From Anadara kagoshimensis (lineage: Eukaryota; Mollusca; Bivalvia; Arcoida; Arcidae): 64,000 nucleotides of DNA. The stretch is from positions 33,181,523 through 33,245,522 of the forward strand of contig CM037868.1 in NCBI GenBank assembly GCA_021292105.1. The letters run 5' to 3'. The notes beneath the pieces were generated by a model that worked only from the letters and a program-made list of their open reading frames with translations, was not told the DNA's origin and made no database searches. The translations under genes were made by a program, and so were the position numbers. Below, piece by piece: positions 1 to 64,000 of this stretch (position 1 is its first letter; every line of letters starts with the position of its first letter).

Positions 1-780
1 TGGTAGATTGAATTGACATAAACTCGAAGGGGTGTCTCATTTCTTTTCTGTTTAATTATAAATAAACATAAGTAAACATACATTTTTGCAATATAAAATG
101 ATCTCCTTGTTTCTAGTCACGAAGAGATTATTTGTTCTGGAAAAGTATATGTAAGCTTAGAAACCAACCTTCTTTAAGTAACAATTTTAACATGCCATAT
201 GATACCTTTAAACAGTGATAACTTTGATTAAAGAGCTGCTGGGTAAAATACAGGCAAAATAAACAGTTTTGACATATAAAATGGTCTTCTAGCTTCTATG
301 CAAGAAATGATGAGGTGCTTAGAAAAAAATCTTACTTAAGCTAAGAAGCCTACCTTCCTTATGTCACAATTTTTCCATATCACATGATCAACTTCAAAAC
401 ACACATTATAATTTTTTTAATTTTAAAGTTTTATAAAAGGGAATATTAAGCTGGATACAATAGGAGCAAAGTAAACCTACAACTTTAAAATATAAAATGG
501 TCTCCTAGCTTTTAGTTAAAGAGGCATCGGGTGTTTTTCAAACATTTAATTAAGCTAGAAAATCTACCATCAATATGTCACATTCAGCTTACCACATGAT
601 CACCGATCACCTTCAAACAGTGATTAAAAAGCTTGGTAAAATAAAAGCAAAGTGCACCTACAGCTTTGTAATATGATATCCTAGCTTTTAGGCAAGATGG
701 AATCAGGTGCTCAGGAAAAGTAAGAAACCTACCTACCTAATGTCACAATGTTACCACCTGATTACCTTGTAACAGGGATT
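1..780. repeat. decayed tandem repeat, about 4 copies of roughly 185-210 bp
   Basis: A phrase close to 'atataaaatggtctcctagc' recurs near 91, 275, 487 and 671. Each copy is followed by a similar 'aaacctacc..tgtcacaat..accacatgat' block and a 'cttcaaacagtgatta' block. Copies differ by substitutions and small indels, so the array is old. It lies 5' of the first visible exon of the micro-exon gene. No exon was recognised inside it. Confidence 0.7.
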
Positions 781-847
781 GAATGGCTGCGTAAGTAAGT
801 CTTCTAGAAAGCACAAAAAATGATTTATGTTGTCTGTAATATTTCAG

Positions 848-898
848 CCTCATCTGCATGGATGGGCGGTGGTGGTGGAGGAGGTAGAGGAGGCGGAG
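848..898 (+). CDS. micro-exon 1 (first visible), Gly-rich, nested donors
   Basis: The acceptor 'atttcag' ends at 847. Read in phase 1 the exon gives SSAWMGGGGGG and continues Gly-rich. Three in-frame phase-1 donors are possible, after 883 (gtagag), 898 (gtaggg) and 904 (gtatag), giving 36, 51 or 57 bp. None is a strong consensus, so the end is uncertain. The preceding codon base comes from an exon outside the window. Confidence 0.6.
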
Positions 899-3800
899 GT
901 AGGGGTATAGATATGAATTTACAATTTCTCGTAAAAACAATCTAGAAGGTTTCTTGCAGGCGTATTGCGAGCCCAGGCTAATCAAGGCTCTCAAAAAGTA
1001 ACCACAGTATTATTGATAAGTTTGATGTTTCTATGTCCAAGATTGCTTGAATATATTTGACATCGACCGTAACCACAGTATTATTGATAATTTGATGTTT
1101 CTATGTCCAAGATTGCCCTGAATATATTTGACATCGAATAGTTCCATGTTCGTTTCAATCAATTTTGATTACACATGTGGCGTATGTAGCTGGCTAAACA
1201 AGTTGTGCTTACCCTTCCGTAGCACCCGGCTTCACCACCCTTGTGAAAGTTCACGTGTCTAACTTAACTTGTCAGTTACAGTTTTTTATATTTTGCTTCT
1301 GTATTGTGATTCGGACATGGATTAGTATTTTTGTTTGTGACTTTTTATAATAAAGAATTATAAATAATAAGTAGACATTTTAACGCCAAGACATTTGTGT
1401 ACTTAACATCTATATTGTATAATATCAACAGATAAGTATTAAAGAAAAAAAAATATAAATCATAATCAATAAAGCTTTTAAGGAATTGCATTTCATATTC
1501 ACTTCATGTACAAAGTTGTTGTCAGTTCATTGCTGCTGAAACTTTCGGTTGTAAATCTGAAGAAAATGTAGATCTATATGTTGTCTAAAATATTTGCTTG
1601 AAGTTTATAAAATATGGACTTGATAAGTATCTACATTCTAAATTTACATGGTTATATAATCAGTTAATTATCAATTTTCTCAATGTGTTTCACCTTTCCT
1701 TCTCTGATAGAAAATAACATTTATTTCAGATACACAGTCTTGTTTTCTGTTTTATATGGTTTTGAATTTTATATAAAAGTAAACCTTCCTATAAAGATTA
1801 ATTTTATAGATTTCAGTACAACGAAACTATAACATTTTGAAAATCTGCATTATACTTCAACAAGTTAACAATCTTAAACAATTAAGGAGCACCATGCGTT
1901 ATCTTCATATCTACACGTTAATCGTAGTGGCTAATAAATGCTGTGAAAATCTTAATTAAATATTGACGATTTTGTTTTAGCTGGATTTCCTAATATGATG
2001 AACATGGGTGGAGGCGGAGGAGAAGGTGGCGGACTAGGAGGTCTTGCAGGTAAGTTGGAATCAATATACAATCTATAGCTTTCAAATAATAGGTGTTACC
2101 AAAAAGCAAAAGGCAAATTTAAATACGATGCCAAGTTGTGATTTTTGTTCCAATATATGCGTGAGTATATCAAAACTTCATTTAGAATATTTACCTCAAT
2201 TATGAAACCCAAAAATGGCTGTAATTAAAGCTGTATGACGGGAATAATGACGCCATTTTCAAATAATCTTAACGTAGTGATATTGCAAACATATGATTAT
2301 CAACATTTTACGGCTCTTTATAAGCCAGGACTAGCAATATCATTCTGTCAGTTCAGCAGGCTATTTTTTTTTATTTTGTGTACAACAAAGTCTTATGTTA
2401 ATGTCTTTTAACTGTACCATTTCACTTATTGCAGCACTATTTTTTAGTCCCAAAATTTATTTTTCCTATGTTTAAAAAGCTTGATTTTGGCATAATTCCT
2501 TTACAACTTTATACCACCGCATTTTTTACTGAACTCATAGTGTCGATAAATCGTGGTATCACTGTTTATCAATTTTCTGTTTATTTTTTTACTATTGTAG
2601 GAATGATGAGTATGTTTGGAGGCGCCGGTGGTGCTGGAGGTATATAAAACAATTACTTTAAGTTTTTTTATCTATGGGAATGGTGAATATACGATAGATG
2701 TGTTTGTCTTATAAAAACTACCTATATTTCGCTTCCCCAAGTTGATTTTATTTACCTGTCTCACACCTTACCTGTACGGTAATACGATATTTGTACATCA
2801 CTTCTTGTGTGTCCTTTTTATGTAACAAATCAAAACTTTAGTATATTTATAAAAGCAGAAACAGTTAAAAGGGGTACTGATGATATCAAAGCACATGGCT
2901 GTCCAAAGTGTTTGACAATTAGCCTTATATAAAAAACAAACATACCAGTCCATGATCAAATCATAATTCGCAACACAAAGTAAATCCGATGAAAACTTAC
3001 AAATTGATTTCCATCAATTAAGAAAAGACATTTGCTCCGGAATGGTGCACACGTCTTGTGTATTTTGCTACTTCTGCGACGTTTTTAATAATTTAAACTT
3101 CTTTGATTAAAAAAAAAATAATTGTGAAATTTTATTTCTGAAACTTTAAATAAAGGCTGAGAATGTATCTTTTCTTGACTTTTGTTCGAAGAGTATACAT
3201 TTAAAGTTTGAAATTGTATAACCCGGTAACTTTCAATTATAGTGTCTTTTTATGGTTTTTAAATAATTTTCATTTTGCTTAAACGATTAAAAACATATCG
3301 CTTCAATGATATTTTGTTTTTTTTTTGCACGAATAAATCTACCATTTTTTTAATATATTTATATACATGAATTGATCAGAAACAAAGTGTTAAAAAACAT
3401 GACTCAACAGATGTACGCTGATTTTCACGACAAATTTTCAAGTCTTTAGAAATGTATTTCAGAGGGAATGCCAGGTGGAGCAGGTATATTTTTAAAAACA
3501 CGAAATGGATTTGCATGGTTGAAATTGAAAGATAAAACGCATGTCAAAAGCTACAACTTGAATACGTGATTAATTTGTATCAAAATGTATTGGATACACT
3601 TTCTTTTGACATGATTTAACATTGCTTTATTCGGATCTTACGTTAACACTTGACTTTAAATCTATTTTGGAATAGGATTTGGAAAAATAATGTCCCAGCC
3701 AACTGATAAAATTGTAATTACTTGCTCTGCTTTGAAATTCCAAAATATCTTTTATAATCAAAGAAACATGCATTATATAGTAAAATTGATTTGTGCAAAA

Positions 3801-6800
3801 ATATGTTTTAGAAATGAAATAGTGGCTGCTTCCTGTTTTACATATAACTAAAATGATTATAAAGTTTATAAATTATGATTATTCTACACCTCAGGGATGT
3901 ATCTAAGCGTGATAGCCGATTATTTTATGTGATGTTTTGCTTTTATTGTAAAAATGTCGGATAAAAGACATATGCGTTATATGCACTGCTGCTAATAAAT
4001 CAAAGATCATGACCTTGCTGGATTGCAATATTGGCCTTAATGTCACTATTAGCATATGTTCTCACTGTCCTTTATCCATCTGTTTGTTCGGGACCATGTA
4101 TTCTACTTGTTTATTTCTGTATGCTTTGTCAAACCCTGTCGATGCAAAATACCCAGCATGTATTTCTGTACGCTTTGTCAGAGACCAAAAGTCTACCCTT
4201 GCAATATACCCTGCTTGTCTCAGTTGTTTTATGCATGTCGCTTTAAATTGGATATTTCTTGCGAGATGAAAAATATATGAGAAGTTGCATTGCTTATTTC
4301 CATCAGTAGTGTGTCTATAATTGTGAAAAAGAATTGAATGGTTGAGGTGGCTTTACAAGACTGTTTAAGATGCTTTTGTTATGGTTGCTTATTACTTTAG
4401 ATTGTTGAACCGTCAAATCTTGTTCGAAATTTCAATTAATCTTTCAAGTTATAAAGTGAAATATGTTTTTTATGAAACAAGAATCGAACTTTTAATTTTA
4501 AAAAGTTATTTTATCAATAATAAATTAATCATCGAATAAAAATCATCAAAATTATATTTTATTTTTATATCACAATTATCACATTTTTTTTATTTTCTCA
4601 AATTATCTATAAAGAGCAGGACAAATTTATTTTAAAACTAGTATTTTGTAAAAAAATAAAAAATAAATAAACAAACAAAAAAACTTAAATTTTTAAAATC
4701 GACATTTTACTTAATATCACAATTATCAAATATATATATTTTTATTTTTCAATTATTTTAAAGAGTAAGAATATTTAAATTTAGTATTTTTTATGATTAT
4801 GCATTAAAAATTAAATTTAAACTTCAGGCGGATTAGGCGCCTTGATGGGCGGCGGAGGAGAAGGAGGTATGTAGTACAGAAGGAATAAATAACGGCGAGA
4901 AAGTCGCCACGTAAAAACAAAATCTTAGTAGGCAACACCTTTGTATTGTCTGGAATATACTTTTGTCTAAAATCAATCTGAAAATCTTAAAACAACTAAT
5001 GTATACTCTCTATTACAAATAACAAATTATACCAGTTTTAATTTTACACTACAAGACGACCGTTTTGGAATACAATTCTTTATTATTGCTTAGACCAAAA
5101 ACTGTGAATTTTTTAAAGGTGTTGAAAAGGTACGCAACGAACCAATATAAATATAACCAAATGTAACTATGGCAATACTTTGTAAAATATTCCTTAGCTT
5201 AATTGTATTGAAGATATTGTTGTTCTTTTGATATTTTTAACGCACTGAAAAAAATGTTAGTTTCACGATTTTGGTGCAAGCACTAATGGCGGGAAAATGT
5301 ATTTCGAAACGGCCGTCTAGTGCTGTAAAATTTACACTCGTATATTATGTATATTAAAATCCTCCTTCATATATGATTTTATAAAGTTGCTTAGCAGCAG
5401 CATTGATTTTCACCAAAAAAAGAAAAAAATAGTTAATATGCAGAATGTGCGACAAAAAATCTTCTAAACTTTTATAATCCCCGGCTTTAGTAGCAAACAC
5501 TCACCTGAAAAATTCAAAGTGGAAACATAACTTCAATTAATCGAAATCGTGGTTATATCCTTAAAATTAAAAATTCAGGATTGAACAGATGCATAAGCCC
5601 CGATTGACATAATGCCAGTCAAAAATACAAACGTAACTTAAAAAAAAAATAAATTTGAAAGTTCTGATAAATATTTAATATATTTCAAACATTGCAAATA
5701 AAAACTTAAGAACAGCATAGACACATTTATATCGGGATTTTATAATTATCAATTAATGCTTTATACCCAAGAGTCAAAAAATTTATTTTGTTATTTTTGG
5801 AGATTGGAGTTTAATAGGTAATATTTGATTATTGATGTGGCTTTTCTTTTTTATTTCAGGTATGAATCCAATGATGCTAAGTCGTAAGTATCTTATAAAT
5901 TGTATAATTCAAAATTCAAATTTAAAATTAAAAATTCTTAAAGTTGACATTCCATTAACTTTCCTCAGCCGATATGACATAATTTCTAGTTATTACCTTT
6001 GATGGTTTTTGTCATGCACATGGTATGTTGAGAACAAATTTGTTAATATTTGTGAATTACAATTCAATATAACGTCAACCGTTTAAATGCTACGATAGAT
6101 AAGCCTTATACAATAACAAAACAGTTGTACAACCCTTAGTTGTTTTATATACAGTATAACCTGCTTTAATTCCACCTCTATATAAGGGCCACCTGCTTAT
6201 AAATACCAGTAGAATTATATCCCAATTGCTCTTTTTTTCATATAATTTGAACCTGCACATAAAGGCCACCTGCCCGTAAGGCCACTTTTACCGGTACCCT
6301 TGGGTAGCCTTTATAGACAGACAAGTTTGACTGTAAAAACTTCATATCCTTATATCTCTGCCTAAAAGTGTGTTGATTATTTTGTTCTAAGAAAGACGAG
6401 TGTCAACATCTTAATTGAACAGTTTTAATAAGTTGTATAACAAATTTTTATTATTAATTTCAGTTTTAGCCGGTGGCGACCCAGCTGGTATGTACCAAGT
6501 TATTTTACTCTAAGTAACACATTATCCCAATATTTCTATCTTAATAATCATAAAATCATGAAACCGTTCAGACAATTGTGTCTTTTGAAATGTTAACAAA
6601 TAGTAAAGTATAACGTTTAGTCTGTGTATATATATATACTGCAGATCACTTATTTTTCTAAGTAGCTAATTTGGCGTCAATACCATCTTGGCCTTATTCG
6701 CGAATATTTAAATTCGCGTTTGGAATTTTATTAAACACAACATATCTTTTTTAACATGCAAATATCTGAGTGCTGGAAATAGCCGCGTTATATTTGAAAT

Positions 6801-9800
6801 CGCGAATCAGATGAGTCGCGAATATACGCAAAAATAAATCTCTCGCGAAATAAAAGTGATATACAGTCATTGTAAATTAACAATCTGTGTAGTGTGTCAT
6901 TATTGTGACCGTGCATATTGAAGTTAAATGCAAGTAATGTCTTTTTTATATGAATTATTACTTAGTACATGTACAAAGATGAATGCTTAGACAGCACGTG
7001 TTTGCAATTACAGCCATGCTTGTAAATAATATAAATTATTAGTATTTCTACTAACGTTTCTAGATTTTCATATAAGTTTTTATATGTGAAATTCCATAAG
7101 TTTATGCACTAACTAGCCATAATTTAAAATAAAACATAAAATAAGATAAAAATCGAACGGCAAACAAAAAGAATTATTTGCGCTAAAACGTTTCCTGAAA
7201 GTAATTAGTTTAAAGATTTTTTTTGGGGGGGTGATAATAATAAATGTTTCAGATTTTTTAATTATTGTAATTCTTAAGCTAAATTAACTTTTAATTTGTA
7301 ATTGAATTAATACAAATATGGTTAACAGTATAACTAAAAATAGAAGATAAAGTATAAAAGGCAAGAATCAGAACTTAACATTGAAACTACAAATGTCTTA
7401 TTTGTTAGAAACTGTTCATCAAATCGGTAAAACATCAATGCAAAAAAATGTGCTTAATAACAAGCAACTATTAATATTTAAAATTAGTTGCAATTGCTAT
7501 TAATCAATTGTGAAAATCATTCACACAGAAAACGATTCACGTTTAAATTACAATCTTGAAAACAAAGTAAAAACTTTGATAATTGGCAAATTAAGTAAAT
7601 ACGTAGGCTTTCATCAGGAAAGTAAAACAGAGTGCTACGTACTTCATGTTTGATGTAAGTGTAGCTACAAAAGCTACATACGAATTCAAAAATAAGAATA
7701 AAAGCAACATGAAATTGTGAAACGTTGTAATGAACACAAACTTCCTGTCTTTTTATGTTTAATTCAATTAACTAAACTAACCACTTGTAACCAAACTTGA
7801 CATTTGTAAAAAAACAAATTTCATTTTTGTCTTCAAAATCTATTTGTTGACAGATATTCCTTTTGCAGGTAAGTATTAATAAGCAAATGGCTCAAAGCTT
7901 CTTTAATGTGTTCGTTATTATACGTATTTGTCATCTTTATATGTCCCTTCACCCCTTTTGCTTCAATATGTCCTCCTTTCTGAAATTTTATTAGATAAAA
8001 ATCTCAACAACAAAGATTTACCTCCTATTACAAAGATTTAACTTTGCTAAATTTGGTTAAATATATTTTGTTTTTCTGGATATTTATTCAATCCCTTGAA
8101 AAAAAATTTGGTTTCACAATTTTGGTTTAAGCTATACTGATAAGAAATTGTATTCCAAAACGGGCGTTTAGTACTGTGAAATAAACACTGGTATAATATA
8201 TAAATAGTTATGATACTCTGTACAAATACGTTTTTATCAGATGTTTGCAATCTCCTCAGCCTCAGCATATTTTCATTCAATTGTTTAATCAGGTCAGATA
8301 CTTATATATACTGGTCAAATACTAATTATCCATTTCTTTGCCAGTGTTAGACTGATAAAGCCTCCTGTACAACTAATTGTACTGAAATAGATGGTGGATC
8401 AGTCAATCAAGTCGTCATGGACGCTTGTCTGGTGGAAATCATTTTGTTAGAAGTAAAAATTTCAAAAGTTGCAATTACAATACGCAAATACAAAACGCAA
8501 CGTCAAATGACCTTTTAAGTAACTTATTGGCATTATAAGAGATTTCTTGTTTTCCGTTTACCTGTTGAACAAAGTTTAGATTATGTTACCTGTTAATTTT
8601 TTTATTAAGTTGAAAGTTTTGTGTAACGTACAGTTAATAGATTTTCTTACATATTTGTCAATAGATATTCCTTGGGCAGGTACGTAGAGTGTGTAATAGA
8701 TGCACGATGTACGGCGTATTCCTACAATTTCTTACCCAAATGCATGGGGACACTATAAAATAATTAAAAAAACATTAATAATTACTGAATATATATTCCA
8801 AAATATCCAGTTATATAAACATTATAAACTTGATATGAAAAATTGATTTTATTTTTATTCACAAGTGTTTGGCGAATTAATTTTGTTAAGAGTAAATTTC
8901 AAATTTTTCTTTTTTTAATGTAAATTTTATTAAAATGTATACTTAGACCATTCCTTCTTTGAACAGTTAAAAATACCACCGAGAGTTAAATTTGGATAAT
9001 TATATGCATGCATGAAAGATTTAAGAATTATAACGTCGAATTTTAACTTTAATTAATTATTTGCATGTAAAAACAATTTCAAAATAACGGCAAACATTTA
9101 TGAAAAATAAACGCACTCTAGCGCATGCGCATCTGATTTTCGTTTTTAATAAAAAAAGTTTATGCTTTGAATGGCATCTCTTGTTTACGTACATAGCTTT
9201 TCTCTTTTTGCATATTTCTGAAAATATTAAAAAAGCTGCACCAAAAACCCACTTGTTATTATCACGAGCTCCTTAATGATTCATAAGATTTTGAATGCTT
9301 TGTGTATTTCATTATCTCACATATCTTTATAATGTGTTTTATATTTTTATAATTGCATATATATATTAAAACGTAGTTTGATTACAGTAAAGTGCATGTG
9401 ATATATGGTTTAATATTCTATACCTTCTGTATATTTTGTTGACCATTAATTCTGTAATTAAACATTGACATAAATTGTATATTCGATAGCAACATATCTA
9501 TGATGATAAACAAAAAGGAAGAAAGGTGTGACTAAAGCATGAATTATACAATTATAATTATAATTATACATTATTATATTTCATGACACTTAACTTTAAT
9601 TAATAGAGTAAAGTTTTATTAAAATTCTAACTGACTCAATAAAATCTTTGTTAAGCCTGTCATGTATGCTAATGCCACATTAAGCTCCAAAACTATTAAT
9701 TAAAAGAGACAATTATTTATCAATAAACCTCTACAGGACCTTTATTAACTTTTATTAGACAAAATTTGCAAATCCATCATATAAATCACATTAAAAAGGA

Positions 9801-12800
9801 TACCTTTATAAATATTTATTTTGTAAAGTCATGGATTCGAAGCCCCGTCGGGTCTGACCAAGATTTGAAAATAGACGGTGACTATTCTTTCTACAAGCAC
9901 TGAGAATTGAGAAATGAAAGACATGGGGTTCTTCGGAGGACACCTTTTAAACCACGCTAAAGAATCCTTTCTGTACATTTCCATGAGTACACTGCAAAGA
10001 TAAAAATATCTGCACCTTCACCTGTAGCTGGCAATATCTATATACAGTCCTACCTCTGCCTTAAAAGACACATCTATATAAGTGTCACTTGCTTAAAAGG
10101 CTAGTAGAATTTTACCGAACTATGACTTTTAAGACTTCTCGGGTACCCATGCATACAATTAAGATTATGATAAAATTATAATTTTCGACTCTAAATAAAG
10201 ATCTATTCTTGCATTCAAATGTAAAAATAATTGAAAAAGATTTTGAAATATTATAAAACAAATACCTTAGCAAAGTATAAACGACAAAACGAATATCGAT
10301 ATTAACCTTGAGCAATCTCCGGTGTGATGTTCATCTAATCTTTAAAATGGAACACAAACAATGAAACGCGTAGCACAATCGTTATAATGAATGTAAAATA
10401 GTTTTTACTCTTAGACATGTAAAATAATTTGTTTTTAACAAAATTAATATAAATTTTCTTTATTATTTTCAGATGCACCACCCGGACGTAAGTACTCGAA
10501 TAATTTTATTTACAATCTATTACTCAGTGGTAGCACGTGGCCTAGTGGTTAAGGCGTTGGACTCATGATTCGAAGGTCGTGGGTTCGATCCCTGGACCAG
10601 GCGATGTGTTGTGTCCTTGAGCAAGACACTTAATTTCACGTTGTTCCAGTTCACTCAGCTGAAAAATAAATGAGTACCAGCAAAATGCTGGGGGTTAACC
10701 CTGCGATGGACCGGCGTCCCATTCAGGGGAGAGTCTTGTACTCTCAGTCGCTTAACGCCACGGAAACCGGGATAAGCTCCGGCCTGATGGGCCTTATGGC
10801 TCGGGACAGACTTTAACTTAACTTTAACTCAGTGGTATCTGTATATAAAACAAATTTTATTTTATTAGCAATGATTTTACAGTGTTCGTTTATATTTTTA
10901 ATACTTGAAATAGACGACCCATAATAGATGAAATAAATCATCGCAATCGAATCATATGATTATAAATTTTTAGTATATATATCTTATAGTTATTTGAGTT
11001 GTTTATGATAATTCCTGGATAACTAAAAATTATGTATATATTGATAAAAATCCATTGATTATGTTTTCCTTTTACCGAAATGTGTGGTGTAAATTGATGT
11101 GCTAGAATTAAAAGCATCTGAGCGTCATCATAATGACATTATAAAAACATTTTTATGTCAATATTTTTAAATCCACGCATTTCTGGACAGGAATGTCGTC
11201 CACGTTTATTGTTTTGATTATGGTTATCACCAGATAGGTTATCACAGTTGATATATTCAAATGTTATATAAATTATATTTGACCCTCTTCAGGCGGTATG
11301 GGAGGTATGGGAGGCATAAGAGGTAAAGTCTATATTAGCTATACAGGGAGAAATATTAACCAACTACATTGCAGCTAATATTGTGTAATAATGTCAAACA
11401 GCTTTTGTTTATCTAAGAAGGAGTTCTTAATTGCTAAAACATTATGTGTCGTTTAATACTCAGTAATACAATAATACTATTGTTTCAGTTTTGTAAATCT
11501 GTATTAGTTCACTAAATTTTAAGTGCGAATTTAACCAGGATATTCACTTATCTTATAACAATTCTCTTAACTGATGTTAACTGGAACTGTGAAAGACTAA
11601 TGCTTTTTTTTACTGGAAAGCTCAAATTTGACACCATTTATGACATTCCCTTTCTTATATAATCTTGCTGAAGGATTGTTGGATGATAAGGAATGTTTGT
11701 CTCAAGTATTATGAGTTTAAAAACGATAGCATATAACCTTGTAAAAAAATTTGGTCTAGGTGATTACTGTTTGACTTCGATTGTAACCTAAGTACATTCT
11801 TCAAAGAATTAATCTATTTTAATGTGCCTGTTCAATATCGGCAGTTTTATAATCACTGCTCTGAATATAATCTTGAATTCTATTTAAAATTCACTAAGCG
11901 TTTGAACTATTGTCCTGTTTGATTTGAATTGTACGATTGCATGTTAAGTTGCTTTTTCAAAATTTAACATTTCACATAAAATGAACGATAAAAAGTTGCT
12001 GATTTGAGATATTAACAGAATGTACAACTAATGCTTTATCCATCTTTAAGTTTAATTAGAGATAATTATCTAGTCAGTCAACATATAATATTTCAATCAA
12101 AAATAAACATATTAATCCATGTCAGAATCACAATCCAGAGGCAAAGTATAAAACTTTGGAACCGACAAGTCAGGATAGACACGTGGACTTCCACAATGAA
12201 AGTGAGACCGGGTGCTCCGGAAGGGTAAGCATCCGCTATTTAGCTAGCTACACCCACCACGTGTATAATAACAATTAAGGCCCCGTCTGATACTGAAGTT
12301 TAAATTGTATTATGACGGACAAAATCAGTTCCCAGGTTTTTTTTAAGTGTTTTCTGAACACATAATTATATGTAACTGTTGGTAAGACAAAAATAATCAA
12401 AAGAAATCAGTACGTAGTTATAAGTTATTTGTAATCTACAAAAAACATAACACAAAGGTAGGGTACTATTGCAATTTTAACAGTAGTCATTATTTGGATT
12501 TGTATTATTAAAATCCATATAAGTTATAGTGATGACTCTAGGTTGCACAATATAATATATCAAGTTGCTTGCTATAATTGTAACAAAATAATACTAAGAT
12601 GGACAGCTTAATCACGCATGCTTCTTAATACAAATAGTCATGAAATATAAACGTATCACAAATACTCTTATGGTGTTATCTATTATCATATATTTGTACT
12701 AAAATGTTTAATTTTTGGTCTTATGATGCTGATGCAAACTACAAACCGATATCGCACCCCCTATATCACACCCCAATGTGACACCCAATATCACACCCCA

Positions 12801-15800
12801 ATATCACACACCCCTATATCACATCCCAATATCACACCGATTCTCGACTTAATTTTTTTACACTTTTCATTAACTTTCAAATTGTTGACTTATTTTTATC
12901 ACTTGTAAGTTTGATGATAAATTTTACTATCATATTTGCAAAAATCCATATATATATATATATCATAAAGGATATTAGAAAACATATCACATGCCATACG
13001 AGTCCTAGACCCATATCAGACCTCGGGTTTAAGTCCTCTGTCTAAGATTGGGGTCTTGAACCGATATAAGTTCTGGACAAATTTCGGATCTAGGGCAAAG
13101 GTTCTCTGTTTGAGATTATGGTCTTGGACCGAATGGACTCTTGACCGATCTCAGACCTCGGGCTAAAGTCTTTTGATTGAGATTGGGGTCTCGAAACGAT
13201 ATAAACTCTCGACCGGTATCGGACCTCGGGGTAAATTTCTCTGTCTGAGATTGGGGTCTTGGATCGATATGAATTCTCGACCAATTTCAAACCTCGGGCT
13301 AATATCCTATATCGAGATTGGGGTCTTGGACTGATATGGCATGATATATTAATTTTATTATGCCATCTACTTTATCAAATATACCAAAAAAACCATATTA
13401 AGCCATATCGAAATCACAATCCCAAAGCAAAGTGAAAACTTTAAAACTCACAAATTACTAATACTTGATAGTACATTTATCACTTATCACTTATTATATG
13501 TATTTCTTATTTCTTTAGAATAATTTTCAGTTTAGCGATACATATTTTATAATTGTAACAGAGATTAATCAAGCATCACATTAATAGTAAAAATCTATTA
13601 ACGATCTAGGTGTAATAATTTAGAGGGGTTTAACTCTTAAATGACAAACTTTTCATTCCTTTGCAAATGAATCCTTAAATTTTCGAAATACATATCTTTC
13701 TATCTCTAATAAATCCTAGAGTATATTAAATTAAATTGAATTAAATTATTAATAATTTAAATAATTAGTTATTTATAAGAGAATATATTCATCTTGATAG
13801 TTTGTTGTTGATAATTATTTCGTTATCTATTCATTCATTATTTAATCTAATGAGTAATATGTAGTTGTTGTCCTATCTCATTTTCTGAAATGTTGTACGT
13901 TATTTGATCATATTGTTTAAAGACCATGTTTCATTTAGTAACATACTTTTCCGATTTTTCAAATATTTATTTTTCAATTACGATCTTGTAAATGAGAGTG
14001 TTTCAAATGTACTTTAATATTGTTTAAAAGTAACATTTACAAGTACTGTCTTCACCTTGGAAATGTCGGATGTGTTAGCAATCTATTACTGTAAACGTAT
14101 TGTTTCCGCGGTGTACTAATTCCCGCTTATTTTGCGCAAAAATTAATACCAATCGAAAATATAAAATATCTTATGCTTATTGTGTTACAGTGCATACTTC
14201 GTAAACGGCAAAATTTATTACGTGGATATGTCTAAATTCCATTTACCGCGAAAATAAATTCACGCAAAATTAAATACGTTTACAATATTTAGATTTTTTC
14301 TCATTTTATTTACATTGATGTATCACTACATTTATGTCTTTTGTTTATTTTATGTTACTCATCATTTGTATCATATAATTAATTTGCATTGATATCTGTA
14401 CTAACGTATTATAACATGTAAGTACTTTTTCACTGTATCATTATAATACTGTAGACGTATTTAATTTCGCATGTATTTATTTTCGCGATATAAGAAAATT
14501 TGGGCATATCCGCGTTATTAAATTTTCGCGATTTTGAAATATCCATTATAACCTAATAAACATAACATAAGTTTAGCTTGATATCAATTTTAGCGCAGTA
14601 CAAACGACCGCGAAATAAGCGAAAATTTGTACACCGCGAAAATAAATACTTTTACAGTATATCGATAGCATGAATTCAAGGTCGTTATAATTTATATCTT
14701 ATTACTATTTTTAACTATATTGTATTGGTATTTGGATTAATTCTAGGGTTTGGTGGAATGCCGATGCTGAAGAAGAGACAAGCGGGACCAGCACCAAAAC
14801 CTAAGGATAAAATGTCGACATCTACAAAATCTCAATCATCACCCAAGAATACAAAAGAACCCAAAATAAATAGTAATGTTCAATCAATATTTTCCTATTC
14901 TTTGGCACAGAAAACCATAAACACTAGACTGAAAGAACACATTAAAACTACCCCTAAAGAAACCCCAGTTGAAGCTCCAAAACCTGATAGTACGGGACAT
15001 TTATTTGAAAGAAATAATGCAAAGGCTTTAGTTGAATTCATTCCTCTTGATGTACTACCAAAACATTTACTGCCGCAAGTACAATCACTTCTTAAGGATG
15101 TGCCTAAACACAGGCGGCGACCATCTCCTGATACACCTATGACAGATTTGTCAAACGAAGTGAGAAAATCAAATATCTCTGACAATACAAACATAACTGA
15201 TAACACCATTGTAGAACCAGTGAAAGATAGAATTATAAGCTCAGAGAGCATTATTGAAACTATAAAGAATATAAGCAAAATTAACACAAATACAAATGAC
15301 ACGGTTTCATTGCAAAAACGATTTAGTAATCTTCCACGTAGTAGACCGTTTGATCCGAACTGGCAACAACCTTTTAACAAGTACGTAAAACTTGCTCCTC
15401 GCCTTGCCCCTGATAATTCACGAAATTCTCTTAGTCAAACAGGTCTACCAAACGGTAATCCCTCATGGGGAAACAATGGGAATAGAAATTGGGGATCTTC
15501 CTGGGGCCGGACTTCATCCTGGAATTCGATATCCCAGACTAGGTCGAACAATGGATTGAGTGCTCCACGAAGTGTGGTGATTAATTCTCCATCCCCATCT
15601 TCATCGCAGTGGTCACCACAAAGTGGCTGGCAAAATCCGCGGCGAGGTTTAAATATGAATCAGAATAGATGGGGACAAGTATCAAGATCAATGCAGCCAC
15701 CAGCTTCAAATCGATGGCAACAGCAGAGTTTTTCACAACAGACATGGGGTCCTCCCCAGTTGCCCGGTAGACGTGCCCCGTCGCAAGGTCCACCACTACC

Positions 15801-18800
15801 AAATACACGGCCACCACAAACACAGCAATGGCAGTCAGCTCCAGCAACAAATCAGTGGGGAACCCCTCCTAATACACAACCTTGGCCTGATTCTCAAAAC
15901 CAATTTGGACAAAATCAGCCTCCTCCCCAAGGCAATATGATTTATAATCCCCAAACAGCAACAGCTCGCACTATACAACCGTGGGACTCGGGGCAAAATT
16001 ATAACCCTCCAACCACAGTTAGACCTTGGCGATCTACACCGAGACCTTGGCAATCACAACCACCAAACCCTCGAGGCTCACGTCAGTCCTCCAATGTTAA
16101 TTCTTTTATGAGAAATCAAGGACAGTCAAGTTGGGTGGAAATTAAACCCAATCAGAGACAAAAAACGCAAAGTTGGAACGAAGGGCCTGCAAACGGACCT
16201 TTTTCCAATGGCGGAGGAGGTAACAACTTTGTTGAACATCAGTGTTATATGTTTTTTCTTTATTTCGCTGAGATATTTCGTAAAACTTATCTCTCTGATA
16301 CTTAATTACTAATTGCCACGTTTTTATAATACTTGTGATGTTAAGCACATTTAACTCAATAGCTACTTTGTCTTACGCAGATGCTTTTGTTGAGCTTTTT
16401 AATAGTAAAATTTAAATACACATTTAAGAAATAACATTCTATTTGAATGTATTCATTCTGTATTATGAATGAATACACTTAAATAGAATGTTATTTCTTA
16501 TATTTACAATCATAAAAAATATTGATAGCATGTCCGAAATATAAAATTATCGCTACAATAATTTATTTCATTCAAGATTCCGACAAACATACGGGAACAG
16601 CCTTGCTCCAAATAAGGAAAGTTACGTCGGGGGTGGACTTGGATGCTGACCAATAAAAAAATGCATGACCTAATAGATGTCATTCTGTGACGTAATCGAA
16701 TAGTTAAACGTTACGTAATCAGAGATCATGACCCCACACTGTAATCAAGAGCAATTGAATGCCAGTAAAAACAAATAGGTTCATCTAAAGAAGGTCAATT
16801 CTAATTGAAAATTTAACAAAATGAAAGTGATCCACATCCAACATGGAATATCATACGTTGCTTATCTGTCTCCATGTGTAAAGTAAGTTTGTGCCACTGA
16901 CGATTACTTATTCTCTTGGAAAGTAATTTTAAGCAATCGGAGATACGATTAGACTATTTGTCATTTATATCCGACTGCCATAAACTTATTTTAACAGTGC
17001 ACTACTACCATGTGTTCCGTTTTGCAAGTATTTTGTTGACACCAAGTATCTGAGCTAGTGAATTTCCAGAGGGGTTGAAAAAACTAAGTCATAACGATAG
17101 TTGGCTAATATGTTACAATGGGAAGGATTTCTTCAGTATATTTCAACAGTGATAGATTCAAAACGCTATGTCTATTTAAATTGCTTGTCAGATAAAATAT
17201 TTAAGCTTATAACATTATATAATCCTGAAATTAATGCATGTTGGATCAAACAAGGTCAAAAGTACATATATTTGCTCGTTTGTGCAAGATCTGGCATATG
17301 TTATCCGTATCGTTAAAGCAAATACGCATCTTCGCAATATATGTATATATATATATTTATCAGATACAGATGCATTATGGGTTGGCTGTGTCTATATATA
17401 TATAGAAATGTGATCTTGAGTGTTGTCGTTTATGATTTTTATGTTTTATGTGAACAAATTTAACATCATACACTGTACTTCTCATCTGATAAGTTTATTT
17501 ATTTTTTAATTTATTTCTGTGAGATTTAAACATACATTTTTGTATACAAACAGTATCTAAGATTTCAACCACTTTTAGTCACTTATAATATCTGCTATAT
17601 TTGAATTTCATTACTAAGTTGTGTTACGAATCATATAAAAACAATTTATTAATTTTTCTGTAATAAACATGTAATGTTCTTGCAAAGTCGTGGCAATGAT
17701 TAGCGTGATGCATGTGTGACGTATCCAACTTTTACGTCACAACGCTTTTGCTTATTAAGCAAAACTAGATTAAGGCTATTCGCCTGCAATGAATATATAG
17801 AAAATTAACTGGTATAGGTATGTCCTTACAGAAGGCGTGTTTTATCTGTATTGTTGATATTGGTGTTATTTACCTATCTCATTATCTTGATCGCAAGCAT
17901 ATAGGCGTTGTATAATTTTAATGTCAAGCATGATTTAGCAAATGCCTTTTGTTACATCGTCTTTTATTAATTCTATCTTTATTGCTTTTAACTCTACGGA
18001 TTTTAATTTTTATACAAACATAGATATTTCAAGTTGCATTAATCACATTGCAATAATTTTTAGTCTTTCTATGACTATTTTTATAATTGTTTCACTGTTT
18101 AATCGTTTCATGTTTGTTTACAAGGTGCAACAACCAACACTTTCCAGCAGTTTAATCGAAAACAGCAAAATGTTCTGGATACTTCGAGACCAGGTTCCTT
18201 CATGGATCCATCAAACAAAGGCGCGTTTGGAAATGCACCAACACAACAGTCACTCCCAAAAACAACCCAGTCCCCTCCCACGGCGCCATGGAATAGTCCT
18301 GTAACACAAGCGCCTCCCCCACCTCAGTGGTCTGTACCAGGATCACAAAATGCACCAATGCCAACTGCTGGTCAACAGACTAATCCGACAGAGCCATGGG
18401 CACCAACCAATAATCAACAACCTCAGTCATGGACAAGTGCTCCACAATTCGCTGCTCAACCAACAACACAACCTCCACCTGTTACAAGTATGTCACTTTA
18501 TTAGAAATTCTATATAGATATTATCACAATCTTAACTTGTGATTCTTTTTCTCATACTGAACTATATATAAAAATTCTTTGTTTGACAAGCTTTATTCGC
18601 TTTGAATATGAACCAAACACAGGGGTACTAATCCATGTCAGAATTACATTCCAGAACCGAAGTAAAAACTTTGGAAACGACAAGTTTTGTTATACACGTG
18701 AACATCTATCAGGGAAGTGAAGCCGGGTTCTCCGGAAGGATAAGCACATTCTTTTAAGCTAGCTACACCCGCCACGTGTGTTATCAAAATTGTGTATAAG

Positions 18801-21800
18801 GAACACAGAACTATGGACGTAAAATATATCCAGGGCAATCCTGGACACAGAGACATCAAACTTATAAAAAATACTGTGATGACGGCCATAAAACTTTTAC
18901 AGGGCCTTGATAATTTCTACGGAATTTAATTTGTATCTTCTTAATTTCTTATCTAAGGATACAGTTTTTATATAAACTAATCTTTTGTTTTTAAGAATGT
19001 AGACATTTTAAAGGAAGATTTTCTTTTTCCAATATTTGATATAACCAGTTATTCTAAAGCAAAACATTAACAAAATAAAACTGAATATACAAATAATAAA
19101 ATACGCAATGAAAATTTAATTAGATTAAAATATGATGACATATTTCCTAGATTTTACATAGTGTTGTCAGATACACATTGTTCATGAGAATTGTCTGCTT
19201 TTTGAATTCAAAATTCTTTAAAAATTAAGATGCTTAATGGGTTAAGTGAGTTTTGTAAAATAACACGTGTCCTCCTATTTCTCATTTTAACGTTTAAAAA
19301 TAGTTTGATTAACACATCTTTGGTCTGAGCACTACTGGTGAGGAAATTAATCTAGAAACGGATGTCTAGTGCTGCAAAAATGAAACAGGTGTAGTAATTA
19401 CATATTATACCAGTTTTAATTTTACAGCACCAGACGGCCGTTTCGGAATACAATTCCTCATCAGTAGTGCTTGGACCAAAATTAAGGTGTTGAAAAGCTA
19501 CCCAAAGGACCAAAATATATTTTACCAAATTAAGCTAAGGAAATACTTTGCATGAGGGAGTATACCTTAGTTTTTGAGAAATTTCAAATTTTAACTTGCA
19601 GGAAATTTAGACAATTATAGTATATTTTTGACAATAATACGAAATTATTGCCTACTGAATTTTTGATATCCTCGGGGCACCAGCCACCACCAAAGATATC
19701 GGCTCAGGGGTTTAAATCACATAAATGAATGTAGGTTGTGTATATGCATATTTTTTGTTTTTATTTAGACTCCTGGACCGGTGGAAATAATCAGTTTGGT
19801 GGACAAGGAACGGCTTCTTTCTCTAATAACAATAACAACTTTGGAGCACCTACTACCCAAGCTTTCAATAACCAAAATTTCGGAGGACCAACAACAGCAC
19901 CATACTTTGCTCCACAGTCGAATAATGGTGGTGCAGCCTTTGGAGCTGGTGGTGCCGGTGCATCAGGAGGTGGGGCTGCTGCAGCAAGTGCTTTCGGTGC
20001 TGCTGCTGGAATGATGAATCCATTTGCCGATCGTATAGTAACCGGACCTGGCATTCCACGTACGTATTATTTAAACAATTTTATATTTTTATTTTCATTC
20101 AATCAATACTGTTTTTTCAAACTTATTCTTGAAAATTGATAGAAACAAATTCAATATTCCCTTTCTTTTTTTTAAATTCTTAAAAATGACACGTCTAAAT
20201 CATTCTGATATGAGATTGGCTTGTGGGTAATCGTTTTTAATTCATTTGGAATTTTATGTTTGAAAATTGAATCACAAAGACGCGATAGCTTTCGATGAAA
20301 AATACCACTGTTCATTTTTTTAAAATTAATTAATCAGGATATCATCTTTAGGCATTATTTTTGCATGAAAACAATATAGGTGTAGGTTATAAATAGAGCG
20401 ATGGTTATATATAAAACAAAACAAATCAAACAATTAAAAAGACATGATATCAACTGATAGGCTCTCCTTAAGCATTCACTTTGTGATAATTGGCATTAAA
20501 CATGTTGTACTGTAAACGCATTTAATTTCGCGCGTATTTATTTTCGAGATATAGGAAATTTATACATGTCCGCGTAGTAAAATTTTCGCGATTTTTTAAA
20601 TATGCACTATAACACAATAAGCATACTTAAATTTTCGCTCCGTAGTAATTTTCGCTCAAAACGAAGGACCGCGAAATAAACGAAAATTAGTACATCGCGA
20701 AAATAAATACGTTTACAGTAACTTTGTATGAGTATTTGTCCAAGGAATATTTTCAAATTAAATCAATGGTATTCATCTGTTTTAATATATCGAACGTTTT
20801 TGATTTTAGCTGGATATATATTGCGTAAGACATCTTGAAATTAAATTGTGCTTATCGTAGTGTATAGGTCAACAGCATTAACCTGTCCGTTTGAACTTTC
20901 ATTAGGAATATTCATGTATTAGGAGGGTCCAACCAATAATGGGTAGCGTTAAGATCCAAGTTATATATACACAATGCACAGGTGTACTCTATGGGGTGAG
21001 TATGTCTCATGATATACACAAAATAAACACCTGTGCTCCGTATACATAGATATACTTGCTCCGTGATAAATATTTAAATGAAAGGTCAAGCGGACAGGTC
21101 AAGTTGTTTACCTATATATGTCTGCTTGTATGTGTTTATCTCATATATATACTACACCAATTTATTAATCATTCCATGTTAGTGTAATATACCATTTACT
21201 ATTTACTTTGACAACGTATAGAAAATGAAATTAATATATCTTGCTCAACAGTCAAACCTGCCTTAAAGGCCAACTATTTAAAACGGACCCTGTTTTTCAA
21301 AAGGCATTTAAATAAATCCCTTATGCATGTTATTTGAATCTTTATATAAAAGGGCATTTTAAAGAGGCACCTGCCCATGAATGCCAATTTTACAAATTTA
21401 CTTAAGTGTCTTTATACACAAGTTTGACTGTACTGTGTTTAATATAGTTGATTTATATACGATGTACTGACTAACTCTTTGTCCGTTAGTACTTATGGAA
21501 TGTACATACACATGCTAGTTCGTATATTCAGATATGTCTGTACTTATATATATATATATATGTATCTTATGCAGTAAAATCTCGATTCATCGCCTCCAGT
21601 CATATATGGGCAATTGAATGAATCTGGAGATAAATCTTGGAAAATATTGGGAAAATTCATACTCATACAGAAAAACAAAAATGAATAAGAATTTGGGATT
21701 TCAAGCCAAAACTAACGAGTATTACATACTATACCAATTTTAAATTTTTAATTTCTAAAACACAATTCAAGAGCAAAGTAAAAAAAACATTTGAAACTGG

Positions 21801-24800
21801 CGAATGACGTTAAAAATGTGAACTTCCACCAGGGAAGTGAGGTAGACTGCTCCTGGGTTGTAAGCACTTTTCTATTTAACTAGCTTCACCCGCCACGTGT
21901 GAAATTCTTTTTGTGGTAAGCGAGGTGACAAAGTTATAAGGGGGTATTATATCGAGTTTTTTACTGTATAAGTCATATTTATATATTTCACTTGACGTAA
22001 TGATTTTTCTTATATGTACATGTATTCCAAATTTATTTTTATAACAAATGCAACTGATTAACAATTATATTGTCGCTTCTTGCTTTTGTAGATGTATACC
22101 AAATTTATATTTATAACAAATTTATGCAACTGATTAACAATATTATGTCGCTTCTTGCTTTTGTAGATGGTGTATCTAATTTTATGCTTACTAATACCGT
22201 CGTAGATATGATTGTAGCAAGTATGTATATATTTAGCTGTTCCTCGTTATTTTATTCATTCTCTATCTTGGTAATGGGAACATCTGTAAGATGTTTTTTC
22301 GGCTATACAGCCTTTATCAAGAAACTAATAATTTAGAAATCTACTACATTGTTCCTTTAACTTGCACTACTAAATTAAAAAAAAATGTCGTACATTTCTA
22401 AATTTCTAAATTATAAGTGTCTTGATGTATGCTGTATAGCCGAAATATTGACAAAAAGAGCTGACTTTATATTGTCATTGTTAAATGGATTTTTCCCTCA
22501 GAGATACTATTAAAGAGTTAAATGTAATATAACTATATTTATGCCTCATCTTGCGTACTTTATCTAGTTAGTAACCTTCTTCCATTCATCATTTTTTAAT
22601 TTTAAGAAATAAGATGTGTTTAAATTAAAAAAAAAAATATTTGATTGAACAGAATCTCCGTCAAATTAATCATTAAACCAAATATATTACAATCTTCGTC
22701 TTGATTGGTGATGTACATCTGGTCACTATGGATTTGTCAAAACATTTTTAGTACATTTACTGTCGCACATTGCAAGCTGTGTTGCATTTGAGGCGGAAAA
22801 ATACAATGAAAGAAAAAAAATGAAAGTTATTTTCATCGTACCATGTTATTTCTTTTTCACTTAAGTTGAAAAGTTTTAATTTAATTTTGATCAAATTATC
22901 CGTATTCCTATTAGTGTTTTTTGGATGGGTTTTACCTTTTGTTGCTTTCACGCATGAAAACTGAATATTAAATTATTTACAACAATGTCTTTCTATTTAT
23001 TGTTCACTTGTATATATTTTTATTTTATTTCATCTTAAATTTTAGCAATTCAAGGAGACCATATATGTAAGTGCATTTTAAATGTAATATCTAAAGTAGC
23101 CACATTTTAACTGATATTTGTTTAATGTATATTTATCAACAAATTGTTATTTTTTGCAAATTATTACTAGGAAATTTTTTTGATTTTAATTTTGTTCCGT
23201 AATTTGTATTATAAAGTGCATTTCAAATGTAAATTTCGAAGTCACATTTTACCTGAATTTTATTTAATATATCTTTATCATCAAATTGTAATCTTTCGCA
23301 AATTAATATGTGCAAAATATTTTTATTCACTATTTGTACAAATCTTGCAATAATGAATTTGTGTACATGTCTGTTGAAAGAAACAACAGTTTAAATTATA
23401 TTTGTATTGCAAAGATTGACATACTTCAACCTATATAGTTCAAAATATGACGAGGCAAAATATCAAGTGAATTTTGAGGATGTAACCAAGATCATGAAAC
23501 AACCATGGAATAAAAACAGTATCAAACAAGATAAATATGTTGTAAAATTAAAATTGACAGATCGCCAGCCACGCCCTCAATGTTGCGACAAAGACCGTCA
23601 TCAAGCTGCCAAAGCAGCGTCACGGCAACTAAAGACGTACTATGTCAATTACGTCATTAAATGACACAATTCAGGCCAAGTTTTCATTCTTTTTGTGTGT
23701 AATACAAGCATGCCAGGCTTTTGTGTAAACATTATGGGCGTGGTGGGCGATCCGACACTGTTTACAAAATGCACGACTTAACGATGTTTGAAAAGATTTT
23801 TTTGCTAAATGTACCTTGAAACATGCATGATTCAATCCAATATCATTTTACTTTTATATAGCTGACATCATGGGAGGAGGACCAGGGTTAGCATGTAAGT
23901 AGATATGTCGATTTTTAATTTTTATTTTTTTTTTCAATTCAAAACGCTACAACTGAACGTGTTGTTACGTACATCTTCCCTGGTGGAGGTTTAGGTGTAT
24001 AATTTAATTTGCCAGTTGTAAATAATTTTATTATGCGTTTGATTAGAGTATATCTGATTAATTGAAATAAAACAATCGCATTTTGAAAACGATTATTGTA
24101 ATTTATTAACGTTTACATCAGCCGAAATCTGACGACGACAAAAATAAAAAAACGCATGTCAGAAAACCGAAAAAAACAATCAGTGAAAATTGTATTACTT
24201 CTTTTGGTAAAAAAAAAATTTGATCCCTCTTAATTTTCCATTTTTACGTCTTAAAAATATTTGGATTTTCACCATTCTAGTCCGAGCACTCTTTCCAATT
24301 TCTTTATTTGATTTAATCATTGAAGTGTTTAGAAATAGAGAACTCCATTGCCGTGCAAAGCAAACTGCAAAACGTGCGGCAACGGATATAACACTATATA
24401 CAGTTTAATGGTTATAATTATATTTCGCATTTGTTTAAAAAAATTATTTTGATTATTTTATCCTGTCCGTAATAAATCTAAAACACCATAATACACTACA
24501 TGTAATTCCAATCACTGGAACAGCCAATCATATAGATTTAAGATAAAAAGAGTAACGTCACTTTAGCCATGGGTATTACCGTCCTATAATTTTATTTGGT
24601 TTCAAAGCGAATTTATTGCAATCAAACATCATAAATGTAATTATCACTGACAGATCATGACGTATTTTTGTTTTCTCTTTGTAGCTCGTTTACCTCCAGA
24701 TATAAAATGTAAGTAGAAAAATAACACAGCATATGTCGATATAAATATGTTTTTGTCACTTCGAATGGGTTTTTCCAAATTTCTGGTCTGTTTAGCGTTT

Positions 24801-27800
24801 ATAAAGAAAATTTCTTCGGAATGTTTTGATTTTTTCAATTCAGCACAAATAAAAATTATACCTGTCTTACAAATTTAGTATTTGCTTCAGAAAAATTACG
24901 TAAATATTAGTTAAAACATTTTAAGTGGATTAATTTTACACGTTAGTCAAGCTTCGTTCATACATCTGAGGAGATAAGTTCTGTGTGACAGAAAAGGGAT
25001 TGACCTTTGACATGGTAACTGAAAAAAGGATTCTCTGAGATAACGTTCAATTTAAATCGGAAACGAACAACCTACCATTAACACGTAGTTTTATTAATTT
25101 CTTCTTAAAAAACTGTTTACTTTACCGATGTTTAACATGTTCTTAAATTTGTATCTTCTTTGTTTTAGTACAAGCAGCCAAAATGAGTTTAGGTAAGAAT
25201 TATTTTAAATCTCAAGAAAGGAATCACAGTCATATGAACAACATGACGTCATAAGCAGACAGCTATACGTCATGATGACGTATGGTCTGTGAAATTCTCA
25301 GCTTGTTCAGGTTGTGGTGTGAAAAGGTCTGTAGGTGAGGTATAGAGTGTGTCAGAAATACTTAATGCTTTTTATGTATGTTAAATAACTATTCATATTT
25401 TTCTACGTTACTGTTTGTTCCCTATAATATCAATTTACACAATTGTATTTTTCTTTACGTTTTACAGTTTTTAAAAATTGGCTAAACTTATGAACAATTC
25501 ATTAACGTTTATCAACAATCATCAATAATGTTTACTTTAACATTAGCAACAACTTTTAACGTCAAATTACTTTACGATATATGTATGAGATTATTTGAAA
25601 ACAAATATTCAATTAATTGATGTCCATTTTAAACACAAACTACCGTAAAAAAGTAACAAATAACGAGTAAGTATTCGAAGATTTTTAGACCTCTTTTTCC
25701 AACGGATTTTATTTGGAAAACCGATAATGATCGACTACATGCCAATACAGTACTTTAAAATGTTTCTGTTGAATGGAGTTTATTTATATACATGTAGTTA
25801 AGTCTTTATTGGTACAATGACAATTATAAAGGCTTTGATTAATTTTATTTACCTTATTTTCATTCCAGCTGGCCAATCGGGTGACACAATAGGTAAGTTT
25901 TATTTTTCTTCAAACTTTTCTCAAAAATGTAAAATGAATAAATTTTATAATGTTTCCGGAGCACATGGCCTCACTTCTTAATGTTTTAATACACCAAATA
26001 AACACCTTATTTTCAATTTTTTTAATATTTTATCTTCCTACTCCGGCAAATTCATTTCTAACATTTCTCTCTTTTTATTGCTATGCCTGGCGTTTCTATA
26101 AGATAAAAAGATAATGAAATAAACTTCAAATTTTATTCATTATCAATTCAGTTATCTGATTTCTTCTTTTTGGATATATTACAACTAATGTCTCGTTTTA
26201 AATTTTAAAATTGAAATTGGAAAATCTTTGATTAATAAAGGTGTTATTATGTGAAAATAATTAACATTGAAATTATAACAGCAATTTAATCAAATACTTT
26301 CAAATTAATTATAATTAACAAGCAGAAATGTTAAATTAATAATATCTCTCTTTTTTTAGCCGATGTTCTAGGTGCAGAAATGAGACGAAGACGTAAGTAA
26401 AATTCTATTGAAAGGCTGTCAATATAACAGTATCAATTTATCATTTGCGTCTATTTATACAGTCAAAACTGTCTTAAAGGCACCTCTATATAAGGGCAAC
26501 CTGCTGATAAAGGCCAGTAGAATTGTATCGCAATTGTTCTTTCTCGTTTTATTTGAACCTGTATATAAAGACCATCTGCCATAGATGCCACTTTTACTGG
26601 TTCCCTTTGATGGCCTTTAAAGACAGGTGTCACTGTAGATCCTATGATAGCACTGTGACCATATTACTAGACAAAGCATTCAATACTCGTCCAAAAGCCC
26701 GAGTTTTATAATCAGTGGTAAAAAAATGTGCCTTTAATTTTTACATTAGTTTGCAAATGATAGAAGTTTTGTTCTTAAAGGTAAAGGACTAGTCTTTTAA
26801 AATTAAACTACAAATATTAAGCAATACAGTCAAATCTGTCTATAAAAACCACCCAAGGGAACCTGTTAAAGTGAACTTTATAGGCAAGTGGTCGTTATAT
26901 ACAGGTTCAAATATTATCAATAAATAACAATTAGGATAAAATTCTACTGGCCTTTATAAGCAGGTGGTCTAAAAATAGAGGTGGCCTTTAAGGCAGGTTA
27001 GACTGTATTTATATCAGTTTGGCGGTAAAGAAAACCTTTTTAGCTAGTAATTGTTTTTAACACGCACAATGAAGAATGCATAAATTAGTTCTTCTAAGTC
27101 AATTATGCAAACCACTCTACAAGTTTTCAGTTTCATTGTTCATTTGATTTAATAACCATTTCATGTTTACACTATTTTGCATTTCATAGAGATTTTAATA
27201 TTGATATGACGGTCTACAAAACATCTATGTAGTTGTTTTACACGAAAAGATTTTGATTGTTTTATACATTTTATTGGTTTCTTCCATTTCAAATAAATAT
27301 TTTCGCTCTACAGATGTTCAATGATCAGCCATATGGATAGTTATATTAAGTTCATCATGTTATTATAACAAATTCATCCGTAATGTGTATGTTAATATTT
27401 TAAGACATTCTTAACGTTGTTATTTTTCTTTTTAAACAGGGCGAATGGGTTTGATAGGAAATGGTATGAGTAAGTATTAGATTTTTACAATGTATCCACA
27501 GACATTTATAAACCAATTTTTACATTACATTATATATTTGAAGTCATATGATTCTCTTATTTCAACATTTCCACAATTTCGGTTCAAGCGCTATTTATCC
27601 AGAATTTTACTCCGGAAAAGCCGTTTAGTGCTTAAAATTAAAACGAGTTAAGGAAACTGCTATACTTTTATGCTTAAGCTGAGTTTAATACACTAAAATA
27701 TTGCGTCTACGCCATTTTTTTGTACTGTCAAATTTCGATGTATAATTCTTATCTAATAAATCCATGCAACCGTATAAAAATCTCTGAGTAATGATCTTAC

Positions 27801-30800
27801 GACATGGTGTTATATGACGTGGCAAAGACATTTGGCCGTATGCAACACAGTTTTGTTGTATTTGCCAAAGTTTGAAGTCAAGCAGAATTTAAATATTCTT
27901 CATAATGTTTTTATTTATATACATGTATCTTTACATAAGGTAAATACTTATTCGTCGAAGAATCTCATGCGAAAAATGTTTTGGTTCCATAATTTTTTCC
28001 AACACTACTGATAGGGAGTTGTATTCCGAAACGGTCGTCTTGTGCTGTAAAATTAAAACTGATATAATATGTAATAATGCAGTTGGCATACCAAAATATT
28101 TAATTCAAATTATCATTGGCAATTGTATTTAATTTGATAAGTACAAATGTATATATTTTTATGAATTATAAAAAGTATTTTATAACTTTTTATTCTTATT
28201 CGTAGTGGGAGCAGCTGGTAAGTTTATATAAAAGCTTCGTTAAAACTGCAGGTGCAATGTATAGTTGCAAGTGGTCATTGTGGTCATGGTTCGATATAAC
28301 ACATTTCAGAAGTAATCAATGTCTGCCCGTGGTATATTATACATTATACAATTACTTACGAGGTCAAAATGGTGAAAGGAGAACCCGAGAATGAGTCCTG
28401 ACTTCGGTGATTTGAGCCGGCCTCAGTCGGGGGTTAACCACCGAAAAGGTCAAGTCGAGGGAACTCATTTCACCATATTGACCTCATACATAGTAAATAA
28501 TTGTTTTTATTATACCGAAACCTTTTGAAATTATTCGCTAGATATGGAAGCAAAACGTGTCTGCTCTATTGCGCTTTTTATTAGCACATCTCCTCAGAGA
28601 AAATCAGCCGTTTTGTGTCAACAGAAAATCAACAAATGGCCTTCATCATGGACAGTATGACGTAATATCTATAGTTCGTTTCAATATTTAATTGTAACTA
28701 AACTCTGTATCGAAATTTAAAAGCTATTGCGAGTCAATAATTAATGTTGACCTGGTCAATAGTTAACGAAGCTGAGAATTTTTTTTACTTTTAGGTCAGT
28801 AGTCGAAAAAGGTCATTACAAAAGATCCAATCAAAATTCCAAAATCTCATTACTGGTATAATAATTTGGAATAATACAGGGGTCGGATATCACATGTGGA
28901 AGAATAAATCATGATGTGGCAAAGCAACCGAGTGACATATTTTCCACATGTGAAAGACGGTCCTTGTATTTTTGACTATATACCACGGGTAGATGTGAAT
29001 TATTTATATTCTAATATGACTGAAATCAAATGCATTCAAATAAACACTACAAACTCTAACCTCAGAAGCAGAGTTTTACTATTTATTTTTCTTGTCAATT
29101 TGGCCGTTCAGATTACCGCCATTTAGATTATTGATTTTATGAACAAAATTTGCTTCACAATCACGTAATTTTTAATCGACGTCACAGTTAATTTTAAAAT
29201 GAATGTATTTTCTTAAAACGTTCAAGAGAGCATATGATGTTGCCACAAAAAAGCATTTTAAGTAAACACGTACGATTGACTTTATAAGTTCTATATCTTT
29301 GCATTTCTGTTCTCTTTTGATTATTCATTTGAAACTATTGGGATCATCGCCCGGTAAACGAAAATGAAAAGATACCTTATTTAATCTGAAGCATGAACAG
29401 GAAACTCAATACACGACGTAAAATGTCACAGAAAAGCTACATCACTGCTAAAGCATGCATGTCTCGGAAACTTATTTGCTATCACAAGAAGTCGGGAAAA
29501 AATTTAATACTGTGAAATCATTTATTTTCGAGATTTTTCAATATTTTTTTCAATTTTCAATATTTTTCAAAATTTTTCAATTTTTCAATTTTTTTTTTTT
29601 TGGACAATATGACCCATGAATTTATATGTCAGCATAAATGTAATTTAAAACGAAAACACACAACCACAAATTTACCATCTCATTCGTTTGCCTCCAATGA
29701 GTTCCGATAGGAGAAAATAAATGAATGGGAAAAGGACTTATGTTTTAACCTTCCAGGCTGTCTATTTAAAATATTGTTCTTTCTTTTTGTCTTGTTCATT
29801 ACAGTGGTTATATTCCGGTATAATACACAATTTATTGCCTTTTTGAGTGAGATTTGAACATTTGTTTATCCTTAACAAGACAACTTTTCGGGCTAGGTTT
29901 TTCTTAGAGCTTCGAAAATTCAATAACACAAAAATAAATTATTTCACAGTATTTGGGATACTTACTTGTGTTAATGTTAATTGTGAGGGTGTACGAATTA
30001 AACTAGAGAATTATTGAAGGGTCAAAATCAAAAACTCAACCAATATTTGGACGATAATACTATAATTTATTGCGATAATACATATTAAAATAGAAGTCTT
30101 GTGCGTTTATATTAATCTTTCCGTTAGCAAAAAGTCACCGTAGAAAAATCATATCGTAAAGCAGAAAATAGATTTTGATTGAAATAAATATACATGTCGT
30201 ATGTTAAGAAAACGGATTTGTGTAATTTCACAATTTGTCCACCTCTATTGGTGTGATTCCAGTTTATAACTTTTTTTTGGTACTTCAAAAATATAACAGA
30301 AACTACGAAAGTTAAAATATCATATTTTGTCAAAAGAACATTTTTTGCATATAGATGGTCATATATTAAATCTCTAGAGTGCGTACACCCTTAATTAAAT
30401 AAAAGACAGTATATCATTACTTAGATGGATCCAGATGTAATTAGACTAGTTAATGACTACTTTTTGTTTCATTTATTTTCTTTCCTTTAGAACAATTCCA
30501 GTAATTACTTATTTTCAGTATTGAGGTTTGTAGAGTTGTCTCGAATGTAATATATGGCAGTGATTGTTTGGTATAAATGTGGCATGATTTTTTAAAATCG
30601 CCATTGCTTTGAAATATTAAGCATGAATCAGCTTCATTTATTATTTTAATTGCACTTGATGCAATGCATATTTTCTTCCCTTCTAAGAAGCTTTTGATGC
30701 AGATTTTCTTAAAGTTCATATTTTTATATTTTTAAGAAGACAGTCATGCGACAGCAATATGAATTTTCGGTACGTTAACAGTGATGATGTATTGAACCAT

Positions 30801-32998
30801 TGAACACATATTATTGCAATTGGGCCCATCAGCAAACACAGGGAAACTATTAAGTGTCAAATTGGTGCAATGTATCTTTTTAATTTTACTTAAAAAACAA
30901 TTTTTAAGGATTGTTAATGTTGACATAGTAGGAAAAGCTATTTTCGTCAAGGAACCTTGTGGTTCCCCATAAAGCATTGTATACAGTTCCCCCCCTTGCC
31001 TTCTAGGTATATACATATTCATTGCCTGACACAGTTCTTTAAACTATACTAGATTCAGCATATATTTAGTCAAAATCGGGTTAAATATTTTCTTAAATTT
31101 CTGCTTAAGATCGAATTAGATTTCTTCAAAACTTAAGCACATAAAAAGAACCATATGTTTAACATTTATATGATGAATTTGTTATTTATTTATGTATTTT
31201 TTTATTTTATTTATTTTTATTTTTTAAAAATTTATATAATTGCTGCATCTATGCTTGCTTTTTTAACAATTTTCAACAAAGCAGTATAGTAAATATCATA
31301 TATGTCATAAAATTTATTTATTTTATTACTAAACGTTTTTATAAATTCAAAGAAACTTCTTAAAATGTTTAAAGTATCATAAAAATAATTATGTGAAATG
31401 ACTTTCCTATTGAAGATGTTCATCTTTTAAATCTTACATTCTCTGATTTAATTTGAGATGACGACCCAGTGAGTTATCATGAAATCGTCTATACAGCCGA
31501 AAACATTCCATTGCAACAAATAGACGTCCATATACTTGAGCAATGAGAAGCATTTCATTTTCTAAATCAAACACAAACGTGTCAACCTGTGTTCAAATTA
31601 CAATCATAAAGGCAAAGTAAAACATAAATAAAAAATTTGAAAATTATTAATTAAAATAAATACATGAGGGAAGTAGGTTCGGGTTTCCGGAAGGTTGAGC
31701 AACTTCAGTTCATTTAAGTAACATGTAAAATCAAAGTGTAGATTGACAGAACGATGGAACATCAAATAATTTGTGGATAATTTTGGATACGGAGAATCAT
31801 GGTTATCAATACTATTGTGATGACGCCCATGAAACCTTTTTGGGAGCCGTGATAAGCCTTGTATGCACTTTAAGTTTCTGAATATTTTAGAAATAGGGGT
31901 AACATATAATGCTTGCTTCTTATAAGTATAAGCTTTAACTATTCAAATATTTTAAAGCTTCACACTTTTAGTGAATCAAGATGCTTGATATTTATACTGT
32001 AAACGTATTTAATTTTGCGTGTATTTATTTTCGCGGTATAGGAAATAATAGATTCCTCGTAGTTAAATTTTCGCGTTTTTTTAATATGCACTATAACACA
32101 ATAAGCATAATATAATTTTCGCGCAAAAAACCCTCCAACGCGAAATAAGCGAAAATACATACGTTTACAGTATTATGTGTCTGTTGTTAGCAATTTCTTT
32201 TTTAAGATTCTGTTGATAGATATTTTAATTACTCATCAAATATTAAAACATTTTAATTCACAGTCTGGTATTTTTATTAAATTTAGGACTTAAATGCTCA
32301 TTATTTATAAGAAAATATGTTTTTTTTTAAATTCAGATATTATAACAATTGAAAACACTAATCATTAGAATATATGGATCAGAATAAGATACCTTATTTC
32401 AGATGAACATTAGTCTAACTGTGAAAATTTAAAATAACAATTAAATCAATTAAATTATTTTATAAGAATATAAAATTAAGTTCATAGTTTAGATATCTAA
32501 CATGCCTATGTTAGATTTTGTCATTATAAATCAACATGTTTTCTAGTCTAAAATAACATTTAAAATTTAAAACACACTTTTTCATCTCGTCATTTGTTTT
32601 TAAAGCGACGTTATATATAATGTTCTTATATATATACATGTATATATGTTGAGCCAAAATATATATTAATGTATTAATGTATGTAGAGTTGCATGTTATA
32701 TACAATCTCATTCTATATACATTGCCATCCAATCTTAACTACCTATATACAAATAATCAGTTCAAAAGCATTCATAGAATGAAAATATCTCAGTTTTTGG
32801 AGTAATTGAAGGTTATATTTTAAACTTGCTAATCTAAATGTTTGTAACAAATTGATTTTCTTTATTAAACTTTTCTGGAAATTTTTAAAGATATAAAATA
32901 TGCGAAAATATGTCTTTTCAAGATAATAAAAACAATTTCAACTGCAAAAAACGGCCAGATATAGCAGAATGATTTTTCCAATATCTGTTTTTTTTTCT

Positions 32999-33034
<36 letters not shown>

Positions 33035-33207
33035 GTTGGGGGTGGGGGGGTGGGGGCTATTTTCATTCTGTAATAATATAATAAATTTTAAACATTTGTA
33101 ATAATGTATGGATGGCAGTGTACACGATCCCATACTTTATGTATTATTCAATAAATTCATACACAAATAGTAAAATTTATGTCACCTTTATTGCAGGTAA
33201 AAGGTAG
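848..33207 (+). CDS. micro-exon gene, Gly/Met-rich plus Trp/Pro/Gln-rich protein (gene span, 5' end off window)
   Basis: Seen: 24 exons with acceptor and donor signals join into one open frame of about 905 codons ending at TAG 33205-33207. Coordinates are 848-883 (or 898/904), 1981-2049, 2601-2639, 3463-3483, 4828-4866, 5860-5883, 6464-6487, 7854-7868, 8665-8679, 10473-10487, 11293-11322, 14747-16219, 18125-18487, 19769-20059, 22167-22220, 23046-23066, 23862-23894, 24685-24708, 25169-25192, 25869-25892, 26360-26392, 27440-27469, 28206-28217 and 33197-33207. Every internal exon is 3n long and splits codons after the first base at both ends, so any exon can be skipped without a frameshift. The first part of the protein is Gly/Met-rich, the middle is basic and disordered, then rich in W, P, Q, N and S, followed by an Ala/Gly block and short mixed cassettes. 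No known domain was recognised. Inference: a secreted or structural, possibly matrix-type, protein with combinatorial isoforms. The start codon and any signal peptide lie left of the window. Very small exons could be missed or miscalled. Confidence 0.75.
1000..1136. repeat. tandem duplication, about 70-bp unit x2
   Basis: The block starting 'gtaaccacagtattattgat' occurs at about 1000 and again at about 1070, each ending in 'atatatttgacatcga'. The two copies are nearly identical, so this is a recent intronic duplication. Confidence 0.85.
1981..2049 (+). CDS. micro-exon 2, 69 bp
   Basis: Lies between 'tgttttag' and 'gtaagttgg', phase 1 to phase 1. It encodes AGFPNMMNMGGGGG followed by EGGGLGGLA. 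The strong donor and Gly/Met composition match the neighbouring micro-exons. Confidence 0.85.
2601..2639 (+). CDS. micro-exon 3, 39 bp
   Basis: The acceptor is 'actattgtag' and the donor is 'gtatat', phase 1-1. It encodes GMMSMFGGAGGAG, another Gly/Met cassette. Confidence 0.8.
3463..3483 (+). CDS. micro-exon 4, 21 bp
   Basis: The acceptor 'atttcag' precedes it and 'gtatat' follows, phase 1-1. It encodes EGMPGGA plus a split Gly. Confidence 0.7.
3484..4827. other. intron, nothing further recognised
   Basis: Very AT-rich sequence with A/T homopolymer patches around 4440-4810. Short overlapping open frames at 4009-4280 lack splice support and composition like the gene, and no repeat family was recognised. 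Confidence 0.5.
4828..4866 (+). CDS. micro-exon 5, 39 bp
   Basis: The acceptor 'acttcag' and donor 'gtatgt' flank it, phase 1-1. It encodes GGLGALMGGGGEG, like micro-exon 2. Confidence 0.82.
5022..5350. mobile_element. foldback repeat FB-1 (two arms in opposite orientation)
   Basis: The left arm carries 'ccagttttaattttaca..gaccgttttggaatacaattc'. The right arm carries the reverse-complementary theme ('gcaagcactaatggcgg', 'gaaacggccgtctagtgctg'). The same family recurs near 8046, 19312, 27565, 27985, 34728 and 35258. It is non-autonomous and contains no ORF. Confidence 0.65.
5860..5883 (+). CDS. micro-exon 6, 24 bp
   Basis: The acceptor 'tttatttcag' and donor 'gtaagt' flank it, phase 1-1. 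It encodes GMNPMMLS with the last codon split. Confidence 0.78.
6151..6334. mobile_element. MITE family TIR-2 (ACAGTCAAACCTG ends)
   Basis: About 184 bp bounded by 'acagtataacctgcttta' and 'gacaagtttgactgt', an imperfect terminal inverted repeat. Internal phrases such as 'ctctatataagggccacctgc' are shared with copies near 10043, 21248, 26459, 26826 and 54800. Confidence 0.75.
6464..6487 (+). CDS. micro-exon 7, 24 bp
   Basis: The acceptor 'aatttcag' and donor 'gtatgt' flank it, phase 1-1. With the split codon it encodes LLAGGDPA. Confidence 0.75.
6488..7853. other. intron with decayed palindromic cgcgaa-rich repeat
   Basis: Between about 6690 and 6860 repeated 'tcgcgaat'/'attcgcg' motifs sit in opposite orientations. 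They look like an old palindromic MITE related in style to the CTGTAAACG family at 14088. The rest is AT-rich with no recognisable exon. Confidence 0.45.
7854..7868 (+). CDS. micro-exon 8, 15 bp (DIPFA)
   Basis: The acceptor 'gttgacag' and donor 'gtaagt' flank it, phase 1-1. With the split codon it reads D-I-P-F-A-(G). It is nearly identical to micro-exon 9 at 8665 (D-I-P-W-A), which suggests a duplicated 15-bp exon. Confidence 0.7.
8046..8205. mobile_element. foldback repeat FB-1, single arm
   Basis: Carries the family order: 'tttggtttcacaattttgg', then 'tgtattccaaaacgg', then 'gtttagtactgtgaaataaa' and 'ctggtataatat'. Only one arm was recognised. Confidence 0.55.
8665..8679 (+). CDS. micro-exon 9, 15 bp (DIPWA)
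   Basis: The acceptor 'tgtcaatag' and donor 'gtacgt' flank it, phase 1-1. It is a paralogue of micro-exon 8 with Phe replaced by Trp. The pair could act as alternative or additive cassettes. Confidence 0.7.
9833..10048 (+). mobile_element. SINE-1 copy, 5' truncated and diverged
   Basis: Contains the SINE-1 body in order: 'ggattcgaagccccgtcggg' (box B part), 'tctgaccaagatttgaaa', 'caagcactgag', 'aatgaaag', and 'cacctgtagctggcaat'. The tRNA-like 5' end is mostly missing. Confidence 0.65.
10043..10132. mobile_element. MITE TIR-2, partial
   Basis: Starts 'acagtcctacctctgcct' and continues with the family's 'catctatataagtgtcac' and 'ctagtagaatttta' phrases. The other terminus was not found. It abuts the truncated SINE-1. 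Confidence 0.6.
10473..10487 (+). CDS. micro-exon 10, 15 bp (DAPPG)
   Basis: The acceptor 'tattttcag' and donor 'gtaagt' flank it, phase 1-1. It encodes D-A-P-P-G with the following Arg split across the junction to 11293. Confidence 0.68.
10529..10835 (+). mobile_element. SINE-3, tRNA-headed with V-SINE-like central motif
   Basis: The head resembles a tRNA pol III promoter: box A-like 'tggcctagtggttaagg' and box B-like 'gggttcgatccc'. It is followed by 'gtgtccttgagcaagacac', which resembles the central domain described for V-SINEs, and 'gatggaccggcgtcccat'. The 3' end has a 'ctttaactta' repeat. It may belong to the molluscan RUDI/V-SINE group, but that is from memory and unconfirmed. Confidence 0.75.
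11293..11322 (+). CDS. micro-exon 11, 30 bp
   Basis: The acceptor 'cctcttcag' and donor 'gtaaag' flank it, phase 1-1. With the split codon it reads RGMGGMGGIR, again Gly/Met-rich. Confidence 0.8.
12115..12262 (+). mobile_element. dispersed repeat DR-1, 3' truncated
   Basis: Shares the ordered phrases 'atccatgtcagaatcacaat', 'aactttggaaccgacaagt', 'gggtgctccggaagggtaag' and 'tagctagctacaccc' with copies near 18631, 21765, 31576, 34972, 37283, 56597, 60563 and 62828. No ORF or clear TIR was seen, so the class is unknown. Confidence 0.75.
12752..12840. repeat. short minisatellite, 'atatcacaccccaat'
   Basis: Six or so variants of 'atatcacaccccaat' occur head to tail. An open frame through it is a by-product of the repeat. 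Confidence 0.8.
12995..13337. repeat. tandem repeat, about 61-bp unit x5-6
   Basis: Units share 'cagacctcgggctaaagtc', 'ctgtctgagattggggtctt' and 'gaccgatatgaa'. Copies have diverged by point changes. The array lies in the long intron before the large exon. Confidence 0.85.
14088..14286. mobile_element. palindromic MITE TIR-1 (CTGTAAACGTATTT)
   Basis: Bounded by 'actgtaaacgtat' and 'aaatacgtttacaat', with inner 'ccgcg'/'cgcgaaaataaa' blocks in inverted arrangement. The internal 'cttattgtgttacagtgcat' is the reverse of the order in the other copies, so it lies in the opposite orientation. Confidence 0.8.
14448..14660. mobile_element. palindromic MITE TIR-1
   Basis: Begins 'actgtagacgtatttaattt' and ends 'aaataaatacttttacagta'. 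Central 'cataacataagtttagc' resembles the copies at 20509 and 31996. It ends about 90 bp before the large exon. Confidence 0.85.
14747..16219 (+). CDS. large central exon, 1473 bp, disordered W/P/Q/N-rich region
   Basis: The acceptor 'ttctag' ends at 14746 and the donor 'gtaaca' starts at 16220, giving 491 codons in phase 1-1. The first residues FGGMPML keep the Gly/Met style, then comes a basic KKRQ run that resembles a furin-type site. Next is a long K/S/T/P/N-rich stretch with sequons such as NIS, NIT and NDT. It continues with QKRF and FDPNWQQPFNKY, then a Trp-rich half (SW, RNW, RPW, QQW motifs) with poly-Pro/Gln, ending in a Gly-rich tail. No globular domain was recognised. The open antisense frames inside are low-complexity shadows. 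Confidence 0.85.
16220..18124. other. intron after the large exon
   Basis: Holds a near-perfect hairpin at 16426-16500 and otherwise AT-rich sequence. An open frame at 17101-17316 has no splice context consistent with the gene. Confidence 0.5.
16426..16500. repeat. near-perfect inverted repeat, arms about 33 bp
   Basis: The left arm 'taagaaataacattctattt' continues to 'attcattc'. An 8-bp loop follows, then its reverse complement ends 'aaatagaatgttatttctta'. It lies about 200 bp after the donor of the large exon and could form a hairpin in the pre-mRNA. Confidence 0.9.
18125..18487 (+). CDS. exon 13, 363 bp, Q/P/T/N-rich
   Basis: The acceptor 'tttacaag' and donor 'gtatgt' flank it, phase 1-1, 121 codons. 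It starts GATTNTFQQFNRKQQN and continues with PTAPW, PPPPQW, EPWAPTN and PQSW motifs, matching the second half of exon 12. The Pro-Trp repeats mark the same disordered domain. Confidence 0.85.
18631..18900 (+). mobile_element. dispersed repeat DR-1, near full length
   Basis: Runs from 'aatccatgtcagaattacat' through 'tccggaaggataagcac' and 'cacccgccacgtgtg' to 'atccagggcaatcctggac' and 'actgtgatgacggccataaa'. At about 270 bp it is one of the two most complete copies, the other being at 62828. Confidence 0.8.
19312..19570. mobile_element. foldback repeat FB-1, two-armed
   Basis: The left arm 'gagcactactggtgaggaa' with 'gaaacggatgtctagtgctg' is followed by the inverted 'cagcaccagacggccgtttc' and 'ttcctcatcagtagtgcttg'. 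An outer 'aaaaggtacccaaaggacc'-like flank follows. This is the clearest palindromic copy. Confidence 0.8.
19769..20059 (+). CDS. exon 14, 291 bp, N/G/A-rich
   Basis: The acceptor 'tttatttag' and donor 'gtacgt' flank it, phase 1-1, 97 codons. It begins NSWTGGNNQFGGQG and has Asn- and Phe-Gly-rich repeats (NFGAPTT, NFGGPTT). A Gly/Ala block follows, and it ends GMMNPFADRIVTGPGIP. The GMMNP words echo micro-exons 2, 3 and 6. Confidence 0.85.
20509..20721. mobile_element. palindromic MITE TIR-1
   Basis: Begins 'actgtaaacgcatttaattt' and ends 'aaataaatacgtttacagta'. It has an internal 'aacacaataagcatactta' phrase shared with 31996. Confidence 0.88.
20865..21114. mobile_element. foldback element with 'ggtcaacagcattaacctgtc' type ends
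   Basis: The left end has 'aacctgtccgtttgaacttt' and the right end has 'aaaggtcaagcggacaggtc', which are inverted. A related but rearranged copy with 'aacaacattgacctgtc' lies near 58668-58800. Confidence 0.65.
21248..21431. mobile_element. MITE TIR-2
   Basis: Begins 'acagtcaaacctgcctta' and ends 'cacaagtttgactgt', about 184 bp, with internal family phrases. Confidence 0.82.
21765..21908 (+). mobile_element. dispersed repeat DR-1, partial
   Basis: Has 'cacaattcaagagcaaagta', 'cttccaccagggaagtgagg' and 'cacccgccacgtgtg' in family order. The 3' part is missing. Confidence 0.7.
22024..22170 (+). repeat. tandem duplication carrying a splice acceptor
   Basis: A roughly 72-75-bp unit ending 'gtcgcttcttgcttttgtag' occurs twice, with acceptor AGs at 22090-22091 and 22165-22166. 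The spacing is 75 bp. Reading from the upstream AG in the gene's phase stays open to 22167, so its use would add 25 codons in frame. Confidence 0.85.
22167..22220 (+). CDS. exon 15, 54 bp
   Basis: The acceptor 'cttttgtag' and donor 'gtatgt' flank it, phase 1-1. With the split codon it encodes HGVSNFMLTNTVVDMIVA. A 75-bp in-frame extension is possible from the duplicated upstream acceptor. The composition is less Gly-rich and more hydrophobic than its neighbours, so it is less certain. Confidence 0.65.
22301..22449. repeat. inverted repeat with 'ttcggctatacagc' ends
   Basis: 'ttcggctatacagc' at about 22299 and 'gctgtatagccgaa' at about 22430 are inverted copies separated by about 115 bp of AT-rich sequence, so this may be a small MITE. 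Confidence 0.55.
23046..23066 (+). CDS. micro-exon 16, 21 bp
   Basis: The acceptor 'aattttag' and donor 'gtaagt' flank it, phase 1-1. It encodes (x)IQGDHI with split end codons. Confidence 0.68.
23560..23752. mobile_element. MITE TIR-4 (GGATCGCC..CCACGCCC)
   Basis: 'gatcgccagccacgccc' on the left and 'gggcgtggtgggcgatc' on the right form an inverted repeat. Internal 'gtcacggcaactaa' and 'gacgta..gacgtca' phrases are shared with the copies at 35302 and 41433. Confidence 0.82.
23862..23894 (+). CDS. micro-exon 17, 33 bp
   Basis: The acceptor 'ttatatag' and donor 'gtaagt' flank it, phase 1-1. It encodes SDIMGGGPGLA, returning to the Gly/Met style. Confidence 0.8.
24685..24708 (+). CDS. micro-exon 18, 24 bp
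   Basis: The acceptor 'tctttgtag' and donor 'gtaagt' flank it, phase 1-1. It encodes SRLPPDIK. Confidence 0.76.
25169..25192 (+). CDS. micro-exon 19, 24 bp
   Basis: The acceptor 'tttgttttag' and donor 'gtaaga' flank it, phase 1-1. It encodes LQAAKMSL. Confidence 0.78.
25869..25892 (+). CDS. micro-exon 20, 24 bp
   Basis: The acceptor 'tcattccag' and donor 'gtaagt' flank it, phase 1-1. It encodes AGQSGDTI. Confidence 0.78.
   Translation: MANRVTQ
26360..26392 (+). CDS. micro-exon 21, 33 bp
   Basis: The acceptor 'tttttttag' and donor 'gtaagt' flank it, phase 1-1. It encodes ADVLGAEMRRR. The Arg run continues into exon 22 and makes a basic patch. Confidence 0.8.
26459..26636. mobile_element. 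MITE TIR-2
   Basis: Begins 'acagtcaaaactgtctta' and ends 'aaagacaggtgtcactgt'. The internal 'ctctatataagggcaacctg' is the family hallmark. Confidence 0.85.
26826..27006. mobile_element. MITE TIR-2, opposite orientation
   Basis: Begins 'acagtcaaatctgtctata' and ends 'ttaaggcaggttagactgt'. It is inverted relative to the copy about 190 bp upstream, so the pair could also pair with each other in the transcript. Confidence 0.85.
27440..27469 (+). CDS. micro-exon 22, 30 bp
   Basis: The acceptor 'tttaaacag' and donor 'gtaagt' flank it, phase 1-1. With the split codon it encodes RRMGLIGNGM. Confidence 0.8.
27565..28080. mobile_element. foldback repeat FB-1, two decayed arms
   Basis: About 27575-27660 has 'tcaagcgctatttatccaga' and 'aaagccgtttagtgct'. 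About 27985-28080 has 'ccaacactactgataggg', 'cgaaacggtcgtcttgtgc' and 'aaactgatataatatg'. Both read the same way, so these may be two single-arm copies. Confidence 0.5.
28206..28217 (+). CDS. micro-exon 23, 12 bp
   Basis: Only 12 bases lie between 'ttcgtag' and 'gtaagt', phase 1-1, encoding MGAA with split ends. The small size makes it less secure, but phase, donor strength and composition fit the series. Confidence 0.55.
28349..28503. mobile_element. palindromic foldback element
   Basis: 'caattacttacgaggtcaaa' followed by 'atggtgaaa' on the left is mirrored by 'tttcaccatattgacctca' and 'tagtaaataattg' on the right, about 155 bp. It is GC-richer inside than its surroundings. Confidence 0.75.
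29507..29952. mobile_element. TIR element with 'actgtgaaatcatttatttt' end
   Basis: The left end 'atactgtgaaatcatttatt' and the right end 'aaataaattatttcacagt' are inverted. The interior carries a 'tttttcaa' minisatellite and no ORF. It is similar in style to TIR-1 but a different family. Confidence 0.72.
31576..31850 (+). mobile_element. dispersed repeat DR-1, diverged
   Basis: Has 'tcaacctgtgttcaaattac'-like start, 'gaagtaggttcgggtttccg', 'acgatggaacatcaaa' and 'actattgtgatgacgcccat'. The order matches the family, but divergence is high. Confidence 0.6.
31996..32172. mobile_element. palindromic MITE TIR-1
   Basis: Begins 'actgtaaacgtatttaattt' and ends 'acatacgtttacagt', with internal 'aacacaataagcataata'. 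Confidence 0.85.
33197..33207 (+). CDS. terminal coding exon (…GKR stop)
   Basis: The acceptor 'tttattgcag' ends at 33196. In phase 1 the split Gly is followed by Lys, Arg and TAG. A C-terminal Gly-Lys-Arg resembles an amidation and dibasic processing signal of secreted peptides, but it may be chance. No clear AATAAA was found in the next 400 bp, so the transcript end is undefined. Confidence 0.5.
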
Positions 33208-33558
33208 TGTGTGGGAGTGAGAGTATAGAAGACATTCGTTATCATTTTTCATCAAGTATATTCCATCATCAATCATCAACCACATATAAGAAGATTTCAA
33301 GCCAGCAAGACTTCCGGCTCACGTTGGTACCGTGATGCAACGTGACTTTACGTGATGTTTATATTATCACGTGATATGCATTTATTGTGAATGGACAATA
33401 GGGAGTAAACTGAGATCCAATTTTATAAATGATAGTGTTCGTTGTTTTATTGTTATTTGAATGATTTAATCTCTTGGTCTTGCACTGTTTAGTGTGAGAT
33501 CGGTGTATCCAGGAATTTTTGGATCCATACAACAGCCCACAACTGAACGTCTCGATGC

Positions 33559-34122
33559 ACTGTAAAGGGGAAATTTCCGCGTGGGTAACATTTTCGCTTG
33601 ATTCGCGCTAAAGGAGTAGAGTTGAGTTAAGTAATGGTGTTGAACGTCACAGTCAAGTATTTTTCACTTATATCGAGACGTCGCCAGCTATAGGCCAAGG
33701 TAAATACATTAATTTTGCCTGTGCGTTGCGCTGGTAGCATTATACAGCAGGGTTCTTTAGCGTGCCAAGCCCACCGTGACACGATACCTCGTTTATTTTA
33801 AGTTCCCATTCGAAAGAACTGTTACTTTTATTCCGTAATGCCGAGTGCTTGGAGAAAGAACAGTCACTACCCACTTTCAAGTCTTGGGTCAGACCCGGTC
33901 GGGGTTCAAACCCACGACCTCCCACTTACGGACCAACTGAGCTACCGCAGTAGTTAGAAATTACCGCAAAAATTTTACCCACGCGAAAATGTCTACCTTA
34001 ATCTTAATATAAAGACTCTTCACCCACTTATATTGATACGCCAAAAATTACATTCGACAAAAATGTCAATTTGTTAGAAATCGCGAAATTTTCAACCCGC
34101 GAAAATAATCCCTCCTCTACAG
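33559..34122. mobile_element. TIR/foldback element interrupted by a SINE-1
   Basis: 'ctgtaaaggggaaatttccg' on the left and 'cgcgaaaataatccctcctc' then 'tacag' on the right form an imperfect TIR. Matching inner 'acccacgcgaaaatg' and 'cgcgtgggtaacatttt' arms support a palindrome. A reverse SINE-1 at 33612-33953 splits it. Confidence 0.72.
33612..33953 (-). mobile_element. SINE-1, near full length
   Basis: On the minus strand it starts with a tRNA-like head ('ggtagctcagttggt' box A, 'gggtttgaacccc' box B), then 'gtctgacccaagacttgaaa', 'ccaagcactcggcatta', and the tail 'cgatataagtgaaa'. It lies inside a TIR element. Confidence 0.88.
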
Positions 34123-34128
34123 GAAAAA

Positions 34129-34430
34129 GGCCGATGTGGCCTAATGGATAAGACCACATGTGGGAAAGTGAAGTTTCCTTGCCATTGGCCTTTACTGGTT
34201 CACCTGGTATCAGTATATAGGTCTGGGGAGTGGTACGCTTGTCTGCGGCGTACTGACTTCGGGAGCTAGCACCTTAAAACCGCCCTGAGTGCGCGCTAGT
34301 ACAAGGCAAACCATACAACATACTTCACATGCATACACGAAATTGTTCATAGATTAATCTATAGAGATTAATAAAATACTTTTCGTCGCGAATAGCTGAA
34401 AAATTGCTGATGCGACGTTAAGCAACACTA
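34129..34430 (+). mobile_element. SINE-2 (second tRNA-headed family)
   Basis: The head 'gatgtggcctaatggataag' resembles box A. Then come 'ggcctttactggttcacctg', 'gcgcgctagtacaaggc', 'tagattaatctatagagatt' and a tail 'gctgatgcgacgttaagcaa'. The reverse copy at 44153 confirms the family. Confidence 0.78.
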
Positions 34431-34727
34431 TTTACAGTAAGTGAAAGAAACTTTACCAATACACTAGGACCCGGTTGATCAAAGGTTCGTTAGCTTAACC
34501 GGTCATTTAATAGAAATTTGTATTTTAGGCAATGTTTCTGAATTTTCTGTTCAAACTTTAATACACACAATTTTTCTTATCAAATAGAAGCAGTTAAAGT
34601 CAAAACCGTATATTTATATCAAGTTTATGTAGTATTAATGATAGTTTTAACTTCTCACTAATCATTTGCTTAAGGTGACTGAGCTTTGAAACAACCTAGT
34701 CCAGTGTCTCAATTACAATCAAAATTG

Positions 34728-34882
34728 GTCCTTTATATATATTTTGGTCCTTTGGGTGGCTTTTCAACATCTTCAAAATAATTTTGGTTTCGTAATTTTG
34801 GTCCAAGCACTACTGATGAGGAATTCTATTCCGAAACGGACGTCTAGTGCTGTCAAATTAAAACTGGTATAATATGTAATTA
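34728..34882. mobile_element. foldback repeat FB-1, single arm
   Basis: Shows 'tttggtcctttgggtggctt', 'agcactactgatgaggaatt', 'ccgaaacggacgtctagtgc' and 'aaactggtataatatgtaat'. This is the best-preserved arm. Confidence 0.78.
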
Positions 34883-34971
34883 CAATCAAAATAACAAAAA
34901 TTAAGAAGATGGAAAATAGCAAAAGCTAAAAACTTTGAAAGACGGAAATCAAATAATCAAAAACAAACATA

Positions 34972-35140
34972 CTAATCCATGTCCGAAACACAATCCAGAA
35001 GCAAAGTAAAAACCTTGGAACTGACAAGTCAGGTTAGACACGTGAAATTTCCACCAGGGAAGTGACGAAAACAATTCAACTTACACCAGGGGAATGTGCC
35101 CGGTGCTCTGGAAGGGTAAGAGTCTCTTATTTAGGTAAAA
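34972..35140 (+). mobile_element. dispersed repeat DR-1, 3' truncated
   Basis: Has 'actaatccatgtccgaaaca', 'gcaaagtaaaaaccttgga', 'cttacaccaggggaatgtg' and 'ggtgctctggaagggtaaga'. The 'ccaccagggaagtgac' segment is partly duplicated. Confidence 0.75.
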
Positions 35141-35257
35141 ATCGATTAAAGACCTTGATAAGTAAGCCTAGGTATGCAATATTCTTGCCTCAAAAATTTA
35201 TTTGTAAGCAGTATGTTTAATTGTATTAAGTTACCGTAATGGGAACAAACACTACCG

Positions 35258-35640
35258 CTTTTATTGGACAGCACTAGAAGGCCGTTTTGAAAACAATTGA
35301 TGGATCGCTGTCCACGCCCACTATGATCCGACAAAGGGTCGACATGCTTGAATTACACAAAAAGAATGAAACTCGGCCTGAATTGTTTAGTTTAATGACG
35401 TCACTGACACTTGTACGTCGTTAGTTGCCGTGACGTTGCTTTGATACCGTAATGGCGGCCAGTGTCGGTACATTGTGGGCGTGCATGGCCGGCGATACGT
35501 CAAATCCTCATCAGTAGTGTTTGAACCATAATTATGAAACCAAAATTTATTTCCAGATGTTGTAAGATACCCAAAAGACCAAAATATATGTTATCAAATT
35601 TAGATAAGGAAATAATTTGCATGAGGGAGTAATATTCCTT
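35258..35640. mobile_element. foldback FB-1 split by a nested MITE
   Basis: 'ggacagcactagaaggccg' on the left and 'tcctcatcagtagtgtttga' with 'acccaaaagaccaaaatat' on the right belong to FB-1. The TIR-4 element at 35302-35498 sits between them. Confidence 0.78.
35302..35498. mobile_element. MITE TIR-4, nested in FB-1
   Basis: 'ggatcgctgtccacgccca' and 'tgggcgtgcatggccggcga' form the inverted ends. Inside are 'tcggcctgaattgtttag' and 'ttgccgtgacgttgctttga', in opposite orientation to the 23560 copy. Confidence 0.82.
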
Positions 35641-35867
35641 AGTTATTGAGAAATTTCAAATTTTTACTAGCAGCAAATTTATGCAATAGTATCTTTCTGA
35701 CAATAAAACTGAAACAGTTTTTTGGGTGGGGACGGGGATGGGCGGACCTGGGGGTGGGGTGGGATGGATTGTGATTTGGACATGGATTAGTGTGTTTGTT
35801 ATTGATATATTTATCTGAAGATTTGTGATAAATATGCAATGCAGATCTGCCTAGCTAATTAAAAGGG

Positions 35868-36222
35868 AGTTGACGATCAGCTGTAGAATTAACCAGATAG
35901 TCAGTAGCTGAAAATAAGTGGGAGGTCGTTGGTTCGATCCTTCAACCGGGTCTGACCCAAGATTTGAAAGTGAGTAGTGACTGATCTTTCACCAAGCACT
36001 CGGCATAACGGAATGAAAGTCACGGTTCTTTCGGATTGGAATTTATTATAAACGAGGTCCCGTGTCACGGTAGGCTTGGCAAGCTAAAGAACCCTGCTGT
36101 ATAATGGCATCAGCGCAACGCACAGGCAAAATTTCTGCGCCTTCGCCTATAGCGGGCAACGTCTCGATATAGGTGAAATATTCTTGACTAGGACGTTTAA
36201 CACCTTTACTCACTCACTCAAT
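35868..36222 (+). mobile_element. SINE-1, diverged head
   Basis: 'aagtgggaggtcgttggttc', 'gggtctgacccaagatttga', 'accaagcactcggcataac' and 'gcgggcaacgtctcgatata', ending 'tcttgactaggacgtttaac' and a 'ctcactcactc' end. Confidence 0.85.
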
Positions 36223-36820
36223 AGCTGAAAAGATCCCAAGATAAAGATGAGAGCTGTAGAAATACTGCCGATAAAGATATCTAACGAGGGGATGTTGATT
36301 TAAAATTTCGACAGTTCTGCGATAGAATCTGGATACATTTATCAATGGAAAATTATCTTTGCTAAAAACATTACCAGCGATTGCAAAAAAGTCCACATTT
36401 TTTCAACACGATACCGTTTCCAGTTGAAAAAAACGTCAAAATGGTCGGCTAGGGATGAGATGACAACCCCTACTCTTGCTATACACCTGCCAGTGGGTGC
36501 CTCGCTATCTTCTATCAGCAAGTGAAACGCATCACTTGCCAAAAAGGCTAGAAACACCAACAGTTGAGGTAGCGATGTCAATGGCAGGCTCCTTTACGTC
36601 GGATGCGCCACGCTGTCCGACACCAAATCTGTTATTTAGAGTATGGTTCTATTACGGAACGGGTACCGGACAAAATTTTCGTCGTCACCCAAACATTTCA
36701 AAGGAATTTTGTCGATTGGCTAAACTCTACGAACGTTCCTGATGCGTTCAATGTTTTCGAGGCTTTCCAATAGACGCAGAACGGCCGCCATTTTGAGTCA
36801 GACTTAAATAATTAAGACTG
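36223..36820. other. unassigned stretch, no supported gene
   Basis: Several open frames occur on both strands (36214-36742) and base composition is less AT-rich than nearby. No family was recognised. It could be a degraded retrocopy or unknown repeat. Confidence 0.3.
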
Positions 36821-36821
36821 C

Positions 36822-37083
36822 CAGGCCCCGGTTTCACAATCATTTCTTAGCTGGGATTTTCTTTAAATTTAATCTTGCAAAATTTCAAAACTTTATAATT
36901 TGGTAATTTTCAAGATATTCAAGAAATTAAGGTGTCAATTTTAAGGCCACTTCTAGATTAAACCATTTGCATTAAATTTTGACAAAAATTTTCATTAGTA
37001 GTTTCACAAAGAAATTTTAAAACTTGCTAACTTTATGTTCAGGAAAATCTTCGCTAAGGAACGATTGTGAAACTGGGGCTTGG
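36822..37083. mobile_element. palindromic MITE TIR-5 (GGCCCCGGTTTCACAAT)
   Basis: 'aggccccggtttcacaatca' and 'cttagctgggattttc' on the left are mirrored by 'gaaaatcttcgctaagga' and 'cgattgtgaaactggggct' on the right. A second copy is at 52014-52278. Confidence 0.88.
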
Positions 37084-37282
37084 TACTTGTCTTAGCAAAG
37101 TTAAGTTCAAACAGACTTAAGTAAAAAAAAATTAGTTAAGATTGTTTCGTGATCCACTTACTTTTTAAGTTTTTCTTAACTTTCGGTGTTAAGAAAAAAC
37201 TTAGATTTAAGTATAAAAACAATTTCAAGTATTTCAAGGCATGCACTGTAATATGTAGGTTTTAAATCAAAACCAAACATAG

Positions 37283-37510
37283 TGCTCCATGTCCGAATCA
37301 CAATCCAGAAGAAAGTATAAAACTTTGAAACTGACAAGTGAGGTAAGACACGTGAACCTCAAACAGTGAAGTGAGGTCGGATGCTCCGGAAGGGTAAGCA
37401 TCTCCTGTTTAGCTAGCTACACCCGCCATGCGTGTAATCAAAACTTTGTGAAAGGAACATGGAACTATGGGACGTCAATTATGTCCAGGGCAATCCTGGA
37501 CACAGAGAAA
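37283..37510 (+). mobile_element. dispersed repeat DR-1
   Basis: 'gctccatgtccgaatcacaa', 'gaagtgaggtcggatgctcc', 'tagctagctacacccgccat', 'atggaactatgggacgtcaa' and 'tccagggcaatcctggacac' occur in order. The final 'gatgacggccat' part is missing. Confidence 0.8.
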
Positions 37511-37607
37511 AGAAATAACAATATTTTAAAAGAAAAAACATCAAAAATATCTAAGAATTAACATTGATACCTTTGATCATAAACGTGTAAATCCACCTTA
37601 CCTGATG

Positions 37608-37925
37608 AGTTAAGTAATGTTATTTAACGTTCCAGTCAGGAATATTTCACTTATATGGAGACGTTACCAGCTATAGGCAAAAGTGCAGAAATTTTGCCAA
37701 TTCGTTGCGCTGATGGCATTGTATTTTTATGGGTTTTTTTTATCGTGCCACGCCTACCGTGGCACGGGACCTTGCTTATTTCAAGTTACCATCCGAAAGA
37801 ACCGTGACTTTCATTTCGTAATGCCGAGTGTTTGGCGAAAGAAGTCGCTACCATCTTTCAAGTCTTAGGTCAGATCCGGCCGGTGATCGAGCCCACAACT
37901 TCTAGCTTACGAAGCGCGCTAGCGT
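37608..37925 (-). mobile_element. SINE-1
   Basis: Read on the minus strand: degraded tRNA-like head, 'ggatctgacctaagacttga', 'caaacactcggcattacga', tail 'aaatattcctgactggaacg'. The head's box A is poorly preserved. Confidence 0.8.
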
Positions 37926-38026
37926 TTGGAAGGTCTGGGCATGTTTAGCAGTTTTGCCACTGCAATTTTCCCTGTTTCAATACACTAGCAACTAAAAATT
38001 ATCAGGAAAATGTACATGTAGTTTTA

Positions 38027-38491
38027 GAGTCCGACTAATCAGACCACTAAACCTCCATTTTAATTTTTGACTTGATGGAGGTTTGTGGTCTGACAGCTTC
38101 CATTATTGAATTCTTGAAATTTCTGGCGAAAACGGCAGAAACGAAAACATGCGTCGATAACTTCCAGTATTTCCTTACCTCGCTCTTGCTGACAACATGG
38201 AACACTTCCTAAAACATTATTCTACCGATCCATGCTCAACTTTTAATTAAAATCCATCGATATCGGTAGAAATACAAGGTTTTCTGGTGTCTCTTCAGCT
38301 CTCTGTCACTTTCGTGTTCCATGTTGTCAGCAAGAGCGAGGTAAGGAAATACTGGAAGTTATCGACGCATGTTTTCGTTTCTGCCGTTTTCGCCAGAAAT
38401 TTCAAGAATTCAATAATGGAAGCTGTCAGACCACAAACCTCCAACAAGTCAAAAATTAAAATGGGGGTTTAGTGGTCTGATTAGTCGGACT
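38027..38491. mobile_element. long-armed palindromic element, arms about 180 bp
   Basis: The left arm starts 'agtccgactaatcagaccac' and the right arm ends 'gtggtctgattagtcggact'. The arms stay almost perfectly complementary through 'cgataacttccagtatttcc' and 'tgctgacaacatggaacac'. The central spacer is about 110 bp. A flanking 'tagtttt' occurs on both sides and may be the target duplication. Confidence 0.9.
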
Positions 38492-38699
38492 AGTAGTTTT
38501 ATTACGATTTACGATGAGTGATAAACCTGAGTTGTAGTAAGTAGTTCATAAAATCTATTCAATTATAAATCAGCCACATTTATGACTGGTGATGTCACGA
38601 TGTAAGCAAACAAATATTCTTGTTGGCAAGTATCATTGACCTCTAAAAGAGGTACCGTTAATTTTGATTAAGATAAGTTAAAGTAGATATAGGAAAGTT

Positions 38700-40062
38700 G
38701 ATCTAGTGTATTCTATGTAACTACAGTACAGACCTGTCGAAAGTTTAACACTAATCTTACGAATTATTACCGAATCGGCAGCTTAACTCAGTTCCTTTGT
38801 AAGATTGACCTTTATCCGACGGTTAATCTTGATTCAGATAAATTATAGCAGATTTACCTAAAGTTAATATACTGTATTTCAATAAATCTACAGTACAGAT
38901 ATGTCGAAAGTTTAACACTAACCTCATGAATACGCACCAAATCAGCTTCTCACCATGGTTTCTCTGTACCACCAATGACCTCTATCCGACGGTCAATCGT
39001 GATTAGCAGATGTACCTAAAGTTAATATAGTGTACTCCACTTAAATACCTACATAAACTCACAGTACAGACCTGTCGAAAGTTTAACATTAACCTAACCA
39101 ATTAGTACCGAATCGGGTTCTCATCTCGGTTCCTCGGTACTATTGACCTCTGCCTGACGGTTAATCTTGACTCGGATATACCCGAAGTTGAAAAACTGGA
39201 TTCCACTCACCCACTGTAATACAGACCTGTCGAAAGTTTAACACTAACTTTACGAATTATTACCGAAAACGGCAGCTTAACTCAGTTCCTTTGTACCATC
39301 GACCTCTATCTGACAGTTAATCTTGACTCAGATATACCCTACGTTGACAAAACTGGATTCCACTCACCCTGTATATACAGACCTGTCGAAAGTTTAACAC
39401 TAACTTTACGAATTATTACCGAAACGGCAGCTTAACTCAGTTCCTTTGTACCATCGACCTCTATCTGACAGTTAATCTTGACTCAGATATACCCTACGTT
39501 GACAAAACTGGATTCCACTCACCCACTGTATATACAGACCTGTCGAAAGTTTAACACTAACTTTACGAATTATTACCGAAACGGCAGCTTAACTCAGTTC
39601 CTTTGTACCATCGACCTCTATCTGACAGTTAATCTTGACTCAGATATACCCTACGTTGAAAAACTGGATTCCACTCACCCACTGTATATACAGACCTGTC
39701 GAAAGTTTAACACTAACTTTACGAATTATTACCGAAACGGCAGCTTAACTCAGTTCCTTTGTACCATCGACCTCTATCTGACAGTTAATCTTGACTCAGA
39801 TATACCCTACGTTGACAAAACTGGATTCCACTCACCCACTGTATATACAGACCTGTCGAAAGTTTAACACTAACTTTACGAATTATTACCGAAACGGCAG
39901 CTTAACTCAGTTCCTTTGTACCATCGACCTTTATCCGACGGTTAATCTTGATTCAGATAAATTTTAGCAGATCGACCTAATGCTGATATACTTCTCTCAC
40001 CTACAGTACAGTCCTGTCGAAAGTTTAACACTAACCTAACGAATAAGTGCCGTATTGGAATC
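38700..40062 (+). repeat. satellite, about 156-bp monomer x9
   Basis: 'cagacctgtcgaaagtttaa' recurs near 38729, 38894, 39067, 39222, 39378, 39535, 39690, 39847 and 40008. Middle monomers (39222-39900) are nearly identical and outer ones diverged, the usual pattern for arrays homogenised in the middle. The monomer start matches the end of the TIR-3 element family, so the array probably derives from it. The open frame through 39478-39867 is a by-product. Confidence 0.92.
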
Positions 40063-40079
40063 GGCGCCTTATCACTCAT

Positions 40080-40805
40080 ATCACTGGTGCGTAAAACACC
40101 ATTACTCCACTCAACCCCCTCACCATTCCAGAACTGACGGTCTCGATATAAGTGAAAATATCTTGACTGGTGGATAAAACACCATTACTCCACTCAACTC
40201 CCATATCCCAGGACTGGCGGTCTCGCTATAAGTGAAAGAATCCTGACTGGTGGATTAAACACCATTACTCCACTCAACCCCCTCACCATTCCAGAACTGA
40301 CGGTCTCGATATAAGTGAAAATATCTTGACTGGTGGATAAAACACCATTACTCCACTTAACTCCCATATCTCAGAACTGACAGCCTCGATATAAGTGAAA
40401 GAATCTTGACTGGGTCGTTACACACCATTACTCCATTCAGCTCCCATATCTCAGAACTGACAGCCTCGATATAAGTGAAAGAGTCTTGACTGGGGCGTTA
40501 CACACCATTACTCACTCAACTCCCATATCTCAGAACTGACGGCCTCGATATAAGTGAAAGAGTCTTGACTGGGGCGTTACACACCATTACTCCACTCAGC
40601 TCCCATATCTCAGAAACTGACGGCCTCGCTATAAGTGAAAGAATCCTACTCCACTCCTCCAACCCAGAACTGGCCGTTCCGATATAAGAAAAAGAATCTT
40701 TGCTAAGGCGTAAACCACCATTACTCCACTCCACCATCCCAGAACTTACCGTCTCTATATAAGAAAACAAATTTTATTGGGGCGTATAACAAAATTACTC
40801 TTCTC
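40080..40805 (+). repeat. satellite of about 80-bp units derived from the SINE-1 tail
   Basis: Units contain 'ctcgatataagtgaaa', 'tcttgactgg' and 'gttacacaccattactccac', which is the SINE-1 3' tail, plus a 'ctcccatatctcagaactga' linker. About nine units occur with period near 80 bp. It follows the TIR-3 satellite directly. Confidence 0.88.
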
Positions 40806-40894
40806 TACTCAACTCACCTGTTTAACGTACAAATGAGGTCAATTTCATGTTATTGAGAAAGATATGTCGATAGTGAGCAGCATCGAAAAGCACT

Positions 40895-41179
40895 GCAATA
40901 CAGGACAGACGTATCCCGGACAACAGATGTGACTGCGGATAACCAGAAAATACACAGCACTTTCTGCTACACTGCCAGCTTTATGACAGGCATAGAAATA
41001 CCCTGACAGCAAATCTTCAATCAGAGCTTGGACTATACAATCCAAGCCTCCAAGATCTACTGCAAGAAATAGAACGCGAGGAGGTAAAAAGAACCTGGAA
41101 GGATATCCGAGCACAAGTAGTCGTTGAGACAGGAAGAACTTCTCCGACAGTACAAATCCGGCGCAACATTGATCTTTGA
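40895..41179 (+). pseudogene. LINE (non-LTR retrotransposon) ORF2 C-terminal relic
   Basis: From 40928 the frame reads CDCG, then a TAA stop, then PENTQHFLLHCQLYDRHRN and on to a TGA at 41177-41179. The Cys-x-Cys-Gly plus HFLLHC and LYDRHR spacing matches the cysteine-rich C-terminus typical of many LINE reverse transcriptase ORFs. The internal stop and missing upstream RT domain show it is dead. The class cannot be set from this piece. Confidence 0.7.
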
Positions 41180-41304
41180 ATTCCGTCATCTTGCATATTT
41201 AAAGTACCAGTTAGACAAGTTAAATTATCGGGAAAAAATACCAGAGATCAGAGTCTAAATGAGGGTATTGGTGCAATTTAGGCCCGGAATCAAGGACCAA
41301 AGAT

Positions 41305-41660
41305 CAAGACTTGTCAAAAGTTTAACACTGGGCTAACGATAAAGAGTCGATCGAAGAATCAAGATGTGAAAGCCAGAGATTGCCGGCTACAGATTGGGCC
41401 GAGATGAGTTGCCGATTCTGCACGAATTAAAGTATCGCCGGTCGTGCTTTTTAAGTTACGTCACTGGGCGGCATCACGATACCAAAGTAGTGTCACGGCA
41501 ACTAATGACGTACTAGTACTAGTGTCAGTGACGTCAATAAATGGCACAACTCAGGCCGAGTTTCATTCTTTTTTTGTAAAATTTAAGCATTTGCGTGCCC
41601 GGCGATCCGTCAACTCGTTAGCCCACAAGCCTAGACACTAACTTAAATATGTAACGCGAT
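41305..41660. mobile_element. TIR-3 element split by a TIR-4 MITE
   Basis: 'gacttgtcaaaagtttaaca' with 'gggctaacgat' begins it and 'gagatgagttgccgattctg' marks the right part. The sequence is then broken by the TIR-4 copy at 41433-41609, and 'aactcgttagccc' follows. Confidence 0.65.
41433..41609. mobile_element. MITE TIR-4, nested in TIR-3
   Basis: 'tatcgccggtcgtgc' on the left and 'gcgtgcccggcgatcc' on the right, with internal 'gtgtcacggcaactaatgac' and 'ctcaggccgagtttcattct'. Confidence 0.72.
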
Positions 41661-41666
41661 CGAGGC

Positions 41667-43302
41667 CGTACAGACCTGTTGAAAGTCTAACAGTAAGGTA
41701 ACGAAAAGTGGCCGGAAATTGCCTGTAGAGTGATCCTTAAAAGCTGAAAAGCTGCCGAGAGATATATAGCGGCTGTCGAACCTAGAGATATGAAGTGGCG
41801 TCGAAACTAATGTGTAACGGCTGCCGAGCGATATGTAGCGGCTATTGAGATATATGTAACGGTTGTCAAGAGATATTTAGCGGCTGCCGAGAGATATGAC
41901 GCGGTTGCCGAGATACATGTAGCGGCTACCGAGAGATATGTATCGGCGGTCGAGAGATATGAAATGGCTACCGAGAGATATGTAACGGTTGTCAAGAGAT
42001 ATAAGATGGCTACCGAGAGATATGACGCGGTTGCCGAGAGATATGTAGCGGCTATCGAGAGATATGTAACGGTTGTCAAGAGATATGAAATGGCTACCGA
42101 GAGATATGACGCGGTTGCCGAGAGATATGTAGCGGCTATCGAGAGATATGTAACGGTTGGCAAGAGATATTTAGCGGCTACCGGGAGATATTCAGCGGCT
42201 ATCGAGAGATATGTAACGGTTGTCAAGAGATATTTAGCGGCTGCCGAGAGATATGACGCGGTTGCCGAGAGACATGTAGCGGCTACCGAGAGATATGTAG
42301 TGGCTACCGAGAGATATGTAACGGTTGTCAAGAGATATGTAGCGGCTATCGAGAGATATGTAACGGTTGTCAAGAGATATGAAATGGCTACCGAGAGATA
42401 TGACGCGGTTGCCGAGAGATATGTAGCGGCTATCGAGAGATATGTAACGGTTGTCAAGAGATATGAAATGGCTACCGAGAGATATGACGCGGTTGCCGAG
42501 AGATATGTAGCGGCTATCGAGAGATATGTAACGGTTGTCAAGAGATATGAAATGGCTACCGAGAGATATGTAACGGTTGTCAAGAGATATGAAATGGCTA
42601 CCGAGAGATATGTAACGGTTGTCAAGAGATATGAAATGGCTACCGAGAGATATGTAACGGTTGTCAAGAGATATGTAGCGGCTATCGAGAGATATGTAAC
42701 GGTTGTCAAGAGATATGAAATGGCTACCGAGAGATATGACGCGGTTGCCGAGAGATATGTAGCGGCTATCGAGAGATATGTAACGGTTGGCAAGAGATAT
42801 TTAGCGGCTACCGGGAGATATTCAGCGGCTATCGAGAGATATGTAACGGTTGTCAAGAGATATTTAGCGGCTGCCGAGAGATATGACGCGGTTGCCGAGA
42901 GACATGTAGCGGCTACCGAGAGATATGTATCGGCGGTCGAGAGATATGTAGTGGCTACCGAGATATATGTAGCGGCTATCGGGAGAAATGAGTCGAGACT
43001 GACATTTAGCGGCTATCGAGATGTATGTAGTTGCTACCGAGAGATCTGTAACGGTTGTCAAGAGATATGAAGTGGCTACCGAGAGATATTTAGCGTTTAC
43101 CGAGAGATATTTAGCGGCTACCGAGAGATATGTAACGGTTGTCAAGAGATATTAAGCGGCTGTCGAGAGATATGTATCGGCTGTCGAATATGTAGCGGCT
43201 GCGGAAAAGATGTCGCAATATATCTAGCGAAGGGCCGAGATGATCTGCCGATTTTGCACCGATTTGTTAACTTTGTGTTAAACTTTCGCCAGGTCTGTAC
43301 TG
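41667..43302. mobile_element. TIR-3 element with expanded minisatellite interior
   Basis: The left end 'acagacctgttgaaagtcta' and the right end 'gtgttaaactttcgccaggt' then 'ctgt' are inverted. The inner right 'gagatgatctgccgattttg' is typical of the family. Short family members (56417, 57866) are only 180-230 bp. Here the interior is inflated by the 18-bp array. Confidence 0.8.
41810..43215. repeat. 18-bp minisatellite, roughly 70 units with higher-order structure
   Basis: Variants of 'ctaccgagagatatgtag' run head to tail. Distinct variants (tgtagcggctatc, gtaacggttgtcaa, gaaatggctacc, gacgcggttgcc) recur in fixed order, giving a 72-bp higher-order unit and a longer duplicated block. The unit length is a multiple of 3 without stops, so frames are open on both strands (+ 41964-43070, - 41807-42856). 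These are by-products unless transcription is shown. Confidence 0.93.
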
Positions 43303-43446
43303 AATATCCATGGGAAAACTTACGTCCCTCTAAATAAACAAACAATAGAAGATTTTGTGACAGGTTGTAATACCCTTATCAATGTACTACTTCTTTATGA
43401 TATACAGTACAGGCCTGTCAAAAGTTTAACACTGTGCTAACGAAAA

Positions 43447-43817
43447 GGAGTTGAGTTGCGTAATAGTGTTTAACGTCTCAGTCAATATTTCACTTATATC
43501 GAGACATCGCCAGCTATAGACGAAGGTGTAAAAAATTTCCCTATGCGTTGCGCTGATGGCATTATACAACAAGGTTTTTTATCGTGTCACGCTTACCATG
43601 ACACGGGACTCCGTTTATTTTAAGTTTCCATCCAAAAAAAAAAAAAAAAACAAACAACAACGCGACTTTCATTTCGTAATGCCGAGTGCTTGTCGAAAAA
43701 ATAGTCACCATCCACTTTCCCTTTCAAGGTTTTGTTCAGACCCGGTAAGGGTTCGAACCCACGACCTTCAAATACGGAGCGAGCACTCTTCTAAATGAGC
43801 TACCGCAGTGGTTCACC
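43447..43817 (-). mobile_element. SINE-1
   Basis: The minus-strand head has 'ggtagctcatttagaa' and 'gggttcgaaccc'. The tail is 'cgatataagtgaaatattga'. A poly-A/T run interrupts the body near 43627. Confidence 0.86.
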
Positions 43818-44152
43818 TTACAAAAAGAAGCCGAAGTTCGGATGTCAAGTGGCTGATGAGATATGAACAGCTTGTGGCCGAAATGCTGTCTATTGACCTA
43901 TAGATATTATCTACTGTCACGACTATGGTTGGTTGGTTAAATGTAGCACCAGCAATGGGGTTCACCGCTGTACCACGTGATACCTTCTAACGTGTCTGTG
44001 AAACGCTTGTTTCCAATGGACATGGAATCGCACAATATGACGCTTTCCCGTAAAAACGACGTTATTGCGGGAATTTGTAACGTTGACGTTTTCCAAAATG
44101 TTCCGCACAAACATTAAGAGGTATTGATCACGTGGTTACGCGGCGAACCCCA

Positions 44153-44490
44153 TTTTTCAGCTTTTCGCGACGAAAACTACTTAATTAATCTCTATGGATT
44201 AATCTATGAACAAGTTTGTGTATGCATGTGATGTGCGAGTGTGTTGTATGGTCTACCTTGTACTAGCGCGTACTCAGGGCGACTTAAACGTGCTAGCTCA
44301 CGGAGTCAGTACGCCACAGACAAGCGTGCCCTAGTCACATTATACTGATACCAGGTGAACCAGTAAAGGCCAACGGAAAAGGAAAATAAACTTTCCCACA
44401 TGTATGTGGTCTGAGCGGGACTCAAACTCAAAGCGGTGAGAGACCCTGGATTTGTTGACTGACGTCTTGTCCATTAGACCATCGCGGCCA
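44153..44490 (-). mobile_element. SINE-2
   Basis: Read on the minus strand it begins 'ggccgcgatggtctaatgg' (box A-like), with 'gagtttgagtcccgctcaga' (box B-like), and ends near 'gtcgcgaaaagctgaaa'. It is the inverse of the copy at 34129. Confidence 0.78.
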
Positions 44491-44588
44491 TAGCTGACTA
44501 TGGGCCGAATTGATGAACTGCCGATTCTACACTTAATCCTTAGTTGAGTGGTAAACTTTCGACAGCCCCATACTTTATATAGTATACA

Positions 44589-44589
<1 letters not shown>

Positions 44590-44629
<40 letters not shown>
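44590..44629. repeat. (TA)n microsatellite
   Basis: About 20 TA units, near the right end of the TIR-3 copy and about 450 bp before the first SLC5 start exon. Confidence 0.95.
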
Positions 44630-44631
<2 letters not shown>

Positions 44632-45088
44632 ATTTTATGAATTTATAACTTATGTATTAACAGCTTTAATTAAATTACGAGCCACAATAAATGCATATAT
44701 CATTATGCAGTTTTAAATAAAATATTACTGAAAGTGAAAAATAAGATTCTATACGAACGGGAAATCAGGGTTATACCATTTTGTGAAAAAAGCAAAGATT
44801 GAGAAAAAAAAATTTAAAGTCGATTTTTGCAGAACAGAGTTGAACTAAAAGGGATTTACAAAAAAGAAGAGTATTTAGAGACAAAAGGATAATTTAATAA
44901 TAGAAAGGAACATTTTAAAAAGATTTGTCAAAGTCAGTTATCAAAAATATTTTTTTTTTTTTCAAATAAGGCAACATTTAGCAGATTAGAAGAATTTGTG
45001 AAATACATTTAGTGCATTGTTTTTTTAAAGAGAAAAGAGAAAGAAACCAGAAAGAAAGAAAAGAAGGAAAAAAATTGTTTTTAAAAAA

Positions 45089-45445
45089 ATGGCTACGGGA
45101 GAAAATAGGCAGTTTGAAGTATGGGACTGGGTAGTGTTTGCTGCGACTTTGGCCATTTCTGCGGGAATAGGAATTTTTTACGCTTTGCACGATGCTTGTG
45201 GTGGAAAAGCTAAAACTTCTTCGGATTTTTTAATGGGCGGAAGGAACATGAACTTGATTCCGGTCGCCATTTCTATACTTGTGTCCTTTATGTCTGCGAT
45301 CCTGATTTTAGGTACGCCAGCGGAGATGTATACAGAGGGAACCCAGTATTTTATTTACCTTTTTGGGATTATTTTAGCCGTAATTCTAGCCGCTTTGCTC
45401 TTTGTTCCGTTGTTGTACCCTTTGAAGTTAACGAGCTCTTTTGAG
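45089..45445 (+). CDS. SLC5 start exon, copy 1 (intact)
   Basis: 119 codons from ATG with A at -3, ending SSFE before 'gtaagg', phase 0. It covers the N-terminus, TM1, the conserved SDFLMGG loop, the Ser/Gly-rich TM2 (ISILVSFMSAILILGTP) and TM3. It is the same length as copy 2 but differs at many positions (DACGGKAKTSS versus SQWSGKNKT), so it is not a recent identical duplicate. It probably has its own promoter. Confidence 0.88.
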
Positions 45446-48400
45446 GTAAGGTTTTACAGATTTTGTTACAGAGAGGGTTGAGTTTAGTAATGGTGTTTAA
45501 CGTTGCAGTCAAGAATATTTCACTTATATCGAGACGTCTCCAGCTATAGGCGAAGAAGACTGTGCGTTGCGCTGATGGCATTATACAGCAGGGTTCTTTA
45601 TCGTGCCAAGACCACTGTGGCATGGGACCTCGTTTATTTTGAGTCACAATTCGAAAAAAACCGTGACTTTCAAGCCCACCGTGGCACGAGACCTTGTTTA
45701 TTTTGAGAAAAATCATGACTTTCATTTCGTAATGCCGAGTGCTTGGCAAAAGACCAGTCACTACACACATTCAAGTTTTTGGTTCACACCCGGTCGTGGC
45801 TCGAACCCTCGACCACCTAAAGCGAGCTCTCTACCAACTGAGCTACCGCAGTGGTTTTGTTACAGAAAGAATAAAATGCAATACCGACGTTGAACGTCTT
45901 AATCAATATTTTTTTCATAATTGTCGAGGCGGTCAGTTCAGGTATGATAGAGGAAACCAGAATTCCTGAAAAAATACTTTCCCTAATATGGATCGAGTTG
46001 AGGTTGCGAGTCTTAATAAATTTTTACATTTTGTAATTGAATGTAGATCGGGTCAATAATGCATCTATAGATTTATATGCTGAGTGTTGTTGTTGTCAAT
46101 CATTTTACGAAATAAATAAATAAATAAAATTGCAGTTGTTATAATCTTTTAGGTAAATGCAAATAAATGATCAGCAAATCAACTTGTAAATAAATAAATA
46201 CATAAATAAATTAATTCTTAATAAATTAATAAAAAAGAACACTTTAATTTGCCTGAATAGGATCCGAAGCTTGTTTGTGAAAAGCCATATATTGTTAGCA
46301 GTCGCTTTAGAGCCTTTGCCATCGAGCCCTCAACCCCACACCTCCCCTCTCCAAGACGCACAATTACAAATAGTAAGTGGAGTTGGAATGCTAATCGGCG
46401 TTGTAACACAGTATCTACATCATGCGTTGAGTTTTGAACTACGGACATGTACAACCCTATTTGACATACATACCCTTGGTGTGTTGAAACTTTGGAATTT
46501 GATGACTGAAGTACTAATACAAACATGGACAAATATTACTGTACCCCTATAGTACAGACCTGTCTAAAGTTTAACACTGAGCTAACGAATTAGTGCCGTT
46601 CGAATCGGCAACTCATCTCAGCTCCTTGTTAGCTACAATGTTTATTTCGACGACAGCAATACGACAGCTGTAATCTATCGCTCGACAGCTTTCCAATCAT
46701 TTATCTGTATATATCCCTCGAAGCTTTTCGATCAGTAGCCACCCATATTTCAGTCATTTAACAACTGAGCTCGGTATTAAACTTTCAACCGGTCTGTTCA
46801 CGTACCGTACAGTGAAGACCTGTCAAAAGTTTAACACTATACTAACGAACTAGTACAGACTCATCAGCTCATCGCAACATATATTTCCAGCTGCTTCTAT
46901 CTTTTGGCAGTTATCAGTGCGGTAGCTCAGATGGTAGAGTGCTCGCTCCGTAAGTAGAAGGTCGTGGGTTCGAACCCCGGCCGGGTCTGACCCAAGATTT
47001 GAAAGTGGGAAGTGACTGTTCTTTCGCCAAGCACTCGGCATTACGAAATGAAAGTCACGGTTCTTTTTGATGGGAACTTAAAATAAACAAGGTCCCGTGT
47101 CATGGTGGGCTTGGCACGCTAAAGAACCCTGCTGTATAATGCCATAAGCGCAACGCACAGGCAAAATTTCTGCACCTTCGACTATAGCTGGCGACGTCTC
47201 GATATAAGTGAAATATTCTTGACTGGGACGTTAAACACCATTACGCAACTCAACTCAACTTTTGGCAGTTTTTCTGTCACTACATATCTGTATCTCGGCC
47301 ACTCGACAGTCAAGCTACAACTCCTTTACCGTTAGCTCAATGTTAAACTTTCGACTGGTCTGTGCACGTATGTGTTACTGTGTCATCAAGTTTAACTACC
47401 TTTGGATTCGTATGTATCCAATGTTAATTATAAAGCGTTCTTTTTTTGTTTACACTGATATAAAAATACGTAATTCAAACCAACCGCAATCGTTGTCTAT
47501 ATTTAGTTTTAGCCGAAGACAGAAAGAGTACACATAAAAATCCACCCTAAAAGAATTCAACCATACATCTGCTAAAGAAAAATGTGACGTCAAGTTATTT
47601 GTTGACAATCTTTTTACTGACAACAGAGTTAACGGCACTTATACTAGTTTTCACAAAATAAAAAATAATAAATAGATAAAAAAGTGATTTATAGGAATAG
47701 CGAAATGGCTTCTACTAGACACCAAAATTCATTTGTGATATGGGATTGGATTTTATTTGCCGGGACTCTTTTAATATCCATAAGCATTGGGATTTATTAC
47801 GCAATTTATTCGCAATGGAGCGGGAAAAACAAGACCTCAGATTTTCTAACCGGCGGAGGAGGACTACGGATAATTCCAGTCGCATTGTCAATCTTGGTTT
47901 CCTTTATGTCCGCGATCCTTATTTTAGGCACTCCGGCGGAAATGTATACGAACGGAACACAGTATTATTTGTTTGTGCTCGGAGCTCCTCTGGGAATATT
48001 CCTTGCAAATTTGTTGTTTGTACCGCTTATGTACCCGTTAAAGATTACCAGTGCGTATGAGGTGAGAAAAGTTAGATTTTTGTATTTTACTTGTCAAACT
48101 TCGGTAGATTCCGTATGACGTAATCAATCGTTCGTGTCGTTGACAGCATTTTAAAAACCGTTTGCTTAATTGATTGAATGGGCTTTTACGTCCCAGTTAA
48201 AATATTTTTCACTGACTCATATCGAAACATCACCAGCTATATATGTAATAGAAGATTTTACAATAACTAAATGCATTTGCATCAGTTTTCAGTCCAGAAA
48301 ATGATTTACAACTTCGCACACGTGTTAACCTGCAATCCCCGATATCATAAAACTCTTGGAAAGAGATGCATTGATAACACCCAAATTCCATTTCCCCTAT

Positions 48401-48747
48401 GCAGTCTGTCTAGCGACCCCTGATTTTCCTTATTTCCCCTGATTTTGAGCTGTTTCTGGGTTTTTTTTTCCTGAATTTGTTAGATAAACTCCTGATACTT
48501 CCTGATTTTGAGCCTTTTCACCACAATATAAAACAATATAAAAAATAAAAATAATTTAGATAAAAAACCATAATAATAATATGTTGGAATGAAAATCGCC
48601 TAAGAACACCTTTTAGCTTGCAAATTATATTTTGACATTCTGATAATGATCTTAATTTAGAATCAAAAACCTCATCATCCTTAAATGCACATAAGCTGAA
48701 GGTCTTACTTAGAGTGGAGGTGGGCGGCCATTGTTGTTGTTGTTGTT

Positions 48748-48788
<41 letters not shown>

Positions 48789-51700
48789 TGGTTTTGATCA
48801 CTTTTTATACAAAAATTCCTGATAATCTCCTGATTTTTAACTAAAAGCCATCCTGATTTATTTTTCAGCGCCAAAAATAGCTTGACAGACTGCCTATGTC
48901 CGAAAATTCATATAGATAACACAGGGAAATTCACCAAAGGCGTTGTTTAAAAACCATCTAGATTCGCTTGACGTCCTGTAAAAATGGGTGCTAATATAAA
49001 ATGAGTGATTGAGTAATGGTGTTTAACGTCCCAGTCATAATAATTTCACTTATATCGAGATGTCGCCAGCTATAGGCGAAGGTGCAAAAATTTTGCCTGT
49101 GCGTTGCGCAGATAGTATTATACAGCTGTTTTTTTTCGTGCCAAGCCTACTGTGACACGGGTCCGTCCTCGTTTATGTTAAGTTTCGATCCGAAAGAATC
49201 ATGACTTTTATCTTGTAATGCCGAGTGTTTGGCGAAAGAACAGTCACTTCCGACTTTCCAGTCTTTGGTCAGACTCCGCCAGGTTTCGTAGTTTCGAACT
49301 TTTTAAGTTCCTATCCTAAAGAATCGTGACTTTCATTTCGTAGTTCCGAGAGCTTAACGAAAAAACAGTCACTACCCACTTTTAAGTCTTGGGTCAGACT
49401 CGTTCAGGGTGCGAACCGACAACCTCCCACTAACAGAGCGAGTACTCTACCAACTGAGCTATCGCGGTAAGACTATCGGAAGAAACCGCTCACACGTTGA
49501 GACCGATTCTCTATCAATGACGTCATATCATGTTACTTTATGGAGTGTTCCGAATAAGTGATATATTATAGGGGAACATGAATTGATCGCATTTAAGGGA
49601 AATATGATGTTTCTATCCTAGCCATGTGACTGCGCTCATCCAATCAATCGTCAGTATTTACGAATGAAGTGTATAACAATATAAAAAAATTAACCAGTAG
49701 TTACAGAACAGTTGTTCTCACACCTGTGACATGAAAATCCCTTGTTTTTACCCATGTGGGATTTCCTTGTCTCACCCTAGGGTTAAGACAGGCTACACGC
49801 TGAATTTCCCGCTTAGTTATACCTGCTCTGGATTTATCAATGAGAGGACTTAATAAGTTGAGAAAAGTTTCGAAGTCAACCAACAATTTTTCAACATCAC
49901 AATTACTTACACACGCTTAATTCATGACATCATAATCATTTTACGTGAGAACGTCAACATAAATCGATTACGTCATTTTCAGTAGGCACGGATGGCGACA
50001 TGAAACTAAACATTTGATGCAAATATTTGTTTAAAAATCGCGTTTTATGTTGCAAATGTATGAGAAAAAGAACCCTACAACAGTAGCAGGGTAAGACAGA
50101 GATATCTCAAACTCGGATGAATATTGCTAATGCTAGTTCTGGACAGGAAAATATTCATCCTCGTTTGAGATATCTCCGTTTTACCCTGTTGCTGGTGTAG
50201 GATTCTTTTTCTCATAAATGACTCTTACGGAGACTAATATCATAAAACACTTAAAAAGTAAATAATGTTTTAGATGTGATTATGAATATTCAGTAAGCAA
50301 AATTATATTTGCTTTCACAAACATATAAAATACGTTCGGCTATAAATTACAGCTCTTGAACGTACTTGAAGCCGACAAGTAAGCTTAAATTTAAAAAAAA
50401 ACCCAAAAATTATGTAATGAAAATTTTGATTTACCTGATAAACTTTAGAAGTGAGTCTAGAAAAGGAGCATGGCTATGTCTGGAAAACATCTATTTGTGA
50501 TATGGGATTGGATCTTATTTTCCGCTTCACTCTTAATATCCATAATTATCGGAATATATTATGCGATTTATTCACATCGGACAGGGAAAAACAAGACTTC
50601 GGATTTTTTAACCGGAAAAGGAGGACTCCGCATTGTTCCAGTTGCATTGTCAATTTTGGTGTCCTTTATGGGTGCAATCCTTATTTTAGGCACTCCTGTA
50701 GAAATATATGCGAACGGAACTCAGTTTTATCTAATAATACTCGGAACTCCCTTGGGCATTTTCCTTACAAACACTTGTTTGTGCCATTGATGTATCATTA
50801 AAGATTACAAGCGTGTACAAGCGTGTATGAGGTGAGATTTGTTTATTTACACTCAGCACTGAAGCATTCGTCAAAGTTCGTCCCTTTCCGTATGACGTCA
50901 TCGAAAATTTTTTTTCAATAGAAATCGTGTTCAAAAGTCGCTTTCGAAGGACCCGTGAATTTCATTTCTAAATGTCGAGTGCTTGGCAAAATAACAGTCA
51001 CTACCTATTTTCAATCTTATTCCGGGCTACGGCCCCGACCGACTCGAATTCCAACCCACGACCTCCAACATACAAAGCGAGCTCTCTGCCGACTGAGCTA
51101 TCGTAGTGGTCTTTAAAAAAGTGGATTTGTAACAACACTTAATTCTATCCGTGAATTTAATTTCTAAATATCAAGTGCTTGAAGACAGAACAGGCGCTAC
51201 CCATTTTCCAGTCTTGGACCGGAACCCGTCCGACTCGGATTCCAACCCACGACCTCCAACACGAGCTCTCTTTGTATTTGTAGCAACACTTAATTCTATC
51301 CATTTTATTTTAGTATTTAGAGAGAAGATTCAACTCAAAAGCCGCAAAATTAACAGGAACCATAATGATGATTATTCAACAGGTATGACGCCATTTTTTA
51401 TTGTTTCCATTTCCGTTTCCGGTCTCTGTGTTTTTTTTGGTTTTTTTTTTAAATCAAAATATTACTGTAATCTATGGGTTCATCAAATCGCTGTTTTTGT
51501 CTATCTTAGTGCCAATTTAGTGCTAAGGGACAAAACTGGGTTTTTGTCAATATCTATTTTTGGTTTGCTTGTTTAGTTATTTATTTTATATTTTATCTTA
51601 TTTCTAATGAGATGGTTTTTTGGCTGGTTGGTTAGCTGAATGTTGTTTTATATCACAAAGTTATTTCAACCTCTTCAATCACCTTAGGGTAAAAGAGTGC

Positions 51701-53026
51701 TCTGAAGCGCTCGCTTACAGATCATTTTCAAACCGCCTAGATGGCCGTAGTAGCGTATGAAACCCACTCAGGGACAGATCGTAAAGTGAAAAAATGTGTC
51801 AGTTCGTTTAGAAAAGGTCGGTGGTTTCTCTCCGGACACACATGATTCCTGCACATTTCATGAGCAGTTGAACTGTTCCGTCTCAATATAAGTACATGAA
51901 CCCTGACCGATGACGCCATTACTCCACCCCGGTTTGCTTATTTCGAAATATAAAACAAGGATGTGTCCGAGATATGGATATCTAGCGACGAAAAAACTAC
52001 CAAGAGTTATATAGCAGGCCCCGGTTTCAAAATTATTCCTTAGCTAAGATTTTCCTTAACTTAAATTTACCAAATTTTGGTAATCTCTTTTTGGAACTAC
52101 TGGTGAATAATTTTGTCAAAACTAAATGCAAATGTTTTAATTTTAAGTTGATCTTAAAGATAACACCTTAAATTCCTGAATATTTTGAACATCAAGAAAA
52201 TTATAAAGGTTTGAAATTTTGCAAGATTTAAGTTAAGGAATATCTTAGCTAAGAAATGATTGTGAAACCGGGGCCTGCTGACGCAAAGCTGCCGATGTAC
52301 GTATAGATAGACGTGCAAAAAAGTATTCGGTCACTTTGTAAAAGCCTTCTTTATTTCAATATAAAGCCATATATTAATAAAAACTTTGAAAAAAAATTCT
52401 TTTGCAATTTTTCTAAAATGTTCACTGATAAATCAAAAATTAGTTACAGTTTTTTTTCCAATAATTTTCAAAATATTGCCCGTCTTATAACATTCAAGAA
52501 AACAAAAAGTGAACAACACGTTAAATACTCACATGAGATGTGAAGCATGATTATATAGTAGATTCCAATCTTTTTAAAAAATCTGTTAAATCTATTAAAA
52601 ACAACAACATTCCCTTTTCTAATTATTTTTAGAACAAAAAACTATTTTTACATTTAACAATGAAAACATCATGGAAATTGACAAAGAAATAAAAGTTTGA
52701 GAACTTTTTAAAAATGCATAGTTTTATATCAAATACAGACTATTTTGCAAAGTGACGGGATACTTTTCGCTCATCTTTGTATCGGGTGGACGAGATGAGC
52801 CGCCGATTCGTTAGCTCAGTGTGAAACTTTTTGACAACTTTTTACAGCCCCAGTTGCACTTATGTTCTTTTTACCCAAATTCTTGATCGCGCTAAATTCA
52901 ATTTTTCACTTTTTGAAATAACGATATATTTGATATTTCACAAGTATGTTTTGTGTTTTGTGTTGTAGGTGATATACATGGGAATAGCATCTTATGCTCC
53001 ATCCACCGCCCTTGAAGCAGGTATGT

Positions 53027-53071
<45 letters not shown>

Positions 53072-53187
53072 ACGGAGTGGGAGTGTGAGATCTTTTGTCC
53101 CACCAACTGTTCTTGTTTTAGGTGATGTATATGGGGATAGCTTCTTATGCTCCATCCACCGCTCTTGCAGCAGGCAAGTACAAAGAA

Positions 53188-53230
<43 letters not shown>

Positions 53231-53338
53231 CACGGAATGGGAGTGGGAAACCTTTTGTCCCACCAACTGTTTTGTTTTAGGTGATGTATATGGGAATAGC
53301 ATCTTATGCTCCATCCACCGCTCTTGAAGCAGGTAAGT

Positions 53339-53392
<54 letters not shown>

Positions 53393-53505
53393 GAGTGGGA
53401 GTGTGAGATCTTTTGTCCCACCAACTGTTCTTGTTTTAGGTGATGTATATGGGGATAGCTTCTTATGCTCCATCCACCGCTCTTGCAGCAGGCAAGTACA
53501 AAGAA

Positions 53506-53571
<66 letters not shown>

Positions 53572-53679
53572 ACGGAATGGGAGTGGGAAACCTTTTGTCC
53601 CACCAACTGTTCTTGTTTTAGGTGATGTATATGGGAATAGCATCTTATGCTCCATCCACCGCTCTTGAAGCAGGTAAGT

Positions 53680-53735
<56 letters not shown>

Positions 53736-53843
53736 ACGGAGTGGGAGTGTGAGATCTTTTGTCCCACCAACTGTTCTTGTTTTAGGTGATGTATATGGGG
53801 ATAGCTTCTTATGCTCCATCCACCGCTCTTGAAGCAGGTATGT

Positions 53844-53901
<58 letters not shown>

Positions 53902-54006
53902 GAGTGGGAGTGTGAGATCTTTTGTCCCACCAACTGTTCTTGTTTTAGGTGATGTATATGGGAATAGCATCTTATGCTCCATCCACCGCTCTTGAAGCAG
54001 GTATGT

Positions 54007-54092
<86 letters not shown>

Positions 54093-54197
54093 GAGTAGGA
54101 GTGTGAGATCTTTTGTCCCACCAACTGTTCTTGTTTTAGGTGATATATATGGGAATAGCAACTTATGCTCCATCCACCGCTCTTGAAGCAGGTATGT

Positions 54198-54256
<59 letters not shown>

Positions 54257-54467
54257 ACGGAATGGGAGTGGGAAACCTTTTGTCCCACCAACTTCTCTTG
54301 TTTTAGGTGATATACATGGGGATAGCATCTTATGCTCCATTCACTGCTCTTGATCTTTTGTTCTCACTTTTATGGCTATAGGTTATAACCTATGTATATA
54401 TTTCGCTTTCACAATGACTGGATTCCCGACATTGGCCACCGTCATAACAATATCACTTTATTGTGTA

Positions 54468-54518
<51 letters not shown>

Positions 54519-54696
54519 CAATTATATACATCTTTTGTTCTCACTTTTAAATGTCAAGAGAAAGAAAGAGAGGTTCCAATTATATCTTATGTCCTCACTA
54601 TAACTTATAACATACTAGTATATGTGAATATATTTTTGTTTAACAGTGACTGGATTCCCAACATTGGCCACTGTCATAACAGTATAACTATATGTT

Positions 54697-54751
<55 letters not shown>

Positions 54752-55127
54752 AAGATTTTGTTCTCACTTTGTTCTGCTATAAGTTATGTGGATTCATGTA
54801 CAGACGAACCTTTCAATAAAGGCTACCTAAGGGAACCAGTAAAAGTGGTCTTTATAGACAGATGGTCCTCATATAAAGGTTCAAATAAAATAAATAAAAA
54901 GCAACTGGGATAAACTTTTAATGGCCTATAAAAACAGATAGTCCTTATATAGAATTGGCCTCTAACACATGTTTGACTGCATTTTCCTTTCGCAGTTACT
55001 GGATTCCCGACATAGGCCACCATCATAACCGCAGAGAGAGAGAGAGAGAGACCTATAACTCAATTTGACTATATTTTATTTTCCTTACACAGTTACTGGT
55101 TTCCCGACATAGGCCACCATGATAGCC

Positions 55128-55176
<49 letters not shown>

Positions 55177-55242
55177 CTTTAACTCAATTTGACTATATTT
55201 TATTTTCCTTTCACAGTTACTGGATTCCCGACATGGGCCACC

Positions 55243-55293
<51 letters not shown>

Positions 55294-56237
55294 TTAACTC
55301 AATTTGACTATACAGTTGACTCTCGTTATCTCGAACTCGACGGGGAAATGCAAAAAGTTCGACTTATCCGGAGTTCGAGATAACCGATGTTAAAAACGGC
55401 AACAAAAGGGAAGTAACTCGTACACGCCTACCGGAAGTCGCTTCCGGTTTTATCTTGTCAAACTGTATATTGCCGTTTTCTCCTATATCGTATGTATTCA
55501 AACATGATATATAAAAACTGCATTATTTATTATTTGTATTTATAATTGAGAATGAAGTATATAAAAAATCGGGATATTATCTGTTACTTGTTATTAGCCG
55601 ACAAATAGTGGAGTCGGCTTTGGGGTCCATACCAGTTTCGCTTTGTGTACTTTAATCACCCCAAGCTTCCGGTTGTATTGAGTAATGTTCACATCACACG
55701 CTTTCGGAAGCCATGTTCAGCTTGGCAGTAATTATAACACCTGATAATCACCTGGATGGTTTAATTGCTTATGCAAGGGATAATAATTAAGGGCTTAAGG
55801 AAATTGGGAGGTCAGTGCAATGTTGTAATTTTAAAATCAACACGAGGCCGACAGTCAAATATTTTATTTGTGTCGGAATGTGTTTTTTCTACCAAAAAAA
55901 TCTGTAGGCGCTGACAAATTTGATTTCTCAAAATTTTTTGTTCGAGTTAACAAATTTAATTTTCCTAAATTTTTGTTCGAGTTAACGAGTGTAATTTTCC
56001 TAGGATTTTCATTCAAGGGGACGAAAATATTGTTCGACATATCCGATAATTCGAGATATCCGAGTTCGAGATAACCGGAGTTATTTTGGTTTAATAAAGA
56101 ACAACTCTGTTCGGACTTTTTAAAAAAGTTCGAGATATCCGGTAGTTCGAGATATCCGAGTTCGAGATAACGAGATTCAACTGTATTTTATTTACCTTTC
56201 ACAGTTACTGGATTCCCGACATGGGCCACCATGATAG

Positions 56238-56282
<45 letters not shown>

Positions 56283-59200
56283 CTTTAACTCAATTTGACT
56301 ATATTTTATTTTCCTTTCACAGTTACTGGATTCCCGACATGGGCCACCATCATAACAGTAGGAGTAGTATCAACGTTTTACACCTTTTTGGTAAGTTTGA
56401 GTATGTTTGTATCAATACAGTACAACTTGTCAAGCATGAAGAGATTTAACACCACACCGAGCTAACGACATGCTTGATTGCCGAATGGCCGAGATATGAA
56501 TAACTAATGGTCGAAAAAACTGTCGAGACATGGACAGGCGGTGATCTGCCGATTTCCATGATTTTCGTCATCTTAATGTCAAACTTTCGACAGTCATACT
56601 AATCCATGTCTAAATCACAATTTAGAAGCAAAGTAAAAACTTTGAAGCCGATAAATTAGGTTAAACACGTAAACTTCCACCAGGGAAGTGAGGCCGGGTG
56701 CTCCAGAAGGGAAATCACCTCCTTATAATTCTGGTAATGTTCCTTTTGTATCCCAACCAAAAAAATAAAACAATTTAAAACATTTAACAGAAATACTCAA
56801 AATAGTTTGATTTTGAGAATTTTATGAATTTTTAGTCAAAAATAGAAAATTTCTGTTTTTGCAAATGAAAGTTTTTTACAAAATACATGTACTGATATTT
56901 CTGTTAAAACTTGCATTTGTATATTACACACAAAATATGTTATTACGCAGCAGTGATTTATGTCGAAAATATGCTGGTAAACCATATATGTATTAATATA
57001 ACATTTTGGATTTCCAATAACAAAATTTTACACAAGAAAATGCGCTCCGGTTAATTTTTCTTTTTGTTATGGAAGTATGAAAGAATTGGACATTTTGTTC
57101 ACTAAATAATTCGTGTATCGAATTATTTTAAGTGTGTAAATTGTCCAATTCTTTCATACTTACATAACGCAATGAGAAATTAAATTAATTTCTTATTATT
57201 CAATGTTAAGAAAAATTTAAATAACAAACCAATAATTTAAGCAACAATTTAGTCGAAGTGGAGTAAAAAAAAAGTTGCAACGCTATAGCGTATGAATTCA
57301 AACGACTTTGTACGTCACCCATAATGACATTAGTCACTGAGAGCTAAATAGAAAAACTTGACCAATCAAAATGCCTTTAACAAATGAGAATTGAATATTA
57401 CAGGGTGGTATGAAAGCTGTGGTATGGACGGACGCGTTTCAGTCACTGATAATGATTGCCGGCTTATTGGCTATCGTAATACAGGGGACAATTGCTGTTG
57501 GTGGATTCGACATGGTTTGGAGTATCAACGATCAGTGGAAAAGAATAGAATTTTTCGAGTGAGGAAATTAAAAAATATATTACGAACCTTCACAGTACAG
57601 ACCTGTCGAAAGTTTAACACTGAGCTTACATTTAGGATTTAAAGATTTTTAACATATTTCAAATTGGAGAATAAGGGGCATTTTAACATAAAATGGTCTG
57701 AAAATTTACACAAATTTATACTAAAATGATGCTGTTATCTCAAAATTCCTAAATTTGTTAATATATAGAATAAAATAAGCTTACTTTATACGTAAATAAT
57801 TTGAAATGTCGCTTCTTGCGAAAATGAACTGACGCGATTTTCTAGTATTTTACCTGTATAATTTTACAGTGCAGACCTGTCAAAAGTTTGACACAGACAT
57901 AACACAAAAAGTCGAGACGCGATGACTGAAATATCGACAGCTAAAGTTCGGAAAACTGTCAAGAGAAAGGAAGTCGCTGACGAAATGCTACCGAGATTTT
58001 ACAGCCGAGGTATCGAGATTACCTGCTGATTCGACAATAATTCCTTAGCTTTGTTTTAAACCTTTTAACTTGGACTTTTCGGTCTGCACTGTATCTAAAA
58101 CTTAAACTTTTTTATGTTTTAAGCTTTAACCCACATCGTTCACGAGCGCATTTTTCTTTTTTTTTGTGTGTGTTTTAAGTTTCAATCCGGAATCCTTCAC
58201 AAACTCAATTTTAAACTTTTTTGTTTTAAGTTTCAATCCGGATCCTTTACAAACTCAATTTTAACTTTTGTTTATGTATTTAAGCTTCAGCCAGGATCTT
58301 TTACAAATTAAATTTTCATTTTTAAGGTTCAATCAGGATCCTTCACAAACTCATGTTTTATCTTAATTTTATTATTTTTTGTTTTTGTTTTAAGCTTCAA
58401 CCCGGATCCTACTCAGAGACACTCTTTCTGGTCACTGGTGGTCGGTGGAATGGTGGGATGGACAGCAACTTACGGGGTAAATCAAGCCAGTGTACAAAGA
58501 TATTGCGCCTTACCAACTCTACAAAAGGCTAAAACGTATGTCTATCTTATTTCCCATTACGGGGAACTTTATACCACGAAGCAATGCTGCTTACAAATAA
58601 ATTGTTGATGCAAAGATATAGCAAGCCTCCCTAGGCTTAACAAGGCCCTCAAAAGGTTTTGTTTAGATAAACAACATTGACCTGTCTGTTTGATCTAAAA
58701 TATTTATTATAGACAAATGCATAAACGTGTAAGGTATAGGTAAACAACATTGACCTCTCCGCTTGAATTTTAATTTGCATATTTATCACGGACCAGTGTA
58801 TTTATGTATAGGACATATCATATACCATTTTTTGAATGTATTTTATGATTAAATTCAAAAAATGGTATATGACAGACACATACATGTTTATCTCGTCTAC
58901 ACAATGAGAACACTAATCAAGTGCCTTGTGTATACATTAATTTTATAATTATTCGTTTATCCTGACCTTACCCATGTATTGTACGAAATTAAAATAAATC
59001 CTTTTTAACTATCCTGACCTTACCCATGTATTGTACGAAATTAAAATAAATCCTTTTTAACTTTTTCAGAGCAGTTCTTCTCAACGTGCTTGGTGTATTT
59101 ATCCTTATAACCGTAACCTGCATTGCTGGTATAGTGGTGTTTGCATATTACGTACAAAAAGGGTGTGATCCTTATACCAACGGTGACGTCAGCAATCCAA

Positions 59201-62200
59201 ACCAGGTAGAATAATAAACAAGAAGTTTCATGAAAGATTAAGTTAAAGATAAACTTCAAATCCAAACAAGGCTAAAACTTCGAAAACTGGCAGATTAAGT
59301 TAAACAGGTGAACTCATGTTCAGCTAGTTACACCAGGCAGCCCTGTGTGTAACTAGAAACACTGTGAGCCACAAGCTCACAAAAAATACCCCCCGCTCCC
59401 AACACATAAAAAATTCATCGGATCAAATTTTTAAATAGGAGGTCCACATCTACATTATATCACAAAGATTGTGTGAAAGTTTCATGAAAATCCATTGAAG
59501 GGTTTAGGAGGAGATGCGGAAAAGAGATAGGTACCCTAAGGTGTAACGGAAGGACAGAAGGACGGACACACGGACGGACGCCCCTATCACTATATACCCC
59601 CGACTTTTCATGGGGATGAAAAGAAAATTAAACATGGAACAATAGGATGTCAAATATATCCAGACATCATACATACTTATCAACAACATTTTGATGACGA
59701 TCATGATCCATTTTGATTAGTTTGGAAATTCGTTAATATTACATGTTTTGAAATACGTTATTACTAGTTTTGAAGTACGTTTTGAAATACGTTATTACTA
59801 GTTTTGAAGTACGTTTTGAAATACGTTATTACTAGTTTTGAAGTACCTTTTGAAATACGTTATTATTAGTTTTGAAGTACGTTTTGAAATACGTTATTAC
59901 TAGTGTTGAAGTACGTTTTGAAATACGTTATTACTAGTTTTGATGTACGTTTTGAAATACGTTATTACTAGTTTTGAAGTACGTTTTGAAATACGTTATA
60001 TTACTAGTTTTGAAGTACGTTTTGAAATACGTTATTACAAGTTTTGAAGTACGTTTTGAAATACGTTATATTACTAGTTTTGAAGTACGTTTTGAAATAC
60101 GTTATTACAAGTTTTGAAGTACGTTTTGAAATACGTTATTACTAGTTTTGAATTACGTTTTGAAATATGTTATTGTTAGTTTTGAAGTACGTTTTGAAAT
60201 ACGTTATTATTAGTTTTGAAGTACGTTTTGAAATACGTTATTACTAGTTTTGAACTACGTTTTGAAATACGTTATTGTCAGTTTTGAAGTACGTTTTGAA
60301 ATACGTTATTATTATTTTTGAAGTACGTTTTGAAATACGTTATTACTAGTTTTGAAGTACGTTTTCAAATGCGATTTTTTTGAAGTTTTGGATAATGCCA
60401 AATCAACAGCTCGGCCTCTCGTTTGCTATATTTCGGCAGCTATTTGGCAGCTGTTATATATCTCTTTGCAGCTTGTCACTAGTCATCCATATCTTGACTT
60501 GCGACTTTCAACTTGTTTTCGTTTCGTTCATTAGTCTATAATGTTTTTGCTCCCAGTTTTAAATCATGATAATCAATCAAACTATGCCCAAATCAAAGTT
60601 CCGAAGCGAACTTAATACTTTGAAGCTTTCAAATTAGGTTAACGCGTGAGACCGAGTGCTCTGAAGGATAAGCATTTCCTATTTGGCTAGCTACACTCGC
60701 AACGTTGAGAATGCAAGGAAGACGTTATTCTAGATTTATACTTCTTATTTTGCAGATTATACCATATTTTGTCATGGAGACTTTGGGATACCCGGGACTA
60801 CCGGGTCTGTTTGTGGCTTGTTTGTTTAGTGGGGCTTTGAGGTAAGTTACAGGTTTGTTTTCGAAAACAGTGTATAGTTCGTCAAGTTTGACCTGACCGG
60901 GATCTGGTATACTCTGATAGGCGAATACAAGTGGAAGAAATAGCGCATACATTAGGCATTTTACATGGTAGCGTTTTAAAAATCTTACATTATCGTTTAG
61001 GTGTGCGCAAGTTTACAGCCCGTTGGATCCCAAAATCTCTTAGCGATTAGCAAATAGCAACCAGAGCATCAGCATACAGCGCTTAAGGTCAACAGATAAT
61101 TTCTGTTTCCGTCTGGTGACTATAGAAGAGACTTGGGTGTATCATGTTTATCTAGAGAATGAAGCTCAAAGTCGTCAGGTGTTAGGGCCTGGGTTCCCAC
61201 GGCCAAAGGTGATTTTGACGCAACGATCTGCTAGCAAGGTGATGGTCACAGTATTTTGGGTAAAAGGTGTTATTATGTTGGACTTTAAACCGAGGAGAAG
61301 TACAATAACTGTATTCAACGATGTAAACGTGCTAGACCAAATGAAAATCGCCATCCGTGAAAAATTCTCTGAAGGGGTTTTGCTCCGGAAGGAAAACTCG
61401 AGAGTTCACATTTCCAAAGTTGCAGTAAATGCTGTAGAGCAAAACGGGTATGAAATAATACCATAACCCGCCTATTGGCTTTAATTACCTAGCCCCAAAA
61501 ATTGAAAAAATAATATCCGTAAACGTCATGTCATTGAGCCATTGAGCAAACGAAAACACTCTTATCTTAGCTGACGATGACCGTAATATGGATAGTTGGT
61601 GACCAAACTGCTGCCCGAGAGAAATATAGGTGGTGAGATATAAATACCAAATGACCGAAAAACTGCCCAATGATAGTTGCTGAAAAACTTTTGTCATATA
61701 AGTAATGAGAGAGACCGCGATGAGCTGCAGGTTCCTCGGTATTATTTACCTTAATGTCAAACATTCGAGTTGAGTTGAGTTGAGTAATGGTGTTTAACGT
61801 CCCAGTCAAGAATATTTCACTTATATCGAGACGTCGCCAACTATAGGCGAAGGTGCAGAAATTCTTCCTGTGCGTTGCGCTCATAGCATTATACAGCAGG
61901 GTTCTTTAGCATGCCAAGACCACCGGGGCCTCGTTTATTTTAAGTTCCTATCCGAAAGAACCGTGACTTTCATTTCGAAATGCAGAGTGCTTGGTGAAAG
62001 AACAGTCACTATCCACTTTCAAGTCTTGGGTCAGACCAGGCCCGGGATCGAACCAACGACCTCCCACTTACGGAGCGAGCACTCTACCAACTGAGCTACC
62101 GCAGTGGTTCAAACATTTGACAAACATGTACTAAAACATGTGTTTTTCTCTGGTATTTTTGTGTAGTAAGCCACTATGTTAGCTTAGTTTGTAGAGTGTA

Positions 62201-62680
62201 CTCTTGGTATGTGTGAAAGTGGAGTTCGAACCGCGGTCGGGTGTTACTAAAACTTGATTAAAAGTACTGATTGTTCTTTCGCCTAACATTTGGTATTTTA
62301 AAATTAAAGTCATAGGGTCCTTCAGAAGATACCTTAAAAACCAGTGTCTCGTGTCACGGCAGGCGTTGCACATTAAACAACACTCCCTGCACATTGTCCA
62401 TTGCCCTTAGTGTACCAAAGTAAAGGTCAAAAGTACTGCTTATAGCTAGTGACATCTCGATATGAGTGAAATATTCTTGACCGGTACGTAAAACCCTTTT
62501 CAATCAATCATTAATCATATTTGTACCTCATTTGTCTTATCTGTCTTGTATAATATATTTTTACACTTTATTCCTTTTTGTAGCACCATGTCGTCATGCT
62601 TGAATGCCCTAGCTGCTGTCACGTGGGAGGATATATTGATGCCGTTCTTTGGTAACATATCAGAGTCCTCGAAAACCAGG
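45089..62680 (+). CDS. sodium:solute symporter, SLC5 family (SMCT/SMVT-like), gene span, 3' end off window
   Basis: Role from family knowledge: a plasma-membrane Na+-coupled cotransporter of monocarboxylates or vitamins (SLC5A8/A12/A6 group). The exact substrate cannot be told. Seen: start exon (45089-45445 or 47705-48061), 51314-51382, one 52-bp exon copy, 56323-56390, 57404-57558, 58395-58535, 59070-59205, 60756-60841 and 62584-62680. The phases agree and give 387 codons. Hallmarks are VWDWVVFA, SDFL.GG near TM1/2, SILVSFMSAILILGTPAE, YLERRF, YAPSTAL, GGMKAVVWTDAFQ, NPDPTQRHSFW, GVNQASVQRYCA, GYPGLPGLFVACLFSGALS and NALAAVTWEDI. Family members are about 600 residues, so roughly the last third is missing. 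The gene shows triplicated, arrayed and truncated exons, described separately. Introns are full of SINEs and TIR elements. Confidence 0.88.
45476..45857 (-). mobile_element. SINE-1 with target-site duplication
   Basis: The minus-strand head 'ggtagctcagttggtagag' and tail are intact, and an internal duplication of the 'gtgacttt' block is present. 'ttttgttacaga' flanks both sides as a target-site duplication. It begins only about 30 bp after the donor of start exon copy 1. Confidence 0.9.
46550..46799. mobile_element. TIR-3 element, 250 bp
   Basis: Begins 'acagacctgtctaaagttta' with 'cactgagctaacgaattag' and ends 'attaaactttcaaccggtct'. It carries 'gaatcggcaactcatctcag', the phrase also found in the satellite at 38700. 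Confidence 0.82.
46808..47371. mobile_element. TIR-3 element split by SINE-1
   Basis: 'gacctgtcaaaagtttaaca' on the left and 'aatgttaaactttcgactgg' on the right bound it. The SINE-1 at 46917-47257 splits the 'cttttggcagtt' phrase, which is duplicated on both sides. Confidence 0.85.
46917..47257 (+). mobile_element. SINE-1, best-preserved full copy with target-site duplication
   Basis: The head 'gcggtagctcagatggtag' (box A) and 'gtgggttcgaaccccgg' (box B) are followed by the full body and the tail 'gggacgttaaacaccattac' plus 'gcaactcaactcaac'. 'ttttggcagtt' occurs directly before and after, as expected for target-primed reverse transcription. Confidence 0.93.
47705..48061 (+). CDS. SLC5 start exon, copy 2 (intact)
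   Basis: 119 codons from ATG (purine at -3), ending TSAYE before 'gtgaga', phase 0. It starts MASTRHQNSFVIWDWILF and keeps TSDFLTGG, SILVSFMSAILILGTPAE and FVPLMYPLKI. An earlier non-ATG in-frame start at 47684 is not needed. It can replace copy 1 upstream of the 51314 exon. Confidence 0.88.
49010..49476 (-). mobile_element. SINE-1 with internally duplicated head region
   Basis: The minus-strand order is head ('gatagctcagttggtag'), 'gagtctgacccaagacttaa', then a second 'gactttcatttcgta'-type segment before the tail at 49017-49085. The middle of the element is duplicated. Confidence 0.8.
50060..50215. mobile_element. palindromic foldback, arms about 65 bp
   Basis: 'atgagaaaaagaaccctaca' is mirrored by 'gtaggattctttttctcat'. 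'gacagagatatctcaaactc' is mirrored by 'cgtttgagatatctccg'. The loop is about 25 bp. Confidence 0.88.
50470..50831 (+). pseudogene. SLC5 start exon, copy 3 (frameshifted)
   Basis: Starts MAMSGKHLFVIWDWILF and aligns with copy 2 through SILVSFMGAILILGTPVE and LGIFLTN. At about 50774 an indel shifts the frame to a stop at 50788-50790. A further one-base loss near 50802 and a 10-bp 'acaagcgtgt' duplication follow before the donor 'gtgaga' at 50832. Either ATG at 50470 or 50476 fits. It is closest to copy 2, so it came from that branch. Confidence 0.85.
50945..51275 (-). mobile_element. two SINE-1 head fragments in tandem
   Basis: 50945-51112 and 51148-51275 each carry 'gtgaattt.atttctaaat', 'cgagtgcttg' and 'attccaacccacgacctcc'. 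Only the first keeps 'tgagctatcgtagtggt'. This looks like a local duplication of a truncated SINE. Confidence 0.72.
51314..51382 (+). CDS. SLC5 exon 2 (69 bp)
   Basis: The acceptor 'tattttag' and donor 'gtatga' flank it, phase 0-0, 23 codons. It starts YLERRFNSKAAKL and ends IMMIIQQ, matching the YLE.RF segment and following helix of SLC5 proteins. It is shared by all start exon copies. Confidence 0.9.
51727..51938 (-). mobile_element. unclassified short repeat with SINE-like tail
   Basis: 'gtctcaatataagtacatga' and 'gacgccattactccacc' resemble the SINE-1 tail, but the rest does not match. It may be another SINE family sharing the tail. Confidence 0.4.
52014..52278. mobile_element. palindromic MITE TIR-5
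   Basis: 'caggccccggtttcaaaatt' on the left and 'attgtgaaaccggggcctg' on the right, about 265 bp, with 'ccttagctaagattttcc' inner arms. It is the sister of 36822. Confidence 0.9.
52315..52770. mobile_element. TIR element with 'gcaaaaaagtattcggtcac' end
   Basis: The left 'gcaaaaaagtattcggtcac' and 'tttgtaaaa' are inverted relative to 'ttttgcaaagtgacgggata' and 'cttttcgc' on the right. The interior is AT-rich without transposase. Confidence 0.75.
52969..53020 (+). CDS. SLC5 52-bp exon, copy A
   Basis: The acceptor 'gtgttgtag' and donor 'gtatgt' flank it, phase 0 in and phase 1 out. It encodes VIYMGIASYAPSTALEA plus one base. It corresponds to the conserved helix segment before VTGF in SLC5A8-like proteins. 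It differs from later copies by ATA (Ile) at codon 2 and a distinct upstream intron, so it may be the founder. Confidence 0.85.
53122..53173 (+). CDS. SLC5 52-bp exon, copy B (GC donor)
   Basis: Encodes VMYMGIASYAPSTALAA. The donor reads 'gcaagt' instead of GT, a permissible but usually weaker GC-AG type. The penultimate residue is Ala instead of Glu. Confidence 0.7.
53281..53332 (+). CDS. SLC5 52-bp exon, copy C
   Basis: Encodes VMYMGIASYAPSTALEA with donor 'gtaagt', the strongest donor class in the array. Confidence 0.75.
53440..53491 (+). CDS. SLC5 52-bp exon, copy D (GC donor)
   Basis: Identical in coding to copy B, with the same 'gcaagt' donor and the same following 'acaaagaaagaga'. 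It results from duplication of the B-C pair. Confidence 0.7.
53622..53673 (+). CDS. SLC5 52-bp exon, copy E
   Basis: Same as copy C, with donor 'gtaagt'. Confidence 0.75.
53786..53837 (+). CDS. SLC5 52-bp exon, copy F
   Basis: Encodes VMYMGIASYAPSTALEA with donor 'gtatgt'. Confidence 0.75.
53949..54000 (+). CDS. SLC5 52-bp exon, copy G
   Basis: Encodes VMYMGIASYAPSTALEA with donor 'gtatgt', followed by the longest (GA)n tract of the array. Confidence 0.75.
54140..54191 (+). CDS. SLC5 52-bp exon, copy H
   Basis: Encodes VIYMGIATYAPSTALEA. Ser is changed to Thr and codon 2 is Ile as in copy A. The donor is 'gtatgt'. It is the last copy with both splice sites. Confidence 0.75.
54307..54352 (+). 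pseudogene. SLC5 52-bp exon, copy I (donor lost)
   Basis: Starts VIYMGIASYAPFTALD, then runs into 'cttttgttctcac' with no donor and no (GA)n. The 3' end of the exon is replaced, so it cannot be spliced as the others are. Confidence 0.85.
54413..54520 (+). pseudogene. truncated copy 1 of the VTGFPTWA exon
   Basis: 'tgactggattcccgacattg' with 'gccaccgtcataaca' matches the 5' half of the 56323 exon, but the preceding AG is AA, so the acceptor is lost. A (GA)n tract replaces the 3' half and donor. Confidence 0.82.
54647..54750 (+). pseudogene. truncated copy 2 of the VTGFPTWA exon
   Basis: Acceptor 'tttaacag' is present. The copy runs 'tgactggattcccaacattg' and hits a TAA shortly after 'cataacagta', then (GA)n. 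No donor. Confidence 0.82.
54800..54982. mobile_element. MITE TIR-2, inserted between exon fragments
   Basis: Begins 'acagacgaacctttcaataa' and ends 'cacatgtttgactgc'. It lies between truncated copies 2 and 3. Confidence 0.78.
54996..55050 (+). pseudogene. truncated copy 3 of the VTGFPTWA exon
   Basis: The acceptor 'cctttcgcag' is kept. The Trp codon is TAG ('gacataggccacc'), then a short (GA)n. No donor. Confidence 0.82.
55093..55172 (+). pseudogene. truncated copy 4 of the VTGFPTWA exon
   Basis: The acceptor 'ccttacacag' is kept. Phe replaces nothing essential, but Trp is again TAG, then (GA)n. It shares the stop with copy 3, so one came from the other. Confidence 0.82.
55217..55290 (+). 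pseudogene. truncated copy 5 of the VTGFPTWA exon
   Basis: The acceptor 'cctttcacag' and Trp (TGG) are kept, but the copy breaks at 'gccaccatga' into (GA)n and has no donor. Confidence 0.82.
55313..56183. mobile_element. 871-bp TIR element with TA target duplication (pogo/mariner-type ends)
   Basis: Ends 'cagttgactctcgttatctc' and 'gagataacgagattcaactg' are inverted, with repeated 'gttcgagatatccg' motifs inside. It is flanked by TA on both sides. The empty site 'tttgactatattttatttt' occurs next to sister exon fragments, so the insertion boundaries can be read exactly. The CAGT ends and TA duplication fit Tc1/mariner-superfamily MITEs. No transposase frame was recognised. Confidence 0.92.
56205..56280 (+). 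pseudogene. truncated copy 6 of the VTGFPTWA exon
   Basis: The acceptor 'cctttcacag' and Trp codon are kept, then 'gccaccatgatagcca' and (GA)n. No donor. Confidence 0.82.
56323..56390 (+). CDS. SLC5 exon 4, the only complete copy (68 bp)
   Basis: The acceptor 'cctttcacag' and donor 'gtaagt' flank it, phase 1 in and phase 0 out. With the split Val it encodes VTGFPTWATIITVG followed by VVSTFYTFL. It continues directly into GGMKAVVW of the next exon, as in SLC5 relatives. Confidence 0.9.
56417..56598. mobile_element. TIR-3 element, short form
   Basis: About 180 bp, 'acagtacaacttgtcaagca' to 'aatgtcaaactttcgacag', with 'ccgagatatgaataact' and 'gcggtgatctgccgattt' inside. It shows the unexpanded structure. 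Confidence 0.75.
56597..56735 (+). mobile_element. dispersed repeat DR-1, 3' truncated
   Basis: 'actaatccatgtctaaatca', 'tccaccagggaagtgaggcc' and 'gggtgctccagaaggg' in family order. It starts immediately after TIR-3. Confidence 0.75.
57067..57168. repeat. inverted repeat, about 100 bp
   Basis: 'ggaagtatgaaagaattgga' and 'tccaattctttcatactta' form the arms. AT-rich inner arms 'ataattcg' and 'cgaattat' form the centre. Confidence 0.82.
57404..57558 (+). CDS. SLC5 exon 5 (155 bp)
   Basis: The acceptor 'gaatattacag' and donor 'gtgagg' flank it, phase 0 in and phase 2 out. It starts GGMKAVVWTDAFQSLIMIAG, the conserved SLC5 helix, and ends WSINDQWKRIEFF. WTD.FQ is strongly conserved in the family. 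Confidence 0.92.
57593..57632 (+). mobile_element. TIR-3 left-end fragment
   Basis: 'acagtacagacctgtcgaaa' then 'gtttaacactgagc', with no right partner nearby. Confidence 0.6.
57866..58092. mobile_element. TIR-3 element, about 227 bp
   Basis: 'acagtgcagacctgtcaaaa' and 'cttttcggtctgcactgt' form long terminal inverted repeats. The interior has single 'gaaatgctaccgagattt' and 'gaggtatcgagattacctg' units, which look like the seeds of the 18-bp minisatellite at 41810. Confidence 0.85.
58121..58370 (+). repeat. about five decayed copies of the next exon's acceptor and 5' end
   Basis: 'aagctttaacccacatcgtt', 'aagtttcaatccggaatcct', 'aagtttcaatccggatcctt', 'aagcttcagccaggatcttt' and 'aaggttcaatcaggatcctt' occur at about 58121, 58176, 58228, 58281 and 58324. 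The true exon begins 'cttcaacccggatcct' after AAG at 58394. Each copy keeps a T-rich tract and AG. Confidence 0.85.
58395..58535 (+). CDS. SLC5 exon 6 (141 bp)
   Basis: The acceptor 'gttttaag' and donor 'gtatgt' flank it, phase 2-2. It reads DFNPDPTQRHSFWSLVVGG and then GWTATYGVNQASVQRY, the well-conserved NP.P..R..FW and GVNQ..VQRY blocks of SLC5 transporters. Confidence 0.92.
58668..58800. mobile_element. fragment of the 20865-type foldback
   Basis: 'aacaacattgacctgtctgt' and, 75 bp later, 'aacaacattgacctctccgc' are direct variants of the end sequence at 20865. They are followed by a small palindrome 'ataccattttttgaat' near 58821-58873. Confidence 0.5.
58957..59064 (+). repeat. 53-bp tandem duplication next to a splice acceptor
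   Basis: 'tatcctgaccttacccatgt' through 'aaataaatcctttttaact' occurs twice, nearly identical, immediately before the polypyrimidine tract of exon 7. Confidence 0.93.
59070..59205 (+). CDS. SLC5 exon 7 (136 bp)
   Basis: The acceptor 'ctttttcag' and donor 'gtagaa' flank it, phase 2 in and phase 0 out. It encodes AVLLNVLGVFILITVTCIAG then YYVQKGCDP, a hydrophobic helix followed by the conserved CDP motif of an extracellular loop. Confidence 0.88.
59255..59705 (+). mobile_element. dispersed repeat DR-1 split by another repeat
   Basis: 'aacttcgaaaactggcaga' and 'cagctagttacaccaggca' belong to the 5' part. 'acatggaacaataggatgtc' and 'aacattttgatgacgat' belong to the 3' part. The stretch 59355-59620 lies between them. 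Confidence 0.6.
59355..59620. mobile_element. unclassified interspersed repeat with tandem 'gacggac' block
   Basis: 'tttcatgaaaatccattgaa', 'gggtttaggaggagatgcgg' and 'gacggacgcccctatcac' resemble a repeat I recall as common in mollusc genomes. Its class is not clear. It may be the 3' end of a retroelement. Confidence 0.5.
59735..60372. repeat. 34-bp minisatellite, about 18 units
   Basis: Units alternate 'ttttgaagtacg' and 'ttttgaaatacgttattact' with 'ag'. Each unit is itself a diverged pair ('gaagtacg' and 'gaaatacg'), so the primary repeat is about half the unit. It lies in the intron before exon 8. Confidence 0.95.
60563..60712 (+). mobile_element. dispersed repeat DR-1, decayed
   Basis: 'tgcccaaatcaaagttccga', 'gtgagaccgagtgctctga' and 'tatttggctagctacactc' follow the family order. 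Confidence 0.6.
60756..60841 (+). CDS. SLC5 exon 8 (86 bp)
   Basis: The acceptor 'ttattttgcag' and donor 'gtaagt' flank it, phase 0 in and phase 2 out. It reads IIPYFVMETLGYPGLPGLFV then ACLFSGAL, the PY.V and PGLPGLF.A..FSG.LS block around TM8 that includes residues near the family's sodium site. Confidence 0.92.
61077..61500 (+). pseudogene. mariner-type transposase fragment, inactive
   Basis: The frame 61116-61466 (open a little upstream) reads FRLVTIEETWVYH, ASKVMVTVFWVKGVIMLDF and GVLLRKENSRVHIS. These match the mariner DD34D blocks (DETW, KVM.TVFWD..G.I..DF, LLHDNA..H). The first catalytic Asp is Glu here and the second block's Asp-Asn is Glu-Asn. A stop follows EIIP and the downstream PYSPDLAP block is frameshifted. 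The N-terminal HTH domains and TIRs were not found. Dead remnant in an SLC5 intron. Confidence 0.82.
61560..61768. mobile_element. TIR-3 element, left-truncated
   Basis: Internal 'gcccgagagaaatataggtg' and 'gatgagctgcaggttcctcg' lead to the right end 'aatgtcaaacattcga'. A SINE-1 follows at its end. Confidence 0.62.
61771..62106 (-). mobile_element. SINE-1 with target-site duplication
   Basis: The minus-strand head 'ggtagctcagttggtagag' and 'ggttcgatcccgg' are intact and the tail is complete. 'tcaaacatt' occurs on both flanks. Confidence 0.9.
62168..62512 (+). mobile_element. SINE-1, diverged
   Basis: The head 'gttagcttagtttgtagag' and 'gttcgaaccgcggtcgg', body 'gtctcgtgtcacggcagg', and tail 'cgatatgagtgaaatattct' followed by 'gaccggtacgtaaaac'. 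It lies opposite in strand to the previous copy, about 60 bp away. Confidence 0.82.
62584..62680 (+). CDS. SLC5 exon 9, last visible (97 bp)
   Basis: The acceptor 'tttttgtag' and donor 'gtaaca' flank it, phase 2 in and phase 0 out. It reads STMSSCLNALAAVTWEDI then LMPFFGNISESSKTR. The S..S..NALAAVT.EDI motif is diagnostic for this SLC5 branch. The next exon must lie beyond the window, since none was recognised up to 64000. Confidence 0.92.
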
Positions 62681-64000
62681 GTAACAAGATTCTTAGGTAT
62701 TAATACGACGAAGTACGAATAGTAATCTACTGTTTAATTCATCTGCGGCGGAACACATGATTTTAAGTTTTTATTTAAGAAATGACATAGTATTTTGTGT
62801 CGTTTATCACTGCATAATCAAAAACAAACATACTAATCCATGTCCGAATCACAATCCAAAAGCAAAGTAAAAACTTTGGAACTGACAAGTTAGGTTAGAC
62901 ACGTGAACTTCTACCAGGGAAGTGAGACGGGGTGCTCCGGAAGGGTATGCACCTCCTGTTTAGCTAGCTACACCCGCCACGTGTGTAATCAAAATTGTGT
63001 GAAAGAAATATGGAACTTGAGACGTCAAATATATCCAGGGCAATCCTGGGCACATAGACATCAAACTTACCAACAATACTGTGATGACGGCCATAAACGA
63101 CACAAAACACTATGTCAATTCTTATATTCACATTTTCAACAAAACATCAGATACACTTATTCATGAAAACCGATAAATTCACGTTGCAATGGACATCGTT
63201 GATGTTTCACCGTGACCTATTTAAATGTTTTTCGACCGCTGTACATATACTGTTTTGGGGCCTGCATTTGTTCAAACAAACAAAATAGTCCTAAATGTGA
63301 AGTTATACAGCTATTCGGCTTGTTCAATTTAATTCTGAATTTTTACAGTAAAAACGTGTTCTCGCAATATAAGCAAAAACATGAGCCGAGGACACGTGTC
63401 TTTTTACAAATAAAAAGGTCAAAGTCCCTCTCTATTTTGTCTGAGGTATTGCTACGCTACTTGTTGACGTCACAATTATTCAAGTTCTTTGCTGTCGCTA
63501 GTGACAAATAGACGACGAAATTGTTACAATTTTTACATAGAGCTAAGCAGTTACCATTATAAATTTACATAAATATCAATGTATTTTATATCATGTGACG
63601 TATGCATTTTGTCGTGATAAATGAACCATAAGTAATACCATCTCGGTCGGGAATAAAATGGGAAAATTATTGATTTTCATATCCTAAAGCTTGAAAAACA
63701 TATGCTACGCAACAGAAGAAAGAGTAGTTCAGGTGATATAAATAAGAAACGTTAGTCGGGCAAACACTTTTGGGAGTTAATTGCACTTTTGGAGAACTGT
63801 AGTACTTTTTATTAACGGGAGAGATCGCGTTTTCATATATCACGCAAATATTCAAAGAATTAGGAAAATTAAGAAAGCTAATTAAAAAAATTGCCTGCAA
63901 TCGACTAGGACCGCGGAAGTAAAACATGATAAGACAAAACGTCTTAAGAAAGGGAGATAATTTTTTATCGATCGCGAATTTTAATATTTATGTGTATTGT
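62681..64000. other. intron, runs off the window
   Basis: Contains DR-1 at 62828-63102. The rest (63103-64000) is AT-rich, with short open frames that do not resemble SLC5 helices. Confidence 0.5.
62828..63102 (+). mobile_element. dispersed repeat DR-1, full length
   Basis: 'actaatccatgtccgaatca', 'gtgagacggggtgctccgga', 'tagctagctacacccgccac', 'atccagggcaatcctgggca' and 'tactgtgatgacggccataa'. The block 'aacgacacaaaacactatgt' after it is nearly the reverse complement of the block before it ('acatagtattttgtgtcgtt'), which suggests short terminal inverted flanks. Confidence 0.85.

Follow-up and report, generated by a model that had tools for sequence, protein, structure and literature searches.

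Symmetric phase-1 micro-exons in the 3′ part of a bivalve gene probably encoding a secreted matrix protein

A stretch of 64,000 nucleotides from the arcid bivalve Anadara kagoshimensis—hereafter the window—contains on its forward strand a run of very small exons that all appear to share one reading phase. This raises the question of whether these exons form a real gene, what protein they encode, and whether splicing might mix them into variants. The original prediction, made from the sequence alone, described 20 internal micro-exons of 12–69 bp plus three larger exons, all of a length divisible by three (3n) and all in phase 1-1; their coordinates, borders, and phases were verified throughout. 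The gene model comprises 24 coding exons at 848-33207 (+)—20 of 12–69 bp, three of 291–1473 bp, and a final one of 11 bp. Apart from this final exon, all (23 of 23) have a length of 3n and are flanked by phase-1 introns on either side (class 1-1). The exon borders are GT-AG throughout, so that 23 of 23 introns between the exons are GT-AG and 23 of 23 are phase 1, and the donors read GTAAGT in 11 of 23 cases and GTATGT in four of 23. As the acceptor of the first exon in the window has the same phase (1), this exon is internal too. Joined over 848-33207 (+), the exons give an open protein of 910 residues with the stop at its end. The window holds 2735 coding nucleotides, of which 597 fall in the small internal exons and 2127 (78%) in the three large internal exons. 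The fully symmetric phase-1 micro-exon architecture is hence confirmed as real.

The exons are listed here along with their counterparts in hypothetical protein KUTeg_014543 of Tegillarca granosa (Arcidae, 1555 aa; hereafter P0001), the only homologue found among 5.8 billion database proteins.

E1, 848..898, +: 51 bp, 1-1, first in the window, gene extends upstream; 14/17 residues identical in P0001
E2, 1981..2049, +: 69 bp, AGFPNMMNMGGGGGEGGGLGGLA; in P0001
E3, 2601..2639, +: 39 bp, GMMSMFGGAGGAG; not in P0001; splice score 12.9, Gly/Met content
E4, 3463..3483, +: 21 bp, EGMPGGA; not in P0001; Gly/Met content, low splice score of 9.0
E5, 4828..4866, +: 39 bp, GGLGALMGGGGEG; in P0001, there minus one Gly
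E6, 5860..5883, +: 24 bp, GMNPMMLS; not in P0001; splice score 25.5, the highest of the eight exons not in P0001
E7, 6464..6487, +: 24 bp, LLAGGDPA; in P0001
E8, 7854..7868, +: 15 bp, DIPFA; not in P0001; donor is the full consensus
E9, 8665..8679, +: 15 bp, DIPWA; not in P0001; strong donor, weak acceptor, sum 9.1
E10, 10473..10487, +: 15 bp, DAPPG; identical in P0001
E11, 11293..11322, +: 30 bp, RGMGGMGGIR; not in P0001; Gly/Met content, low splice score of 8.8
E12, 14747..16219, +: 1473 bp, 1-1, Lys/Pro-rich, then Trp/Pro/Gln-rich; 382/470 aligned residues identical in P0001
E13, 18125..18487, +: 363 bp, 1-1, Pro/Gln/Trp-rich; 102/119 aligned residues identical in P0001
E14, 19769..20059, +: 291 bp, 1-1, Asn/Gly/Ala-rich; 80/97 residues identical in P0001
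E15, 22167..22220, +: 54 bp, HGVSNFMLTNTVVDMIVA; not in P0001; least certain exon, low splice score of 9.5
E16, 23046..23066, +: 21 bp, TIQGDHI, or PIQGDHI if joined to E14; P0001 carries the predicted P
E17, 23862..23894, +: 33 bp, SDIMGGGPGLA; not in P0001; splice score 17.0, Gly/Met content
E18, 24685..24708, +: 24 bp, SRLPPDIK; identical in P0001
E19, 25169..25192, +: 24 bp, LQAAKMSL; 6/8 residues identical in P0001
E20, 25869..25892, +: 24 bp, AGQSGDTI; 7/8 residues identical in P0001
E21, 26360..26392, +: 33 bp, ADVLGAEMRRR; 10/11 residues identical in P0001
E22, 27440..27469, +: 30 bp, RRMGLIGNGM; identical in P0001
E23, 28206..28217, +: 12 bp, MGAA; identical in P0001
E24, 33197..33207, +: 11 bp, terminal coding exon, GKR and stop

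The stretch from E1 to E11 consists of 41% Gly and 12% Met. At the other end, the C-terminus MGAAGKR of P0001 corresponds to the splice from E23 to E24—reading through past E23 would give GKFI and a stop instead.

A global alignment of P0001 with the window protein pairs 811 residues, 678 of them identical, and the large exons are 81–86% identical. Of the 24 exons, 16 have a border-to-border counterpart in P0001 (E1, E2, E5, E7, E10, E12–E14, E16, and E18–E24), the smallest of which span 15, 12, and 11 bp; the eight small exons E3, E4, E6, E8, E9, E11, E15, and E17 are without a counterpart. Single P0001 residues that the raw alignment put in E4 (1/7), E9 (1/5), and E11 (1/10) are read as residues at joins and not as parts of these exons. 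The match is poor for the last ~15 residues of E12, which are absent in P0001, and for the first few of E13. As the exon borders coincide, within what a protein can reveal of them, and both C-termini read GKR, the two sequences mark the P0001 gene as the same one or as a very close homologue. P0001 carries 720 residues ahead of its E1 counterpart; hence, the window is confined to the 3′ part, and the originally proposed span of 848..33207 stands for the exons and falls for position 848 as the gene start. The mollusc origin that had been suspected is borne out and narrows to a relative of Tegillarca, with P0001 as the only match. The protein search requires shared 5-residue words and limits length, and distant relatives could escape it; within this scope, no relatives beyond P0001 appeared among the matches listed (one match, 7992 scored candidates), and further protein searches returned only P0001 itself (1 of 644 candidates) or no match (0 among 70 candidates).

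A phase-1 intron falls inside a codon; where an exon is left out, the residue encoded across the new junction may therefore differ. At the six P0001 joins with missing exons, phase-1 joining of the window exons predicts G, V, D, R, P, and S, and P0001 agrees with the prediction in six of six cases (GGLA-G-GLGAMM, GGGE-V-LAGGDPA, DPA-D-APPG, APPG-R-FGGMP, GIP-P-IQGDHI, and HI-S-RLPP). With every exon included, the V, R, and P joins would carry L, G, and T instead. For joins of neighbouring exons, seven of nine agree with P0001, with E1-E2 and E12-E13 disagreeing. On the level of the compared sequences, this shows exon borders and phase to be common to both species, the P0001 sequence itself being no proof of an RNA origin. 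The eight exons without a P0001 counterpart may reflect skipping, loss in one lineage, absence from the Tegillarca genome, or a miss in the annotation.

Are these eight exons real? For a scan of the window, splice-site matrices were trained only on the 16 P0001-matched exons, and candidate exons were defined as 3n, 12–69 bp long, and open in phase 1. The forward strand of positions 1-33400 yields 34 candidates and the reverse strand one, and the two strands of 34001-64000 yield 7 and 9. The 34 forward candidates comprise the 20 small exons of the model, eight that have a site in common with an exon of the model, two within E12, and four standalone ones:

776-790, +: standalone candidate exon from the splice-matrix scan
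5990-6022, +: standalone candidate exon from the splice-matrix scan
20810-20824, +: standalone candidate exon from the splice-matrix scan
26979-26996, +: standalone candidate exon from the splice-matrix scan

The candidate at 776-790, which lies just upstream of E1, is 15 bp long, 3n, open in phase 1, and scores 12.2; it could be chance.

Simulated introns contain a mean of 3.15 (100 simulations) or 3.66 (400 simulations) candidates as good as the weakest exon. Observed are the eight exons without a Tegillarca counterpart plus the four standalone candidates; 0.5% of the 400 simulations reached 12 and 4% reached eight. Within the eight, E6 (25.5), E17 (17.0), E8 (14.5), and E3 (12.9) score well, and E15 (9.5), E9 (9.1), E4 (9.0), and E11 (8.8) score low. 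Open candidates of at least 12.8 number four among the eight exons versus 0.88 on average in the simulations (at most 3 in 100 runs); open phase-1 candidates of this strength number 4 (forward) and 1 on the two strands of 34001-64000. Within the introns of the gene, decoys whose length is no multiple of three or whose phase 1 is closed attain scores as high as 17.1, and the 28 free candidates in 1-33400, taken over all length classes, top out at the same value. By splice score alone, the eight exons are not separable from background. Their splice sites also show no more than a trend towards being weaker than those of the exons kept in P0001, short of significance (acceptor p 0.058, donor p 0.59, sum p 0.21).

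The composition is more telling for some of them: E3, E4, E11, and E17—four of the eight—contain at least 45% Gly plus Met, and E6 contains 43%. Candidates with at least 45% Gly plus Met occur at 0.0075 per simulation and in 0 of 17 cases in three control strands. In addition, E8 and E9 are identical in 13 of 15 bases. The seven exons other than E15 are probably real. E15 itself is doubtful; it is backed by its frame and moderate splice sites only, and its acceptor lies within a tandem duplication at 22015-22169 (~72 bp, 2.1 copies, 88% match). Chance open reading frames as the source of the architecture are ruled out by orthology together with the strand, region, and simulation controls, E15 excepted.

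It is quite possible that the weak small exons—E15 foremost, then E4, E9, and E11—are chance and that the true set amounts to about 20–23 exons. Their scores of 8.8–9.5 lie within the range of chance candidates, 3.15–3.66 of which are expected in the introns, and composition support is absent for E15. On the contrary, E4 and E11 are Gly/Met-rich and E9 is a near-copy of E8. Either way, this reading touches single exons and leaves the architecture intact.

The origin of the small exons was approached by comparing 190 small-exon pairs with 120-bp flanks. The ten best pairs score 25–27, random intron pieces have their 95% point at 23 and reach 29 at most, and E8/E9 is outside the top ten; as the top pair scores lie within the random intron range, there is no clear exon-duplication signal. 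Likewise, 19 micro-exon peptides show no match beyond composition to P0001 residues 431-736 (500 shuffles each, smallest 54/500). This stretch takes in 16 residues of the E1 counterpart, where no best match falls.

The introns of the gene also harbour a MITE-like element in three copies (14449-14657, 20510-20718, and 31997-32170) with inverted ends of about CTGTAAACGTATTTAATTTCGC. A partial copy in opposite orientation is located at 14163-14288, just before the copy at 14449-14657; the end itself gives 7 matches at up to 3 mismatches, with none expected. The stretch at 10530-10800, which begins gtggcctagtggttaaggcgttggactc and contains gggttcgatccc, resembles a tRNA-derived SINE by eye; ARAGORN reports no tRNA in the window. 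Downstream of the gene, two satellite arrays are found at 39065-39959 (157-bp unit, 5.7 copies) and at 41813-43182 (42-bp unit, 32.7 copies; its two strands carry ORFs of 368 and 349 codons). For three consecutive ORFs at 45089-45481, 47684-48118, and 50470-50790, Pfam gives a match to the beginning of SSF (PF00474, the sodium:solute symporters), with the third scoring under the cut-off; they may be tandem copies or alternative first exons. An ORF at 61116-61466 matches Pfam Transposase_1 (partial DDE) and is probably a transposon remnant.

What kind of protein does the gene encode? The N-terminus of P0001 is hydrophobic, with a mean Kyte-Doolittle value of 2.15 over residues 2-12 (the best 11-residue window from residue 16 reaches 1.72), and this signal-peptide-like start makes a secreted product likely. 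The best 19-residue window after residue 16 reaches only 1.28; hence, P0001 bears no later obvious transmembrane segment. Secretion is likely as judged from the hydropathy of the Tegillarca N-terminus, and the product of the window gene, whose N-terminal part lies outside the window, may be secreted too. P0001 contains one Cys in 1555 residues. Its layout runs from a Ser/Asn/Pro/Thr-rich part into a Gly/Pro/Met-rich one (residues 430-800: 31% Gly, 10% Met), onward through a Lys/Pro/Ser-rich part into a Pro/Gln/Asn-rich one with 18 Trp (residues 1010-1340), and ends in an Ala/Gly/Asn-rich part followed by a Gly- and Arg-rich C-terminus. Basic sites occur in both species at MLKKRQ, PKHRRRP, LQKRF, EMR.RRRMGL, and the terminal GKR. 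Pfam gives 0 matches for the joined window protein and 0 for P0001, and the PDB gives 0 matches, in line with the initial view of a protein of no known family. Composition, likely secretion, and taxon would fit a structural matrix protein, and the tissue suggested by them is most likely shell, ligament, or periostracum. On balance, we consider it probable that the window covers the 3′ portion of a gene from Arcidae that encodes a long, secreted structural matrix protein, which its composition suggests to be disordered and which carries cassette micro-exons.

With all introns in phase 1, each small exon would act as a cassette whose inclusion or skipping leaves the reading frame intact. Each cassette would add or remove 4–23 residues and could alter the residue at the junction, and the choice of cassettes would affect how long the protein is and how much Gly/Met, Asp-Pro, or C-terminal sequence it contains. 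Hereby, the cassettes rich in Gly and Met might modulate a region that is flexible, and possibly cross-linkable, in front of the constant Trp/Pro/Gln-rich core, with the C-terminal cassettes as a possible second variable segment after it. The symmetry, the shared borders, and the lack of eight cassettes in the protein of the relative are plain observations; alternative splicing and a matrix role would be built upon them. We tentatively suggest, as one possible reading, that a bivalve evolved a micro-exon system of its own, in which some 20 cassettes are mixed by splicing per cell, tissue zone, or animal. In purely arithmetical terms, the eight exons without a Tegillarca counterpart would permit 256 combinations, and all twenty about a million. 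The very large isoform set of the original prediction is therefore arithmetically possible and, as stated, unsupported—the sole evidence of variation is one P0001 record without eight exons.

Two further readings have to be weighed against such cassette splicing. It is somewhat unlikely that the symmetric exons are real and spliced essentially constitutively, with the Tegillarca differences reflecting lineage-specific gain and loss of small exons, rendered harmless by 1-1 symmetry. The architecture would then be an evolutionary product—for example of introns at G|GT in Gly codons and of exon duplication—and not a generator of isoforms. This would be in keeping with the full GTAAGT in 11 of 23 donors, with the lack of a significant difference in splice strength between kept and missing exons, and with E8 and E9, whose 13 of 15 shared bases look like those of an exon duplicate; moreover, one predicted protein from one other species is all that is known. 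However, exons of 12–15 bp are generally hard to include constitutively, and the loss of eight of 20 small exons, with large exons that are 81–86% identical, would amount to a rapid turnover.

The basic sites, which are conserved in both species, might also point to a processed secreted polyprotein, that is, a peptide precursor cleaved at KKR, QKR, RRR, and the terminal GKR, with the last peptide amidated. We regard this as very unlikely: by eye, no short peptide is repeated between the basic sites, a long protein containing Lys and Arg has basic pairs by chance too, and the length, the bias towards Gly, Met, Pro, and Gln, and the poly-Thr runs are features one would sooner expect of a matrix protein.

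If the matrix protein is indeed made as mixtures of cassette isoforms, the mechanics of shell or ligament could be tuned by splicing. A clear bivalve case, with exon borders that recur in another species, would mean that the micro-exon design can arise independently, and would offer a concrete gene for asking whether splicing tunes structural biomaterials.

The schistosome micro-exon genes (MEGs) are an obvious comparison. As outlined in the relevant passages of PMC4350168, most of their coding region lies in very small symmetrical exons, they are apparently restricted to platyhelminths, and their products occur in secretions, glands, and exposed epithelia. The likeness, going by these passages, is that tiny symmetrical exons can be left out without loss of frame (PMC4350168). 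In the window, 20 of 20 small internal exons are symmetric. The original prediction had gone further and spoken of the architecture of schistosome micro-exon genes, which does not hold against the quoted description with its coding region mostly in small exons (PMC4350168), as 78% lies in large exons here. The 2127 of 2735 coding nucleotides in three large exons refer to the window, the upstream part of the gene lying outside. The phylum differs as well, and no schistosome or parasite protein is among the homologue matches, the gene being set apart from MEGs by their description. With 78% of its coding bases in three large exons and no schistosome match, it is not classed as a MEG.

Bivalve proteins with Met-rich regions are closer by taxon. 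Abductin consists of tandem GGFGGMGGGX repeats; in P0001, GGFGGMGGG occurs 0 times and FGGMGGG once, with no tandem decapeptide. According to the pertinent parts of PMC7591529, Met-rich regions are common to insoluble nacre, prism, and ligament proteins of Pinctada fucata. Abductin, MRNP34, NU-5, and LMP are Met-rich bivalve proteins as well, several of them from the insoluble matrix of shell or hinge ligament (PMC7591529), and it is the Met-rich regions that the window protein has in common with them. For the exon structure of the Met-rich shell proteins, the main text of PMC7591529 contains "splic" 0 times and "exon" 0 times. The likeness of MRNP34, NU-5, and LMP to the window protein is hence one by description. 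No micro-exon gene of this kind in a mollusc is named in the titles and abstract openings found, a set that covers subscription journals thinly.

Among matrix proteins, tropoelastin offers another comparison, with many small 3n exons of class 1-1, Gly-rich hydrophobic content, cassette splicing, and a basic C-terminus. An elastin relation finds 0 Pfam matches (Pfam may lack an elastin model) and no vertebrate match in the protein searches. The window gene differs in that no Lys-Ala cross-link domains are seen by eye and in being rich in Met, Trp, and Gln and not in Val, Pro, and Lys. Nevertheless, it shares the small class 1-1 exons, and tropoelastin would, by analogy, be its closest architectural counterpart among matrix proteins.
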